Source of the DNA: Pseudomonas sp. EpS/L25
GTDB taxonomy: Bacteria; Pseudomonadota; Gammaproteobacteria; Pseudomonadales; Pseudomonadaceae
Direction of reading: 5' to 3'
Assembly: GCF_001512295.1 (NCBI RefSeq)
Contig: NZ_LNUP01000002.1
Span: 1,242,263-1,306,262, forward strand
DNA: 64,000 bases
Part shown: piece by piece, positions 1 through 64,000 of the stretch
Layout: every line of letters starts with the position of its first letter
Numbering within the stretch: the first letter of the stretch is position 1
The notes under the pieces: generated by a model
What the model was told of the DNA's origin: nothing
Seen by the model: only the letters and a program-made list of their open reading frames with translations
Databases searched by the model: none
Program-made: the position numbers and the translations under genes

Positions 1-184
1 CAACGACGCCTGGAAGGGGCGCGCCAAGGATATCGTCACCGCTGCCAACGAAGAGGGCCTGATGATCCTCCAGGCCGGTCCGGACGTGCTGCGTATAGCG
101 CCGAGCCTGATCATCCCCGAGGCGGACATCGACGAAGGCCTGGCGCGGCTGGATCGCGCCCTGGCGCGCCTCACCCAAGGCTAA
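1..184 (+). CDS. aruC: Succinylornithine transaminase, C-terminal end (partial)
   Basis: The window opens inside a reading frame (codons start at base 2) that runs 60 residues to a TAA stop. The tail contains LQAGPDVLRIAPSLIIPEAD, typical of the C-terminal small domain of PLP-dependent acetylornithine/succinylornithine aminotransferases. That enzyme removes the 5-amino group of succinylornithine in the AST arginine pathway. The identity rests partly on position, because aruF, aruG, aruD, aruB and aruE follow directly on the same strand. The PLP lysine lies outside the window. Confidence 0.85.
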   Translation, partial: NDAWKGRAKDIVTAANEEGLMILQAGPDVLRIAPSLIIPEADIDEGLARLDRALARLTQG

Positions 185-246
185 TCTCCGGACGCGGGAC
201 GCGTACCGCTGGCATCCAGGGATGGATCCGTACACAAGGAGTTCTC

Positions 247-1266
247 ATGCTGGTAATGCGCCCTGCGCGGGCCGCGGATCTGCCCCTGGTCCAGCGGCTC
301 GCCGCGGATAGCCCGGTCGGCGTCACCTCGCTGCCCGACAACCCCGAGCGGCTGCGCGACAAGATCCGCACCTCCGAGGCGTCGCTGGCGGCCGAGGTGG
401 GCTTCCATGGCGAGGAGAGCTATTTCTTCGTGCTCGAAGACAGCGCCAGTGGCGAGCTGCTGGGCTGCTCGGCCATCGTCGCCTCGGCCGGCTTCTCCGA
501 GCCCTTCTACAGTTTCCGCAACGAGACCTTCATCCACGCCTCGCGCGAGCTGAAGATCCACAACAAGGTCCATGTGCTGTCGCTCTGCCACGATCTCACC
601 GGCAACAGCGTCCTCAGCAGCTTCTACGTCCAGCGACCGCTGCTGGACACGCCCCATGCCGAACTCAATTCCCGTGCCCGGCTGCTGTTCATGGCCGCCC
701 ATCCGGAGCGCTTCGCCGAGTCCGTGGTGGTGGAGATCGTCGGCCTGTCGGACGAGGCCGGCGAATCGCCGTTCTGGAACGGGGTAGGGCGCAACTTCTT
801 CGACCTCGACTACGCCTCCGCCGAACGCCTGTCCGGCCAGAAGAGCCGTACCTTCCTCGCCGAGCTGATGCCGACCTATCCGCTCTATGTGCCCCTGTTG
901 CCGGACAGCGCCCAGGAGGCCATGGGCCAGGTGCACCCGCGGGCGCAGATCACCTTCGACATCCTCAGTCGCGAAGGCTTCGAGACCGACAACTACATCG
1001 ATATCTTCGATGGCGGCCCGACGCTGCACGCCCGCACCACGGCCATTCGCTCCATCGTCGAGAGCCGCCTGGCACCGGTGCAGGAGGGCCCGGCCACGCG
1101 CGACGACGCGCCCTGGTTCCTCGTCGCCAACGATGGCCTGGAAAACTTCCGGGCGCTGGCCGCGCCGCTGCACTGGGTGCCAGGCGCAGCCGTCACCCTT
1201 TCCACCGAGCAGATCGCCGCCCTGGAGATCGCCGAAGGCGACCGGGTTCGTCTGGTAGCGCTGTAG
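247..1266 (+). CDS. aruF: Arginine N-succinyltransferase, alpha subunit
   Basis: A 339-residue AstA-family protein. It transfers succinyl from succinyl-CoA to the alpha-amino group of arginine, the first step of AST catabolism. In pseudomonads two related subunits, AruF and AruG, form the enzyme. The family core is visible in blocks such as AELMPTYPLYVPLLP near residue 210 and the following VHP motif, which AruG repeats in variant form. The ATG at 247 has GGAG six bases upstream. The gene lies 62 bp after aruC and 26 bp before aruG, inside the aru operon. The ornithine activity known for the family also fits. Confidence 0.95.
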   Translation: MLVMRPARAADLPLVQRLAADSPVGVTSLPDNPERLRDKIRTSEASLAAEVGFHGEESYFFVLEDSASGELLGCSAIVASAGFSEPFYSFRNETFIHASRELKIHNKVHVLSLCHDLTGNSVLSSFYVQRPLLDTPHAELNSRARLLFMAAHPERFAESVVVEIVGLSDEAGESPFWNGVGRNFFDLDYASAERLSGQKSRTFLAELMPTYPLYVPLLPDSAQEAMGQVHPRAQITFDILSREGFETDNYIDIFDGGPTLHARTTAIRSIVESRLAPVQEGPATRDDAPWFLVANDGLENFRALAAPLHWVPGAAVTLSTEQIAALEIAEGDRVRLVAL

Positions 1267-1292
1267 CCGACCCTAGCGTCTTTGGAGGTCCG

Positions 1293-2300
1293 ATGATCGT
1301 CCGTCCCGTCACCCGTGCCGATGTCCCCGCGCTGTTGCAACTGGCGCAAGCGGCCGGCGCCGGTCTCACCACCCTGCCGGCCAGCGAGGAACGCCTGCTG
1401 CAGCGCGTCGAGAACGCCGAGCGCAGCTTCCTGCAGCAGGCCCAGCCCGCCGATGCGGACTATCTCTTCGCCCTGGAAGACGACGGCGAAGTCATCGGCA
1501 TCGCCGGTATCGCCGCCGCCCTCGGCCTGCGCGAGCCCTGGTACAACTACCGCGTCGGCCTGACGGTGAGCGCCTCCCGCGAGCTGGACATCCACCGGCA
1601 GATCCCCACGCTGTTCCTCGCCAACGACATGACCGGCAGCTCCGAGCTGTGCTCGCTGTTCCTGCGTGCCGATCGCCGGGGCGGCGCGGCCGGGCGACTG
1701 CTGTCCAAGTCACGCTTCCTGTTCATCGCCGAATTCCGCGAGCTGTTCGCCGAGCGGATCATCGCCGAATTGCGCGGCATGTCCGACGGCAACGGCCAGT
1801 CGCCCTTCTGGGAGGGCCTGGGCCGGCACTTCTTCAAGATGGAATTCTCCCAGGCGGATTACCTCACCGGCATCGGCAATCGCGGCTTCATCGCCGAACT
1901 GATGCCGCGCTTCCCGCTCTACACCTGCTTCCTCGCGCCCGAGGCCCGCCAGGTGATCGGCCGGGTCCATCCCGACACCGAGGCCGCCCGCCGACTGCTG
2001 GAGGCCGAGGGCTTCAACTACCAGGGCTATGTCGACATCTTCGACGCCGGCCCCACCCTGGAAGCCGAGACCGCCAAGGTCCGGGCGATCCGCGACAGCC
2101 AGCGCCTGGTGCTGGCGGTGGGCACGCCGGGCGACGATGCCGAGGTCTACCTGATCCACAACCGCAAGTGCCAGGACTGCCGCATCACCAGCGCCCGGGC
2201 GCGATTGGCCGCCGGCACCCTCGTGGTGGATCTTGCGACCGCCCGCGAATTGCGGCTGATGGCGGGTGCCCAGGTGCGCGCCGTGCGGCTGATGCCCTGA
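1293..2300 (+). CDS. aruG: Arginine N-succinyltransferase, beta subunit
   Basis: A 335-residue AstA-family protein, paralogous to the preceding aruF product (shared AELMP..PLY, VHP and GFNYQGYVDIFDAGP-type blocks). It is the second subunit of the arginine/ornithine succinyltransferase; E. coli AST systems use a single AstA instead. The ATG at 1293 is preceded by TTGGAGG. The gene is followed after 9 bp by aruD, so translation is probably coupled. The aruF/aruG pair itself marks a Pseudomonas-type operon. Confidence 0.95.
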   Translation: MIVRPVTRADVPALLQLAQAAGAGLTTLPASEERLLQRVENAERSFLQQAQPADADYLFALEDDGEVIGIAGIAAALGLREPWYNYRVGLTVSASRELDIHRQIPTLFLANDMTGSSELCSLFLRADRRGGAAGRLLSKSRFLFIAEFRELFAERIIAELRGMSDGNGQSPFWEGLGRHFFKMEFSQADYLTGIGNRGFIAELMPRFPLYTCFLAPEARQVIGRVHPDTEAARRLLEAEGFNYQGYVDIFDAGPTLEAETAKVRAIRDSQRLVLAVGTPGDDAEVYLIHNRKCQDCRITSARARLAAGTLVVDLATARELRLMAGAQVRAVRLMP

Positions 2301-5131
<2,831 letters not shown>

Positions 5132-5145
5132 TGCCCGGAGTGTCC

Positions 5146-5442
5146 ATGAGCCATCGTCTCGACCTCATCCTCGAATCCACCGCCGACCAGCAGCAGGAAC
5201 TGCAGGTCCAGCGCCTGGCCATCCGCCTGGCCGGCCGCGACCTCTGGCTGGAGGCCGACGGTGCCGGTGGCCTCAATATCTTCGCCGACTCCCAGGATGA
5301 CGAAGACCAGACCCCGGTACTGGTGTTGCGGCCCCAGGCCCTGAATGCCCTTGGCCTGTCCATCGCCTTCGAGACCTTCGCCGACGACGGCGATGAGAAT
5401 CATGTCCATGACGCCGATTGCGGTTGCGGCCACGATCATTGA
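5146..5442 (+). CDS. Small acidic protein with His/Cys-rich tail, in the aru operon
   Basis: A 98-residue protein that starts 15 bp after the aruB stop and ends 35 bp before aruE. An ATG at 5131 is also in frame, but GGAG at 5137-5140 sits inside that longer version and five bases before the ATG at 5146, so the downstream start is preferred. The protein is acidic and ends in HVHDADCGCGHDH, which looks like a metal-binding tail. An uncharacterised gene occupies the same slot in other Pseudomonas aru operons. A role in metal supply to the zinc enzyme AruE is speculation. Confidence 0.8.
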   Translation: MSHRLDLILESTADQQQELQVQRLAIRLAGRDLWLEADGAGGLNIFADSQDDEDQTPVLVLRPQALNALGLSIAFETFADDGDENHVHDADCGCGHDH

Positions 5443-5476
5443 GTATCTAGGCACAGATCGCTCAGCGGAGTAGAGC

Positions 5477-6484
5477 ATGGCTGCACCTGAACGTTATCGG
5501 TTGGCCCTTGGCCGCCTGCTGGACCTGACCCTGGCCGGCCGCGAGCCGACCGAGAAGATTCAATTGACCGCCGACGGTACCCGTCTCCACTGGCTGACCG
5601 AGGGCGTCCTGGAAGTGACGCCGCCGGTGGCTCGGGACAATGGCATGGACCTGCTGCTCTCGGCTGGCATCCATGGCAACGAAACGGCGCCCATGGAGCT
5701 GCTGGACGACCTGCTCGGTGCCATCGCCAGTGGAGCCCTGCGCCCGGCCAGTCGCCTGCTGTTCATGTTCGGCAATCCCGACGCCATGCGGCGGGGGACC
5801 CGCTATCTGGAACAGGATCTCAACCGCCTGTTCAACGGTCGCCATGCCCAGGCCGAAGGCCCCGAGGCGCAACGCGCCAACGATCTGGAGCGCCTGTCCG
5901 CGCAATTCTTCAGCAAACCCGACCGCGCCCGGCTGCACTACGACCTGCACACCGCCTTGCGCGCCTCGGCGCTGCCGCGCTTCGCCCTCTATCCCTGGAG
6001 CGCTGGGCGCGAACACTCGGAAGCCGAACTGCAGCGCCTCGAAGCGGCCGGCATCGAAGCCGTGCTGCTCTACGACAAACCCGGTATCACCTTCAGCGCC
6101 TACACCTACGCCGAGTGCCAGGCCGAGGCCCTGACCCTGGAGCTGGGTCAGGCCCGCCCCTTCGGCGAGAACAGCGAGCTTGACCTGAGCCGCCTGCGGC
6201 TGATGCTCGAAGCCCTGATCGAAGGCCGTGAAGCCGAATTGCCGCCACCCGATTCGTCGTTGCTGCGCTTTCGCGTGGCGCGGCAGGTATACAAGTCCAG
6301 CCCGCGCTTCCAGCTGCACCTGGCGGACGATGTAGCCAACTTCTCGCCCCTGCGGCAGGGCTCGCTGCTGGCCGAGGACGGCAGCGAGCGCTGGATCGTT
6401 GACGAAGCCGATGCGCGCATCATCTTCCCCAATCCCAAGGTCGCCGTCGGCCTGCGCGCTGGACTCATCGTGGTCCCAGCATAG
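5477..6484 (+). CDS. aruE: Succinylglutamate desuccinylase
   Basis: A 335-residue zinc carboxypeptidase-like enzyme (AstE/AspA family). It hydrolyses succinylglutamate to glutamate and succinate, the last AST step. Zinc-binding residues are visible as HGNE (His66 and Glu69) and YDLH (His158). A C-terminal conserved block covers roughly residues 270-330. GGAG lies upstream of the ATG. The gene ends 8 bp before the threonine aldolase, so both are probably on one mRNA. Confidence 0.95.
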
Positions 6485-6492
6485 AGGTAGCC

Positions 6493-7491
6493 ATGATCGA
6501 CCTGCGTAGCGATACCGTCACCCAGCCCACGCCGGCCATGCGCCAGGCCATGCTGGACGCCGAGCTCGGCGACGACGTCTACGGCGAAGACCCCACCGTC
6601 ACGCGCCTGGAGCAACGCCTCGCGGGCGATCTCGGCTTGGCCGCCGGCCTTTTCGTACCCAGTGGCACCATGAGCAACCTGCTGGGTCTGCTGGCGCATT
6701 GCGAGCGGGGCGACGAATACCTGGTAGGGCAGCAGGCCCACACCTACAAGTACGAAGGTGGTGGCGCCGCGGTGCTCGGCTCCATCCAGCCGCAGCCCAT
6801 CGAGATGGCCGCCGATGGCAGCCTGGATCTCGAGCGGGTGCGCAGCTATATCAAGGCCGACGACTTCCATTTCGCCCGCACCCGCCTGCTGGCGCTGGAA
6901 AACACCATGCACGGCAAGGTGCTGCCGCTGGCCTATCTGGCCGCCGCGCACGCTTTCACCCGCACGCACGGCCTGGCGCTGCACCTGGATGGCGCCCGAC
7001 TGTACAACGCCGCGGTCAAGCTGGGCGTGCCCGTGCGCGAGATCAGCCAGTATTTCGATTCGGTATCGGTCTGCCTCTCCAAAGGCCTCGGCGCCCCGGT
7101 CGGCTCGGTACTCTGCGGGGATGCCGCGCTCATCGCCAAGGCGCGGCGCTGGCGCAAGGTGGTCGGCGGCGGCATGCGCCAGGCCGGCCTGCTGGCGGCG
7201 GCGGGTCTCCATGCCCTCGATCATCACGTCGAGCGTTTGGCCGAGGACCACGCCCACGCCGCGCAACTCGGCACCGCCCTGGCCGAACTCGGCTACTCAG
7301 TGGAGCCGGTGCAGACCAACATGGTCTATCTCGCCATGGGCGACGGGGCACCCGCCCTGCAGGCTTTCCTCGCCGAACGCGGCATCCGCATCAGCCCGGC
7401 ACCGCGGCTGCGGCTGGTCACCCATCTGGACGTCAGCGCCGTCGATATCGAGACCGTCATCGCCGCTTTCGCCGCCTACCTCCACCGCTAA
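6493..7491 (+). CDS. ltaE: Low-specificity L-threonine aldolase
   Basis: A 332-residue fold-type I PLP enzyme. It cleaves L-threonine or L-allo-threonine to glycine and acetaldehyde. The N-terminal [17 protein letters not shown] is the family signature. The PLP lysine is Lys197 in [14 protein letters not shown], and [10 protein letters not shown] is the cofactor aspartate region. It starts 8 bp after aruE with GAGGTAG upstream, so it appears to be the last gene of the arginine operon. Its physiological link with arginine degradation is not obvious. Confidence 0.93.
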
Positions 7492-7677
7492 GTCTTCCGA
7501 CGACGTTTTTCCTGCGCAACCGGGGCGACACCGGGGCGCGGGCGTCGATATACTCCCAGGCATGCGTGTCCGTTTTCCGCACGTGCCGCGTCTGCGGCGC
7601 CCGCTTCGTTCGTCTCGTCTGCGATCCAGGTCGGATGCCCGTCACGCGCGTCGAAAAGCCCATTGTCTGGAATGAAT

Positions 7678-10302
<2,625 letters not shown>

Positions 10303-10303
10303 G

Positions 10304-10515
10304 AAGCTGTTCACTATCTGCTGCGCGTCGGCCAAACTGCGTTGAAAATGCCTTCGGAATGCTCATTTACCCTGCGTAAACCCGATCGCGGGTCCGATCC
10401 GCTTCCTCAGGCATCTGATTCGCTAGCGCTCACCCTTCGGGCCAGCCGTTGGCTGTTACTCCCGGTGGTCGTTGCGCCTTGTTTGGCTCTAGCTCGCGAG
10501 ATCGTGAACAGCTGC
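10304..10515 (+). repeat. Dispersed structured repeat, copy 1
   Basis: About 212 bp lying immediately after the alaS stop. The ends are complementary: AGCTGTTCAC at 10305-10314 and GTGAACAGCT at 10504-10513. Inside are an internal stem (AAATGCCT at 10346-10353 against AGGCATCT at 10409-10416, one mismatch) and the hairpin ACCCG-ATCG-CGGGT at 10380-10393. The same core (CTGCTGCGCGTCGGCCAAAC near the left end) recurs in six other places in this window. It fills most of the alaS-lysC gap. Confidence 0.85.
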
Positions 10516-10602
10516 TAAGCGGGTGCGGGTTGCCAGGGGAGGGCGACCCGAAACCTCATCCAACAATGTAAATCAGATTTTTCTGCGGACGGGCAGCAAG
10601 CA

Positions 10603-11838
10603 ATGGCATTGATCGTACAGAAATTCGGCGGTACCTCGGTGGGTACGGTGGAGCGTATCGAGCAGGTCGCCGACAAGGTGAAACGCTTCCATGAAGCGGG
10701 TGACGAGATCGTGGTGGTGGTGTCGGCCATGAGTGGCGAGACCAACCGCCTGATCGGCCTGGCCAAGCAGATCATGGAGCAACCCGATCCGCGTGAGCTG
10801 GACGTCATGGTCTCCACCGGCGAGCAGGTCACCATCGGCCTGCTCGCCATGGCGCTGCTCAAGCGCGGCGTCCAGGCGGTGTCCTATACCGGCAGCCAGG
10901 TGCGCATCCTCACCGACAGCGCCCACACCAAGGCGCGCATCCAGCAGATCGACGACGCCCGCATCCGTGCCGACCTCAAGGCGCGCAAGGTGGTGGTCGT
11001 GGCCGGCTTCCAGGGCGTCGACGAGCAGGGCAACATCACTACCCTTGGCCGGGGTGGCTCCGACACCACCGGCGTGGCCCTGGCGGCCGCGCTGAAGGCC
11101 GACGAGTGCCAGATCTATACCGACGTCGATGGCGTCTACACCACCGACCCCCGCGTGGTGCCCCAGGCCCAGCGCCTGGACAAGATCACCTTCGAGGAGA
11201 TGCTGGAAATGGCCAGCCTCGGCTCCAAGGTGCTGCAGATCCGCTCGGTGGAATTCGCCGGCAAGTACAACGTGCCGCTGCGCGTGCTGCACAGCTTCCA
11301 GGAGGGTCCGGGCACCCTCATTACCCTTGATGAAGAGGAATCCATGGAACAGCCGATCATCTCCGGCATCGCCTTCAACCGTGACGAAGCCAAGCTGACC
11401 ATTCGCGGTGTGCCGGATACCCCCGGCGTGGCCTTCAAGATCCTCGGCCCGATCAGCGCGGCCAACATCGAAGTCGACATGATCGTGCAGAACGTGGCGC
11501 ACGATAACACCACCGACTTCACCTTCACCGTGCACCGCAACGACTACCAGAGCGCCCTGGAGATCCTCAAGCGCACCGGCGTCGAGATCGGCGCGCGGGA
11601 GTCGGTGGGCGACACCAAGATCGCCAAGGTGTCCATCGTCGGCGTCGGCATGAGATCCCATGCCGGTGTGGCCAGCCAGATGTTCGAAGCCCTGGCCAAG
11701 GAGAGCATCAACATCCAGATGATCTCCACCTCCGAGATCAAGGTGTCGGTGGTCATCGAGGAGAAATACCTCGAGCTGGCCGTGCGCGCATTGCACACCG
11801 CCTTCGAACTCGACGCCCCGGCACGCGGCGCCGAGTGA
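10603..11838 (+). CDS. lysC: Aspartokinase
   Basis: A 411-residue aspartate kinase, the first enzyme of lysine, threonine and methionine synthesis. The kinase domain begins ALIVQKFGGTSVG and includes GRGGSDTTGVALAAAL near residue 150. Two ACT domains (about residues 265-405) provide allosteric control by lysine/threonine. The ribosome-binding site is weak (AGCAAG). The alaS-lysC-rsmA order is the usual pseudomonad one, although a repeat has been inserted upstream. An internal start at Met248 may give a second, regulatory product. Confidence 0.97.
   Translation: MALIVQKFGGTSVGTVERIEQVADKVKRFHEAGDEIVVVVSAMSGETNRLIGLAKQIMEQPDPRELDVMVSTGEQVTIGLLAMALLKRGVQAVSYTGSQVRILTDSAHTKARIQQIDDARIRADLKARKVVVVAGFQGVDEQGNITTLGRGGSDTTGVALAAALKADECQIYTDVDGVYTTDPRVVPQAQRLDKITFEEMLEMASLGSKVLQIRSVEFAGKYNVPLRVLHSFQEGPGTLITLDEEESMEQPIISGIAFNRDEAKLTIRGVPDTPGVAFKILGPISAANIEVDMIVQNVAHDNTTDFTFTVHRNDYQSALEILKRTGVEIGARESVGDTKIAKVSIVGVGMRSHAGVASQMFEALAKESINIQMISTSEIKVSVVIEEKYLELAVRALHTAFELDAPARGAE
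11334..11346 (+). promoter_or_regulatory. Internal ribosome-binding site and start for a lysC beta product
   Basis: AGAGGA at 11334-11339 sits four bases before an in-frame ATG at 11344 (Met248 of LysC). Initiation here would yield a 164-residue polypeptide consisting of the ACT regulatory domains only. Alpha2-beta2 aspartokinases made by this kind of in-frame alternative start are established in Bacillus and Corynebacterium and are annotated for Pseudomonas LysC. The site is visible in the sequence; its use here is inferred. Confidence 0.6.
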
Positions 11839-11850
11839 TCGTGAAGCGAG

Positions 11851-11870
11851 GCCCCTGCCACAGGGGCTTC
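11851..11870 (+). terminator. Weak hairpin after lysC
   Basis: GCCCCTG-CCA-CAGGGGC forms a 7-bp stem 12 bp after the lysC stop, followed by TTCATCT rather than a clean T run. It may be a weak or Rho-assisted terminator separating lysC from rsmA. Confidence 0.45.
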
Positions 11871-11992
11871 ATCTATCGCCCGGGCTGCGGAACTTTCCTT
11901 GCATGAATGCAGGTCAATAGCGACTAGAGGGTCCATTCAGGGATCGTTCCGGGTTATTCGTGCAGACTGGGTTAAAGCTTAAGGAGAATGGA

Positions 11993-12178
11993 ATGCTTAT
12001 TTTGACTCGTCGGGTTGGTGAGACCCTGATGGTAGGTGACGAAGTCACCGTGACGGTGCTGGGAGTCAAGGGCAACCAAGTCCGGATCGGTGTCAACGCG
12101 CCCAAGGAAGTCGCGGTTCATCGCGAGGAAATCTACCAGCGCATCCAGAAGGAAAAGGACCAAGAACCAAACCACTGA
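11993..12178 (+). CDS. rsmA: Carbon storage regulator / post-transcriptional regulator RsmA
   Basis: A 61-residue CsrA-family homodimeric RNA-binding protein. It binds GGA motifs in leaders and controls translation and stability of many mRNAs. [18 protein letters not shown] and [19 protein letters not shown] are the family sequence, including the RNA-contacting first strand and the basic residue in VHREEI. AAGGAGAATGGA precedes the ATG at 11993. An in-frame upstream start at 11960 would add 11 unrelated residues and is rejected. Confidence 0.97.
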
Positions 12179-12198
12179 TTTTTTTTGAATTTTTCTCT

Positions 12199-12226
12199 TT
12201 GCAAATGGGCAAACCTTCGATATAGT
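12199..12226 (+). promoter_or_regulatory. Promoter of tRNA-Ser
   Basis: TTGCAA (12199-12204) and TATAGT (12221-12226) are separated by 16 bp and followed by a GC-rich discriminator (TTCGCCCCG). This places transcription just before the tRNA-Ser gene. Confidence 0.7.
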
Positions 12227-12239
12227 TTCGCCCCGTTGC

Positions 12240-12330
12240 GGTGAGGTGGCCGAGTGGCCGAAGGCGCTCCCCTGCTAAGGGAGTACACCTCAAAAGGGTG
12301 TCGAGGGTTCGAATCCCTCCCTCACCGCCA
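12240..12330 (+). tRNA. tRNA-Ser (GCT)
   Basis: A 91-nt class II tRNA with encoded CCA. The acceptor stem is GGTGAGG/CCTCACC and the anticodon stem is CTCCC/GGGAG with anticodon GCT at 12274-12276. There is a long variable arm, and the T-loop is GGGTTCGAATCCC-like. It decodes AGC/AGU serine codons. Confidence 0.97.
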
Positions 12331-12395
12331 TTTGCAAGACCTGGCTCCGCTGTACTGACCTCGAAGGTAAGTACCTGATAAACAAGCAAATTCGC

Positions 12396-12423
12396 TTGAC
12401 ACGTCAGAAACGGTGGCTAGAAT
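12396..12423 (+). promoter_or_regulatory. Promoter of the tRNA-Arg pair
   Basis: TTGACA (12396-12401) and TAGAAT (12418-12423) with 16-bp spacing form a near-consensus sigma-70 promoter. It ends 13 bp before the first tRNA-Arg. Confidence 0.8.
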
Positions 12424-12436
12424 ACACGGCTTCAAC

Positions 12437-12513
12437 GCACTCGTAGCTCAGCTGGATAGAGTACTCGGCTACGAACCGAGCGGTCGGAGGTTCGAATCCT
12501 CCCGAGTGCGCCA
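12437..12513 (+). tRNA. tRNA-Arg (ACG), copy 1
   Basis: A 77-nt tRNA with encoded CCA. The acceptor stem is GCACTCG/CGAGTGC. The anticodon stem is CTCGG/CCGAG with ACG at 12471-12473; the first A is normally edited to inosine by TadA. It decodes CGN codons. Confidence 0.97.
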
Positions 12514-12573
12514 AATCGACGAAGCCTCTGGCTTCAGCAGTACCAGCGGTGTTCTGGCTAAACGCACCGAAAC

Positions 12574-12650
12574 GCACTCGTAGCTCAGCTGGATAGAGTA
12601 CTCGGCTACGAACCGAGCGGTCGGAGGTTCGAATCCTCCCGAGTGCGCCA
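12574..12650 (+). tRNA. tRNA-Arg (ACG), copy 2
   Basis: Identical in sequence to the copy at 12437-12513 and separated from it by a 60-bp spacer. The anticodon ACG is at 12608-12610. No separate promoter is evident in the spacer, so the pair is probably cotranscribed. Confidence 0.97.
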
Positions 12651-12659
12651 AACATGAAG

Positions 12660-12690
12660 AAGGGCCTGCAGCGATGCAGGCCCTTTTTTA
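12660..12690 (+). terminator. Rho-independent terminator of the tRNA-Arg operon
   Basis: GGGCCTGCA-GCGA-TGCAGGCCC is a perfect 9-bp stem with a tetraloop, followed by TTTTTT. Confidence 0.93.
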
Positions 12691-12857
12691 TTGCCCGTGG
12701 ATTCATGTTTATTGCTCCAGGAATTCATGGTCATTGCCCATGGATTCGTGCTTATTGCCCGTGGCTCCATAAAGATATCTGGGGTCAATCACCTTGCCGA
12801 GGTTCTGCCTAGGCCCGGTCTCAGTTTTTCGAATATTGCCAGCGAGAGGGTCGCAAC

Positions 12858-13298
12858 ATGCAATGGGACAGACCGGCTCCCCATGTCATGCCGCTGCGGA
12901 TCGGTGCCGAGCACATCGACGGCCTGGGGCACGCCAACAACGCGGCCTACGTCACCTGGCTGGAGCGATGCGCCTGGCAGCACTCCAGCGCCCTGGGCCT
13001 GGACCTCGCTACCTTCCGGCGGCTGGATCGGGCGATGGCCGTCGTCCGCCACGAGATCGACTATCTCGTCAGTGGCCGCCAGGATGACGAGTTGCTGCTG
13101 GGCACCTGGCTGGTGGACTGGGATCACCGCCTCCGCATGACTCGCCAGTTCCAACTGCTGCGTCCAGTCGATGGCGTGACCCTGCTGCGCGCCCGGACAA
13201 CCTTCGTCTGCATCGAACTGTCGTCCGGCAAGCCCAAGCGCATGCCACCCGAGTTCCTGGCCGGTTACGGCCAGGCCTTGCCAGGGGAGGGCGTCTGA
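12858..13298 (+). CDS. Hotdog-fold acyl-CoA thioesterase (4HBT/YbgC type)
   Basis: A 146-residue single hotdog-domain protein. The signature [20 protein letters not shown] near residues 19-40 contains the Asp and GHxNNxxY of the 4-hydroxybenzoyl-CoA thioesterase family. It should hydrolyse acyl-CoA thioesters, but its substrate cannot be told from sequence. GAGAGGG precedes the ATG. The gene stops 2 bp before dusC begins, so the two are coupled. Confidence 0.85.
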
Positions 13299-13300
13299 AC

Positions 13301-14299
13301 ATGGAGATCGCCCTGGCGCCCATGGAGGGCCTCGTCGACGACATCCTGCGCGAGTTGCTGACCGAGGTCGGTGGACTCGACTGGTGCGTGAGCGAATTCA
13401 TTCGCGTCTGCGATCGCCTGTTGCCCGCGGCGGCCTTCGCCAAGCTGGCGCCGGAGCTGGCGCAGGGCGCGCGGACGCCGTCGGGCACGCCCATGCGGGT
13501 GCAACTGCTGGGCTCGGACCCGGCCTGCCTCGCCGACAACGCCGCCTTCGCCTGCACCCAGGGCGCACCGGTGATCGATCTCAACTTCGGCTGCCCGGCC
13601 AAGACCGTCAACAAGTCCCGTGGCGGGGCGGTGTTGCTCAAGGAGCCCGAACTGCTCAACCGCATCGTCGAGAGCGTCCGCCAGGCCGTGCCAGCGGCCA
13701 TTCCGGTGACCGCCAAGATGCGCCTGGGCTATGACAGTCCGGACAGCGCCCTGGCCTGCGCCGAGGCCCTGGCGGCCGGAGGCGCGGCGCAGTTGGTGGT
13801 CCATGCGCGCACCAAGGTGGAGGGCTATCGCCCGCCGGCCCATTGGGAATGGGTGGCGCGGGTCGCCGACCGGGTAGCCGTGCCGGTGCTGGCCAATGGC
13901 GAGATCTGGACCCTGGACGATTACTGGCGTTGCCGTAGTGTCAGTGGCCAGGCCTCGGTGATGCTGGGTCGTGGCCTGGTCTCGCGCCCGGACCTGGCGG
14001 TGCAGATCGCCGCTGCCGTGCGCGGTGAGGAGGCGCGCCCCCTTGGCTGGGCCGAGATCCTGCCGCTGGTGCAGCGGTTCTGGCTGATGGCCCAGCGCAA
14101 GCTGGCACCGCGCTACGCGCCAGGTCGACTCAAGCAGTGGCTGGGGATGCTGACGCGCAGCTATCCCGAGGCCGCAGCGCTGTTCGCCCAGGTGCGGCGG
14201 GAGTCCGATTGCGCCCTGATCGATCGTCTGCTCGGTCTGAACGGCCCCAGCCCGGCCAACCTTGACCTCGATCAATACGCGTCCTCGCCGGTCGTCTAG
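13301..14299 (+). CDS. dusC: tRNA-dihydrouridine(16) synthase
   Basis: A 332-residue FMN-dependent TIM-barrel enzyme that reduces U16 in the tRNA D-loop. [20 protein letters not shown] is the DusC-type N-terminus. The catalytic Cys98 lies in [19 protein letters not shown], and [12 protein letters not shown] is specific to the DusC branch. It directly follows the thioesterase gene and is closed by a clear terminator. Confidence 0.95.
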
Positions 14300-14354
14300 G
14301 CTGCCAAGGGTGGTGACGGCGGAGCGTCGTCGCCGCGAGCACGCAAGGCACTTC

Positions 14355-14380
14355 AGGCGACCCCGGGTCGCCTTTTTTTC
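14355..14380 (+). terminator. Rho-independent terminator after dusC
   Basis: AGGCGAC-CCCGG-GTCGCCT followed by a seven-T run. Confidence 0.9.
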
Positions 14381-14453
14381 GTCTGCTGCACCGGTCGGAA
14401 CTTAGCCTGCGCAGCGCGGCCTATGCTGGACCTCCGGCAATCCTAGAACCTAA

Positions 14454-16457
14454 GTGCGCCTACCCTGGACCGTCTTTCTGGCACCTTCGCCCGCGGCGCT
14501 CGCCTTCGCCGGCAAGACCCTGTTCGCCGCCGGACTGGCACTGTGGCTGGCCTTTCGCTTCAATCTCGAGCAGCCGGTCTGGGCCTGCATGACGGTGATG
14601 ATCGTGTCCCAGCCGCTGTCGGGCATGGTGGTGGCCAAGGGACTGTTCCGCCTGCTCGGTACCCTGGCCGGTACCTGCATGGCGGTGGTGCTCATGGGGC
14701 TGTTCGCCCAGACGCCCTGGCTGTTCCTGCTGGCCCTGGCCAGCTGGATGGCGCTCTGTACGGCTGCCTCCACGCTGCTGCGCAATCACCTCTCCTACGG
14801 CTTCGTCCTGGCCGGCTATACGGTCGCCATCATCGGCCTGCCGGCCATCGCCCATCCGCTGACGGTGTTCGACCAGGCGGTAGCCCGCTGCACCGAGATC
14901 TGTCTGGGGATCGTGGTGGCCTCGGCGGTAAGCGCCCTGATCTGGCCGCAGCGCGTCGAGCAGACCCTGGCCGCCCAGGCGCGCCGTACCTGGGAGCAGG
15001 GCGTGGCAGCGGCGCGGGCGGAGCTGGCTGAGGCCGAGGATGCCACCCAGGGCCTGCTCGCCATGCTCGGCCAGGTGGTGGCGGTGGATGCCCAGCGTGA
15101 CCACACCTGGTTCGAGGGCCAGCGCGGTCGGCAACGCGCCAGGGCGTTGCGTCTGCTCTCGCGCGACCTGCTCAGCCTGCTGCGCACGGCCCGGGGTGCC
15201 ATGCGCCAGTGGCGGGCCCTGGATGCGCCCCGGCGCGCCGCGGTGCAGGGCTGGCGCGAGGAACTGCTCGCCACCCTGGCCGACCCCCGTCCGCCGGCCC
15301 TGGAGGCCCTGCTGCAGCGTTTGCGCGAGGCGGCGGGTGCCGACCCCTTGCTCGACAACGATCAGCGCTACCTGCTCGCTCGCTTCGCCATCCTGCTGGA
15401 CAAGATCCTGCTCGCCGGGCGCGCCCTGGACAGCGTCCATACGGCGCAGCTCAGCGCCGTGGCACCCTCGGCCCTGGCCCGCCATCGTGATCTGCAGACA
15501 GCGCTGCTCTACGGTCTGCGCAGCGCCGGCGCGCTGCTCGGTGTGGGGGTGTTCTGGCTGGCCAGCGCCTGGCCCTCGGCGCCCGGAGCCATGCTCATGG
15601 CCGGGGTGATCTGCAGCCTGTTCGCCAACCGCGACAATGCCGTCACCATCGGCTTCGGCTTCCTGCGCGGCATCCTCTATGCCGCACCGGTCGCCATCGT
15701 CATCAGCCAGGTGCTGCTGCCGCAGATTTCCGGCTATCCCTTGCTCTGCCTGGTGCTGGGTGTGCCGCTGTTCTTCGCCGCCCTGGGGATGGCCGGACCG
15801 CCGGCGGTGGTGGGCACGGCGACGGCCTTCGCCATTCATCTGCTGGTACTGGTCTCTCCGAGCAACCAGGGACAGGTGGGCATGGCGGCCTTGCTCAATC
15901 AGTTGCAGAGTCTGCTGATCGGCGTCGGCTTCGCGGTGCTGATGTTCCGCCTGATCAGCCTGCGCACGCCGCGGCGTACCAGCCGCCGCATCCTGGAGGC
16001 CACCACCTACGACCTGCAGCGGCTGACCGCCGTCCCCCTGGCCAACGCCGAGACCTGGTTCGGTGGGCGCATGGCGGATCGCCTGTTGCTGCTCGCGCGC
16101 CATATCGAGCAACTGCCGCCAGGCGAGCGCAGGCGTTGGGAGCAGGGGCTGCTGGCGCTGGACCTGGGCAACGAGCTGCTGCACCTGCGCGCCTGCCTGG
16201 CCGGTGCCCAGGGCGAGGTGGCACGGGCCCGGGATGCCTTTCTGGCCCTCTTCGCCGAGCGGTTGGCCGTAGGCTTCGGCGCGCTGCAACCAAGCGCCCT
16301 GGACGAGGCCGCGAGTCGCCTGCGCCTGGCCCTGGACGGGGCGCCGGACGACGAGCCCCATCGGCTCGCGCGCGGCGCCATCGGTCAACTCCAGCAGACC
16401 TGGCGCGGCTGTTGTCCGAAGGTGGAGCAGGAGGAGGGTGCCTATGAATCTGCATGA
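14454..16457 (+). CDS. FUSC-family efflux membrane protein (AaeB-like)
   Basis: A 667-residue inner-membrane protein of the fusaric-acid-resistance / p-hydroxybenzoate efflux family. Two clusters of membrane segments (about residues 10-160 and 350-500) flank cytoplasmic domains. It is the inner-membrane component of a three-gene set with the overlapping DUF1656 gene and an HlyD-type adaptor, as in aaeXAB, and probably exports aromatic acids. The start is GTG at 14454 with no strong Shine-Dalgarno. The 3' end overlaps the DUF1656 gene by 14 bp. Confidence 0.88.
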   Translation: MRLPWTVFLAPSPAALAFAGKTLFAAGLALWLAFRFNLEQPVWACMTVMIVSQPLSGMVVAKGLFRLLGTLAGTCMAVVLMGLFAQTPWLFLLALASWMALCTAASTLLRNHLSYGFVLAGYTVAIIGLPAIAHPLTVFDQAVARCTEICLGIVVASAVSALIWPQRVEQTLAAQARRTWEQGVAAARAELAEAEDATQGLLAMLGQVVAVDAQRDHTWFEGQRGRQRARALRLLSRDLLSLLRTARGAMRQWRALDAPRRAAVQGWREELLATLADPRPPALEALLQRLREAAGADPLLDNDQRYLLARFAILLDKILLAGRALDSVHTAQLSAVAPSALARHRDLQTALLYGLRSAGALLGVGVFWLASAWPSAPGAMLMAGVICSLFANRDNAVTIGFGFLRGILYAAPVAIVISQVLLPQISGYPLLCLVLGVPLFFAALGMAGPPAVVGTATAFAIHLLVLVSPSNQGQVGMAALLNQLQSLLIGVGFAVLMFRLISLRTPRRTSRRILEATTYDLQRLTAVPLANAETWFGGRMADRLLLLARHIEQLPPGERRRWEQGLLALDLGNELLHLRACLAGAQGEVARARDAFLALFAERLAVGFGALQPSALDEAASRLRLALDGAPDDEPHRLARGAIGQLQQTWRGCCPKVEQEEGAYESA

Positions 16458-16647
16458 GTGGGCGATCGGCGGGGTCTATCTCGGACCGCTGTTCGTCTAT
16501 GGCGTCCTGGCCCTGGTCCTGACCGCGCTGTCCCTGTGGCTGCTGCAGCGCAGCGGGCTGGGGCGCTACCTGTGGCACAGCGCCCTGTTCGGCTGCGCCC
16601 TGTTCGTGCTCTGGCTGGCCGGCATCGTCGCCGTCCTGGCTACCTGA
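16444..16647 (+). CDS. DUF1656 small membrane protein (AaeX-like)
   Basis: A 67-residue protein with two membrane segments (about residues 10-32 and 45-65). It belongs to the DUF1656/AaeX family that always accompanies FUSC and HlyD efflux genes. The ATG at 16444 is preceded by AGGAGGGTG inside the FUSC gene; the in-frame GTG at 16438 lies within that ribosome-binding site and is rejected. The HlyD gene follows after 29 bp. Confidence 0.9.
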   Translation: MNLHEWAIGGVYLGPLFVYGVLALVLTALSLWLLQRSGLGRYLWHSALFGCALFVLWLAGIVAVLAT

Positions 16648-16676
16648 GCTCTATCGACAAGAGGATCGAGACGGCG

Positions 16677-17579
16677 ATGCACAAGACCCTGCGTGTGGCG
16701 ATAACCCTGGTCGTGGTACTGCTCGCGGTACTGGCCGGCACCTGGCTGTGGCACTTCTATCTCTATACACCCTGGACCCGAGATGCGCGGGTCCGCGCCG
16801 ACGTGGTGGTGGTGGCGCCCGACGTGTCGGGCTGGGTCACCCGCCTGGCGGTGGTGGACAACCAACTGGTGAAGCCCGGGGACCTGCTGATGCAGATCGA
16901 CCAGCAGCGCTACCAGGCCAATCTGGAGCATGCCAAGGCGGTGGCCGAGACGCGCCAGCAACAACTGCGTCTGCGCGAGAGCGAGGCCGCGCGCCGTCAG
17001 CGGCTGGGCACCAGCGCCATCAGCGCCGAGGATCGCGAGACGGCCCAGGTCAATGTCGCCGTGGCCCGCAGCCAGTATCAGGAGGCCCTGAGCGACGTCA
17101 ACCTGGCCCAGATCAACCTGGACCGCAGCCGGGTGCTGGCGCCGCGTGAAGGTCGCATCACCAACCTCAGATTCGCCGAGGGCAACTACGTGCAGACCGG
17201 CCAGGCGGTGATGGCCCTGGTGGATACCCGGTCCTTCTACGTCATGGCCTATTTCGAGGAAACCAAGATTCCCCACATCCATCCGGGTGACGCGGTGCGG
17301 GTACGGCTGATGAATCACGCCGCACCGCTGCAGGGCCGGGTGGCGAGCATCAGCAGCGGAATCACCGATCGTAACGCGGCCAACGATGCGCAACTGCTGG
17401 CCAACGTCGAGCCCACCTTCAACTGGGTACGCCTGGCGCAGCGCATCCCGGTACGCATCGAATTGCTGGATGTGCCGGCCGAGATCCACCTCAGCGCCGG
17501 CATGACCGCCAGCGTATCGGTGCTCGATGACGAGGGTCATCATCCGCTGCAGGGCTGGCGCGGGCTCTGGGACTACTGA
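16677..17579 (+). CDS. HlyD-family periplasmic adaptor (AaeA-like)
   Basis: A 300-residue membrane-fusion protein: an N-terminal anchor (about residues 5-25), a lipoyl/beta-barrel region beginning VRADVVVVAPDVSGWV, a coiled-coil hairpin (about residues 80-150) and a second barrel half (FAEGNYVQTGQAVMALV). It would link the FUSC inner-membrane pump to an outer-membrane channel. Upstream in-frame codons give an unrelated extension; the ATG at 16677 starts the anchor directly. A dispersed repeat follows the stop. Confidence 0.9.
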   Translation: MHKTLRVAITLVVVLLAVLAGTWLWHFYLYTPWTRDARVRADVVVVAPDVSGWVTRLAVVDNQLVKPGDLLMQIDQQRYQANLEHAKAVAETRQQQLRLRESEAARRQRLGTSAISAEDRETAQVNVAVARSQYQEALSDVNLAQINLDRSRVLAPREGRITNLRFAEGNYVQTGQAVMALVDTRSFYVMAYFEETKIPHIHPGDAVRVRLMNHAAPLQGRVASISSGITDRNAANDAQLLANVEPTFNWVRLAQRIPVRIELLDVPAEIHLSAGMTASVSVLDDEGHHPLQGWRGLWDY

Positions 17580-17590
17580 AAGTCTCGAAT

Positions 17591-17794
17591 GGGCTGAAAA
17601 GTCGCCGAGCGAAGGCCAGGCAAGGCGCGACGACCAACGGGAGTAACGGCCAGTGGCTGGCCCTTAGGGTGAGCGCCAGCGAATCAGATTCGCGAGGAAG
17701 CGGACCGGGCTCGCGTTCGAGTCTACGAGTGGTAAATGAGCATTCCGAGCGAATTTGCAACGCGGCATGGCCGAGCGCATGCCCTTTTCAGTAC
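17591..17794 (-). repeat. Dispersed structured repeat, copy 2 (diverged ends)
   Basis: About 204 bp in the orientation opposite to copy 1, 11 bp after the HlyD-type stop. The ends share CTGAAAAG (17594-17601) with CTTTTCAG (17784-17791). Copy 2 keeps the internal blocks CGACCAACGGGAGTAACGGC and GGTAAATGAGCATTCCGA of the family, and its internal stem is changed on both sides (AAATTCGC against GCGAATCT when read in the family orientation). It occupies most of the 296-bp gap before yjcH. Confidence 0.75.
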
Positions 17795-17861
17795 GACTAA
17801 AGTCGTCTGGAAGCCTTACCGGGCGCGCCTAGAGTAGAGCTCGACGCTCCCGTCATGCTGT

Positions 17862-17875
17862 AAGGAACAACAATA
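17862..17875 (+). promoter_or_regulatory. Ribosome-binding site with A-rich Crc/Hfq-type motif, yjcH leader
   Basis: AAGGAACAACAATA lies directly before the ATG at 17876. AACAACAA (17866-17873) fits the AANAANAA catalytic-activity motif bound by Hfq/Crc in Pseudomonas and falls between the Shine-Dalgarno and the start codon. Repression of acetate uptake on preferred carbon sources is inferred. Confidence 0.6.
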
Positions 17876-18187
17876 ATGAATGACAGCACCTACCGGCGGA
17901 TTGAAGCCAGTCCGCGTTTCCAAGAGCTGGTGACCAAGCGCGGACGCTTCGCCTGGACGCTCTCCGCCATCATGCTCGGACTCTATTCCGCCTTCATCCT
18001 CCTGATCGCCTTCGCCCCCAAGGTCCTCGGCACCCGTATCCATGCGGAGACCGCCATGACCTGGGGCATTCCCCTGGGCGTCGGCCTGATCCTTTCGGCC
18101 TTCATCCTGACCGGCATCTACGTCCGCCGGGCCAATGGCGAATTCGATCGTCTCAACGCGGAAATCCTCCGGGAGGTGCAGCCATGA
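17876..18187 (+). CDS. yjcH: DUF485 inner-membrane protein (YjcH)
   Basis: A 103-residue protein with two membrane segments (about residues 23-45 and 60-80), preceded by the conserved [16 protein letters not shown] region. DUF485 proteins are almost always encoded directly before ActP and are thought to assist it. The stop overlaps the actP start by 4 bp. Confidence 0.93.
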
Positions 18188-19839
18188 GACGTCTTTCCCT
18201 GGCTGCCACACTGCTGGCCCTTTCGCCTTCGCTCTGGGCCGCCGATGCCATCAGCGGCGCAGTCCAGCGCCAACCCCTGAACGTCTCCGCCATCCTGATG
18301 TTCGTGGCCTTCGTCGGCGCCACCCTGGGCATCACCTACTGGGCCTCCAAACGCAATCGCTCCGCCGCCGACTACTACGCCGCCGGTGGGCGCATCACCG
18401 GTTTCCAGAACGGCCTGGCGATCGCCGGTGACTACATGTCGGCCGCCTCCTTCCTGGGCATTTCCGCCCTGGTGTTCACCTCCGGCTACGACGGCCTGAT
18501 CTACTCCATCGGCTTCCTGGTGGGCTGGCCGATCATCCTGTTCCTGATCGCCGAGCGCCTGCGCAACCTGGGCAAGTACACCTTCGCCGACGTGGCCTCC
18601 TATCGCCTCAAGCAAAAGGACATCCGTACCCTGTCCGCCTGCGGCTCCTTGGTGGTGGTCGCCCTCTACCTGATCGCCCAGATGGTCGGCGCCGGCAAGC
18701 TGATCCAGCTGCTGTTCGGCCTGGACTACAGCATCGCCGTGGTGCTGGTGGGTATCCTCATGGTGCTCTATGTCCTCTTCGGCGGCATGCTGGCCACCAC
18801 CTGGGTACAGATCATCAAGGCGGTGCTGCTGCTGTCCGGTGCCAGCTTCATGGCCTTCATGGTGATGAAGCACGTCGGCTTCGACTTCAACCGACTGTTC
18901 GCCGAAGCCATCGCCGTGCACCCCAAGGGCGAGGCCATCATGAGCCCCGGCGGCCTGGTGAAGGACCCGATCTCGGCCTTCTCCCTGGGCCTGGCGCTGA
19001 TGTTCGGCACCGCTGGCCTGCCGCACATCCTGATGCGCTTCTTCACCGTCAGCGACGCCAAGGAAGCCCGCAAGAGCGTGTTCTACGCCACCGGCTTCAT
19101 CGGCTACTTCTACATCCTGACCTTCATCATCGGCTTCGGCGCCATCCTGCTGGTCAGTACCAATCCGGCCTTCAAGGACGCCGCCGGCGCCCTGCTGGGC
19201 GGCAGCAACATGGCCGCGGTGCACCTGGCCAACGCCGTGGGCGGCAGCATCTTCCTCGGCTTCATCTCGGCGGTGGCCTTCGCCACCATCCTGGCGGTGG
19301 TGGCCGGCCTGACCCTGGCCGGTGCCTCGGCGGTCTCCCATGACCTCTACGCCAGCGTGATCAAGCAGGGCAAGGCCAACGAGAAGGACGAGATCCGCGT
19401 CTCCAAGATGACCACCGTCGCCCTGGGCGTGGTCGCCATCGCCCTGGGTATCCTCTTCGAGAAGCAGAACATCGCCTTCATGGTGGGCCTGGCGTTCTCC
19501 ATCGCCGCCAGCTGCAACTTCCCCATCCTGCTGCTCTCGATGTACTGGAAGCGGCTGACCACCCGCGGTGCCATGATCGGTGGCTGGCTCGGCCTGATCA
19601 CCGCAGTGGCTCTGATGGTGCTCGGCCCGACCATCTGGGTGACCATCCTTGGTCACGCCAAGCCGATCTACCCCTATGAGTACCCGGCACTGTTCTCCAT
19701 CGCCGTGGCCTTCATCGGTATCTGGTTCTTCTCCATCACCGACAAGTCGGCGGCGGCCGAGGAAGAGCGGGCGCGCTTTTACCCGCAGTTCGTCAGATCC
19801 CAGACCGGCCTGGGTTCCAGCGGTGCCGTCACCCACTGA
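18184..19839 (+). CDS. actP: Cation/acetate symporter
   Basis: A 551-residue sodium:solute symporter family (SSF) permease for acetate and similar short acids. It has an N-terminal hydrophobic leader and about 13 membrane segments. The typical [32 protein letters not shown] region starts near residue 60, and [22 protein letters not shown] near 276. GGGAGG lies upstream of the ATG. Translation is coupled to yjcH. In relatives the CrbS/CrbR (MxtR/ErdR) system activates this pair, and a CrbS-type sensor is encoded near 34-37 kb. Confidence 0.96.
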
Positions 19840-19860
19840 TGGTCTGCCCGGTTAGGCCGA

Positions 19861-19893
19861 AGCCCGGATCGAGCTATCGATCCGGGCTTTTTC
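19861..19893 (+). terminator. Rho-independent terminator after actP
   Basis: AGCCCGGATCGA-GCTA-TCGATCCGGGCT is a perfect 12-bp stem followed by TTTTTC. Confidence 0.94.
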
Positions 19894-20048
19894 ATGGGCG
19901 GATGACTGGTCCTGGACCGCAAATCCGCAGTCTGGCCACCCGCAACGGGATTTTTCAGTGGCCCGCTGGGGTCCATGGAATAAGCCCATCGCTCCGTATC
20001 CTGATATTGCGACGATGGCCGATTCCTGGACTTCTTGGAGAATGGCAG

Positions 20049-20207
20049 ATGACTCTCTCGACCATCCTGGTTCTGGTGCTGCTGGTCCTGCTCATCGGCG
20101 GACTTCCGGTGTTTCCGCACTCGCGTAGCTGGGGTTACGGCCCGTCCGGCATCGTGGGCGCCATTCTGGTCGTCCTGCTGGTGCTGCTGTTGCTTGGCAT
20201 GATCTAG
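20049..20207 (+). CDS. DUF3309 small hydrophobic protein
   Basis: A 52-residue protein made of two hydrophobic stretches around a polar PHSRSWGYGPSG turn, with GIVGAILVVLLVLLLLGMI at the end. This is the DUF3309 pattern; its function is unknown. TTGGAGAATGGCAG precedes the ATG. It stands alone between two terminators. Confidence 0.85.
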   Translation: MTLSTILVLVLLVLLIGGLPVFPHSRSWGYGPSGIVGAILVVLLVLLLLGMI

Positions 20208-20321
20208 CGTCGAGGCAGGTCAGGAAATGCCCCGAAATGGTGCTTTAGACAAAGTTCTTGCCCATAGCGGTGCATCGCGGTAACGTCAGCGTTCCGGCCT
20301 GCCTTGCCGAGTGTTGTAGAC

Positions 20322-20360
20322 AAAACGGGAGCCTGTTCGCACAGGCTCCCGTTTTGTTTT
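20322..20360. terminator. Strong bidirectional terminator
   Basis: AAAACGGGAGCCTGT-TCGC-ACAGGCTCCCGTTTT is a perfect 15-bp stem with T-rich flanks on both strands. It separates the DUF3309 gene from the convergent dacB. Confidence 0.93.
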
Positions 20361-20367
20361 GCGCCTC

Positions 20368-20568
20368 AGAACCTGCTCAACCTTTCACGAGCTAGAGACA
20401 CACAGGGCCTAAGCGGCCCTGCGAAAATGGCTGAGGAAGCGGATCGTACCCGCGCTCGGGTTTACGAGGGGTAAATGAGCATGGCGACGGGGCCGCCCGG
20501 ATGGGGCTGGCCTTCCAGGCCATTTCAACGCCGTTTGGCCGACGCGCAGCAGACTTTGAACGGGTTCT
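20368..20568 (-). repeat. Dispersed structured repeat, copy 3
   Basis: About 201 bp in reverse family orientation, its right end touching the dacB stop codon. The ends AGAACCTGCTCAA and TTGAACGGGTTCT pair with two G-T wobbles. The internal stem is AAATGGC (20425-20431) against GCCATTT (20519-20525). The hairpins are ACCCG-CGCT-CGGGT (20448-20461) and CTGG-CCTT-CCAG (20507-20518). Confidence 0.85.
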
Positions 20569-22031
20569 TAGTTGGCGACGGTGCCATCCTGGCGACTGCG
20601 CAGATAGAGGTCCAGCACCACCTCGTCCAGGATCGAGGAGGCGCCCCAGGGGCGGTTGCTGTTGAGAATGGCCACCACCACCCAGCTGCGGGCGTTGGCG
20701 TCCCGCACGAAGCCCGCCAGGGCCCTTACGTTGTTCAGGGTGCCGGTCTTCATATGCGCCTGGCCGGTCAGCGGCGAGTTCTTCATGCGCTTGCGCAGGG
20801 TGCCATCCATGCCGGCCAGCGGTAGCGAGGCGATGAATTCCGGCGCATAGGGACTCTGCCAGGCCGATCTGAGGATCTCGGCCATCTCCCGGGCACTCAC
20901 CCGCTCGGTGCGCGACAACCCCGAGCCGTTCTCCATGATCAGGTGGCTGGCATTGATGCCCTTGCGCGCCAGCCATTGGCGAATCACCCGGAGTGCCGCC
21001 TTGCCGTCGTCCGCATCCGCCGAGGTGCGGAATTGCGCGCCGATGGAGAGGAACAGCTGCTGGGCCATGGTGTTGTTGCTGTACTTGTTGATGTCGCGAA
21101 TGATCTCCACCACGTCCGGGGAGAAAGCCCGCGCCAGCAGCTCGGCGTTGCGCGGCACGCTGCCCTCACGGGTGCGGCCCTTGATGCTGCCGCCCAGTTC
21201 CTGCCAGATGGCCCGTACGGCACCGGCGGTATAGGCGGGATGATCCAGCAGGGAGAGATAGCTCTGGGCGTTGCAGCCGTCCGGCAACTGGCCACTGACC
21301 ACCAGGCTGGTACTGCCATCGGCCTGGGGCACCGGGTTGAAGCGCACGTCCGGCCAGGCCGGGCAGCCGCTCTTGGCGGTGGCGCGCATCTGGTTGTCGA
21401 TGTTGACGTTGGTCAGTGGTGGGTCCATGGAGACGCTGACCCGGCCATCCGCCGAGCGCACCACCATGCGCACCGATTTCAGGTTCACCAGCAGCGAGTC
21501 CGGTCCGACCAGGAAGGTCTTGTTCTCGTCTTCGCCATCGTCGTTGAAGGCCGGCAACTCGGGCTTCACGAAGCGCCCGCGATCGAGCACCAGGTCACCG
21601 GTGACCTCCAGCACGCCGTTGGCGCGCAGGTCGCGCATGAGCAGCCAGAGCCGCTCCATGTTCAGCTTGGGATCGCCACCGCCCTTGAGATAGAGGTTGC
21701 CGTTGAGGATGCCGTCCTTGAGGGTGCCGTCGGTGTAGAACTCGGTCTTCCACTGGTAGGTGGGGCCGAGCAGTTCCAGGGCGGCATAGGTGGTGATCAG
21801 CTTCATGGTCGACGCCGGATTCACGGAGACGTCGGCGTTGTAGTAGTCGTTCTCGCCCGGCCCATCGAGGGGCAGCATCACCAGCGACAGATCGCTACCG
21901 GGGATCTTGTTGGTCTGCATGGCCTTCTCGATCCGCGGGGGCAGGAAGGAGGTATCGGCGTTGACGGGCAGGGAAAAGCCCAGGGCGCAGCAGCTCAGCA
22001 GCAGGCCCAGGGAGCGGAAGGGATTTCGCAT
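20568..22031 (-). CDS. dacB: D-alanyl-D-alanine carboxypeptidase/endopeptidase (PBP4)
   Basis: A 487-residue class C penicillin-binding protein that trims and cleaves peptidoglycan peptides in the periplasm. A signal peptide spans about residues 1-25. The serine nucleophile is Ser74 in STMK, the second motif is SNN in KYSNNTMAQ, and the third is KTG in HMKTGTLNNV. The large insert between SxxK and SxN is typical of DacB. The start is the ATG at 22031; the in-frame GTG at 22043 overlaps the AAAGG site and is rejected. Confidence 0.95.
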   Translation of the reverse strand: MRNPFRSLGLLLSCCALGFSLPVNADTSFLPPRIEKAMQTNKIPGSDLSLVMLPLDGPGENDYYNADVSVNPASTMKLITTYAALELLGPTYQWKTEFYTDGTLKDGILNGNLYLKGGGDPKLNMERLWLLMRDLRANGVLEVTGDLVLDRGRFVKPELPAFNDDGEDENKTFLVGPDSLLVNLKSVRMVVRSADGRVSVSMDPPLTNVNIDNQMRATAKSGCPAWPDVRFNPVPQADGSTSLVVSGQLPDGCNAQSYLSLLDHPAYTAGAVRAIWQELGGSIKGRTREGSVPRNAELLARAFSPDVVEIIRDINKYSNNTMAQQLFLSIGAQFRTSADADDGKAALRVIRQWLARKGINASHLIMENGSGLSRTERVSAREMAEILRSAWQSPYAPEFIASLPLAGMDGTLRKRMKNSPLTGQAHMKTGTLNNVRALAGFVRDANARSWVVVAILNSNRPWGASSILDEVVLDLYLRSRQDGTVAN

Positions 22032-22157
22032 GGGAACACACACCTTTGCAGGGTACCGGCCGAGATGGAGAGGAAAGGGGCCGGTAGACGTCGAAGTGTG
22101 GGCATTATGCAGTAAGGAGGGAGGAACGAGCCAACCCCGGAGGACGTGGCGCGGACA

Positions 22158-22190
22158 AAGAAACGACCGCCGCGGCGGTCGTTTCGCAAA
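22158..22190 (-). terminator. Hairpin terminator after the 49-aa gene
   Basis: AAACGACCGC-CGCGGCGGTCGTTT is a self-complementary stem centred near 22172. Read on the minus strand it is followed by CTTTG, 10 bp past the stop of the small gene. Confidence 0.75.
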
Positions 22191-22199
22191 AGTGCAGTA

Positions 22200-22349
22200 T
22201 CAGTTGTAGCCCGTGGCGTCCTTGGTACGGTCCGGGCTGTTGGGCGACGGCGGATCGCGTCCGTCATCGGTCTTGGCGTGCTCGCTGCGCAGGGGCTTCT
22301 CATCCTTGGGCAGCTTGCGTTCGTCGGCTTTGCGCTGTTCTTCGGCCAT
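22200..22349 (-). CDS. Small highly charged protein of unknown function
   Basis: A 49-residue open frame starting MAEEQRKADERKLPKDEKPL and ending DRTKDATGYN. It is almost free of hydrophobic residues and has many K/E/D/R, so it is probably disordered. It lies 26 bp downstream of the lipoprotein gene on the same strand and is followed by a clean hairpin, which supports a real gene. No function is recognised. Confidence 0.55.
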   Translation of the reverse strand: MAEEQRKADERKLPKDEKPLRSEHAKTDDGRDPPSPNSPDRTKDATGYN

Positions 22350-22375
22350 GGGATCCTCGTCTGCGTGGTTGCCGG

Positions 22376-23038
22376 TCAAGGTGTGACCTGTGCCGGCGCA
22401 GCGCCGTTCCCCCGGGGCGAGGAGTGGTCGGCGAAGGCACTACTGGCCTGCAACTGCTTGAGAGCGTCGTTGACCTGGCGAGCGAAGGTTTCCTCGATGG
22501 CGGTGCCGGCCGAATGGCTGGCGGCCAGCGGCAGGAACCAGACGCCCATCCAGGTACGTACCGAGGCCGCGTTCCTCGCGCGCTCGGGTGCCTGGCTGCC
22601 GGGTGCCAGCCATTCGGCGGTCAGCACATAGTCGTCCTTGGCGGTCCCCGGGACCAGGAAGAAGGTAGCGCCGGTGATCAGGCCGCTGGCGATGGCCGCG
22701 GCGTAGGAGGTGCTGTTGTAGAGCTTGAGGCGCAACAGGGCGTCGTCGGGTCTGCCGGGCTCGGGCACCAGGGTGATGCGCTCGAACAGGCCGGAGCGCT
22801 CCAGCACCTCGCGCAGCTTAGGCTTCAGGCCTTCACGGGCCACGGCGATGGAGGTAGCGTCCTTGTCCTGGGCTTCGCCACGGTAGAAGTTGAACTCCAC
22901 CAGAACGTTGGGGCGATGCTGTTGCTCGTTCGCGGGGGCGCGGAACGGCTGGGACGGGAGTTCGTCGCCGGGAAAGGCGGCGCAACCGGCGAGTAGCAGG
23001 AGGCAGAGCAGAGCGGCTGGAGTCTTCACGAAACGCAC
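22376..23038 (-). CDS. Outer-membrane/periplasmic lipoprotein of unknown function
   Basis: A 220-residue protein with a lipoprotein signal peptide; the lipobox LLAGC puts the acylated cysteine at residue 19. The mature part includes a hydrophobic AAAIASGLITGATFFLVPG segment, which resembles small envelope lipoproteins seen in pseudomonads. The start codon is GTG at 23038 with AGG six bases upstream. No enzyme motif is visible. Confidence 0.8.
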   Translation of the reverse strand: MRFVKTPAALLCLLLLAGCAAFPGDELPSQPFRAPANEQQHRPNVLVEFNFYRGEAQDKDATSIAVAREGLKPKLREVLERSGLFERITLVPEPGRPDDALLRLKLYNSTSYAAAIASGLITGATFFLVPGTAKDDYVLTAEWLAPGSQAPERARNAASVRTWMGVWFLPLAASHSAGTAIEETFARQVNDALKQLQASSAFADHSSPRGNGAAPAQVTP

Positions 23039-23086
23039 CTCATCCCTAAGAGCCGATAACGAAAGGTAGCGCAGCTACCGATGGAC

Positions 23087-23120
23087 CAAAAAAAAGCCCA
23101 ACCGAGGGTTGGGCTTTTTT
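23087..23120 (-). terminator. Terminator of the cold-shock gene
   Basis: AGCCCAACC-GAG-GGTTGGGCT has A and T runs on either side. It lies 16 bp past the cspA-type stop on the minus strand and would also work in the other direction. Confidence 0.9.
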
Positions 23121-23135
23121 CGACGGGGCGGGTGA

Positions 23136-23345
23136 TCAGATCACCTGCACCTCATCGGCCTGCAGACCTTTCTGGCCTTGCACGACCAGGAAGGAAACGG
23201 CTTGGCCTTCTTGCAGGCTCTTGAAACCGTTGCCCTGGATGGAGCGGTAGTGAACGAAGACGTCCGGGCCGCTCTGGGGGGTGATGAAGCCGAAGCCTTT
23301 CTCGTCGTTGAACCACTTGACGGTGCCAGTTTGGCGAGTAGACAT
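23136..23345 (-). CDS. cspA: Cold-shock domain protein
   Basis: A 69-residue single cold-shock domain that binds single-stranded nucleic acid. RNP1 is visible as KGFGFITP and RNP2 as VFVHY. The start is the ATG at 23345 with AAGGAGAAATCC upstream; longer in-frame versions read into a leader of over 100 bases, which is normal for cold-shock mRNAs. Which paralogue it is cannot be decided here. Confidence 0.93.
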
Positions 23346-23600
23346 GGATTTCTCCTTGAACAAAGTTGGACAACGGCACTGGACCGCCCAGGCCGCGACT
23401 GAGTGCAAAGAGTCAAAGAACCGAGCCGTAAAGTGGATCGAGACGAACCAGGTCGATTTTCGGTACACAAGCAACACAGTGCGGGCACTCTAACCCTTTC
23501 CGTTGCCCCGTGCGACTGTTTTTCGGTGAATTTTACCTATCAAGACAGCGGCTTTGATGGGCGCGGTAAAATGGTTCGTTTTCTACAGGAGTCTCCACTC

Positions 23601-24452
23601 ATGGCCTTGCTGGGTCGCTTCAACAGCTTGCAGATCTTGCGTAACACTCCCATCGGCCTGTTCCTCGATGCCGGCAGCGATGGCGAGGTTTTGCTGCCCC
23701 GTCGCTATGCGCCGCGCGACGAGTCCTGCGCCGAAGGCGACTGGCTCAATGTCTTCCTTTATCTGGACAGCGAGGATCGCCTGATCGCCACCACCGAGAA
23801 GCCGCGGGTGCAGGTCGGCGGCTTCGCCAGCCTGCGCGTGGTGGCGGTGGAGCGGGTCGGTATCTTCCTCGACTGGGGGTTGCCCAAGGACCTGCTGCTG
23901 CCCCATTCCGAGGAAAGGCGGCCGCTGCAGGTCGGCGATCACTGCGTGGTGCACGTGCACCTGGACGCCCGTACCCGGCGGATCGTCGCCACGGCGCGCC
24001 TGGATCGCTACCTGGATCGCGAACCGCCACGCTACAAGGTCGGCCAGCCGGTGCCGCTGCTGGTGGTCGAACAGACCGACCTGGGTCACAAGGTCATCGT
24101 CGACAACAAGCACTGGGGCCTGGTGCATCGCAACGAGGCGTTCAAGCCGCTGCGATCGGGGCAGCGCGAGCGCGGCTTCATCCGTGAGGTGCGGGCGGAC
24201 GGCAAGATCAGCCTGACGCTGCAGCCCCAGGGCGCCGCGGCCGGCGCCGATCTGGCCGAGCAGATCGTCGATCTGGCGAAGGCCCGGGGTGGCGTGCTGG
24301 AGGTCAGCGATGCCAGTCCGCCGGCGCTGATCCATCAGCTGTTCGGTGTCAGCAAGGGCAACTTCAAGAAGGCCATCGGCCATCTCTATCGCCAGGGCCG
24401 CATCGTCATCGAGGACGACCGGATTTCCGTTCGCGAGGACGCCGCGGACTAG
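23601..24452 (+). CDS. S1-like RNA-binding protein (CvfB/YitL family)
   Basis: A 283-residue protein with three S1-like OB domains (about residues 1-60, 65-130 and 140-210) and a C-terminal winged helix (about 215-280, [22 protein letters not shown]). This is the CvfB arrangement, an RNA-binding virulence regulator in staphylococci. CAGGAG precedes the ATG at 23601; a longer in-frame start at 23403 runs through the cspA promoter region and is rejected. The last 47 bp overlap the convergent helicase gene. Confidence 0.9.
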
Positions 24453-27027
24453 CGGAGCGACGTGGTGTCAGGTCGCTGTCATGGTGCGGCTGAACCAGGG
24501 ATTCGGGGTCGAAGGCGCGGGCGCGCTCATCCGGTCCGGCTTCGCGTTCGAGGTCGCCGACCAGGCGGGTGATGCGGTCGGCCAGCTTTTCCGAACTCAG
24601 GCTCTCGCGCAGCCGCTCCACCATGAGCGGCAGGGCGAAAGGCGAGGGCCGCTCCAGAGCGACCAGGCGTAGCGGCAGGGCACCGGTGCGGATCAGCGTC
24701 TGCTGCAGGCGGTCGGCATCCAGTTCCTGGCGCAGCACTTCACTCTGCGCCTGGCCGAGCAGCAAATTGTCCGGGTCGTACTGGCGGAACACCTGGTAGA
24801 ACAGGCTGCTGCTGGCCTGCAGCTGGCGATTGCTCTTGTGGGCACCGGGATAGCCGGAAAAGATCAGGCCGGAAATGCGAGCGATCTCGCGGAAGCGGCG
24901 CTGGGCCAGTTCGGCGGCGTTGAGGCTGGCGAGGATGTCACCGAGCAGGTCGTCGGTGGTGAAGAGGCTGGTGTCGAGCAACTGAGGCCAGTCCAGGCTG
25001 ACTGGCGAGACCAGCTCCAGGCCGTAGTCGTTGACGGCGATGGAGAAGGTGCAAGGTCGTCGCTGGGCCAACCGCCAGGCCAGCAGGCTGGCGAGCCCCA
25101 GGTGGGCGTGGCGACCGGCGAAGGGATAGAGGAACAGATGCGAGCCCTCGCGGGACTCCAGGGTTTCGGCGAGCAGGTAGTGGGCGCTGGGCAGGGCCGA
25201 CCATTGCCGCTGGATGTCTAGCAGTGGCTGCAGCAGGCGCATTTCCGGACTGTCGTAGCGATCGGCCTCGGCTTCTTCCAGCAGCGCCAGGACATGCTTG
25301 GCCAGGGTACCCGATAGCGGCATGCGGCTGCCGCTCCAGCGTGGAATGGCCGCCTTGCGGCCACTGGCCCGGCGCACATAGACCGTCATGTTCTCTACCC
25401 GCACCAGTTCCAGGGTCCGGCCGGCGAAGAGAAAGTGATCGCCGGGGCGCAGGCGGGCGATGAAGCCTTCCTCGATGTTGCCCAGGCGATTGCCGCCGCC
25501 GCCTTTGGACCAGAACTGCACGTTGAGGCTGGTCTCGCTGACGATGGTGCCGATGCCGAGGCGATGCCGTTTGGCCAGCTGTTTGTCGGGGACGCGCCAG
25601 ATCCCCTCGGCATCCGGCTCGGCACGGCGGTAATCGGGATAGGCCGACAGCGAGGCACCGCCGGTACGGACGAAGGCCAGGGCCCAGGCGAATTCGCCGT
25701 CACCGAGCTCGCGGTAGGCCCAGGTACTGCGGATCTCCGGCAGCAGGTCGTCTGGTCTGAAGCCGCCGCCGAGGGCCACGGTCACCAGGTGCTGTACCAG
25801 GACGTCCAGCGGCTTGAGCGGGGCGCTGCGTGCTTCGATCTCTCCAGCGGCCACCGCCCGGCGCGCGGCCGCGGCGTCGAGCAGATCGAGGCTATAGGTA
25901 GGTACCAGGGTGGCGCGGGAGGCGCGTCCTGGTGCATGGCCGCTGCGGCCGGCGCGTTGCAGCAGGCGGGCGATGCTCTTCGGCGAACCGATCTGCAGCA
26001 CTCGCTCCACCGGCAGGAAGTCCACGCCGAGGTCCAGGCTGGAGGTGCAGATCACCGCCTTGAGCTGGCCGTTCTTGAGCCCGGCTTCCACCCATTCACG
26101 GGCCTGTTTCTCGATGGAACCATGGTGCAGGGCGATCAGGCCGGCCCAGTCGGGACGGGCCTGCAGCAGGGCCTGGTACCAGAGTTCGGTCTGGGCGCGG
26201 GTATTGGTGAAGACCAGGGTGGTGGGGCTGTCGTCGAGTTCGCGGATCACCTGCTGCAGCAGGCGCATGCCCAGATGACCGGCCCAGGCGAAGCGCTCGA
26301 CGCCGCCTTCGGGCAAGAGGGTGTCGACCTGCAGGCGCTTGTCCTGGCGGCCCTGCACCAGATGACCGGGGGCTCCGGCGAGCAGGACGTCGAGGGCATG
26401 GGCCTGGTTGCCGAGGGTGGCCGACAGGCCCCAGGTGAGCAGGCCCGGATTCCACCGCCGCAGTCGCGCCAGGGCGAGTTGCGTCTGGGTGCCGCGCTTG
26501 TTGCCGAGCAGCTCGTGCCACTCATCGATGACCACCAGGCGGACCTGCCCCAGGGCCTCCTGGGCATCCTCGCGGGACAGCAGCAGGGACAGACTTTCCG
26601 GGGTGGTGACCAGGGCCGTCGGCAGGCGACGATTCTGCCTGGCTCGCTCGCTGCTGCCGGTATCGCCGGTACGCAGGCCGAGGGTCCACTCCAGGCCTTC
26701 ATCGAGCACCGGGCGCTCCAGGGCGCGCAGGGTGTCCGCGGCCAGGGCGCGCATGGGGGTGAGCCAGAGGACCGTGAGCGGCGGCGGTGCCTGCTTGCGC
26801 TTGCTGGGCAGGCCCTTGGCGGTGAGGGCCTTGGGCGCCACGAAGGCATCCAGGGCGGCGAGCCAGACGGCATAGGTCTTGCCCGAGCCAGTGGTGGCGT
26901 GCAGCAGCCCGGATTCCCCGGCAGCAATGGCGCCAGCCACCTCGCGCTGGAAGGGAAAGGCCTTCCAGCCCTGGGTGGCCAGCCAGCGGCTGCCAGGGCC
27001 CTTGCGCGACCGCGTCGCGGTAGCCAT
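24406..27027 (-). CDS. Lhr-like DEXH-box DNA helicase (ligase-associated DNA repair type)
   Basis: An 873-residue SF2 helicase. Walker A is ATTGSGKT (residues 44-51), the Walker B/DEXH box is DEWH (168-171), and motif VI is [11 protein letters not shown]. The C-terminal half is the Lhr-type winged-helix/DUF4145-like region. In other proteobacteria this branch is called the ligase-associated DNA damage response DEXH helicase. Here no ligase or associated exonuclease is adjacent; dgt lies immediately upstream. GGAG precedes the ATG. The tail is Arg/Ser-rich and overlaps cvfB. Confidence 0.88.
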
Positions 27028-27038
27028 ATCGAGGCTCC

Positions 27039-28370
27039 TTAGACCGGGCTGGAGCGCCCGGTCATCTCGCCCGCCATGGCGGTGGCGTAGCTGTCGGTCA
27101 TGCCGGCGATGAAGTCGATCACCCGCATGAAGGCCTGGTGCAGCGTCCAGGAGGGATCGGGTGCGCTATTGCCCAGCAGGTCGAGGATGCGCCGGCTCTT
27201 GAACGAAGGTTCGCGTCCGCGGTGTTGTTCCAGGGCCGCGCCGCAGAAGGCATTGAGCAAAATCTCCAGGGTGGTGTAGGCGCCGATCTCGTGCAGGGTC
27301 TTGCGCTTGTCGTGGAAGATCTTCTCCCGCGCCAGGGCCTTGGCCCGCTGCACGCAGAGCTTGGCCGGACCGTCCATGTGCTCGACCAGGTCATCGCCCA
27401 GGGTACCGGCGAGCAGGGCATCCTGCTGCTGGACGAAGGCGCGGGCGGTGGCATTGGTCAGATGCTCGATGGCCTTGCCGCGCAGGATCGCCAGCTTGCG
27501 CCGGCGGGAATCCCGCGGGCCCAGTTGCCGATAGGTTTCCGGCAGATCGTCCCCGACCAGGCCCAGCAGCAGGGCCTCGACTTCGGCATAGTCCAGCAGC
27601 TCCATCTCCAGCCCGTCTTCCAGGTCGATGAGGCCGTAGCAGATGTCGTCGGCAGCCTCCATCAGGTAGACCAGGGGATGTCGCGCCCAGCGCTCCGGAC
27701 CCAGCAGCGGCAGTTCGAGTTTCTCGGCGATCTGCTCCAGCAGCGGCAGCTCGCTCTGGTAACAGCCGAACTTGTGCTTCTTGTAGCCCGGGGCCGCCGC
27801 ATAGCGCGAGGTCCAGGGATACTTGAGATAGGTGCCGAGGGTGGCGTAGGTCAGGCGGGTGCCCCCGTCGAACTGGTGGTATTCGAGCTGCGTCAACACC
27901 CGGAAGCCTTGGGCGTTACCCTCGAAGTGCAGGAAGTCCTGGCGCTCCGCCTCGCTCATGTCGTCCAGCCAGCCGCGGCCGGCGGCCTGGGTGAACCAGT
28001 AGCGAATGGCATCCTCGCCGGAGTGGCCGAAGGGCGGATTGCCGATGTCGTGGGCCAGGCAGGCGGACTGCACCACCATGCCGAGATCGCTGGGGTCGCA
28101 CCAGTCGGGCAGGGCGCCCCTCAGGCTCTCGCCGACGCGCATGCCCAGCGACCGCCCGACGCAACTGACTTCCAGGCTGTGGGTCAGGCGGGTGTGGATG
28201 TGATCGTTGCTGGTGACGGGGTGCACCTGGGTCTTGCGGCCCAGCCGGCGGAAGGCGCCGGAGAAGATGATGCGGTCATGGTCCTTGTGAAAGGGGCTGC
28301 GCCCCAGTTCATCCGGGCTGTGCAGGGGTTTGCCCAGCCGTTCGCGGGTAAGAAGTGTCTGCCAGTCCAA
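27039..28370 (-). CDS. dgt: dGTP triphosphohydrolase
   Basis: A 443-residue HD-domain dNTPase that hydrolyses dGTP (and often other dNTPs) to deoxynucleoside and triphosphate. The metal-binding HD residues are His64 in RLTHSLEV and His107-Asp108 in [16 protein letters not shown]. The start is a TTG with GAGGA five bases upstream and is followed by [13 protein letters not shown]. The stop lies 11 bp before the helicase start, so dgt and the helicase are likely cotranscribed. Confidence 0.93.
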
Positions 28371-28454
28371 GGCCGTCCTCGAGCTATCACCGGTAGGGGG
28401 AGCGCCGGCGATTGCCGTTAAGCGCTTCTGCGTTCTGACCTCGGCAACATACGA

Positions 28455-29642
28455 TCATCCCCCCTCACTTGCAAAACCGGGCAGCAGGCTGGCATCCAGG
28501 TCGATGAGTAGCAGGCGCTGGCCGCTTTCCATGAACTGGCTGGCGGTGAGGCAGTACTGGTTGGTGGTGGCGTCGCGATAGACCGTCGAGAGGGTCAGGC
28601 GACGCTCGTTCCAGCCCTCGGCCAGCAGCGCGTAGAAGTAGGGCCGCCAGGACCAGTTGTGGTTGAGGTAGCGCCGATTCTCGCGCCAGAACATGCCGTT
28701 CCATTCGAGGTTGGGGGTGATCTGGGTACCGCTGCGATCACACTGGTAGATGCGCAGCAGGCTGGGAAACTCATGGGGATCGGGGAGGGCGCTCAGCGGG
28801 CCGCCCAGTTCTGCCCAGGGCTTCAGGCGTAGCATGAAGTCTGCCAGACGCTGGCGTAATTCCAGCATGCGGGTCTGCTGGGCCAGCTTGGCGTCGACGA
28901 AACGCGTGCGCAGGGCGGCGAAGCGCTCCCGGTACTGTTCGCTGGCAGCGAGTTCGGCGGTGGCCTCGGCGAAGAGAAAGCCCTGGACGTAGCGCGCCCC
29001 GCATTCCAAGGCGAAGTCCAGCTCGGCCTCGGTCTCGACGCCCTCGGCGATCAGCCAGCAACCGGTCCTTTCGGCCATCTGGGCCAGGGCCTTTACCGCA
29101 TCGCCACGGGGGCCGCCACGGGCGGCGGCCTGGAACAGGCGCATGTCCAGCTTGAGGATGTCGGGCTGCAGGTCGAATACCCGGTCCAGTTGCGAGTAGC
29201 CGGAACCGAAATCGTCGATGGCGATGCGGATGCCCATGGCCCGATAGCGTGCCACGGCCTCGATCAGGCGCGGCAGGTCGCCAGCGGCTTCGGTGATCTC
29301 GTAGACGATACGATGCGGGGCGATACCGGAGCGCTCCAGCTGCGAGAGGCTGGGCAGGTTGGCGCCTGGCTCCAGCTGGCTGATCCAGAGTGGGGAGAGA
29401 TTTAGGCTCAGGAACCAGTCGTCCGGTGCGGCTGCGAAGCGTCGCAGGGCGTCGTCCCGCAGCACGCGGTCGAGCTGCAGCAGGTCGCCGGTCGCCAGGC
29501 TCGGGTCGGCGAACAAGGGGCCGACCGAGGCATGGGAGCCGTCGGCCTGGCGCAGGCGGCCGAGGGCTTCGACGCCGGCGATACGGCCGGTGGCGGTGTC
29601 GATGAAGGGTTGAAAGAAGGCAGCGGGCTGGCCTTGCAACAC
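28455..29642 (-). CDS. EAL-domain protein with C-terminal sensory domain
   Basis: A 395-residue cytoplasmic protein. The EAL domain covers about residues 5-240 with E25-A-L, NLSPLW, YEITE, IDDFGSGYS, LKLDM and AEGVET, so the residues for c-di-GMP hydrolysis look complete. The C-terminal 150 residues (WRENRRYLNHNWSWRPYFYA) resemble the EAL-associated YkuI-C sensory fold. The start is GTG at 29642 with AAGGA seven bases upstream. A function as a ligand-tuned phosphodiesterase is inferred. Confidence 0.85.
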   Translation of the reverse strand: MLQGQPAAFFQPFIDTATGRIAGVEALGRLRQADGSHASVGPLFADPSLATGDLLQLDRVLRDDALRRFAAAPDDWFLSLNLSPLWISQLEPGANLPSLSQLERSGIAPHRIVYEITEAAGDLPRLIEAVARYRAMGIRIAIDDFGSGYSQLDRVFDLQPDILKLDMRLFQAAARGGPRGDAVKALAQMAERTGCWLIAEGVETEAELDFALECGARYVQGFLFAEATAELAASEQYRERFAALRTRFVDAKLAQQTRMLELRQRLADFMLRLKPWAELGGPLSALPDPHEFPSLLRIYQCDRSGTQITPNLEWNGMFWRENRRYLNHNWSWRPYFYALLAEGWNERRLTLSTVYRDATTNQYCLTASQFMESGQRLLLIDLDASLLPGFASEGG

Positions 29643-29717
29643 GAGGGAATCCTTATCTGCGGCAGCAATGCTCGCGCCGGGTAAAGGGAGAACCTATGCG
29701 AGAAGGATGCCACAAAA

Positions 29718-29742
29718 CCAAACGGCTCCCTAGGGAGCCGTT
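29718..29742 (-). terminator. Terminator of the yqjDEK-like operon
   Basis: AACGGCTCCC-TA-GGGAGCCGTT is followed on the minus strand by a T-rich TTGGTTTTG. It starts 4 bp past the stop of the last gene. Confidence 0.85.
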
Positions 29743-29745
29743 CGA

Positions 29746-30093
29746 TCAGCGCGGGGGTGGTAGCGGATGATCCGTCTGCTGCTGTTCGCGATGCCGCGTC
29801 TGCAGGCGATTGACGATGGGGTAGAGCGCCAGCCCGATGCGGGCGAGGCGGCCTACCGCACCGAGACGCTTGCCGAACAGCGAGAGGAGCACCGTGGCCC
29901 CCAGCACTAACGGCTTCTTCGCGGAACTGGCGACCTTGTCCTTGTTGGGACGAATCAGATCGCCGATGAGGCTGATGGGGTTATGCAGCGGCTGAGCGTT
30001 ATAGATGAGCTGCTGGCGGTACATTTCCATGCGTAGCCTTACCAGCTCCTTGCGCTTCTCACGACTCGTGGCGGCTGTCAGTGGCTGATTCAT
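29746..30093 (-). CDS. Small membrane-associated protein (YqjK position)
   Basis: A 115-residue basic protein with one hydrophobic stretch (VLGATVLLSLFGKRLGAV, about residues 65-82) and a second weak one. It starts by a 4-bp overlap with the YqjE-like gene. Its place as third gene after DUF883 and DUF1469 genes matches YqjK of enterobacteria, though similarity is slight. Function unknown. Confidence 0.72.
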   Translation of the reverse strand: MNQPLTAATSREKRKELVRLRMEMYRQQLIYNAQPLHNPISLIGDLIRPNKDKVASSAKKPLVLGATVLLSLFGKRLGAVGRLARIGLALYPIVNRLQTRHREQQQTDHPLPPPR

Positions 30094-30479
30094 GGCAGTA
30101 GACGCTCCCGGTTGCGATTCAACTCTTCCAGGGTGGCATGGAAGGGGGCTGCGCCCTTCACCAGGCTCAGGGCCCGCACGATGCATATCACCAGCGCCAC
30201 GGCATAGAAGCCGCACAGCGCCAGGGTGGCGGTCATGCGGTGGGTATCCCAGAAGGCGATGATGATCGCTGCGGAAACACCCACCAGCACCAGCAGCCCG
30301 AAGATCAGGCTGAGCCCGGTGAAGAGGAACAGCTGGAAGGTACGGACCTTCTCTTCCTGAACCTCGATTCCCAACAACTCGAGATGACTCTGCAGCAACC
30401 CGACCACGGCACCCGCGAGGCGCTTGACCGATGGCTTGGGCGCTTCGTCCGGTAGCTCGCGTGGCGGTGAGGTATCCAT
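30090..30479 (-). CDS. DUF1469 (YqjE/holin-like) inner-membrane protein
   Basis: A 129-residue protein with two membrane segments (about residues 48-75 and 83-105) of the YqjE family, often labelled phage holin superfamily. GGGGG lies six bases before the ATG at 30479, while the in-frame ATG at 30485 directly abuts it; the downstream start is therefore chosen. It overlaps the next gene by ATGA. There is no phage context. Confidence 0.85.
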   Translation of the reverse strand: MDTSPPRELPDEAPKPSVKRLAGAVVGLLQSHLELLGIEVQEEKVRTFQLFLFTGLSLIFGLLVLVGVSAAIIIAFWDTHRMTATLALCGFYAVALVICIVRALSLVKGAAPFHATLEELNRNRERLLP

Positions 30480-30494
30480 GGACATCCCCCAGGC

Positions 30495-30890
30495 CTAGCG
30501 GCGCGAAGCCAGCAGGCCGATCAAGAAGCCGACGCCGGCCGCGATGCCCAGTGCCTTGAACGGATTGTCGACCACGTACTCCTCGGTCGTCTCCTTGGCG
30601 GCGACGCCCTGGCGATAGAGGTCTTCCTGCTTGGTCTTGAGCACGTCGCGCGAGCGCTCCAGGCTGGAGCTCAGCTTGGCACGCAGCTCGTCAGCCTGCT
30701 CGCCGGCGATACTGGCGGTGTGCTTGAGCAGTTGCTCGGCATCGGCCAACAGGGTGTGGAATTCGTCGGTGAGCGCCTGCTCGGCCTCGCCAAGATGACG
30801 ACGGACCCGCTCGGTGTTGTGCGTGTGCGCCTGTTTGTCGATGTCGGCGCCGAGCTCGTCTTTGATCACGGGAGGGATTTTGTCGGTCAT
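30495..30890 (-). CDS. DUF883 family protein (ElaB/YqjD type)
   Basis: A 131-residue protein with a long helical, charged N-terminal part and a single C-terminal anchor (FKALGIAAGVGFLIGLLASRR). E. coli YqjD, of this family, binds ribosomes at the inner membrane in stationary phase. AAAGGAG precedes the ATG. It heads the three-gene operon with the YqjE-like and YqjK-position genes. Confidence 0.88.
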   Translation of the reverse strand: MTDKIPPVIKDELGADIDKQAHTHNTERVRRHLGEAEQALTDEFHTLLADAEQLLKHTASIAGEQADELRAKLSSSLERSRDVLKTKQEDLYRQGVAAKETTEEYVVDNPFKALGIAAGVGFLIGLLASRR

Positions 30891-31210
30891 GGCACGCTCC
30901 TTTCAGGTAGTGGGTATCCGTTTCAGCCCTTTCGAGTGAGCGCCCGGAGCAAAGGTTCCTCGCGCCAAAGCCCCCCGCGGCTGGCAACTGTCGGCAGCGC
31001 TGCGCTTCAGGCCCGCGCTGCAGGGCCAGGATGCGCCTCGCTGGGAAAGTTCCGGACACTTACTCAATAACCGCCATGGCTCACAAATTCAAGCGCTAGC
31101 GCCATTGGTCGACTTATTCAAGTCCCCCGTGAGAACTTTGCTGTTTTTATCACTGTCAGTTGCGTCGTATTTGATCGTCCATGCGCTTCTAGACAAATAA
31201 GAGGGGAAGA
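30891..31210. other. Intergenic region between divergent DUF883 and DUF3509 genes
   Basis: These 320 bp hold the leaders of two divergent genes. The half nearest the DUF3509 gene is more AT-rich (31070-31200, with GGGGAAGA as its ribosome-binding site). I see no ORF, RNA gene or repeat. Confidence 0.6.
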
Positions 31211-31498
31211 ATGGAAAACGCCATTGATAGACTCACGGCCGCTTTCAGTACCTATAAATGCTCGGTGACGGCACCGCGTCCCGACGGCAGCATCGTGTTG
31301 ACCGTGCAAGACCAGCAGTGCGATGACGCCCGCGTCAATCGAGTGATCAGTGCCCGACAGCTGGGTGAAAGCCAGCTGCTCAAGACAGTGATAGACGAAG
31401 TGCGCAAGGACGTTTCCCTGCGTGCCGGCGCGCTGGCTCCGCAATCGATGGCGGTACTGCGCGCCACCGGTGCCAACATGCTGAGATATTCGGAGTAA
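31211..31498 (+). CDS. DUF3509 protein, copy 1
   Basis: A 95-residue protein matching the Pseudomonas-restricted DUF3509 pattern: AAFSTYKCSV, RPDGSIVLTV, RVISARQLGESQLLKTVIDEVRKD. Function unknown. GGGGAAGA precedes the ATG. The second family member lies at 32062-32343 on the other strand. Confidence 0.85.
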   Translation: MENAIDRLTAAFSTYKCSVTAPRPDGSIVLTVQDQQCDDARVNRVISARQLGESQLLKTVIDEVRKDVSLRAGALAPQSMAVLRATGANMLRYSE

Positions 31499-31623
31499 CA
31501 ACTGCCGAGAAAAGGTTCAGATCGAGACTTGCAGTACGGATGCGCCCGCATTCGTTGGTCTCGAATGCTGAACGTAGGGCTCCCACCAGGCGGTGGTTGA
31601 GCGACCCACAAAGAGTTATTGCC

Positions 31624-32037
31624 CTAGCTCTTGCACTTCAGCAGACGACAGTGCGCGCAAGGCAACTGTGCGGCGGGCATGCTGTACATGGGACAGGCGA
31701 TGTCGACCACGCCCCAGGAGGGAAATCCCTGACCTGCCTGCGTAGCGGCCAGTCGCGCATTGGCGATGACCCCATTGAGCAATTCCTCTTCCCGATACAG
31801 CGCCTGGCGCAACGCCGGCGAGCGATAGAGGATGCGTCCGCACCTGTCCAGCAGGGTGAAGGAGAAGCGCCCGAAGCGATCCGGCAGGGTCGGCCAGACC
31901 TTCAACGGCGCCAGCTGCTCATCGAGTCGGGCGCAGGTCAATTGGTAGACGGAGGCCTCGGCCGGGTCTGCACCGGGCAGGGTCGCGTCGAACAGCGGGG
32001 CGGGGTTAGAGGGGTACAGCAGACTGGCACCGTCCAT
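31624..32037 (-). CDS. Hypothetical protein with C-terminal CxxC...C motif
   Basis: A 137-residue protein with no recognised family. It contains an FGRFSFTLLDRCGRILYRSPAL stretch and a cysteine-rich end, CAHCRLLKC, possibly for metal binding. An in-frame ATG at 32055 exists, but GAGAGG lies ten bases before the ATG at 32037. It follows the second DUF3509 gene by 24 bp on the same strand and is probably in its operon. Confidence 0.65.
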   Translation of the reverse strand: MDGASLLYPSNPAPLFDATLPGADPAEASVYQLTCARLDEQLAPLKVWPTLPDRFGRFSFTLLDRCGRILYRSPALRQALYREEELLNGVIANARLAATQAGQGFPSWGVVDIACPMYSMPAAQLPCAHCRLLKCKS

Positions 32038-32061
32038 GGCTTGTATGCCTCTCATCCTGGT

Positions 32062-32343
32062 TCAGTTCGCGACGGACAGGCGATTGGCGGTACTGCCACC
32101 ATTGGCGAGAAGCGCCGTGACACCCTGGCCCGCGTCTATGGCCATGCCGAGGCGGATGCTGTCGATCAATCGTGCCAGGCGCGTCCGGTCGTGCAACTGT
32201 TGCTTGCTGATCAGGCGCTTCACCTTGATGCCCGTGTCGTCGGACAGGGTCAGGCTGACGCTGCCGTCGAGGCGCTCGATGCGGAAATTGACCCGATAGT
32301 CGTGCTCGAAAGCCGCGGCGATGAGTTGGAAAGGGTTATCCAT
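32062..32343 (-). CDS. DUF3509 protein, copy 2
   Basis: A 93-residue paralogue of the protein at 31211: MDNPFQLIAAAFEHDYRV, LDGSVSLTL and RLISKQQLHDRTRLARLIDSIR align with the corresponding blocks. The alignment puts the start at 32343 rather than the longer in-frame start at 32379. Its tail (TALLANGGSTANRLSVAN) differs from copy 1. Function unknown. Confidence 0.75.
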   Translation of the reverse strand: MDNPFQLIAAAFEHDYRVNFRIERLDGSVSLTLSDDTGIKVKRLISKQQLHDRTRLARLIDSIRLGMAIDAGQGVTALLANGGSTANRLSVAN

Positions 32344-32440
32344 GGCGTACCTGACTGGCATGAGCGGGATCAGAGCCATTGACTTCGCTGGGCGGGCGTA
32401 GTTCTGGAACGATATCCAGAAGTATGACCGACGGCCCGTT

Positions 32441-33319
32441 TCAGCCGCCCACCTGTCCCGTCCGCTCCGCCCAGCACTGGTCGAAAGCGCTCTGCCAGTC
32501 GGGCAGCGGCTGGCCCAGCACCCTGGCCAGCTTGTCGCTGGACAGGCGCGAATTCTTCGGACGATAGGCTGGCGTGGGATAGGCGCTGCTGGGGATGGGA
32601 TTGAGCCGGGCCTTGAGCAGGCCTTCCTCGCGCAGTCGTTGCGCGATCTTCTCGGCGAAGCCGAACCAGGAGGTCTCGCCGGTGGAGGTCAGGTGGTAGG
32701 TCCCCCACAGTTGGTGCTGTTCGCTGCATGCCAGCAGACGCTGGGTAGCGTCGGCGATGGTGCGGGTCCAGGTCGGGGCGCCCACCTGGTCGGCGACGAT
32801 GTTCAATTCGTCCCGCTCGCTGAGCAGGCGCACCATGGTGCGCAGGAAGTTGTTGCCCTGCCAGGAATACACCCAGCTGGTGCGGAGGATCAGGTGGCGT
32901 TCGGCGACGTCCCGTACGGCGTTCTCGCCGGCCAGTTTGGTGCGGCCATAGACATTGAGCGGGCAGGTGGGGTCGTCCTCGCGATAGCGGCCTTCCTGGG
33001 TGCCATCGAAGACGTAGTCGGTGGAATAGTGCACCAGCGGTACGCCCAGTTGCTGGGCCGCCTCGGCGAAGACGCGCGGTACGCGCTCGTTGATCAGGGT
33101 GGCCGTCTCGGCGTCGCTTTCGGCGGCATCCACCGCGGTATAGGCCGCGGCGTTGATGATGACGTCGGGTTGGGCTGCCAGTACCCGTTGGCGAAGCTCG
33201 TCCAGCCGGGTGAAATCCACCTGGGCACGACCGACCACGATGACCTGGGCCTGTTCGGCCAGCAGCGCCTGGAGGGCTTGAGAGAGTTGTCCGTGTTGAC
33301 CCGCGATGAAGACATTCAT
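32441..33319 (-). CDS. rmlD: dTDP-4-dehydrorhamnose reductase
   Basis: A 292-residue short-chain dehydrogenase/reductase. It reduces dTDP-4-dehydro-rhamnose to dTDP-L-rhamnose for surface polysaccharides. The nucleotide-binding loop is GQHGQLSQ, with STDYVFDGTQEG and the catalytic YGRTK. No rmlA, rmlB or rmlC lies nearby, which is unusual because these genes normally cluster. They may be elsewhere on the chromosome. Confidence 0.92.
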   Translation of the reverse strand: MNVFIAGQHGQLSQALQALLAEQAQVIVVGRAQVDFTRLDELRQRVLAAQPDVIINAAAYTAVDAAESDAETATLINERVPRVFAEAAQQLGVPLVHYSTDYVFDGTQEGRYREDDPTCPLNVYGRTKLAGENAVRDVAERHLILRTSWVYSWQGNNFLRTMVRLLSERDELNIVADQVGAPTWTRTIADATQRLLACSEQHQLWGTYHLTSTGETSWFGFAEKIAQRLREEGLLKARLNPIPSSAYPTPAYRPKNSRLSSDKLARVLGQPLPDWQSAFDQCWAERTGQVGG

Positions 33320-33894
33320 GTACTGATCGATTCCAGAAGGGCTGGCGCGTCCATGCCTGGGGTGACAGGTTGGCCGTCGCCACGACAGCCCTCGGCAAAA
33401 GGCGCCAGTCTACCCGATGACCGGCACAGGACAAGGCTGGCGATTGGCCGGTGCGTCGACGGCTTGACGGGCTCTAGCCCAGGGTCATGGTGTCGAGAAG
33501 TTGCGAAGGCGTGGATGATAAAATTTGTTTCACGAATACTTGACAAGGGTGCGACGGATCGATGACCGCAATGGGTCATGTTCCTGCGGAGTTGTGCACA
33601 ACCTGTACTTGCGCTTGTCAAGCCCCTTCGACAGTCGTGTGCTTGGCGCAAAAATCCAGTCTTTTGAATTAAGTCATTGATAATGTTGAACTTATTAAAG
33701 TGATCAAAAAATGATCAACTTGTTCCGGGGGCCCGCAGAGCAAGGCTCAGGGTTCTTTTCCACCATGTTTTCAACAAAGTTATCAACAGAAGCTGTGGAT
33801 TGTTCCGCCGGGCAAGGGTGCTGCAACCTTAATCGGTGCTGAACGAAAGCCTCCTGGCGCAGGCGCCTGCGGCGGCTCGCTCCGGGGGTCGATC
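33320..33894. other. 575-bp non-coding region with AT-rich core and DnaA-box-like sequences
   Basis: No convincing gene. The part from 33655 to 33800 is much more AT-rich than its surroundings. It contains TTTTCAACA (near 33768) and TTATCAACA (near 33780), each one base from the loose DnaA-box consensus TTWTNCACA. It also has TGTGGATTG, the palindrome TTGTGCACAA (33592-33601) and two TGATCA-type sites. It is upstream of rmlD and downstream of the sensor kinase, so it must also hold the rmlD promoter. Confidence 0.5.
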
Positions 33895-36800
33895 TCAGCC
33901 GGAAAGCGCCAGTTGTCGACTCAGCAGTGCGCGTAGCGAGGCTGGCTTGACCGGCTTGGGCAGGAAGTCCAGGCGCGCGGCGCGCACCCTGGCCAGACAC
34001 TCGGGGCGGCCGTCCGCGCTGATGACGATGCCGGGAATGTCCCGGCGGAGGGTCCGACGAATCCACTCGGCGACCTCCGGGCCGGTATCGGCGTCGCTCA
34101 GGTGGTAGTCGACGATCAGCAGTCGCGGTACCACGCCCTGTTCGAGCAGCGCCGCGCATTCTTCCCGGCTGCGTGCGGTCCAGACCTGGCAGCCCCAGCG
34201 TCCGAGCAGGCTGCGCAGGCCCAGCAGGATGCTGTCTTCGTTGTCGATGCACAGCACCGGGTCGCCCGGCAACGGTTGGCTGGCCTCGCTGGCTGCCGCC
34301 GCCTGGACCGCCAGGGGCGGTGCGAGGGGCACCTTGACGCTGAAGACGCTGCCATGGCCCGGCCAGGAGCGTACCGACAATTCGTGGCCGAGTACCCGGC
34401 ACAGGCGATCGGCGATGGCCAGACCCAGCCCCAGGCCCTTTTCCGCGCGGGTCTGGTGGCTGTCCAGGCGCTTGAACTCCTCGAAGATGAGGCCGAGCTT
34501 GTCCGGCGGGATGCCGGGGCCGCTGTCCCAGACTTCCAGGCTCACGTGCTGTGCCTGACGGCGGACGCCGAGCAACACCCGGCCATCGGCGTATCTCAGG
34601 GCGTTGGTGAGGAAGTTCTGCAATACCCGACGCAGCAGCTTGCTATCGCTGTTGACGACCAGCCGGCTGTTGCGGATCCGCAGACTGGTGCCCTGGTCCT
34701 GGGCCAGGGCCTTGAACTCGACACCGAGGGCGTCGAACAGCGTGGCCAGGGCGAAGGGCGCCGGGTTGGCGAGGATGCGGCCGTTTTCCAGCCGCGAAAT
34801 GTCCAGCAGGTCGGCGATCAGGTCTTCGCTGGATCTCAGGGCGCTGTCCATGTTGCGCACCAGCTCCTGGGCCTCACGGGCCAGGCCGTCCTGGTGCGCG
34901 AGGGCGGCGGTGAACAGGCGGGCGGCGCTGAGCGGCTGCATCAGGTCGTGGCTGACCGCGGTGAGGAAGCGGCTCTTGGACTGGTTGGCCGCTTCCGCAT
35001 GAGCCTTGGCTTCCACTAGCGCCTGGTTGAGCTGGGACAGCTCGCGGGTGCGTTCCTCCACACGCTGTTCCAGGCCTTCGTTGGCTTCGCGCAGGGCGCG
35101 CTCGGCCTCGCGGAAGGCGGTGATGTCGGTGAAGCTCATGACGAAGCCGCGGCCGGGCATGGGGCTGCCGATCAGCTCGATCACCCGGCCATTGGGAAAG
35201 GTACGCTCGGAGGTGTGGGGAATGCCCTGGCGCATCCGCTCCACCCGCCGTGCCACGTGTTCGTCGGGATCGCCCGGGCCGCAGAGGCCGCGCAGGGCGT
35301 TGTAGCGGATGATCTCGGCGATGGGCCGGCCGACCTGGATCATGCCCTCGGGATAGTCGAACAGCTCCAGGTAGCGCTGGTTCCAGGCCACCAGGCGCAA
35401 CGACTGGTCGACCACGCTGATGCCCTGGGAGATGTTCTCGATGGCGCCCTGTAGCAGCGCCCGGTTGAATTCGAGCACCTCCGAGGCTTCGTCGGCGATG
35501 CGCACCACATCGTCGACCTGCATGTCGCGGCCTTCGATGGCGGCCTTCACCACGGCCCGGGCGGAGGACGCGCCGATCACCCCCGCCAGCAGGCGTTCGG
35601 TGTGGGCGATCCATTCGCTGTTGGCATTGCTGCCGGGCCTATAGGTCAGGCCACTCTGCTCGGCGAAGCGACTGAAGCTGAGGCGGGCGCGCTCGTCGCC
35701 GACGAAGCGGGCGGCGAGTAGGCGCAGGTCTTCCAGCTTGACCGCCAGCAGGGCGCGGTTGCGTGGCTTGGGCAGGGCGTACTGGGCGATGAAGCGCCCG
35801 GCCTGCCAGTATTCCGCGACCCGGGTACGCGACAGCAGGGAGACCAGGGCGAACAGCAGGAAATTGCCGGCCAGGGAGACCAGGGCGCCGACGGTGGTGG
35901 GCTGCAGGGTCCAGCCATTGCTGGGCTGCTCGAACCAGGCGAGACCGGGGAAGCCGTCCAGCGGCCATTGCAGGCTGACGGCGACCACCGGCAGCACCAT
36001 CAGGTAGCCCCACAGCAGGGCGCCGGCGGTGAGCCCGGCGAAGACACCGCGACGATTGGCCGCCTTCCAGAACAGCGCCCCGACCATGGCCGGGCCGAGC
36101 TGGGCGATGGCGGCGAAGGCGATCTGGCCGATGGTGGCGAGGCTGGCGCTGGAGCCCAACAGGCGGTAGCTGCAGTAGGCCAGCACGAGGATGACCACGA
36201 TGCTGGCGCGGCGCACCGTGAGCATCCAGTGGCTGAATACCTCGTGGGGGCTTTCCACCTGGCCGCGGCGCTTGAGCAGCCAGGGCAGCACGATGTCGTT
36301 GGAGACCATGGTGGAGAGCGCCACGCAGGCGACGATCACCATGCCGGTGGCGGCCGAGGCGCCACCGAGGAAGGCCAGCAACGCGAGCCAGGGACGATCC
36401 TGGGCCAGCGGCAGGCTGATGACGAAGGAGTCGGGCAGCACGCCGCCGGGCAGGTGCAACTGGCCGGCCAGGGCGATGGGGATGACGAACAGCGCCGCCA
36501 ATGCCAGGTAGAGGGGGAATACCCAGCGCGCCAGGTTGACGTCCCGGGTGTCGGTGTTTTCCACCACGGTGACGTGGAACTGGCGCGGCAGGCACATCAC
36601 GGCGATGAAGGCCACACCGGTCTGGATCAGCAGGCCGGGCCAGTCGAGGGTCTCCCGCCAGTAGTTCTGCAGTTGCGGCGCCTGCTGCGAGCGCTCGAGC
36701 AGATCGCTGAAGCCCTGGTGCAGTCCGTAGGTGACCCAGAGGCCCACGGCGAGGAAGGCGGCGAGCTTGACCAGGGATTCGAAGGCGATGGCCAGCATCA

Positions 36801-37365
36801 TGCCGCGGTGATGCTCGGTGACGTCCAGGTTGCGGGTGCCGAAGAGAATGGCGAACAGCGCCAGCACCAGGGAGACGAACAGTGCCGTGTCCTGGGCGCG
36901 GGTGCCCTGGGTCTCGGCATTGATGCCGGTCAGCAGGTTGACGCCGATGACGATGCCCTTGAGCTGCAGCGCCAGATAGGGCAGCACGCCGACCAGGCAG
37001 ATCAGTGCCACCACGATGGCCAGGGTCTGGGATTTGCCGTAGCGCGCGGCGATGAAGTCGGCGATGGAGGTGATGTTCTCCTTCTTGCTGATCAGCACCA
37101 TCTTCTTCACCAGTTGCGGTGCCAGCAGTAGGAAGAGGATGGGGCCCAGGTAGATGGGCAGGAACGACCAGAGCTGATTGGCGGCCTGGCCCACGGCGCC
37201 GAAGAAGGTCCAGCTGGTGCAGTACACCGCCAGCGACAGGCTGTAGACCCAGGCGCGCATCCGCGGCCGGAGTGGCGGGCGGCGGTCGCCATAGAAAGCG
37301 ATGCCGAAGAGCAGGGCCAGGTAGCCAAGGGTAACGGTGATGATCAGCCCACTGGGCAGGGACAT
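33895..37365 (-). CDS. mxtR: SSF-linked hybrid sensor histidine kinase (CrbS/MxtR)
   Basis: A 1156-residue hybrid kinase. An N-terminal sodium:solute symporter-like domain has about 13 membrane segments (about 1-500). It is followed by PAS (about 640-760), a HisKA box with His806 in SHDLMQPLS, HATPase motifs (NFLTNALRYADG, DSGPGIPP, GLGLGLAI) and a C-terminal receiver with Asp1086 in VDYHLSD. This architecture is CrbS of Vibrio and MxtR of P. aeruginosa, which with CrbR/ErdR control acetate-use genes such as acs and actP. The cognate regulator is not in the window. The start at 37365 has GGAG six bases upstream. Confidence 0.9.
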   Translation of the reverse strand: MSLPSGLIITVTLGYLALLFGIAFYGDRRPPLRPRMRAWVYSLSLAVYCTSWTFFGAVGQAANQLWSFLPIYLGPILFLLLAPQLVKKMVLISKKENITSIADFIAARYGKSQTLAIVVALICLVGVLPYLALQLKGIVIGVNLLTGINAETQGTRAQDTALFVSLVLALFAILFGTRNLDVTEHHRGMMLAIAFESLVKLAAFLAVGLWVTYGLHQGFSDLLERSQQAPQLQNYWRETLDWPGLLIQTGVAFIAVMCLPRQFHVTVVENTDTRDVNLARWVFPLYLALAALFVIPIALAGQLHLPGGVLPDSFVISLPLAQDRPWLALLAFLGGASAATGMVIVACVALSTMVSNDIVLPWLLKRRGQVESPHEVFSHWMLTVRRASIVVILVLAYCSYRLLGSSASLATIGQIAFAAIAQLGPAMVGALFWKAANRRGVFAGLTAGALLWGYLMVLPVVAVSLQWPLDGFPGLAWFEQPSNGWTLQPTTVGALVSLAGNFLLFALVSLLSRTRVAEYWQAGRFIAQYALPKPRNRALLAVKLEDLRLLAARFVGDERARLSFSRFAEQSGLTYRPGSNANSEWIAHTERLLAGVIGASSARAVVKAAIEGRDMQVDDVVRIADEASEVLEFNRALLQGAIENISQGISVVDQSLRLVAWNQRYLELFDYPEGMIQVGRPIAEIIRYNALRGLCGPGDPDEHVARRVERMRQGIPHTSERTFPNGRVIELIGSPMPGRGFVMSFTDITAFREAERALREANEGLEQRVEERTRELSQLNQALVEAKAHAEAANQSKSRFLTAVSHDLMQPLSAARLFTAALAHQDGLAREAQELVRNMDSALRSSEDLIADLLDISRLENGRILANPAPFALATLFDALGVEFKALAQDQGTSLRIRNSRLVVNSDSKLLRRVLQNFLTNALRYADGRVLLGVRRQAQHVSLEVWDSGPGIPPDKLGLIFEEFKRLDSHQTRAEKGLGLGLAIADRLCRVLGHELSVRSWPGHGSVFSVKVPLAPPLAVQAAAASEASQPLPGDPVLCIDNEDSILLGLRSLLGRWGCQVWTARSREECAALLEQGVVPRLLIVDYHLSDADTGPEVAEWIRRTLRRDIPGIVISADGRPECLARVRAARLDFLPKPVKPASLRALLSRQLALSG

Positions 37366-37440
37366 GGCGACTCCGAACGTTCCGGGCGCCCGTCGCGCCC
37401 GGACAAAGTGTCGCACCTTGGGCCGCCAGACGTCAGGTCT

Positions 37441-37685
37441 GAGAGCCTGTTCAAAGGCTCGCGAGCTAGAGCCCAGCAAGGCGCAACGACCAACGGGAGT
37501 AACAGCCAGCGGCTGGCCCGCAGGGTGAGTGCCAGCGAGTCAAAGGGCTGTGGAAGCGGATCGGACCCGCGCTCGGGTCTACGAGGGGTAAACGAGCATG
37601 GCGACGGGGCCGCCCAGGCGGGCCTGGCCTTCCAGGACATTTTCAACGCGGTTTGGCCAACGCGCAGCAGACTTTGAACAGGCTC
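37441..37685 (-). repeat. Dispersed structured repeat, copy 4
   Basis: The longest copy (245 bp), reverse orientation. It has perfect 14-bp complementary ends GAGCCTGTTCAAAG (37441-37454) and CTTTGAACAGGCTC (37672-37685). The hairpins are ACCCG-CGCT-CGGGT (37565-37578) and CCTGG-CCTT-CCAGG (37623-37636). The internal stem found in other copies is weak here. It occupies the 404-bp gap between the sensor and GNAT genes, the only copy not next to a stop codon. Confidence 0.88.
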
Positions 37686-37769
37686 CGAGGCTCTGTACGG
37701 CGACAGTGGGTTGAGCCCAGCCGCTGGCCCTGTTAGGTTGGCGGGCTGATTCAAGCGAGAGAGACCGTC

Positions 37770-38336
37770 ATGTTCCAAGCGCAGCCCATTTCCCTGCAAC
37801 GTGGTGCGCTGCGCCTGGACCCCCTGGCGGAGGCCGATGTCCTGGAGCTGGTCAGCCTGGCCGAGCGCAATCGCGAGGCGCTGCACTACCTGAGCGGCCC
37901 CCTGCGGCCGGACTGGTATCGCCAGGCGCTGGCCGAACAGCGCGAAGGGCGGTCGCTGCCCTTCGCCGTGCGGGTGGCCGATCGGCTGGTGGGTACTACC
38001 CGTTTCGCCGACTTCCTGCCGGCCTTGCCGGCTGCCGAGATCGGCTGGACCTGGCTCGACCAGGAGCAGCATGGCAGCGGCCTCAACGGCAACCTCAAGT
38101 ACCTGATGCTCCGGCACGCCTTCGAGCACTGGCAACTGGTCCGGGTGCAGCTCAAGACCGCCGCCGCCAACCTCAGGTCCCAGGGCGCCATCGAGAAGCT
38201 CGGCGCCGTGCGCGAAGGCTTGTTGCGCAACCACCGTCGTCTGGCCGACGGCCGTCTGGACGACACCGTGATGTACAGCATCACCGATCGCGAATGGCCC
38301 GAGGTGAAGGCGCGCCTCGAGGCCTCCTTCAACTGA
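37770..38336 (+). CDS. GNAT-family N-acetyltransferase (RimJ/RimL-like)
   Basis: A 188-residue acetyltransferase of the RimJ/RimL-like Acetyltransf_3 group: LRLDPLAEADVLELVSL, VGTTRFADFLPALPAAEIGWTWL and NLRSQGAIEKLGAVREGLLRNHRR (acetyl-CoA site). Related proteins modify ribosomal proteins or small amines; the substrate cannot be told. GAGAGA precedes the ATG. Confidence 0.85.
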   Translation: MFQAQPISLQRGALRLDPLAEADVLELVSLAERNREALHYLSGPLRPDWYRQALAEQREGRSLPFAVRVADRLVGTTRFADFLPALPAAEIGWTWLDQEQHGSGLNGNLKYLMLRHAFEHWQLVRVQLKTAAANLRSQGAIEKLGAVREGLLRNHRRLADGRLDDTVMYSITDREWPEVKARLEASFN

Positions 38337-38521
38337 TCGGCCAGGGCTCCGCTACCGTTCGTCGGGACGGATTGGCGGTGGTGCCTGGACGACAGGTCTA
38401 CGTCGCGACTTTGGCGCCGGTAATCCAACGGTAGTCGTCAGCTACCCATCAGTTTTCCGCAGGGCGGTCGACATTCTTGCTCAATGGCAAGAATTCGCCT
38501 GCACTCATCCGCGGACGCTGC

Positions 38522-40978
38522 ATGTTTCCACTCTCGCCTACTTCTGCGCTGCGTACGCTCAGGGTGGTCTGGCCCTTCGTCATCATCCTGTCGTGCCAGG
38601 CCCTGGTCGCCATCGTCAGCCTGCAACTGCTGTCGACAGTGCGCGCCTACGTCTCGGCGGAAAGCCTGTGGAGCAAGAGCCTGGGCAATGCCATGCTCTC
38701 CCTGGGCGCCTATCTCGACGAGGGGCGTCCGGAGGCCTACCAGGCGTACCTGGCTTCGATCAGCGTCAATACTCTCGACCGCGCCGCTCGCTACGAGCTG
38801 GATACCGGCGGCAGCGGGGAGGGGGCCGCACGGCTGCTGCGGCTGGCCGGCAACGACCCGGACGACATCGAGGGGCTCATCGGGCTCTTCCAGCTAGCCC
38901 GCCACGTCGAGCCGTTCCAGGGGGTGATCGCCCGCTGGCAGGCCACCGACCCCTACCTGGACGAATTCCAGGCGCTGGCGCGAACCGGCTTCGAGCTGAT
39001 CAAGCTGCAGGAGCCCGGGCCGCTGCTGATCCCGCTGAAGCGCCATCTGCTGGACCTGCACGACCGGATGATGCCGGAGACGGTGGCCTTTTCGGAGCGG
39101 CTCGGCCTGGCCTCGCGCCAACTGGTCTGGGGGTTGCTCGTCGCCAACGTCCTGGTCGGGGCCCTGCTGGTGCTGCTGACGGTCTGGCGCATGCATCTCC
39201 TGGTGCAGCAGCGCTGGCGCTCCGAGCGCGCCCTGCAGGCGGAAAAGCAGCGGGTCCAGGTGATCCTCGCCTCCATCGGCGATGCCGTGCTCGCGGTGAA
39301 TGCCCAGGGGCGGCTGCTCTATCACAATCCCGCCGCGGAGCGGCTGTTGCGACAGCCGATGCTCGTCGTCGGCACGCCCGTCACCCAGCTGTTCGATATC
39401 CAGACCGAGGACCAGCTGGGGTCCACCGAGCCCCTGGCCGATCGGCTGCTGAGCGAGAGATGGCTGCAGGGCAACGAACCCTTGGCGCAGCAACTGGTGC
39501 TGACCGATGGTTCGCGCCATCCCGTGGCCCTGACGGTGACCGCCCTGCCGGCTGGCGAATCCGCTGCCGGGGTGGTACTGGTGATGCATGACCAGACCCG
39601 GGAGCGCGCCTTCCTTCGCGATCTCGCCTGGCAGGCCAGCCACGATGCCCTGACCGGGCTGCTCAATCGCCGGGAATTCGAAACCCGGCTGGAACGCCTG
39701 CTGGCGCGGGACGACCTGAGCCAGGCCTCGTTGCTGTTCATCGATCTGGATCAGTTCAAGATCGTCAACGATACCTCCGGGCATTTCCACGGTGATCGGC
39801 TGTTGCGGCAACTGTGCGCCTTGCTGGGCGCCCAGCTGGACGAGGATGACTGCCTCGCCCGGCTGGGGGGCGATGAATTCGGGGTGCTGTTGGAGAGGCG
39901 CACCCCGGGCGAGGCCGAGGCGCTGGCGGAGCGGCTGCGTGGTTGTGTCGGTGCGCAGCAGTTCGAGGCGGCGGGTCAGAGCTTCCGGGTGGGCCTGAGC
40001 ATCGGGGTGGTGCATCTGGGGGGCCATCCGCTGACGCCGGAGGAGGCCCTGCGCCTGGCCGATCTGGCCTGCTACGCGGCCAAGGACAAGGGGCGCAACC
40101 GCGTCCAGGTGTTCGCGCCGGGCGATGTGGAGCTCGGCCAGCGCCACGAGGAGATGACCTGGGTGCAGCGCCTGCACCGGGCGCTGGACGAGGATAGGTT
40201 CTGCCTCTATGTCCAGCCGATTCTCGGTCTGGGCGAGCGGACGGCGGCGGATCGCCACGTCGAGGTGCTGGTGCGATTGGAGGAGAGTGGCCAACTGATC
40301 GCCCCGGGAGCCTTCATTCCGGCGGCGGAGCGCTACGGCCTGATGCCGGACCTGGATCGCTGGGTGATCGCCGCGACCCTGGCGCGTTTCGCCGAGCTGC
40401 CCGCCGGCCTGCTGGATACCCTGGCCATCAACCTCTCGGGACATTCGCTCGGCGAGCCGGGGCTGGCGGCTTTCGTCAAGCAGCAGCTCCAACGCTGGCG
40501 GATCGCGCCGGGATGGATCTGCTTCGAGATCACCGAGACCAGCGCCGTGGCCAACCTGGATGCGGCACGGCTCTTCATGGACGAGTTGCGCGGCCTGGGG
40601 GTGAGATTCTCCCTGGACGACTTCGGTGCCGGTATGTCGTCCTTCACCTATCTCAAGCACCTGCCGGTGGACTACCTGAAGATCGATGGCAGCTTCGTCC
40701 GCCACCTGCTCGAAGATCCGGTGGACGCCGCCATGGTCGAGGCGATCAACCAGCTCGGCCAGCTCACCGGCAAGAAGACCATCGCCGAATTCGCCGAGGA
40801 CGAGGCCGTGGTGGCGGCGCTGGCGAAGATGGGCGTCGACTACGCCCAGGGTTACGGCATCGCCCGGCCGCAGCCCTTCACCGAAGCCACCTGCCAGGCG
40901 CTGGTCCGGCAGGTGTGGCGCGAGTCGTCAGGAGCGAGCGTCGTCGTCCTTGAAGCGGCGAAAAACGGTAGCCAGTAG
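38522..40978 (+). CDS. Membrane GGDEF-EAL bifunctional c-di-GMP protein
   Basis: An 818-residue protein. Two membrane segments (about residues 15-37 and 200-222) enclose a periplasmic domain, followed by PAS (about 250-370), GGDEF (about 385-545) and EAL (about 560-800). The synthase motif is intact (GGDEF, 449-453). The phosphodiesterase motif is EVL (581-583), an accepted variant, with NLSGHS, FEITET, LDDFGAG, LKIDGSF and AEFAED. Both activities may therefore be present. The ATG at 38522 has a weak ribosome-binding site, and a TTG at 38477 is an alternative. The 3' end overlaps the next gene by 51 bp. Confidence 0.88.
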   Translation: MFPLSPTSALRTLRVVWPFVIILSCQALVAIVSLQLLSTVRAYVSAESLWSKSLGNAMLSLGAYLDEGRPEAYQAYLASISVNTLDRAARYELDTGGSGEGAARLLRLAGNDPDDIEGLIGLFQLARHVEPFQGVIARWQATDPYLDEFQALARTGFELIKLQEPGPLLIPLKRHLLDLHDRMMPETVAFSERLGLASRQLVWGLLVANVLVGALLVLLTVWRMHLLVQQRWRSERALQAEKQRVQVILASIGDAVLAVNAQGRLLYHNPAAERLLRQPMLVVGTPVTQLFDIQTEDQLGSTEPLADRLLSERWLQGNEPLAQQLVLTDGSRHPVALTVTALPAGESAAGVVLVMHDQTRERAFLRDLAWQASHDALTGLLNRREFETRLERLLARDDLSQASLLFIDLDQFKIVNDTSGHFHGDRLLRQLCALLGAQLDEDDCLARLGGDEFGVLLERRTPGEAEALAERLRGCVGAQQFEAAGQSFRVGLSIGVVHLGGHPLTPEEALRLADLACYAAKDKGRNRVQVFAPGDVELGQRHEEMTWVQRLHRALDEDRFCLYVQPILGLGERTAADRHVEVLVRLEESGQLIAPGAFIPAAERYGLMPDLDRWVIAATLARFAELPAGLLDTLAINLSGHSLGEPGLAAFVKQQLQRWRIAPGWICFEITETSAVANLDAARLFMDELRGLGVRFSLDDFGAGMSSFTYLKHLPVDYLKIDGSFVRHLLEDPVDAAMVEAINQLGQLTGKKTIAEFAEDEAVVAALAKMGVDYAQGYGIARPQPFTEATCQALVRQVWRESSGASVVVLEAAKNGSQ

Positions 40979-41869
40979 CGCGCCGGAGATGTTGTGCCAG
41001 ACGCTGAACAGCGCGCTGGGCACCGCGGCCAGGGGCGAGAAGTGCGCCGTGGCCAGGGCGGCACCGAGACCGGAATTCTGCATGCCGACCTCCAGGGCCA
41101 GGGATTTGCGCTGGGCCACTGGCAGCTTGCAGCACTTGCCGGTGAGGTAGCCGAGCAGGAAGCCGAAGCCGTTGTGCAGGATCACCACCGCCATGATCAG
41201 CAGCCCGGATTCGGCGATGCGCGCCTGGCTGGCAGCCACCACCGCAGCGACGATCACCACGATGCTCACCACCGAGGCCAGCGGCAGCACCTCCACCAGC
41301 GCGCCGACGCGGTGGCCGAGCAGGCGCTGGGCGACGAGGCCCAGGGCGATGGGCAGCAGCACCACCTGCAGGATCGACCAGAACAGGCCGCCGAAGGAGA
41401 TCGGTAGCCAGGTGGAAGCCAGCAGCCAGATCAGCGCCGGGGTCAGCAGCGGGGCGAGCAGGGTGGTCACCGCGGCGATGGCCACCGACAGCGCCAGGTC
41501 GCCCTTGGCCAGCCAGGTCATGACGTTGGACGCGGTCCCGCTGGGGCAGCAGCCGACCAGGATGACGCCCACGGCGATCTCCGGTGGCAGGTGGAACAGC
41601 TGGCACAGCCCCCAGGCCACGCCCGGCATGATGACGAAGTGCGCCACCACGCCCAGCAGCACCCGCCAGGGATGCCGGCCAACGGCAGCGAAGTCCTCGA
41701 CCTTGAGGGTCAAGCCCATGCCGAACATGATCACCCCCAAGAGCGGCACGATGGCCACGCTCAGCGGCTTGAACGCCGCGGGGGCGAAGAAGGCCAGCAG
41801 GGCGGCGAGCAGCACCCAGAAGGCGAAGGTATTGCCGACGAAGCGGCTGAAGGCGGCGAGGGCGCGCAT
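40928..41869 (-). CDS. Bile acid:sodium symporter family (BASS) transporter
   Basis: A 313-residue protein with about ten membrane segments. The family blocks GVIMFGMGLTLKVEDF, VGCCPSGTASNVMTWLAKGD (the sodium-binding crossover) and LEVGMQNSGLGAALA are present. Bacterial members carry organic anions such as pyruvate, pantoate or aromatic acids; the substrate here is unknown. AGGAG precedes the ATG. It is convergent with, and overlaps, the GGDEF-EAL gene. Confidence 0.9.
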   Translation of the reverse strand: MRALAAFSRFVGNTFAFWVLLAALLAFFAPAAFKPLSVAIVPLLGVIMFGMGLTLKVEDFAAVGRHPWRVLLGVVAHFVIMPGVAWGLCQLFHLPPEIAVGVILVGCCPSGTASNVMTWLAKGDLALSVAIAAVTTLLAPLLTPALIWLLASTWLPISFGGLFWSILQVVLLPIALGLVAQRLLGHRVGALVEVLPLASVVSIVVIVAAVVAASQARIAESGLLIMAVVILHNGFGFLLGYLTGKCCKLPVAQRKSLALEVGMQNSGLGAALATAHFSPLAAVPSALFSVWHNISGALLATVFRRFKDDDARS

Positions 41870-41892
41870 GGCAAACTCCTTTTTTAGTGGGC

Positions 41893-41921
41893 AGAAAAAA
41901 GGCCGGTCTGCGCCGGCCTTG
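41893..41921 (-). terminator. Terminator downstream of rdgC
   Basis: AAGGCCGG-TCTGCG-CCGGCCTT is followed on the minus strand by TTTTTTCTGCC. It lies beyond dispersed-repeat copy 5, so that repeat would be transcribed as part of the rdgC 3' untranslated region. Confidence 0.85.
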
Positions 41922-42118
41922 GAGCCTGCTCAAAGTCTGCTGCGCATCGGCCAAACGGCGTTGAAAATGCCTTCGGAATGCTCATTTACCACTCGTAAAC
42001 TCCGCTTCCTCAGGCATTTGATTCGCTGGCGCTCACCCTGCGGGCCAGCCGTTGGCTGTTACTCCCGTTGGTCGTTGCGCCTTGTTTGTCTCTAGCTCGC
42101 GAGACTTTGAGCAGGCTC
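41922..42118 (+). repeat. Dispersed structured repeat, copy 5
   Basis: 197 bp in family orientation, 9 bp from the rdgC stop. The perfect 14-bp ends are GAGCCTGCTCAAAG (41922-41935) and CTTTGAGCAGGCTC (42105-42118). Relative to copy 4 one base pair differs, changed on both arms. The perfect internal stem is AAATGCCT (41965-41972) and AGGCATTT (42012-42019). It lacks the CCTGG hairpin segment. Confidence 0.88.
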
Positions 42119-42127
42119 TAGTGGAGC

Positions 42128-43048
42128 TTAGAGCCCTTGGGGCAATTCTTCGCCGCCGAGGGCTTCGATCAGCTGTGGCAGGAATTCCGCCAGGGTCATC
42201 ATCATCAGCACGAAGCTGGCGTCCTGCTGGCCGAGGGCGTCTTCGCCACCGTCCTGTTCGGCCTGGTCCTGCAAGAGGTCCTCGAACTTGAGTCTCTTGA
42301 TGGTGACCTTGTCGTCCAGCAGCAGGGCCAGCTTGTCCTGCCAGGCCAGCGCCAGCTTGGTGACCAGCTTGCCGGCACCCAGGTGGTTCTGGATCTCTTC
42401 GCTGGTGAGGTCCTGCCCTTTGCAGCGCACCACGCCGCCGTCTTCGCCGGCATCGCGCAATTCGCACTCGTCGAGGATGAACAGGCCATGGGTGGCGTCA
42501 CCGGCCTTGACCCAGTCGGTGAAGGTGGCCATGGGGGCCTGCTTCACGCCCAGTGGGCGCACCGGCAGCGAGCCCATCGCATCGCGCAGGGTGGAGAGCA
42601 GATCTTCGGCGCGTTTGGCGCTGGAGGCGTCCACCAGGATCCAGCCCTGCTTGGGATCGATGGCGGCATAGGTGGTCTGGCGACGGATGAAGGCGCGTGG
42701 CAGGAAGGCCTGGACGATCTCGTCCTTGATCTGCTCCTTCTCCTTCTTGTAGACCTTGCGCATCTGCTGGGTCTCGATCTCGTCGACCTTCTCCTGCACG
42801 GCCTCCTTGACCACGCTGCTGGGCAGGATGCGTTCTTCCTTGCGCGCGGCGATCAGCAAGAAGCCCTGGCTTTCGTGCACCAGCGGCAGGTCCGGGCCCT
42901 TGCCGAAGGGGGCGACGAATCCATAGGTGGAGAGCTCCTGGCTGGCGCAGGGGCGGGCGGGCTTGGCGGCGAGGGCCGCTTCGAGGGCTTCGGTCTCGAA
43001 GGCGACTTCCTGGGTGAGACGGTAGACGAGCAGATTACGGAACCACAT
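42128..43048 (-). CDS. rdgC: Recombination-associated protein RdgC
   Basis: A 306-residue nucleoid-associated ring protein that binds double-stranded DNA and restrains Rec[16 protein letters not shown], the [17 protein letters not shown] region and [20 protein letters not shown] are family blocks; the length equals that of P. aeruginosa RdgC. The ATG at 43048 has GGGAG upstream; the longer in-frame start at 43105 is rejected. Confidence 0.96.
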
Positions 43049-43208
43049 GGTGTCACTCCCAAAAACGAAGCGCGCATTATCCGCGTCGCTCGGCCTGGAG
43101 GCCAACCCCGGATCGCGGTGGTCGTCGGGAATGCGCGCTTTCTTCGGTTGCGCCGGAGGACGGCGCTAAGCCTTTGGAAGTGCTGGGAAATTTTTTTTCA
43201 AAAAGGGG

Positions 43209-43237
43209 TTGCCAGGTCGGGGACCCGTCCGTAGAAT
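43209..43237 (+). promoter_or_regulatory. Promoter of the tRNA-Val/tRNA-Asp operon
   Basis: TTGCCA (43209-43214) and TAGAAT (43232-43237), spaced 17 bp, are followed by a GC-rich GCGCCCC discriminator typical of stable RNA promoters under stringent control. Confidence 0.75.
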
Positions 43238-43259
43238 GCGCCCCACTTCGAGAGCAAAC

Positions 43260-43335
43260 GGGTGATTAGCTCAGCTGGGAGAGCATCTGCCTTACAAGCA
43301 GAGGGTCGGCGGTTCGATCCCGTCATCACCCACCA
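43260..43335 (+). tRNA. tRNA-Val (TAC)
   Basis: A 76-nt tRNA with encoded CCA. The acceptor stem is GGGTGAT/ATCACCC. The anticodon stem is TCTGC/GCAGA with TAC at 43293-43295. The T arm includes GGTTCGATCC. Confidence 0.97.
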
Positions 43336-43348
43336 CTCGAGGTAATGC

Positions 43349-43425
43349 GCAGCGGTAGTTCAGTCGGTTAGAATACCGGCCTGTCACGCCGGGGGTCGCG
43401 GGTTCGAGTCCCGTCCGCTGCGCCA
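43349..43425 (+). tRNA. tRNA-Asp (GTC)
   Basis: A 77-nt tRNA with encoded CCA, 13 bp after tRNA-Val. The acceptor stem is GCAGCGG/CCGCTGC. The anticodon stem is CCGGC/GCCGG with GTC at 43383-43385. Confidence 0.97.
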
Positions 43426-43465
43426 TTCAAAGGTTGTCTGGTTCTGAACGCCAGCAACCATCGAA

Positions 43466-43494
43466 GAGCGGCCCTAGTGGCCGCCTTTTCGTTT
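43466..43494 (+). terminator. Terminator after tRNA-Asp
   Basis: GCGGCC-CTAGT-GGCCGC followed by CTTTTCGTTT. Confidence 0.85.
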
Positions 43495-43661
43495 GGGCGC
43501 GATTTTCTGGTCGGGCTTTCTTGAGGTTTACCCTCCTTTATATAGATTGCTTGGGGCGAGGGGTTTGCATCTCGGCCTGATCGCCTACGCGTGGAAAACG
43601 CTACGCGTTGATCGTGGTCGTGGCGGTCCGCCGATGCGGACGCTCCCATGATAGAGCTCTG

Positions 43662-43725
43662 ATCGCGGCCAAGGGCCGCTCCTACAGGCACGGATACCTC
43701 TGTAGGAGCGGCCCATGGCCGCGAT
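43662..43725. repeat. Inverted pair of REP sequences
   Basis: Two copies of the Pseudomonas-type REP motif GTAGGAGCGGCC..GGCCGCGAT face each other (43662-43687 reversed, 43700-43725 forward) with 12 bp between. They lie in the 324-bp gap between tRNA-Asp and ydiJ, 25 bp after the ydiJ stop. A degenerate REP-like GC-rich stretch precedes them at about 43615-43650. No gene is seen in this gap. Confidence 0.85.
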
Positions 43726-43749
43726 AGCCTGGCAGAACGCGAGGTGGGT

Positions 43750-46700
43750 TCAGCCCCTTACCGCCTCCAGCACCGCTTCCAGCGGATGGCGCAGGCGGCG
43801 GTCGTCGATGCGCTTGACCTGGCTGCGGCAGGAATAGCCGGTGGCCAGGGCTTCGCCCTGTTCCGCTGGAGCCGCCACGGCGCGGGCCCAGGATAGATCG
43901 TAGATGGTCTTGGAGGTCGCCAGGTTGCGTGCCTCGTGGCCGTAGGTGCCGGACATGCCGCAGCACCCGGTGCATTCCGGCTTGAGCCCCAGCCCCAGGC
44001 GTTCGAACACCTGCTGCCACTGGCCGACGCTGGCCGGGGCGTTGGTCTTCTCGGTGCAGTGGCCGAGCAGGCGATAGACCTTGTCGCCGACCACCTGCTG
44101 CTCCTTCGGCAACACCTGCAGTAGCCACTCCTGGGGCAGCAGGACCTCGGGCATCCGGGCGATACCGGGGACCTTGGGGTATTCCTGGCGATAGACCAGG
44201 GTCATGGCCGGATCGAGACCGACCAGCTTGACACCGAAGCCGGCCAGGCTGGCGAGCTGGGCGGCATTGCGCCGCGCCGTACGCTCGAAGGCGCCGAGGA
44301 AACCCTGCACCTGCAGTGGCTTGCCGTTGGCGCGATAGGGCGCCAGGAACACCCGCTGGCCGAGCCGTGCGGCCAGTTCGAGGAAGGCGGCGGTGAGCGG
44401 CGTCTCGAAGTAGCGGGTGAAGGCGTCCTGCACCAGCACGATGGTCTTGGCGCGCTCTGCGTCGCTCAGGGCCAGCAGCCGCTCCGGAGTGGCGATCTGG
44501 ACCTGCCACTGCTGCATGACCGGTACCAGGTCGAAACGGCTGAGCAGGGGGCTGTCGACCATGCCGATGCGTTCGGCGAACAGCCGCTGGATCGGCGTCG
44601 CACCCATCACGGCGTTGTAGAGACCCGGGGCGCGGGCGAACAGCGGCAGGCTGAATTCGAGGGAGCCGATCAGGTAGTCGCGCAGCGGGCGCAGGTAGCG
44701 ACGATGATAGAGCTCGAGAAAGCGCGAACGGAATTCCGGCACGTTGACCTTGATCGGGCACTGGCCCGCGCAGGACTTGCACGCCAGGCAGCCGGCCATG
44801 GCGTCATAGACCTCGTGGGAGAAGTCCGCCTCGGCCTGGCGGCCATTGCGCCAGCGCTGGGGCAGGGCCTTGAGCCAGTTCAGCGCACCGCGCGGAGCCG
44901 GAGCCAGGACGTCGATGCCGGCCTGGCCCTGGAGGCGCAACCATTCGCGGATCAGGGCGGCGCGGCCCTTGGGTGAATGGATGCGTTGGCGGGTGGCCTT
45001 CCAGGACGGGCACATGGCGTCGTCGGGATCGTAGTTGTAGCAGGCACCGTTGCCGTTGCAGTGCATGGCGGTGCCGTAGCTCTGCCAGACGCGCTCGTCG
45101 AGGGTGCGGTCCAGTTCGCCTCTCAGGGGCACGCCGTCGATCTTCAGCAGCTCGGCGCCGCTGGCGAGCGGGGTGGCGATCTTGCCCGGATTGAGCTGGT
45201 TGTGTGGATCGAAGGCGCCCTTGAGTGCCTGCAGGGCAGGGTAGAGGTCGCCGAAGAAGGCCGGGGCGTATTCCGAGCGCACGCCCTTGCCGTGTTCGCC
45301 CCACAGCAGGCCGCCGTATTTCTGCGTCAGCGCGGCCACCTGGTCGGAGATCGGCCGCACCAGCGCCGCCTGGCGCGGGTCCTTGAGATCCAGCGCCGGA
45401 CGTACGTGCAGCACCCCGGCGTCGACGTGGCCGAACATGCCGTATTGCAGGTTGTGGCCGTCGAGCAGGGCGCGGAATTCGGCGATGAAGTCGGCCAGGC
45501 GCTCGGGCGGTACCGCGGTGTCCTCGACGAAGGGCTGCGGACGGATCTCGCCCTGGACGTTGCCCAGCAGGCCCACCGCGCGCTTGCGCATGGTGTAGAC
45601 GCGGGTCACGGCGCTGCGACCCACGGCCAGGGTGTGGCCGAGCCGCTCGACGGTGGCGTCCTGGCGCAGATGGTCGAGGAAGCCCTGGACGCGGGCATCC
45701 ACGACCTCGGGATCGTCGCCACTGAATTCCACCAGGTTGATGCCCAGGGTGGGACGCTCGACGTCCTCTGGGAAATACTCCGCCACGCTGTGCCAGACGA
45801 TGTCCTGCATGGCCAGCAGCAGGACCTTGGAATCCACCGTCTCGATGGACAGCGGCTTGAGTTCGATCAGGGCGCGGGCGTCGCGCAGGGCGTCCATGAA
45901 GCTGGCGTAGCGGACGTTGACCAGCACCGAATACTTGGGAATCGGCAGGACATTGAGCTTGGCCTCGGCGATGAACGCCAGGGAGCCCTCGGCGCCGCAG
46001 AGCACGCTGTTGAGATTGAAGTGGCCGTCGGGCTCGATCAGGTGCGCCAGGTCATAGCCGGTGAGGCAGCGATTGAGCTTGGGAAAGCGTGCCTCGATCA
46101 GTTCGGCCTGGTTTACGGCGATGTCCCGCGCGCAGCGGTAGACGGCCCCGGTGCGGTCTTGGCGGGCGCAGAGGGCGTCCAGCTCGGTGCCGTCCACCGG
46201 ACGACTTTCCAGGCGCTCGCCACCGATCAGGTAGGCGTCCAGTTCCAGCACGTGGTTGCGGGTCTTGCCGTAGGTCACGCTGCCCTGGCCGCTGGCGTCG
46301 GTGTTGATCATCCCGCCGATGGTGGCGCGGTTGGAGGTGGACAACTCCGGGGCGAAGAACAGCCCATGGGGCCGGAGCGCGGCGTTGAGCTGGTCCTTGA
46401 CCACCCCGGCCTGCACCCGCACCCAGCCCTCAGCGGCATTGATCTCGAGGATCTTGTTCAGGTGGCGGGAGAGGTCGACCACGATGCCGTGGGTGAGCGA
46501 CTGGCCATTGGTGCCGGTGCCGCCGCCGCGCGGGGTGAGGACCACACCCTGGAAGCGCGACTCGCCCATCAGTTGGGCCAGGCGCTGGACGTCGGCGCTG
46601 TCCTTGGGAAAGACCGCGGCCTGCGGCAGGCGCTGGTAGATGGAGTTGTCGGTGGCCATGACCGTGCGGCTGGCATGGTCCGGTGCGATCTCACCCTGGA

Positions 46701-46785
46701 AGCCGCTGGCGGCGAGGGCGCTGAGGAAGTCGGTGTAGGCGGCGGCGAGGGGCGCCGGGGCCGGCAGGCGGGCGATCATGTTCAT
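43750..46785 (-). CDS. ydiJ: FAD and iron-sulfur D-2-hydroxyglutarate dehydrogenase (YdiJ family)
   Basis: A 1011-residue multidomain oxidoreductase. An N-terminal FAD-binding PCMH domain has RGGGTGTNGQSL and GGMINTDASGQGS, followed by a GlcD-type C-terminal FAD-oxidase domain (about 430-560). A 4Fe-4S cluster motif CLACKSCAGQCP has Cys666, 669, 672 and 676, and a CCG heterodisulfide-reductase-like end has CTGCCGMSGTYGHE. E. coli YdiJ oxidises D-2-hydroxyglutarate. The start at 46785 (MNMIARL) gives family length; 36 upstream in-frame codons are not conserved. Confidence 0.9.
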   Translation of the reverse strand: MNMIARLPAPAPLAAAYTDFLSALAASGFQGEIAPDHASRTVMATDNSIYQRLPQAAVFPKDSADVQRLAQLMGESRFQGVVLTPRGGGTGTNGQSLTHGIVVDLSRHLNKILEINAAEGWVRVQAGVVKDQLNAALRPHGLFFAPELSTSNRATIGGMINTDASGQGSVTYGKTRNHVLELDAYLIGGERLESRPVDGTELDALCARQDRTGAVYRCARDIAVNQAELIEARFPKLNRCLTGYDLAHLIEPDGHFNLNSVLCGAEGSLAFIAEAKLNVLPIPKYSVLVNVRYASFMDALRDARALIELKPLSIETVDSKVLLLAMQDIVWHSVAEYFPEDVERPTLGINLVEFSGDDPEVVDARVQGFLDHLRQDATVERLGHTLAVGRSAVTRVYTMRKRAVGLLGNVQGEIRPQPFVEDTAVPPERLADFIAEFRALLDGHNLQYGMFGHVDAGVLHVRPALDLKDPRQAALVRPISDQVAALTQKYGGLLWGEHGKGVRSEYAPAFFGDLYPALQALKGAFDPHNQLNPGKIATPLASGAELLKIDGVPLRGELDRTLDERVWQSYGTAMHCNGNGACYNYDPDDAMCPSWKATRQRIHSPKGRAALIREWLRLQGQAGIDVLAPAPRGALNWLKALPQRWRNGRQAEADFSHEVYDAMAGCLACKSCAGQCPIKVNVPEFRSRFLELYHRRYLRPLRDYLIGSLEFSLPLFARAPGLYNAVMGATPIQRLFAERIGMVDSPLLSRFDLVPVMQQWQVQIATPERLLALSDAERAKTIVLVQDAFTRYFETPLTAAFLELAARLGQRVFLAPYRANGKPLQVQGFLGAFERTARRNAAQLASLAGFGVKLVGLDPAMTLVYRQEYPKVPGIARMPEVLLPQEWLLQVLPKEQQVVGDKVYRLLGHCTEKTNAPASVGQWQQVFERLGLGLKPECTGCCGMSGTYGHEARNLATSKTIYDLSWARAVAAPAEQGEALATGYSCRSQVKRIDDRRLRHPLEAVLEAVRG

Positions 46786-46930
46786 CAGGCGGGCTCTCTG
46801 GCGGCGGACGGCCGTCTCCTTCAGCGAACGAAGGAATGGCGTCGACCTTTTCTGGCTATAGTAGGCATTCTCACCACAGCGCGCCGGGGCCACAACCGAA
46901 GATTCCGTCGCCTATGCCGGAAGATCCTGA

Positions 46931-47836
46931 ATGAATCACCGTCGCCTGACACCCTCCATGTCGCTGCTGCTGGCCTTCGAGGCGGCGGCGCGCCACGAGA
47001 GCTATACCCGGGCGGCCGAGGAGCTGTCCCTGACCCAGAGCGCCGTGGGTCGCCAGGTGCAGGCGCTGGAACAGTTGCTGGGGCTGACGCTGTTCCGCCG
47101 CGAGGGCCGGCAGATCGTGCTGACCGATGTGGGGCGCGCCTACAGCCGCGAACTGGGCCTGGCCCTGGGACAGATTCGCAGTGCCACCCTGCAGGCCATG
47201 GCCTTCGCCTCTGGCCAGGGCACCCTGCGCCTGGCGGTGCTGCCGACCTTCGGCTCCAAGTGGCTGTTGCCGCGCCTGGGCGATTTCTACGCCGCCCACC
47301 CCGGCATGCTGGTGCACCTGCATTCGCGCATCCAGGCGGTGGACTTCGCCGCCAGCGAGATCGACGCCGCCATCAGCGTCGGCAGCGGTGAGTGGCCGGG
47401 GCTTTGTGCCCATCCCTTGCAAGCCGAGCAGCTCGTCGTCATCGCCAGCCCGGCCACCCTGGCGGAATTACCGGACGCTACGCCCGCCACCCTGGCCGGG
47501 CAACTGCTGTTGGGCGTGGCCAACAATCCCCAGGCCTGGGGCGAATGGTTCCGGCACCACGAGCTACCGCACCGGGCCATGCGCCCGGGGCCGAGTTTCG
47601 AGCTGACCTCGCACCTGATCCAGGCGGTGCGCGCCGGCATCGGCATCGGCCTGGTGCCGCGGGTGCTGGTGGAAGAGGAACTGGCCCAAGGCGAGTTGCT
47701 GGCCTGCGGTCCGGTGCTGGTCAGCCGACGCAGCTATTACCTGGTCTATCCGCCGCGCAACGAAGGGCTGCCGTCGCTGCAGGCCTTTCGTCAGTGGCTG
47801 CTGGCCGAGATCAACGAAGGAGAGGGACAGCCATGA
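46931..47836 (+). CDS. LysR-family regulator (GcvA-like)
   Basis: A 301-residue LysR protein. The N-terminal winged helix reads RRLTPSMSLLLAFEAAARHESYTRAAEELSLTQSAVGRQ, a GcvA-type sequence, followed by a periplasmic-binding-like effector domain (about residues 95-295). It is divergent from ydiJ across 145 bp, so ydiJ is a likely target. Its stop overlaps the start of vanR (ATGA), coupling the two regulators. Confidence 0.9.
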   Translation: MNHRRLTPSMSLLLAFEAAARHESYTRAAEELSLTQSAVGRQVQALEQLLGLTLFRREGRQIVLTDVGRAYSRELGLALGQIRSATLQAMAFASGQGTLRLAVLPTFGSKWLLPRLGDFYAAHPGMLVHLHSRIQAVDFAASEIDAAISVGSGEWPGLCAHPLQAEQLVVIASPATLAELPDATPATLAGQLLLGVANNPQAWGEWFRHHELPHRAMRPGPSFELTSHLIQAVRAGIGIGLVPRVLVEEELAQGELLACGPVLVSRRSYYLVYPPRNEGLPSLQAFRQWLLAEINEGEGQP

Positions 47837-48540
47837 GCAAGCCGGGACAGCGGGTACTGGCCGCGCTGCGGCAGATGATTCTCTCCGGCGAACTGGCGGC
47901 GGGTGAGCGACTGGCGGAGATCCCCACCGCCGAACGCTTCGCCGTGTCGCGCATGCCGGTGCGCCTGGCCTTGCGCACCCTGGCCCAAGAGGGATTGCTG
48001 GAAAGTAGTGGCGCCCGTGGCTATCAGGTGCGGGCGCTAACGAGCGCGGATCTGGAAGGCGCGGTAGAGGTGCGCGGCGTGCTGGAAGGCCTGGCCGCGC
48101 GCCAGGCCGCCGAACGAGGCCTGGACGCCGTGACGCGCGCTACGCTGGAAGACTGCCTGCGCCGGGGTGATCGGCTGTTCGCCAAGGGGTGCGTGCTGCT
48201 GGAGGACCTGGAGGAATACCACGAGCTCAATCGGGCCTTTCACCAGGCCATCGTCGCGGCCAGCGGCAATCCGGCCATCGCCCTGGCCCTGGGGCGTCAT
48301 GAGCATCTGCCTTTCGCCTCGGTGAGCGCCCTGGCGGTGGATGCCGGAAATCTCGACCGTGAATACCGCCGCTTCAACTTCGCCCATCTGCAGCACCATG
48401 CGGTGTTCGACGCCCTGGTGCGCGGCCAGGGCGCGTGCGCCGAGGGCATCATGCGCGAGCACGCCCAGGCGACCCTGGGGTATGCACGGTGGTTTGGTGG
48501 GGAAGAGGGTGAGACGGGGGCGCTGAAGGTGCTGGTGTAG
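47833..48540 (+). CDS. vanR: GntR-family (FCD) regulator, probable vanillate repressor
   Basis: A 235-residue GntR/FadR-type protein. The winged helix-turn-helix covers about residues 5-70 (LRQMILSGELAAGERLAEIPTAERFAVSRMPVRLALRTL), and the FCD ligand domain about 80-215 has His/Asp/Glu residues suited to metal and acid binding. Its place beside vanBA and the perfect VanR-type operator at the vanA promoter support the VanR call. It is translationally coupled to the LysR gene. Confidence 0.85.
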   Translation: MSKPGQRVLAALRQMILSGELAAGERLAEIPTAERFAVSRMPVRLALRTLAQEGLLESSGARGYQVRALTSADLEGAVEVRGVLEGLAARQAAERGLDAVTRATLEDCLRRGDRLFAKGCVLLEDLEEYHELNRAFHQAIVAASGNPAIALALGRHEHLPFASVSALAVDAGNLDREYRRFNFAHLQHHAVFDALVRGQGACAEGIMREHAQATLGYARWFGGEEGETGALKVLV

Positions 48541-48544
48541 AGCG

Positions 48545-48580
48545 GACCCTCACCCCGGCCCTCTCCCAAGGGGAGAGGGG
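48545..48580. repeat. Short palindromic repeat (CCCTCTCCC/GGGAGAGGG)
   Basis: CCCTCACCCC followed by CCCTCTCCC-AAG-GGGAGAGGG forms a 9-bp hairpin just after the vanR stop. A degenerate relative (CCCTCACCCC then CCCTCTCCC-TGA-GGGA) lies at 55666-55692 after fcs. This is a common genome-wide palindrome that may act as a terminator. Confidence 0.6.
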
Positions 48581-48585
48581 GAGTA

Positions 48586-48740
48586 AGAACCTGTTCACGA
48601 TCTGCTGCGCGTCGGCCAAACGGCGTTGAAAATGCCTTCGGAATGCTCATTTACCACTTGTAACTGCGCTTCCTCAGCTATTTTCGTGGGGCCGCCTAGG
48701 CCTTGTTTGGCTCTAGCTCGCGAGATCGTGAACAGGTTCT
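48586..48740 (+). repeat. Dispersed structured repeat, copy 6 (short)
   Basis: The shortest copy (155 bp), family orientation. It has perfect 18-bp complementary ends, AGAACCTGTTCACGATCT (48586-48603) and AGATCGTGAACAGGTTCT (48723-48740). The middle is deleted relative to copies 1 and 5, and the internal stem is only partial. It lies 45 bp after vanR and 17 bp from the vanB stop. Confidence 0.88.
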
Positions 48741-48757
48741 AGGGTGGGCTCGGTTTG

Positions 48758-49711
48758 TCAGAGATCCAGCACCAACCGCTCGCCCTTGGCGCGGGAGCAG
48801 CAGGGGGTGAAGCGGTCATTGGCGGCGTGCTCGGCTGCGGAGAGAAAGAGGTCGCGGTGCTCGGGTTCGCCGGCCAGCACCGGGGTCAGGCAGGTGCCGC
48901 AGAGGCCCTGGCCACAGGAGACCGGCAGGACGACACCCAGGTCAGCCAGAACCTCGACCACGCTGCGTTCGGCCGGTACCTGCACGCGGCGACCGCTGCG
49001 CGCCAGTTCCACCTCGAAGGGTCTTTGCTCGCCCTGAACGGCGGGATCGGCGGCGAAGTACTCCCGATGGATCTGCCCGGGTTGCCAGCCCTGGGCCTGG
49101 GCGGCGTCCACCACCGCGGCCATGAAACCGGCCGGCCCGCAGACATAGAGGTGGTCGTCCGGTGCCGCCGGACCGAGCAGGTGCTGGAAGTTGGGGCGTA
49201 GCGCCGGATCGTGCTGGTCGAAGTGCACCTTGACCCGATCGGCATAGGGCCGCGCCTTGAGCCAGGGGATGAAGGCCGCATGCTCGCGGTCCCGCACCAG
49301 GTAGCGCAGCTGGAAGTGAGCGCCTAGCCGATGGAGCTGTTCGGCCATGGCCAGGATCGGCGTGATGCCGATGCCGCCGGCCAGCAGTTGGGTGCGGCGC
49401 GCAGTGGGGACCAGGGCGAAGAGATTACGCGGCTCGCTCGCCTGGAGGTGGTCACCCACCTGCAGCCGATGCATGGCCTGGGAGCCGCCGCGGGAGTCGG
49501 CGACGAGCAGCACGGCGATGCGGTAGTGGGTCGGTGCGGGCTCGGGCGCGCTGCAGAGCGAGTAGTGGCGCACCAGGCCGTCGCCCAGGGTGATCTCCAG
49601 ATGGGCCCCGGCGGCGAAGCCGGGTAGGGGGCCGCCGTCGGCCCGGGCCAGGTCGAAGGCCAGGACGGTGGGGGCCTCGCGCTGCACGGCGGTGACGATC
49701 AGATCGAGCAT
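48758..49711 (-). CDS. vanB: Vanillate O-demethylase reductase subunit
   Basis: A 317-residue flavin/iron-sulfur reductase. It has an FAD/FMN-binding barrel (RHYSLCSAP near residue 48), an NAD-binding domain (GGIGITPILAMAE near residue 113) and a C-terminal plant-type 2Fe-2S ferredoxin (CGQGLCGTCLTP and a later Cys in TPCCS). It passes electrons from NAD(P)H to VanA. AGGAG precedes the ATG at 49711, and longer frames upstream read out of phase through vanA. The gene follows vanA by 10 bp. Confidence 0.95.
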   Translation of the reverse strand: MLDLIVTAVQREAPTVLAFDLARADGGPLPGFAAGAHLEITLGDGLVRHYSLCSAPEPAPTHYRIAVLLVADSRGGSQAMHRLQVGDHLQASEPRNLFALVPTARRTQLLAGGIGITPILAMAEQLHRLGAHFQLRYLVRDREHAAFIPWLKARPYADRVKVHFDQHDPALRPNFQHLLGPAAPDDHLYVCGPAGFMAAVVDAAQAQGWQPGQIHREYFAADPAVQGEQRPFEVELARSGRRVQVPAERSVVEVLADLGVVLPVSCGQGLCGTCLTPVLAGEPEHRDLFLSAAEHAANDRFTPCCSRAKGERLVLDL

Positions 49712-49721
49712 GAGGAGTCTC

Positions 49722-50780
49722 CTAGGCGATCTGCCGGACCGGGATGCCGGTGGCGGCCTGTTCGGCGGCCAGCAGGCGGTCGATGATCTGCCGCGACTGC
49801 ACGCCGCCGGCATCGATGTTGAGCTTGAGCAGGCCGCGCTCGGGATAGCGCAGCAGGTTCTGCTGCTGGCGTTCGAGCATTTCCAGGTCTTCGCTGAAGA
49901 TCCTGCCCTGGCCCTCGCGGATGCTGGCGGTGAGTTCGGCGTCCTCCGGCTTGAAGTTGCGCGCCATGCCCCAGAAGTACCAGATGGAGGTCTCGGTTTC
50001 GGGGGTGATGAAGTCCACCACCACGCTGGCGGCCTTGACCGCGGCCGGAGCGTGGTAGCCACCATGACCGGCATGGGCCACGCCCACCTCGATCATCACG
50101 TGGCTGGGCGGGGTGAAGCGGCAGATCTGCCAGCGATCCACCGGAACGTCGTCGGCCAGGCCGTTGCCGCGCAGGGCCATGCGCCAGAAGGGCGGGGCGG
50201 AGATGTTTTCCATGTGCCGGCTGGTGATGACCTCGTCGCCTTCGACGCGGGTGGCCGGCGGCGCCTCGTCGATCTCCTTCTGGCCGATGCTGGAAGCGTG
50301 GACATAGGTCTCGTGGGTGAGATCCATGAGGTTGTCGATCATCAGCCGGTAGTCGCACTGGATGTGATAGAGGCCACCGCCATAGGCCCAGTCGGGGCTC
50401 TCGGCCCATTCCAGGTGGGGGATCAGCGCGGGCTCGGCCTTGGCCTGGTCGCCCGGCCAGACCCAGACGAAGCCGTAGCGTTCGACGACGGCATAGGGGC
50501 GCACCGCGGGAAAGACCCCGACCCGCTGGCCCGGCATGCCGAGGGTCTTGCCGCCGCAGCCCATCTCCAGGCCGTGGTAGCCGCAAACCAGGGTGCCGTC
50601 GCGGACGAAGCCCAGGGACAGCGGCGCGCCACGGTGCGGGCAGAAGTCTTCCAGGGCCACCACCTGGCCGTTGGCATCACGACAGAAGACCAGGGGTTCG
50701 CCGCAGATCTGGCGACCCAGGGGTTTGTCCTGCACTTCGTCGGGGGTACAGGCGACGTACCAGGCGTTCTTCGGGTACAT
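49722..50780 (-). CDS. vanA: Vanillate O-demethylase oxygenase subunit
   Basis: A 352-residue Rieske non-heme iron oxygenase. It demethylates vanillate to protocatechuate and formaldehyde. The Rieske ligands are Cys47, His49 (CPHRG), Cys66 and His69 (CGYHG). The mononuclear iron site is in DNLMDLTHETYVH near residue 155. AAGAGG lies upstream of the start inside an A-rich motif, with the VanR operator just before it. Confidence 0.96.
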   Translation of the reverse strand: MYPKNAWYVACTPDEVQDKPLGRQICGEPLVFCRDANGQVVALEDFCPHRGAPLSLGFVRDGTLVCGYHGLEMGCGGKTLGMPGQRVGVFPAVRPYAVVERYGFVWVWPGDQAKAEPALIPHLEWAESPDWAYGGGLYHIQCDYRLMIDNLMDLTHETYVHASSIGQKEIDEAPPATRVEGDEVITSRHMENISAPPFWRMALRGNGLADDVPVDRWQICRFTPPSHVMIEVGVAHAGHGGYHAPAAVKAASVVVDFITPETETSIWYFWGMARNFKPEDAELTASIREGQGRIFSEDLEMLERQQQNLLRYPERGLLKLNIDAGGVQSRQIIDRLLAAEQAATGIPVRQIA

Positions 50781-50788
50781 GAGCGGGA

Positions 50789-50803
50789 CCTCTTGTTGTT
50801 GTT
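50789..50803 (-). promoter_or_regulatory. A-rich Crc/Hfq-type motif at the vanA ribosome-binding site
   Basis: On the minus strand AACAACAACAAGAGG overlaps the Shine-Dalgarno of vanA and starts 9 bases from its ATG. It matches AANAANAA. The same sequence block precedes ech and vdh. Confidence 0.65.
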
Positions 50804-50804
50804 C

Positions 50805-50816
50805 ATTGGATCCAAT
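50805..50816. promoter_or_regulatory. VanR operator
   Basis: ATTGGATCCAAT is a perfect 12-bp palindrome identical to the VanR operator known from Caulobacter vanillate control. It directly follows the predicted -10 of vanA, so bound repressor would cover the transcription start. Confidence 0.82.
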
Positions 50817-50844
50817 AGTTATGAGGCTTAACCTTTCCTGTCAA
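50816..50844 (-). promoter_or_regulatory. Predicted vanA promoter
   Basis: On the minus strand TTGACA (50839-50844) is followed after 17 bp by TAACTA (50816-50821), a consensus -35 with a weak -10. The VanR palindrome begins at the -10 edge. Confidence 0.55.
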
Positions 50845-50901
50845 TGTGATTCTGTGGCAAAGGCGTCTATCAGGACGAATGGCGTCGCTATCTCCTCTGC
50901 T

Positions 50902-50913
50902 ATTGGATCCTGT
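50902..50913. promoter_or_regulatory. Second, imperfect VanR half-site
   Basis: ATTGGATCCTGT keeps the left half and centre of the operator but loses the right end. It lies 85 bp from the perfect site and could let VanR bind two sites, or could be a relic. Confidence 0.45.
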
Positions 50914-50963
50914 CTGCCGGATCATCCCCATCGCTCATCGCTATCGTTCAAGCTCGGCAAAAT

Positions 50964-50980
50964 AGTTAATTGACATAACT
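50964..50980 (+). promoter_or_regulatory. Predicted ech promoter -35 within an inverted repeat
   Basis: AGTTA-ATTGACA-TAACT: the 5-bp arms flank and overlap a consensus TTGACA (50970-50975). A possible -10, TAGCTT, follows at 50993-50998. A dimeric repressor of the MarR type that controls ferulate genes in relatives would fit such a site, but no such regulator gene is in the window. Confidence 0.5.
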
Positions 50981-51013
50981 AAATGCTCGGCGTAGCTTCT
51001 ATTCCATACCCCA

Positions 51014-51025
51014 AACAACAAGAGG
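51014..51025 (+). promoter_or_regulatory. A-rich Crc/Hfq-type motif at the ech ribosome-binding site
   Basis: AACAACAAGAGG overlaps the Shine-Dalgarno, eight bases before the ech ATG. Confidence 0.65.
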
Positions 51026-51033
51026 CACACGCC

Positions 51034-51864
51034 ATGAGCAGCTACGACGGACGCTGGCAGACGGTCAAGGTGGACATCGAGGACGGTATCGCCTGGGTGA
51101 CGCTCAACCGCCCTGAGAAACGCAACGCCATGAGTCCCACCCTCAACCGCGAGATGGTCGAGGTATTGGAGACCCTGGAGCAGGACGCCAGCGCCGGCGT
51201 GCTGGTGCTGACCGGTGCCGGCGATGCCTGGACCGCGGGCATGGACCTCAAGGAATACTTCCGCGAGACCGATGCCGGCCCCGAGATTCTGCAAGAGAAG
51301 ATTCGCCGCGACGCCTCTCAGTGGCAGTGGAAGCTGTTGCGCATGTACGCCAAGCCGACCATCGCCATGGTCAATGGCTGGTGCTTCGGCGGTGGCTTCA
51401 GCCCGCTGGTGGCCTGCGACCTGGCCATCACCGCCGACGAGGCCACCTTCGGCCTGTCCGAGATCAACTGGGGCATCCCGCCGGGCAACCTGGTGAGCAA
51501 GGCCCTGGCCGACACCGTTGGCCATCGCACCGCTCTCTACTATGTGATGACCGGCAAGACCTTCAGCGGTCCCGAGGCGGCGGCCATGGGCCTGGTCAAC
51601 CAGAGCGTGCCGCGCGATCGGTTGCGCGAGGTGACCATCGCCCTGGCGCGGGAGCTGCTGGACAAGAATCCGGTGGTGCTGCGCGCCGCCAAGGTCGGCT
51701 TCAAGCGTTGCCGCGAACTGACCTGGGAGCAGAACGAGGACTACCTCTATGCCAAGCTCGACCAGTCGCGCCTGCAAGATCCGGAGGGCGGTCGCGAACA
51801 GGGCATGAAGCAATTCCTCGACGAGAAGAGCATCAAGCCGGGCCTACAGACCTACAAGCGCTGA
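51034..51864 (+). CDS. ech: Feruloyl-CoA hydratase/lyase
   Basis: A 276-residue crotonase-fold enzyme. It hydrates and cleaves feruloyl-CoA (also p-coumaroyl- and caffeoyl-CoA) to vanillin (or the matching aldehyde) and acetyl-CoA. The residues known to matter in the P. fluorescens enzyme are all present at the same numbers: Ser123 (GGGFSPLV), Glu143 (LSEINWG) and Tyr239 (EDYLYA). Length is identical too. It is the first gene of an ech-vdh unit divergent from vanAB. Confidence 0.96.
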   Translation: MSSYDGRWQTVKVDIEDGIAWVTLNRPEKRNAMSPTLNREMVEVLETLEQDASAGVLVLTGAGDAWTAGMDLKEYFRETDAGPEILQEKIRRDASQWQWKLLRMYAKPTIAMVNGWCFGGGFSPLVACDLAITADEATFGLSEINWGIPPGNLVSKALADTVGHRTALYYVMTGKTFSGPEAAAMGLVNQSVPRDRLREVTIALARELLDKNPVVLRAAKVGFKRCRELTWEQNEDYLYAKLDQSRLQDPEGGREQGMKQFLDEKSIKPGLQTYKR

Positions 51865-51885
51865 AGCGCCACTGCCCACACGTAC

Positions 51886-51897
51886 AACAACAAGAGG
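51886..51897 (+). promoter_or_regulatory. A-rich Crc/Hfq-type motif at the vdh ribosome-binding site
   Basis: AACAACAAGAGG lies in the 40-bp ech-vdh gap and overlaps the Shine-Dalgarno of vdh. It is the same 12-mer as before ech. Confidence 0.65.
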
Positions 51898-51904
51898 TAG
51901 CGTC

Positions 51905-53353
51905 ATGGTCGAGGTATCCCTGCTCATCGGCGGCGCCAGCCGCCCGGCCGGTGACGGTCGTAGCTATCAACGTCGCCATCCGGTGACCGGCGCGGTGGTC
52001 TCCACGGTGGCCGCTGCCACCCTGGACGATGCCGATGCCGCGGTGGCGGCGGCCCAGGTCGCCTATCCTGCCTGGGCGGCGCTGCCGCCGGGTGAGCGCC
52101 GTCGCCGATTGCTGGCGGCGGCTGACGGCTTGGCCGCGCGCAGTGGCGAATTCGTCGCCCTGGCCGGGGAGACCGGCGCCATGGCCAACTGGTACGGCTT
52201 CAACGTGCACCTCGCGGCCAACATGCTGCGCGAGGCGGCGGCCATGACCACCCAGATCCAGGGTGAGGTCATTCCGTCCGACGTACCCGGCAGCTTCGCC
52301 ATGGCGCTGCGCCAGCCCTGCGGCGTGGTGCTCGGTATCGCGCCCTGGAATGCCCCGGTGATCCTCGGCACCCGTGCCCTGGCCATGCCCCTGGCCTGTG
52401 GCAACACCGTGGTGCTCAAGGCATCCGAGCAAAGCCCGGGCGTGCACCGGCTGATCGGCCAGGTGCTGCAGGACGCCGGGCTGGGTGACGGCGTGGTCAA
52501 CGTCGTCACCAACGCCCCGGAAGATGCCCCGGCCATCGTCGAGCGGCTGATCGCCAACCCGGCGGTGCGGCGGGTCAACTTCACCGGCTCCACCCGGGTC
52601 GGCCGCATCGTCGGCGAGCTGGCGGCGCGCCATCTCAAGCCGGCCGTGCTGGAGCTGGGCGGCAAGGCGCCGCTGCTGGTGCTGGACGATGCCGACCTGG
52701 ATGCCGCGGTCGCCGCGGCGGCCTTCGGTGCCTACTTCAACCAGGGACAGATCTGCATGTCCACCGAGCGCCTGCTGGTGGACGGCCGGATCGCCGACGC
52801 CTTCGTCGAACGCCTGGCGGCCAAGGTGCGCACCCTCAAGGCGGGCGATCCCAACGCACCCGATTCGGTGCTGGGCTCCCTGATCGACGCCAGCGCCGGC
52901 ACGCGCATCAAGGCGCTGATCGATGACGCCCTGGGCAAGGGCGCGCGCCTGGTCTGCGGCGGCGAGCTGGAGGGCAGCATCCTGCAGCCGACGCTGCTGG
53001 ATGGCGTCACCGCCGAGATGAAGCTCTATGCCGAGGAATCCTTCGGACCGGTCGCGGTGGTGATCCGTGCCGAGGGTGACGAAGCCCTGCTGTGCCTGGC
53101 CAACGATTCCGAATTCGGGCTCTCGTCGGCCATCTTCAGCCGCGACACCGCCCGTGCCCTGGCACTGGCCCAGCGGGTGGAGAGCGGCATCTGCCACATC
53201 AACGGCCCCACGGTGCACGACGAGGCGCAGATGCCCTTCGGCGGCGTCAAGGCCAGCGGTTATGGCAGCTTCGGCTCGCGGGCGTCCATCGACCATTTCA
53301 CCCAGTTGCGCTGGGTGACGCTGCAGACGGGGCCGCGCCACTACCCGATCTAG
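51905..53353 (+). CDS. vdh: Vanillin dehydrogenase
   Basis: A 482-residue NAD(P)-dependent aldehyde dehydrogenase that oxidises vanillin (and benzaldehydes) to vanillate. GIAPWNAPVILGTRALAMPLACGN is characteristic of the Vdh branch. The general base is Glu250 in LELGGKAP and the nucleophile Cys284 in GQICMSTERLL. It follows ech by 40 bp. Confidence 0.95.
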   Translation: MVEVSLLIGGASRPAGDGRSYQRRHPVTGAVVSTVAAATLDDADAAVAAAQVAYPAWAALPPGERRRRLLAAADGLAARSGEFVALAGETGAMANWYGFNVHLAANMLREAAAMTTQIQGEVIPSDVPGSFAMALRQPCGVVLGIAPWNAPVILGTRALAMPLACGNTVVLKASEQSPGVHRLIGQVLQDAGLGDGVVNVVTNAPEDAPAIVERLIANPAVRRVNFTGSTRVGRIVGELAARHLKPAVLELGGKAPLLVLDDADLDAAVAAAAFGAYFNQGQICMSTERLLVDGRIADAFVERLAAKVRTLKAGDPNAPDSVLGSLIDASAGTRIKALIDDALGKGARLVCGGELEGSILQPTLLDGVTAEMKLYAEESFGPVAVVIRAEGDEALLCLANDSEFGLSSAIFSRDTARALALAQRVESGICHINGPTVHDEAQMPFGGVKASGYGSFGSRASIDHFTQLRWVTLQTGPRHYPI

Positions 53354-53367
53354 TTTTCCTTAATTAA

Positions 53368-53554
53368 GGCTTGTTTGAAAAGTCGCCGAACGAAGGTTAG
53401 GCAGGGCAAAAATCAGCGAGGAGGCGGATCGGACTCGCGCTCGAGTTTACGAATGGTAAATGAGCATTGCGACGGGGCCGCCCAGGCCGGGCTGGCGATC
53501 CAGCTGATTTTTAACGCAGCATCACCGATGCGCAGGCACTTTTCAGACAAAGCC
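53368..53554 (-). repeat. Dispersed structured repeat, copy 7 (diverged ends)
   Basis: 187 bp in reverse orientation, 14 bp after vdh. The ends GGCTTGTTTGAAAAGT and ACTTTTCAGACAAAGCC pair with one bulge and one mismatch. It has a perfect 10-bp internal stem, AAAAATCAGC (53408-53417) and GCTGATTTTT (53503-53512). The hairpins are ACTCG-CGCT-CGAGT (53433-53446) and GCTGG-CGAT-CCAGC (53491-53504). All three helices differ in sequence from other copies yet stay paired. Confidence 0.82.
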
Positions 53555-53720
53555 TAGTGTGGTGTTTCAGAAGTTCGCGCAAGAATTGGCGAGTGATTTT
53601 TAGGTCCTGGCTAGGCGCCGCGACGAGTCATAGCAGAGCTATGGCGAGGAGTGGCAACGCCGCCAGGGCCGAAAAAGCGCCGCCAAAATTGTGTAGATAA
53701 CTTCTGAAACACCACACTAG
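53554..53720. repeat. 167-bp MITE-like element with perfect 22-bp terminal inverted repeats
   Basis: CTAGTGTGGTGTTTCAGAAG... at 53554-53575 is exactly complementary to 53699-53720, which ends ...GAAACACCACACTAG. Both ends finish in CTAG. The inside is also partly self-complementary (CATAGC-AGA-GCTATG near the centre; TCCTGGC against GCCAGGG). It has no ORF. It shares no sequence with the seven-copy family but abuts copy 7, and together they fill the 426-bp vdh-fcs gap. Confidence 0.85.
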
Positions 53721-53733
53721 CTCCTGTCGCGAC

Positions 53734-53745
53734 AACAATAAGAGG
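53734..53745 (+). promoter_or_regulatory. A-rich Crc/Hfq-type motif in the fcs leader
   Basis: AACAATAAGAGG, one base from the ech/vdh 12-mer, lies 34 bases before the fcs start. A GGCGCC-TCCT-GGCGCC hairpin and a second Shine-Dalgarno (AGAGGAGAA) separate it from the GTG. It may be a displaced version of the same control site. Confidence 0.5.
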
Positions 53746-53779
53746 CGCCTCCTGGCGCCAGCCCAGAGGAGAATTCACG

Positions 53780-55648
53780 GTGAGCCATGTCACGCAAACC
53801 CGCGCGCCTGCGGATCGGTCGCTGCGCTATCGACCGGTCGCCCTGGGGCACCCCGGCGTCCAGGTGGAAGAGCGGGATGGATTGCTCTACATGACATCCC
53901 AGGAAGCCTTGGCGCCCTTGCCGGACCGGCTGTTGGATCGCCTGGTGCACTGGGCCAGCGTGGCGCCCACGCGGACCTTCTTCGCTGCCCGGCAAGCCGG
54001 CGGCGCCTGGCGCGAATTCTCCTACGGCGAGATGCTGCAGCGGGTGCGCCAGCTGGCCGCCGCGCTGCTGGAGTTCGGCCTCTGTGCCGAGCGCCCGCTG
54101 GCGATTCTCTCCGGCAACGATCCCGAACACCTGCAACTGGCCATGGCGGCGCTCTATGCCGGCATTCCGTTCTGCCCGGTATCGCCCGGCTACTCGCTGC
54201 TGTCCCAGGACCACGCCAAGCTGCGCCATGTCTGCGGCCTGCTGCAGCCAGGACTGGTGTTCGTCAGCGACGGCCCGGCCTTCCAGAAGGCGCTGGATGC
54301 CGTGCTGCCCGCCGACGTACCGGTGATCGCGACCCGCGGCCAGGTACAGGGCCGCGGCACCCTGGCCTTCGCGACGCTGCTCGCCCGCGGTGAACTGGCG
54401 GCGGCCGAGCGCGCCTTCGCCGCCACCGGGCCGGACAGCATCGCCAAGTTCCTCTTCACCTCCGGCTCCACCAAGTTGCCCAAGGCCGTGACCACCACCC
54501 AGCGCATGCTCTGCGCCAACCAGCAAATGCTCTTGCAGACCTTCCCGGTATTCAGCGAGGAACCGCCGGTGCTGGTGGACTGGCTGCCCTGGAGCCACAC
54601 CTTCGGCGGCAGCCATAACCTGGGGATCGTGCTCTACAACGGCGGCACCTTCTATCTGGACGAAGGCAAGCCGACGTCCCAGGGCTTCGGCGAGACCCTG
54701 CGCAACCTGCGCGAGGTTTCACCCACCGCCTACCTGACGGTGCCGCGCGGCTGGGAAGAACTGGCCAATGCCCTGGAGCGCGACGCCGAGCTGCGTGAGC
54801 GCTTCTTCGCCCGCATGCGGCTGTTCTTCTTCGCCGCGGCGGGGCTGTCGCAAAGCGTCTGGGATCGCCTGGACCGCATCGCCGAGGCCCACTGCGGCGA
54901 ACGCATCCGCATGATGGCTGGCCTGGGCATGACCGAGGCCTCGCCCAGTTGCACCTTCACTACCGGGCCACTGTCGGTGGCCGGCTACGTCGGGGTGCCG
55001 GCACCGGGCTGTGAACTCAAGCTGGTGCCGGTGGACGGCAAGCTGGAAGGGCGCTTTCGGGGTCCACACATCATGCCCGGCTACTGGCGCGATCCGGTGC
55101 AGACCGCCGCCTGCTTCGACGAGGAAGGTTTCTACTGCTCGGGCGATGCGCTCAAGCTGGTCGACCCGGCCAATCCGCAGCTGGGCCTGATGTTCGATGG
55201 CCGCATCGCCGAGGACTTCAAGTTGTCGTCCGGGGTGTTCGTCAGCGTCGGTCCGCTGCGTAACCGGGCGGTGCTGGAGGGGACGCCGCTGGTGCAGGAC
55301 GTGGTAGTGGCCGCGCCGGATCGGGAGTGTCTGGGACTGCTGGTCTTCCCGCGCCTGGCGGACTGCCGGCAACTGGCCGGGCTCGACGACGGCGCCGACG
55401 CCGCCACGGTACTGGCCAGCGCGCCGGTACAGCAATGGTTCGCCGCTTGGCTGGGGCGCCTCAACCGCGACGCCTCGGGCAACGCCAGCCGCCTGGAATG
55501 GATCGCCCTGCAGGAAGAGCCGCCGTCCGCCGACCGTGGTGAGATCACCGACAAGGGCTCGCTCAACCAGCGCAGCGTTCTGACCTATCGGGCGGAGCGG
55601 GTCGCGGCCTGCTACCAGGGCACGGCGCCACTGTTGATTCGGGCGTGA
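53780..55648 (+). CDS. fcs: Feruloyl-CoA synthetase
   Basis: A 622-residue adenylate-forming acid:CoA ligase that activates ferulate and related hydroxycinnamates. The P-loop-like FTSGSTKLPKAV is near residue 228, WLPWSHTFGG follows, GLGMTEASP is near residue 383, and the adenylation lysine is in TDKGSLNQRSV near residue 597. The start is GTG at 53780 with GGAG eight bases upstream. In many pseudomonads fcs is contiguous with ech-vdh; here two repeat elements intervene. Confidence 0.93.
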   Translation: MSHVTQTRAPADRSLRYRPVALGHPGVQVEERDGLLYMTSQEALAPLPDRLLDRLVHWASVAPTRTFFAARQAGGAWREFSYGEMLQRVRQLAAALLEFGLCAERPLAILSGNDPEHLQLAMAALYAGIPFCPVSPGYSLLSQDHAKLRHVCGLLQPGLVFVSDGPAFQKALDAVLPADVPVIATRGQVQGRGTLAFATLLARGELAAAERAFAATGPDSIAKFLFTSGSTKLPKAVTTTQRMLCANQQMLLQTFPVFSEEPPVLVDWLPWSHTFGGSHNLGIVLYNGGTFYLDEGKPTSQGFGETLRNLREVSPTAYLTVPRGWEELANALERDAELRERFFARMRLFFFAAAGLSQSVWDRLDRIAEAHCGERIRMMAGLGMTEASPSCTFTTGPLSVAGYVGVPAPGCELKLVPVDGKLEGRFRGPHIMPGYWRDPVQTAACFDEEGFYCSGDALKLVDPANPQLGLMFDGRIAEDFKLSSGVFVSVGPLRNRAVLEGTPLVQDVVVAAPDRECLGLLVFPRLADCRQLAGLDDGADAATVLASAPVQQWFAAWLGRLNRDASGNASRLEWIALQEEPPSADRGEITDKGSLNQRSVLTYRAERVAACYQGTAPLLIRA

Positions 55649-55826
55649 GTGGGGGAGTTGGGTGTCCCTCACCCCAACCCTCTCCCTGAGGGATAGGAAG
55701 CGCTAGGGCGTGTGCCTGACAGCGGGTGCGGCTGCCGTAGGTGGTGGTCGCGTGCGGCGCCCAACCAGGGGGGCGGTGGCTGATACCACCGCTCTCCCCG
55801 ACCTTCTTCCAGGAGGGGAAGGGTGC

Positions 55827-56555
55827 TCAACCCTTGCGTGACTTGGTCGTCGCGCCGGTGCCGTACAGGGGTTTGCCGCCCAGGCTGCGGGTCAGTTCAT
55901 CCGCGGCCTTGCGCAGCACCTCGTATAGGGTTTCGGCGCGTTCCAGGCTGAGGCGGTTCGCCGGGCCCGATATCACGATGGCGCCCAGCAGCTCTTCCTG
56001 GGCGTCGTAGATGGGCAGGGCCAGGGAAGAGGCGTGCGGGTCCGTGGCGCCACAGGAGTAGTAGGGGGTGATCCCGGCCTTGGCCACCTCGTAGGGGGTC
56101 TGCAGCGCCAGGGCGCCGGCTGCCTTGTCCATCGGCCGCATGTCGCCGGGCTGCAGGTGCAGGCGCAGGCGGTGCGGGGAATTCACCCGGTACTGGCAGA
56201 GGCGGTAGGCTCCGTGCCTGACGTAGTAGGAGGCGGTTTCCCCGCTTTCCTCGGTGAGCTGATGCAGACGCGGCATGATGTGGCGGCCGACGTCGTGGGA
56301 ATCCTGGTAGACGGCATTGAGGCGTACCACCTCGCTGGCCAGGATGTAGTTGCCATCGGCGAGCCGGGTGACCAGGCCGTATTTCTCCAGCGACACCACC
56401 AGACGCATGATGGTGCTCTTGATCAAGCCGGTGCGGCTGGCCAGTTCGGCGAGGCTCAAGGCGGCGTCGCCGACGCGAAAGGCGGTGAGAACGGTCAAGA
56501 CGCGGTCAGCGGAAGCGACGCCGGAAACGCCTGGGCGAGGACGGGTGGTGTTCAA
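55827..56555 (-). CDS. IclR-family transcriptional regulator
   Basis: A 242-residue IclR protein. It has an N-terminal winged helix (about 12-70: SADRVLTVLTAF, LASRTGLIKSTIMRLVVSLEKYG) and a C-terminal effector domain (about 80-235, ending SGPANRLSLERAETLYEVLRKAADEL). The start is TTG at 56555, eight bases after AGGA; another TTG at 56561 is too close to that site. It is divergent from the tctCBA genes and probably controls them. Confidence 0.9.
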   Translation of the reverse strand: MNTTRPRPGVSGVASADRVLTVLTAFRVGDAALSLAELASRTGLIKSTIMRLVVSLEKYGLVTRLADGNYILASEVVRLNAVYQDSHDVGRHIMPRLHQLTEESGETASYYVRHGAYRLCQYRVNSPHRLRLHLQPGDMRPMDKAAGALALQTPYEVAKAGITPYYSCGATDPHASSLALPIYDAQEELLGAIVISGPANRLSLERAETLYEVLRKAADELTRSLGGKPLYGTGATTKSRKG

Positions 56556-56741
56556 GCTCAAGTTCCTGAATGGGCAGCTATCCGCACATTATCCGCTAGC
56601 GTCCGTGCAGCGCATAGAGAGTCGCACCTGTCAGCCGCTCGGGCTGCCTGCTGGCGCGTCACCCGATTGGGTCTGGATGTTGCTCGGCTGCTCAGGCGCC
56701 GACCGAACGAGGCTCCACCTGGGTGACGCTCCCGATCTGGC

Positions 56742-56753
56742 TTTATCGATAAA
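56742..56753. promoter_or_regulatory. Palindrome, candidate IclR operator
   Basis: TTTATCGATAAA is a perfect 12-bp palindrome in the AT-rich part of the divergent region. IclR proteins bind short AT-rich palindromes; assignment to this regulator is inference. Confidence 0.4.
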
Positions 56754-57014
56754 AAGAAAATTACATTCTGAAAATTTAAGGGAGCCTTTTGGCTGGTCGG
56801 CCTTCCGCCGGGCCTGAAGTCCTATTGAGCGAGTATCTGTCTTTTCTGGTTACGATTTCTCTGAGCATCGCCCGGTCTGTTGGCTCGTTTATGAAACGGC
56901 ATTGCATTATCTTGGTTTCGCAGGGAGAGTCCTTGTCGGCGTATCCGCGCAGGGACACCGCTGGCCAGGGCGCCCGATGCCTCGGGTGTGCCCGACGCGG
57001 TGACCCGCCATTCC

Positions 57015-57030
57015 AAGAAGAACAACAGAG
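57015..57030 (+). promoter_or_regulatory. A-rich motif in the tctC leader
   Basis: AAGAAGAACAACAGAG precedes the tctC ATG by eight bases and contains AANAANAA repeats. This again suggests Hfq/Crc control near the ribosome-binding site. Confidence 0.5.
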
Positions 57031-57038
57031 AGCCATCC

Positions 57039-57992
57039 ATGACCAAGACCGCGAGCGCTTTAGTAGCCTCTTTCCTGGCGCTGTCCCTAAACCCCGTCAC
57101 GGCACACGCCGCCTGGCCGGAAGATCGGCCCATCGAATTCCTGGTCGCCTATGCCCCTGGTGGCAGCACCGATATCATGGCGCGCGCGATGCAGCCCTAT
57201 CTCGAGAAGCGCCTGGGCGCGAAGATCGTCATCGTCAACCGGCCCGGCGCGGCGGGTGAGATCGCCTATACCATGCTGAGCAAGGCGAAACCCGATGGCT
57301 ACACCTTCGCCTTCATCAATACCCCCGGCTTCCTGAGCACACGGGTCCAGCGCAAGGTGGGTTACGACCCGGCGAAGATCCGCCCGGTGGCGCGCATCGT
57401 CGATGATCCCACGGTGCTGGCGGTCCCCAAGGATTCCACCTACAAGACCCTGGCGGATTTCACCGCGGCCGCCAAGGCCGCACCTGGCAAGTTCTCGGTC
57501 GGCACCTCCGGCGTCGGCACGGATGACCACCTGATGATGGTGGAGCTGCAACAGCTGACCGACATCAAGCTCACCCACGTGCCCTTCAGTGGCGCCTCCG
57601 AATCCCGCACCGCCCTGATGGGTGGCCATATCAGCGCGGCGGGCCAGAACATCAGCGAGATGAACGCGGACGACGACTTCCGCGTCCTCGCGCAGTTTTC
57701 CGCCGAGCGCATGCCCCAGCAGCCCGATCTCCCCACCGCCAAGGAGCAGGGCGTCAACTTGGTTATGACCTCCGAACGGGGCATCGCCGCGCCGTCCGGG
57801 GTGCCCGAGGCCATCGAGCAGCGCATGGCGCAGGCGGTGAAGGAGGTCATCGAGGATCCGGCCTTCGTCAAACAGGCCCAGGACCTGTCGCTGCCGCTGG
57901 CCTATCTGTCCGGTGAGGACTGGGCCGCCCAGATGCCGGCGCAGCTCGCGGGCTACCAGAAGCTGTGGAGCGTCTCTCCATGGGTGCAGTGA
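57039..57992 (+). CDS. Tripartite tricarboxylate transporter substrate-binding protein (TctC family)
   Basis: A 317-residue periplasmic binding protein (Bug/TctC family) with a signal peptide of about 25 residues (cleavage near AHAA). It has the family blocks EFLVAYAPGGSTDIMAR, VNRPGAAGEIAYTML and GTSGVGTDDHLMMVEL. It delivers a carboxylate to the TctAB permease encoded next. The ATG at 57039 begins the signal peptide. The substrate is unknown. Confidence 0.92.
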   Translation: MTKTASALVASFLALSLNPVTAHAAWPEDRPIEFLVAYAPGGSTDIMARAMQPYLEKRLGAKIVIVNRPGAAGEIAYTMLSKAKPDGYTFAFINTPGFLSTRVQRKVGYDPAKIRPVARIVDDPTVLAVPKDSTYKTLADFTAAAKAAPGKFSVGTSGVGTDDHLMMVELQQLTDIKLTHVPFSGASESRTALMGGHISAAGQNISEMNADDDFRVLAQFSAERMPQQPDLPTAKEQGVNLVMTSERGIAAPSGVPEAIEQRMAQAVKEVIEDPAFVKQAQDLSLPLAYLSGEDWAAQMPAQLAGYQKLWSVSPWVQ

Positions 57993-58432
57993 CGCGCGGC
58001 AATCGTCCCGACTTGCTCGCCAGTGCCCTCTTCATCGGCCTGGGGGCGCTGGTGCTCTGGTCGTCGAAGGACCTGCCGTTCGGCAGCGCGGCCATGATGG
58101 GGCCAGGCTATCTGCCGGTATTGGTCGGCTCGCTGGTGATCATCCTCGGCGTCGTCATCGGCCTGCTGGGCCTGTGGCAGCACGCGGAGTCCATCGGCGC
58201 CGTGCAGCTCAGACCCTTGCTGATCCTGCTGGCCTCCGTCGGGGGCTTCGCCCTGGCGGCCGAGTATGCCGGCTTCATCGTCGCGGCGGCCGGGCTGGTG
58301 ATCTTCGGCAGCCTGGCCGACCGCGAGTGGCGGCTGCGCGAGGTATTGATCTCCAGCGTGGTGCTGACCCTGTTCGGCGTGCTGGTCTTCATCTACGGGC
58401 TGGATGTCCAAATGCGGGTAGGGCCTTTCTGA
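57980..58432 (+). CDS. Tripartite tricarboxylate transporter small permease (TctB family)
   Basis: A 150-residue protein with four membrane segments, the TctB layout (GPGYLPVLVGSLVIILGVVIGL in the second). The ATG at 57980 has GGAG seven bases upstream, so the gene overlaps tctC by 13 bp; the in-frame GTG at 57965 is inside that site and is rejected. The stop overlaps the tctA start. Confidence 0.88.
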   Translation: MGAVTRGNRPDLLASALFIGLGALVLWSSKDLPFGSAAMMGPGYLPVLVGSLVIILGVVIGLLGLWQHAESIGAVQLRPLLILLASVGGFALAAEYAGFIVAAAGLVIFGSLADREWRLREVLISSVVLTLFGVLVFIYGLDVQMRVGPF

Positions 58433-59940
58433 TGGAGATCTTCGACGCGCTCTACCTGGGCTTCTCCGAAGCCATGAGTCCGACCAACCTGGCGTTCTGC
58501 CTGATCGGGGCCCTGCTCGGGACGCTGATCGGCGTGCTGCCGGGCATCGGGCCCACGGCCACGGTGGCGATCCTGTTGCCGATCACCTATTTCCTGCCAC
58601 CGCTGGCCGCCCTGATCATGCTGGCCGGCATCTTCTACGGCGCCCAGTATGGTGGCTCGACCACGGCGATCCTGGTCAATCTGCCGGGTGAGGCCTCGGC
58701 CGTGGTCACGGCGCTGGACGGCCATGCCATGGCCAAGCGCGGGCGGGCGGGGGCAGCGCTCGCCACCGCTGCCCTGGCGTCCTTCTTCGCCGGAACCGTC
58801 GCCACCGTGGCCCTGGCGGTGGCCGGGCCCGTGCTGTCGCGCTTCGCCCTGTCCTTCGGGCCGGCGGAATACGTGGCGCTGACCGTGTTCGGTCTGCTGG
58901 CGGCGACCATCCTGGCCAGCGGCTCGGTGATCAAGGCGGTCGGCATGGTCTGCCTGGGACTGCTGCTCGGCATGGTGGGCATGGATGTCAGCAGTGGCAC
59001 CACGCGCCTGACCTTCGGTTCCACTGACCTCTACGACGGCATCGATTTCGTGGTGATCGCGGTGGGCCTGTTCGGCATCGCCGAGATCGCCGTCAACCTC
59101 GAATCCCGCGAAGCCCGTGGCACCCTCGCCGGCAAGATCACCCGGTTGTGGCCCACCCGCGAGGACTTCCGCAGGGCCTGGCCGGCCACCTTGCGCGGTA
59201 CGGCCCTGGGCACCTTCCTGGGCGTATTGCCCGGCGGCGGTGCGACCCTGAGCGCCTTCAGTGCCTATTCGCTGGAAAAGAAGGTCTCGAAGACGCCGGA
59301 GCGGTTCGGCACCGGGATGGTGGAGGGCGTCGCCGCGCCGGAGTCGGCCAACAATGCGGGCGCCCAGTCGTCCTTCATCCCGTTGCTGACCCTGGGCATT
59401 CCCTCCAACTCGATCATGGCCATGATGCTCGGCGCCATGATGATCCATGGCATCACCCCCGGGCCTTCGGTGATCACCAACCAGCCGGCGTTGTTCTGGG
59501 GGCTGATCGCCAGCATGTGGATCGGCAACCTGATGCTGCTGGTCATCAACCTGCCGCTCATCGGCGTCTGGGTGCGGCTGCTGCAGGTGCCCTATCGGCT
59601 GCTGTTCCCGGCCATCCTGCTGTTCTGCTGCGTCGGGGTCTATAGCGTCAACAACCGTGGCTTCGACGTCGCCCTGGTGATCATCTTCGGCCTGCTGGGC
59701 TATCTGTTCCGCAAGGCCAGGTGCGAACCGGGCCCGCTGCTGCTGGGCTTCGTCCTCGGGCCCTTGCTGGAAACCAACCTGAGGCGCGCCTTGCTGATCT
59801 CCCAGGGTGATCCGGCCGTGCTGGTCCAGCGGCCGATCAGCGCTACCCTGTTCGCCGCCTCCGCCATCCTGCTGGTGATGATGGTGCTGCCGGCCTTTCG
59901 CCGGAAGCGGGAGGAAGCCTTCCAGGAGGAAGAGGCCTGA
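58432..59940 (+). CDS. Tripartite tricarboxylate transporter large permease (TctA family)
   Basis: A 502-residue membrane protein with about 11-12 segments. TctA hallmarks are GTLIGVLPGIGPTATVAILLP near residue 30, YGAQYGGSTTAILVNLPGE near 68 and GVLPGGGATLSAFSAYSLEKK near 263. With TctC and TctB it forms a proton- or sodium-driven importer of di- or tricarboxylates. The three genes overlap and are certainly one operon. Confidence 0.95.
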   Translation: MEIFDALYLGFSEAMSPTNLAFCLIGALLGTLIGVLPGIGPTATVAILLPITYFLPPLAALIMLAGIFYGAQYGGSTTAILVNLPGEASAVVTALDGHAMAKRGRAGAALATAALASFFAGTVATVALAVAGPVLSRFALSFGPAEYVALTVFGLLAATILASGSVIKAVGMVCLGLLLGMVGMDVSSGTTRLTFGSTDLYDGIDFVVIAVGLFGIAEIAVNLESREARGTLAGKITRLWPTREDFRRAWPATLRGTALGTFLGVLPGGGATLSAFSAYSLEKKVSKTPERFGTGMVEGVAAPESANNAGAQSSFIPLLTLGIPSNSIMAMMLGAMMIHGITPGPSVITNQPALFWGLIASMWIGNLMLLVINLPLIGVWVRLLQVPYRLLFPAILLFCCVGVYSVNNRGFDVALVIIFGLLGYLFRKARCEPGPLLLGFVLGPLLETNLRRALLISQGDPAVLVQRPISATLFAASAILLVMMVLPAFRRKREEAFQEEEA

Positions 59941-59983
59941 GCGGGGAGGGGGCGACGGGCTGCGCTCGCCCCCTGTCGTGGCG

Positions 59984-60850
59984 CTAGCGGCAGGCGACGT
60001 CGAAGGCCTGGGCGATGGTGTCGAGCAAGGCGTTCTCGGAGTCCTGCTTGCGCCGTGCCAGGGCGAGCTGGCGAGTGGGCGCCGCGGCGCCGAGGGAGAC
60101 CTCCCGTATCTCATAGGGACCCAGGTGTTCCGGGCGCAGCCGCGGCAGCACCGAGACGCCCAGACCCAGGCCGACCATGGCGATGATGGCGTCGGCGCTG
60201 GGGACGTCGAGCAAGGCCTCGCACTGGGGCACCAGGCCGTCGACGAAGCGGGCCGCCAGGCGACCGACCACCAATTTGCGGTCCAGCCTGATCCAGGGAT
60301 AACGCCGCAGATAAGCCTCGGGCGCCAGGGGAGCGAGCTGCGCTGGCACCACCAGTACCAGGGGTTCGCGGAGCAGGTCATGCCAATGCAGCCGGGCCGA
60401 GCCGCCGCCCGGTGGTCTGACCAGGATGGCGGCATCCAGGCGGTCCGCTTTCAGGGCGGCGATCAGTTCGGGCGTATTGTGCCGTTCCAGTTGCAGGGTG
60501 ATGCCGGGGGCGCGCCGCTGCAGTTCGGCGACCGCCCTGGGCAGCAGCGTGGTCAGGATCGAACCCGTCACCCCGAGACGGACGCGACCGGTCAGCGGCT
60601 GGGCGCGCTGATTGCGCAGCTTCTCAAGATCGGCCAGCGGCCGGGCCATGGTGTCGAGCAATCGTCGGGCGAAGCCGGTGGCCTGCACCGCCCGACCCGA
60701 CCGATCGAACAGTGACTGGCCGAAGTAAGCCTCGAGCTGCTTGATCTGCAGGCTGACCGCACTGGGGGTCAGGTTCACCGCTTCCGCGGCGGCGGCGAAG
60801 GAGCCGCGCTCCACCGCCGCCTGCAGAGTCAGGAAGGCTTCGATCTTCAT
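59984..60850 (-). CDS. LysR-family regulator, divergent from the alpha-hydroxy-acid oxidase
   Basis: A 288-residue LysR protein: MKIEAFLTLQAAVERGSFAAAAEAVNLTPSAVSLQIKQLE is the winged helix, with the effector domain from about residue 88. The start at 60850 is certain from the family N-terminus, though the frame stays open far upstream. Only 87 bp separate it from the oxidase gene, so it very likely regulates that gene. Confidence 0.92.
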   Translation of the reverse strand: MKIEAFLTLQAAVERGSFAAAAEAVNLTPSAVSLQIKQLEAYFGQSLFDRSGRAVQATGFARRLLDTMARPLADLEKLRNQRAQPLTGRVRLGVTGSILTTLLPRAVAELQRRAPGITLQLERHNTPELIAALKADRLDAAILVRPPGGGSARLHWHDLLREPLVLVVPAQLAPLAPEAYLRRYPWIRLDRKLVVGRLAARFVDGLVPQCEALLDVPSADAIIAMVGLGLGVSVLPRLRPEHLGPYEIREVSLGAAAPTRQLALARRKQDSENALLDTIAQAFDVACR

Positions 60851-60856
60851 GAGTTT

Positions 60857-60880
60857 TTCTCGTCTTTGGAGCGACGAAGA
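60857..60880. promoter_or_regulatory. Inverted repeat, candidate LysR-type site
   Basis: TTCTCGTC-N8-GACGAAGAA lies in the middle of the 87-bp divergent region, overlapping the LysR gene leader. Such dyads are typical of LysR autoregulatory sites. The assignment is inference. Confidence 0.45.
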
Positions 60881-60937
60881 ATAACTTTTCTTGGCGGGTC
60901 GAGCGCCTAGGATGGCCAAAACGACCAGGCCAGTGGC

Positions 60938-62173
60938 ATGAACCAGACGAGCAGACTGCAAGACTATCCCTTGGCGTCCCACACGCTGCCCAAGGGCAGT
61001 GGTGGCTACCGGATACCCCGGCGCCTGCGCGCCATCCTGTCCCTCGATGATTTCGAGGCGGCCGCCCGCCGCCACCTCCCCAAGCCGCTCTTCGCCTATG
61101 TCAGCGGCGGCGCGGAACAGGAGAAGTCGTTGCACGGCAACCGCGCGGGCTTCGATCGTTATGCCTGGGTGCCCCGCGCCTTCACTGATACCTCGACGCG
61201 TAGCCTCGAAACGACCCTCCTGGGGCAGCGCTATGGCGCCCCCTTCGGGATCGCGCCCATGGGCATCAGCGCACTCACCGCCTTCGAGGGGGACCTCATC
61301 CAGACCCGGGCGGCCAGGGAAGCCAATATCCCGGCGATCATGAGCGGTTCCTCCCTGCTGCCCATGGAGGCGGTGATCCGGGAGAATCCGGACGCCTGGT
61401 TCCAGGCCTATGTACCCGGCGAGGATGCCAGGATCCTGGCCCTGCTCAACCGCGTGCGACACGCCGGCTTCAAGACGCTGGTCATCACCGCCGATGTGCC
61501 GGTGTCGGCCAATCGCGAGAATCTGATCAGGGCGGGCTTTTCCACGCCGCTCAAGCCGGATCTGCACCTGGCCTGGGAAGGCCTCACCCATCCGCGTTGG
61601 TTGCTCGGTACCGCCCTGAGGACCCTGCTGCGACGGGGCATGCCGCACTTCGAGAACGCCGGCGTGGGCCGCGGCGCGCCCATCGTGTCGGCCAAGGTGA
61701 TGCGCGATTTCGGCGCCCGCGATCACCTGAGTTGGCGGCACCTGGAGCTGATCCGCCGCCACTGGCCAGGCACCCTGGTGGTCAAGGGCATCCTCGCGCC
61801 GGAAGATGCCGTGCGCGCCAGGGAGGTCGGCGCGGAGAGCGTCATCGTTTCCAACCATGGTGGGCGCCAGCTGGACGGCAGCGTCGCGCCCCTCGCCATC
61901 CTGCCGCAGGTGGTCAAGGCGGTCGGGCCGGACTATCCGGTGATGATCGACAGCGGCTTTCGCCGCGGCGGCGACATCCTCATGGCCCTCGCCCTGGGTG
62001 CCGCCTTCGTGTTCGTCGGTCGACCGATGAACTATGCCGGCGCCGTGGGCGGCCAGCCGGGCATCAAGCATGCGATCGGCATCCTGGCCACCGAGCTGTC
62101 GCGCAACATGGCGCTGTTGGGTATCCAGAGTCCCGGCGCCGTCCGTCGCGACAGCCTCAGGATCGTGCGGTAA
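60938..62173 (+). CDS. FMN-dependent alpha-hydroxy-acid oxidase/dehydrogenase (LldD family)
   Basis: A 411-residue TIM-barrel flavoenzyme of the lactate/glycolate/mandelate oxidase family. YVSGGAEQEKSL near residue 54, FGIAPMGISAL, the FMN-contacting LVVKGI and the catalytic SNHGGRQLDG (His307) are present. It oxidises an L-2-hydroxy acid to the 2-oxo acid; which acid is unclear. It is controlled, by position, by the divergent LysR. The convergent amidohydrolase gene begins 10 bp past its stop. Confidence 0.9.
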   Translation: MNQTSRLQDYPLASHTLPKGSGGYRIPRRLRAILSLDDFEAAARRHLPKPLFAYVSGGAEQEKSLHGNRAGFDRYAWVPRAFTDTSTRSLETTLLGQRYGAPFGIAPMGISALTAFEGDLIQTRAAREANIPAIMSGSSLLPMEAVIRENPDAWFQAYVPGEDARILALLNRVRHAGFKTLVITADVPVSANRENLIRAGFSTPLKPDLHLAWEGLTHPRWLLGTALRTLLRRGMPHFENAGVGRGAPIVSAKVMRDFGARDHLSWRHLELIRRHWPGTLVVKGILAPEDAVRAREVGAESVIVSNHGGRQLDGSVAPLAILPQVVKAVGPDYPVMIDSGFRRGGDILMALALGAAFVFVGRPMNYAGAVGGQPGIKHAIGILATELSRNMALLGIQSPGAVRRDSLRIVR

Positions 62174-62183
62174 CCACGGCTGA

Positions 62184-63224
62184 TCAGCTATTTAATGAAA
62201 GCCGGTAGGTGTCCATCGCCGTGCCACTGAACAGGGCTTCACGGTCGGTCTGACGCCAACCCTGGGTCAGGCGCTTGAAGGCATTCCACAGTACCCCATA
62301 GGAGAACATGCCCTTGTCCACGGGGAAGTTGCTTTCGAACAGGCAGCGCTCGGCGCCGAAGGCTTCCACGCAGGTCAGCACATAGGGTCGCCACAGGTCC
62401 GCCAGTTCGGCCGAGGTGGGCGGCATGGCCCTTTCATCCAAGGCGAAGCCGCCGACCTTCATGCCCAGGCCGCCCAGCTTCAGGCGCAGGTTGCTGCAGC
62501 GTGCCAGTTCCCGGATGGCCAGGGACCAGGTCTGGAAGACCTCCCGGCGCTGCTGTGCATAGGGGCCGGCGCCCAGGGGGCCGCCGAAATGATCGAGCAC
62601 CATGGGCTGGTCGGGGAATTTCCGGGCGAGGGCGAGCACCTCGTCGAGCTGGGTGTGGTATGCCCAGATGTCCAGCGACAGATCATGGCGGGCGAGACAG
62701 GCCACCCCAGCATGGAAGCGCTCATCCATGAGGATGCCCGCCGGCGGTGGCCGCGGATTGGACACCAGCCGCGGATCGGCATGCCAGGCGGTGGCGTTGC
62801 GGATGCCGCGTAGCCGCCCGCCACTGCGCGCCTGCATCTCTTCCAGGACCGGGATGACGCCCTCGCCCTGGCAGAGATCGGCGCCGGCGACGACGGCGGC
62901 GCAGAGCCGGCTCTCGCCGTACAGACCGCTGGCGCTCTGGGCCGCCACCCCGGCGGCGAATTCCACTTCGCCCACGGCATCGAAGGGTGCGGCGCGATCC
63001 GCGCTGTACATCGACCGGCACTGCACATAGACCGAGGCCAGGATGCGATGACCACCGCTGGTATCCGCCAGGTACTCGGGCAGCAGATAGCGCTGGCCGG
63101 GGCGGTCCCAGAGGTGGTGGTGGGCATCGACGATGGGCAGCTCGGGCTCCAGGATCTGCTCCTGGACCTGGGCCAGCCAGGCCTCGCGTACCGGAGCGTG
63201 AGGAGAAGCCGGGACATCAGCCAT
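62184..63224 (-). CDS. Amidohydrolase-family TIM-barrel hydrolase (lactonase-like)
   Basis: A 346-residue member of amidohydrolase family 2, which contains 2-pyrone-4,6-dicarboxylate lactonase and sugar lactonases. IVDAHHHLWD near residue 31 is the metal-binding HxH strand, VLDHFGGP is a second conserved histidine and LFESNFPVDKG carries the barrel-end aspartate. AGGAG precedes the ATG. The substrate is not predictable. It is oriented with the ABC importer gene downstream in the window, possibly as one unit. Confidence 0.85.
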   Translation of the reverse strand: MADVPASPHAPVREAWLAQVQEQILEPELPIVDAHHHLWDRPGQRYLLPEYLADTSGGHRILASVYVQCRSMYSADRAAPFDAVGEVEFAAGVAAQSASGLYGESRLCAAVVAGADLCQGEGVIPVLEEMQARSGGRLRGIRNATAWHADPRLVSNPRPPPAGILMDERFHAGVACLARHDLSLDIWAYHTQLDEVLALARKFPDQPMVLDHFGGPLGAGPYAQQRREVFQTWSLAIRELARCSNLRLKLGGLGMKVGGFALDERAMPPTSAELADLWRPYVLTCVEAFGAERCLFESNFPVDKGMFSYGVLWNAFKRLTQGWRQTDREALFSGTAMDTYRLSLNS

Positions 63225-63269
63225 GACGACGGCTCCTGGTGCTAATCTTGGCGATTGGCACGCGGCGGC

Positions 63270-64000
63270 TCAATTCTGCATGCCCCAGCGGCGCACCGTG
63301 AGCACCTCTATGCTGCGGAACACCAGGCCTTCCACCACCAGGCCGATGATGATCACCATCAGCAGGCCGGCGAAGACATTGGAGGTCTCCAGGGCGTTGC
63401 GGTGCTGGAAGACGTACCAGCCCAGGCCGCCTGAGTTGCCGGAGACACCGAAGACCAGTTCGGCGGCGATCAGGGTACGCCAGGCGAAGGCCCAGCCGAT
63501 CTTCAGGCCGGCGAGGATCGAGGGCACCGCCGCCGGGATCAGTACCTTAGCCACCAGCCGAATGCCGCGCAGGCCGTAGTTGCGCCCGGCCATGCGCTGG
63601 GTCTGGCTGACCGAGAGGAAGCCCGAGTAGGTGTTGAGCGCCACCGCCCAGAGCACCGAGTGGACGATGACCAGCATCAGGCTCTGCACGCCGAGGCCGA
63701 ACCAGAGCATGGCCAGCGGCAGGATGGCGATGGCCGGCAGCGGATTGAACATGGCGGTGAGGGTGGCGAGGATGTCGGTACCCACCCGGGTGGATACCGC
63801 CAGGGTGGTCAGCAGCATGGCCAGGGCGATGGCCAGGCCATAGCTCACCATCAACACCTTGAGCGAGCTGAGCACGGCGAGGGGCAGGGCGCCATTGAGC
63901 AGATCGGTCCACAGCGCCACGACGGTGTCGCTGAAGGTCGGGAACATCAGGGCGTTGTCCAGATAGCGGGCATAGACCTCCCAGATGATGGCCAGGGCGA
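63270..64000 (-). CDS. ABC transporter permease (nitrate/sulfonate/taurine type), 5' end beyond the window
   Basis: The frame stays open to the last base and upstream codons read LAIIWEVYARYLDNALMFPTFSDTV, typical of the family N-terminus. An ATG at 63947 is therefore probably internal. Five to six membrane segments and the cytoplasmic EAA-like loop (AGRNYGLRGIRLVAKVLIPAAVPSILAGLKIGWAFAW) mark a SsuC/TauC/NrtB-type permease. It ends 45 bp before the amidohydrolase start on the same strand, suggesting cotranscription. Confidence 0.9.
   Translation of the reverse strand, partial: ALAIIWEVYARYLDNALMFPTFSDTVVALWTDLLNGALPLAVLSSLKVLMVSYGLAIALAMLLTTLAVSTRVGTDILATLTAMFNPLPAIAILPLAMLWFGLGVQSLMLVIVHSVLWAVALNTYSGFLSVSQTQRMAGRNYGLRGIRLVAKVLIPAAVPSILAGLKIGWAFAWRTLIAAELVFGVSGNSGGLGWYVFQHRNALETSNVFAGLLMVIIIGLVVEGLVFRSIEVLTVRRWGMQN

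Follow-up and report, generated by a model that had tools for sequence, protein, structure and literature searches.

The 64,000-nucleotide stretch of Pseudomonas sp. EpS/L25 DNA analysed here (the window) carries seven dispersed copies of a short repeat whose stems vary in pairs, and the question arises what kind of element this is, how it spreads and why a fold within it should be kept.

Copies in the window and extent of the family

The positions given for the seven copies in an initial annotation proved accurate to about 2 bases in a repeat search, and all seven copies are genuine. They were also recovered, seven out of seven, by a covariance model built independently from 52 copies outside the seven (50 from named records, one from elsewhere in the same genome and one from another genus of the bacterial family), with the next matches in the window at E ≥ 0.4, except for the reverse strand of one copy.

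Class A ends (GAAGCTGTTCACTATCT...) are found in copy 1 (10303–10515, + strand), which has extra hairpins in its apical part and right arm and is flanked by TAA at 10300–10302, the stop codon of alaS, and by TAA at 10516–10518. They recur in copy 3 (20369–20567, −), which adjoins the stop codon (20568–20570) of a PBP4-type carboxypeptidase gene (20568–22043, −), in copy 4 (37443–37685, −; ends GAGCCTGTTCAAAG), the longest form and one with extra hairpins, in copy 5 (41922–42118, +; GAGCCTGCTCAAAGTCT) and in copy 6 (48587–48739, +; GAACCTGTTCACGATCT), which is preceded by TAA, followed by TAG and reaches the top model score within the window (111 bits). The other end type is present in two copies, namely in copy 7 (53368–53554, −) with class B ends (GGCTTTGTCTGAAAAGT) and an inner stem AAAAATCAGC/GCTGATTTTT, and in copy 2 (17591–17794, −), the ends of which are degenerate and class B-like and the core of which has extra hairpins. 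The paired stems that had been described are present as quoted, but some copies depart from perfect pairing. The two ends complement each other exactly over 17 bases in copies 5 and 6 and over 14 bases in copy 4, mismatched ends occur in copies 1 and 3, and the inner stem contains mismatches in copies 4 and 6. In copy 6, the terminal inverted repeats lie at 48587–48603 (left, +) and 48723–48739 (right, −), the conserved loop motif GCGTT (AACGC on the other strand) at 48623–48627 (+), and the conserved apical part GGAATGCTCATTTAC, composed of a GGAA stem, the CTCA loop motif and a TTTAC stem, at 48640–48654 (+).

At least 150 copies of the family reside in the same genome, the best further ones matching one query copy at E 7e-80 and some being 93–95% identical to it. 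Of 148 genomes sampled from the host's bacterial family, 124 contain the repeat, as do 86 of 398 genomes drawn from the phylum at large, where many matches are weak (E 1e-4 to 1e-12) and where 20 places in 18 genomes were inspected. The core occurs in several families of the phylum and is common to elements with several different end classes; a scan of named records yielded at least 108 stretches, and the core is found in records labelled P. fluorescens and P. brassicacearum. Altogether 188 elements of about 120–330 bp, whose ends were picked with a bonus for matching flanks, were located, and they have no transposase gene inside. The minimal element comprises about 140 bases that fold as a single hairpin and include a core of about 65 bases, and this form accounts for 98 of 136 core-anchored copies (95 without gaps). 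With regard to a phage origin, one minimal copy had no BLAST match in 50,697 phage records; separately, four stretches in viral contigs fit a core pattern.

Ends, target sites and partner insertion sequences

Terminal inverted repeats are found at both ends of the elements. For the flank test, class A ends were set without looking at the flanks, and the 109 copies were reduced by 7 with shared flanks to 102. In 43 of these the flanking 3-mers are identical, and all of them read TNA, whereas 5000 shuffles gave 15.2 identical pairs on average and never more than 27. A preceding C (72/102) and a following G (58/102) define a CTNAG site, the right-hand duplication of which is often worn to TNG. 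At the alaS stop locus, which was compared among 13 genomes of the genus, the element is present in its own genome and, in opposite orientation, in two relatives (G003 and G007); the model finds no element in the other 10, of which 7 keep a closely comparable region. At this one locus, sites are thus empty or separately occupied in relatives, i.e., there is insertion polymorphism, and the mobility considered at the outset is supported by the TNA duplications together with this variable locus.

Insertion sequences with two of the family's end variants, which contain DUF4096/DDE transposase matches, were found in other genomes of the genus. One of 833 bp (L300) is bordered by a TGA duplication and has GAGCCTGTTCACGATCT at both ends, and the left terminal repeat of copy 6 agrees with its end in 16 of 17 bases. 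Another of 846 bp (L299/L082) has a TTA duplication and the ends GAGCCTGTTCAAAATCT, with 1 mismatch in one of them. At bases 11–17, class A left ends read ACGATCT in 30 and AAAATCT in 6 of 102 copies, and the partner-end variants occur as exact full 17-mers in 3 and 5 of the 102, respectively. For AAAGTCT, the second commonest class A variant (20/102 left ends), the loci examined contain no partner. As the transposase reading frame of L082 is split, perhaps by a programmed frameshift, and the transposase match of L300 holds a stop codon, there is no clearly intact partner with the family's ends among these loci.

The copies are hence non-autonomous transposons (MITEs) with IS5-type ends and a 3-base TNA duplication at CTNAG. 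We take the IS1031-like group of the IS5 family to be the appropriate comparison class for these ends and this duplication. The possibility raised in the initial annotation that the copies might be remnants of a known insertion sequence thus applies to their ends, but no parent-derived interior was found: the core model gave no match at E 0.01 in any of 56 loci that had been retrieved through matches to IS5-type transposases. From our point of view, transposases of IS5-type elements encoded elsewhere would move the copies by recognising both ends, and such two-end recognition would cause the end sequences to change in pairs and to come in several classes. That both ends must match one transposase is the likely reason why the terminal stems covary.

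Fold, covariation and loop motifs of the core

The significant covarying pairs that had been predicted for the family were obtained in a home-made, R-scape-like test. Against a tree-based null and with 126 of 168 sequences, all of the 13 column pairs with the strongest covariation fall on the diagonals of the hairpin, and 4 of them score higher than any pair from 200 simulated alignments. (An earlier covariation analysis used 67 of 94 distinct sequences, from which the 52-copy set was hand-picked.) Of the cells in the 52 copies, which stem from other loci, 86.6% are paired; the corresponding values are 33–51% when the structure is slid and 73.9% after shuffling. Taken with the E-value of 7e-80 between copies, this pairing and the 13 pairs on the diagonals exclude chance. 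On the tree, the inner stems underwent 154 double changes from pair to pair versus 77 single pair-breaking ones, and the fold is very stable on both strands (mean z −6.4 and −7.5). In this context, 20 stretches from the own genome entered only the pooled counts, namely those of stem changes, mismatch strands and loop motifs, and the covariation null test.

These data support selection for folding of the inner stems, as had been concluded from their covariation, whereas for the terminal stems the same conclusion is less well founded than matching to a transposase. That the folded hairpin inside such an element is strictly kept is unusual and points to a role of the fold itself.

The initial view that selection acts on folding rather than on sequence does not hold, since the internal-loop motifs GCGTT/GCCTTG and CTCA/CTCCG persist while the surrounding stems get rewritten. 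Among 22 matches from outside the host's bacterial family, GCCTTG is kept in 19, GCGTT in 17, CTCCG in 20 and CTCA in 22, a conservation that is partly built in because a core anchor served to find the minimal copies and the model used for the divergent ones contains the loops. Since both arms of the helices have been rewritten whereas the loop motifs remain constant, selection appears to act on the fold and on the loop sequence alike.

The strand opposite to the core-oriented one folds better in 48 of 52 copies and in 22 of 22 matches from outside the host's bacterial family. Pair-breaking events counted on the core-oriented strand yield A·C to G·T ratios of 41:15 in the inner stem, 17:6 in the subterminal arms and 87:51 in the ends. 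Because of the better folding and the excess of G·U-type mismatches, it is supported, but not proven, that the folding strand is the one reading ...CAAGGC...CGGAG...TGAG...AACGC.... Since the wobble excess is also found in the ends, where folding is not expected to matter, part of it could reflect shared ancestry of end types.

Taken as a whole, the data are in our view best explained by an old and widespread MITE family, moved by IS5-type transposases, whose core is selected for its fold and loops with one strand probably acting in single-stranded form, and we hold this explanation with good, though not full, confidence. Most likely, although with some uncertainty, the folding strand would act as RNA rather than as single-stranded DNA, and the single-stranded core would bind a host or transposon protein and thereby help the element to persist, the core being retained as ends are swapped. 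An extension that we put forward only tentatively is that the core represents a module of RNA or single-stranded DNA, conserved across genera, that rides on MITEs and outlives its own ends, so that lineages with one and the same core would have been re-fitted with the ends of different resident transposases.

One could also imagine that the arms change together by mutational templating, i.e., that template switching or hairpin gene conversion corrects an imperfect palindrome irrespective of any selection on folding. The predominance of two-sided changes in the inner stems and the blockwise differences of whole stems between copies would fit such a process. We nevertheless regard it as rather doubtful, as templating should erase internal mismatches too, yet the same mismatched loops last across many genera, and it predicts no strand bias in wobble mismatches, contrary to what is seen. 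Templating can still supply raw double changes.

Stop codons, known elements and implications

Within 93 of the 102 class A copies considered for gene context, 37 lie at most 1 base from the stop of a called gene (25 with the left end, 16 with the right, 4 with both), and of the 94 of 102 copies that entered a stop test, 49 lie at a stop that ends an open frame of at least 100 codons, compared with 11% for control stops. A preference for one transcript strand, which 37 left versus 12 right stop insertions had suggested, was withdrawn, as this count needs an intact right-hand stop, which is often worn to TNG, and as called genes give 25 versus 16. No significant orientation bias was found relative to genes (33:23 in tandem contexts) or to replication (86:64, p 0.09; 150 listed of 212 copies found in three one-contig genomes, with the terminus assumed opposite dnaA). 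This counts against a specific role of the folding strand within host messages. For 27 of 93 copies, a called gene shares more than 10 bases with the element, but the home-made caller uses the first start codon and we consequently make no claim about intergenic placement.

From the position at stops and the very stable fold, it could be argued that the copies serve the host as 3' elements by terminating or stabilising the messages in which they lie. This is unlikely, however, because their presence varies between close relatives and their orientation is balanced. In addition, a TNA target always gives TAA or TGA on one of its strands, and insertions at stop codons are therefore also the harmless ones. 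Less probable still is that the core is a double-stranded DNA site needed for transposition, for example for a host DNA-bending protein, with folding being incidental: the loop motifs are conserved sequence, and MITEs with host-factor sites appear among the elements described in PMC4133298, but such a site requires neither helices rewritten on both sides nor a strand bias. That an ordinary MITE merely seems conserved through recent spread, as the 93–95% identical copies within the genome might suggest, is hardly credible and already contradicted by divergent copies, in which ends, subterminal arms and stems differ across many genera while the loops stay.

A known RNA family was rejected as an identity, since Rfam provided no match: a search of the window at gathering scores returned 5 tRNAs only, and a relaxed search of 7 loci gave two tRNAs and three weak matches below gathering scores, none within an element. 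Integron attC sites, HEARO and kink-turn motifs were also considered, and no test lent them support. The words of the core are absent from all of the 5.39 million open-access papers searched.

Like MITEs of the IS5 family, the copies are short, gene-less and numerous, with the inverted ends of an insertion sequence and a target duplication, but here one folded core is common to several end classes and to several families of the phylum. ERIC, NEMIS, RUP and Correia elements are likewise short mobile hairpin repeats between genes, some of which are processed in transcripts, and they differ from this family in sequence, hosts and a TA instead of a TNA duplication. REP/REPIN sequences with RAYT transposases are high-copy extragenic palindromes in Pseudomonas. 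REPs are given as 20–40 bp (PMC3733652), a palindrome size that does not fit the present family, in which elements measure at least about 140 bp, duplicate TNA and have ends of the IS5 type. By their descriptions, MITEPsy3 (102 bp, attributed to ISPsy25 and listed as IS630) and Tn3-type TIMEs (262 bp) are also set apart (PMC6053426, PMC4133298). The repeat R178 of Pseudomonas fluorescens (101 bp, 11-bp internal inverted repeats; 18, 28 and 9 copies in three strains) fits the core in size and inner stem as far as its description goes (Silby et al., 2009; PMC2718517, Table 3), and the part of that account covering it makes no mention of covariation, end classes or spread beyond P. fluorescens. 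R178 may thus be a partial earlier sighting of the family, although this identity is a guess.

MITEs of bacteria are commonly regarded as decayed remnants, whereas the present family bears a hallmark of a functional structured nucleic acid, and its core of about 65 bases offers a concrete handle on why a parasite-like element keeps a fold. The natural set of end variants lends itself to work on the mutual tracking of transposases and the non-autonomous elements that follow them, and the habit of inserting at stop codons illustrates how an element may spread while doing little harm owing to the targets it prefers. If the core is indeed re-fitted with different ends, it would represent a bacterial parallel to those eukaryotic SINE families that combine a common core with different tails, and a putative protein would recognise the looped hairpin.

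Copies, anatomy and range

The element belongs to an already known class, the MITEs, and the seven copies that the initial annotation had listed in the window are real, as repeat search, covariance model and a check of the ends agree (plus strand: 10303-10515, 41922-42118 and 48587-48739; minus strand: 17591-17794, 20369-20567, 37443-37685 and 53368-53554). While one copy used as BLAST query gave 46 matches in the own genome of Pseudomonas sp. EpS/L25, the copy number there is at least 150, since all 150 scored candidates matched the covariance model at E 0.01.

Side-by-side comparison of copies in named genomes shows that the minimal form is about 140 bases long. Its left half consists, in order, of the inverted end, a subterminal arm, GCGTT, an inner stem, TC, GGAA, TGCTCA and TTTAC; a variable 5-base loop between TTTAC and GTAAA forms the apex, and the right half runs through GTAAA, CTCCGC, TTCC, TC, the inner-stem partner and GCCTTG to the second subterminal arm and the second end. 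Among 188 located elements, for which end choice was favoured by a bonus for matching flanks, 76 are 140-149 bases long and the longest class is 320-329. All seven window copies depart from this plan by added hairpin modules or an altered arm. Those at 10303-10515, 17591-17794, 37443-37685 and 41922-42118 carry a long right-arm module at a fixed insertion point, which on the better-folding strand (the complement of the core-oriented strand, which reads GCGTT...CTCA...CTCCG...GCCTTG) contains GGGAGT and GGGTGAGC with small variations and echoes the core loop motifs. A strong hairpin at 20328-20349 (GGAGCCTG...CAGGCTCC) adjoins the copy at 20369-20567 and incidentally resembles the element end sequence. 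Elsewhere in the window, two identical 82-base blocks (12434-12515 and 12571-12652), whose starts lie 137 bases apart, each contain a tRNA gene (Rfam tRNA hits).

Within the bacterial family, where at most 22 matches were scored per genome, model hits occur in 124 of 148 genomes and 18 of 19 genera, unevenly, as certain genera have few or none; three same-genus genomes are sparse, with 3, 14 and 1 matches. Across the phylum, 86 of 398 genomes (58 of 338 good-quality ones) and 36 of 212 genera have hits. A core scan of named genomes returned mainly Pseudomonas and, among the matches listed, also Stutzerimonas and the betaproteobacteria Chitinimonas, Vogesella and Pseudogulbenkiania. The element also has matches on Pseudomonas plasmids (13) and on a single Halomonas replicon, none of which overlaps a listed feature, and one minimal copy as BLAST query found no match in 50,697 phage records.

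Target sites and IS5-type partners

When the ends of class A copies (one of the end-sequence types) were set from sequence alone, the flanking 3-mers were identical in 43 of 102, all of them TNA, and the target consensus is C-TNA-G. Stop codons offer the element a target that is at the same time safe, because any TNA is TAA or TGA on one strand; by home-made codon-score gene calls, the stop of a called gene lies within one base of the element in 37 of 93 class A copies. The window copy at the alaS stop codon has TAA on either side. Across 13 same-genus genomes, a model hit at this stop is present only in the own genome and in two others, G003 and G007, where the orientation is opposite; the element-free region is closely comparable in seven genomes and more distant in three. 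In the alaS-lysC loci of the latter two element-bearing relatives (L290 and L288, 1904-2054), the family insertion is common to both and its left end is worn. Two copies stand head to tail with 14 bases between them in one distant genome (L230, 301-570), and similar copies stand back to back in the locus L167.

IS5-type elements of same-genus genomes share two of the end variants. One same-genus element (L300) has ends GAGCCTGTTCACGATCT and the target site duplication TGA; another (L299/L082) has ends GAGCCTGTTCAAAATCT, with one mismatch in one end, and TTA; one in another genus (L321) has GAGCCTGTTTATGATCT at one side, and further ones end in GGTTCTGTACGAAAAGT or GGGTTTGTCTGAAAAGTC, both resembling class B ends. 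The class A left ends are most commonly ACGATCT (30 of 102), followed by AAAGTCT (20), for which no partner element was found among the loci examined, and the rarer AAAATCT (6). This sharing suggests that the end stems covary probably since the two ends have to suit one enzyme. The covariance model found the core in none of the IS loci examined, and there is thus no sign that it is a deleted insertion sequence. Many IS5-type transposase copies lie on contigs C1, C4, C10 and C11 of the own genome (22 DUF4096 matches genome-wide), several at most about 15 bases from the end of a contig.

Covariation, kept loops and the probable folding strand

Covariation was scored over all column pairs of gap-free copies found by the core alone. 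With 67 non-redundant copies, the top nine pairs fall on two hairpin diagonals (E 0.004 to 0.4, tree-based substitution shuffle). With 126 copies, where the columns came from the subterminal parts and the core and the tree-based null preserved the number of changes per column, all 13 top pairs do so; four exceed the maximum over all 200 simulated alignments, nine have a family-wise value of at most 0.05, and one covarying pair, 32-107, is a standard pair in just 68 of the 126. In 52 chosen copies, both sides have changed at 29 of 40 pairs, and 86.6% of cells are paired, compared with 73.9% in shuffles and 33-51% for a slid structure; the GGAA and TTTAC stems are near-invariant here, partly because the anchor fixes both.

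The strongest rival explanation is that the palindrome arms correct each other by templating, which accounts for the double changes. However, it leaves the kept mismatched loops unexplained. In 22 hits from outside the bacterial family (20 places, 18 genomes), the ends are wholly different and the stems are rewritten, GGAA/TTCC to AAAA/TTTT and TTTAC/GTAAA to TGTAG/CTACA or CGTAC/GTACG. Anywhere in the hit, CTCA is kept in 22, CTCCG in 20, GCCTTG in 19 and GCGTT in 17, counts that are somewhat favourable because the search model knows the loops; a strict pattern that requires every motif in order matches 14 of the 22, and 136 of 168 minimal copies.

Templated correction likewise leaves the strand bias unexplained. 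The complement of the core-oriented strand folds better in 48 of the 52 copies (mean -63.8 vs -54.4 kcal/mol) and in all 22 distant hits, and it is on this strand that the mismatched loops turn G.A-rich. Events that break a pair of the inner stem number 41 A.C vs 15 G.T on the core-oriented strand, and therefore 41 G.U-type vs 15 on its complement (p 0.0007, assuming independent events). This wobble excess is not readily ascribed to a simple mutational strand bias, because placement has no clear bias relative to gene direction or replication.

In the literature searched, we found no description of a preserved, strand-marked core common to several end classes. From our point of view, this core would function, to the benefit of the element, as a single-stranded fold, most likely of RNA.
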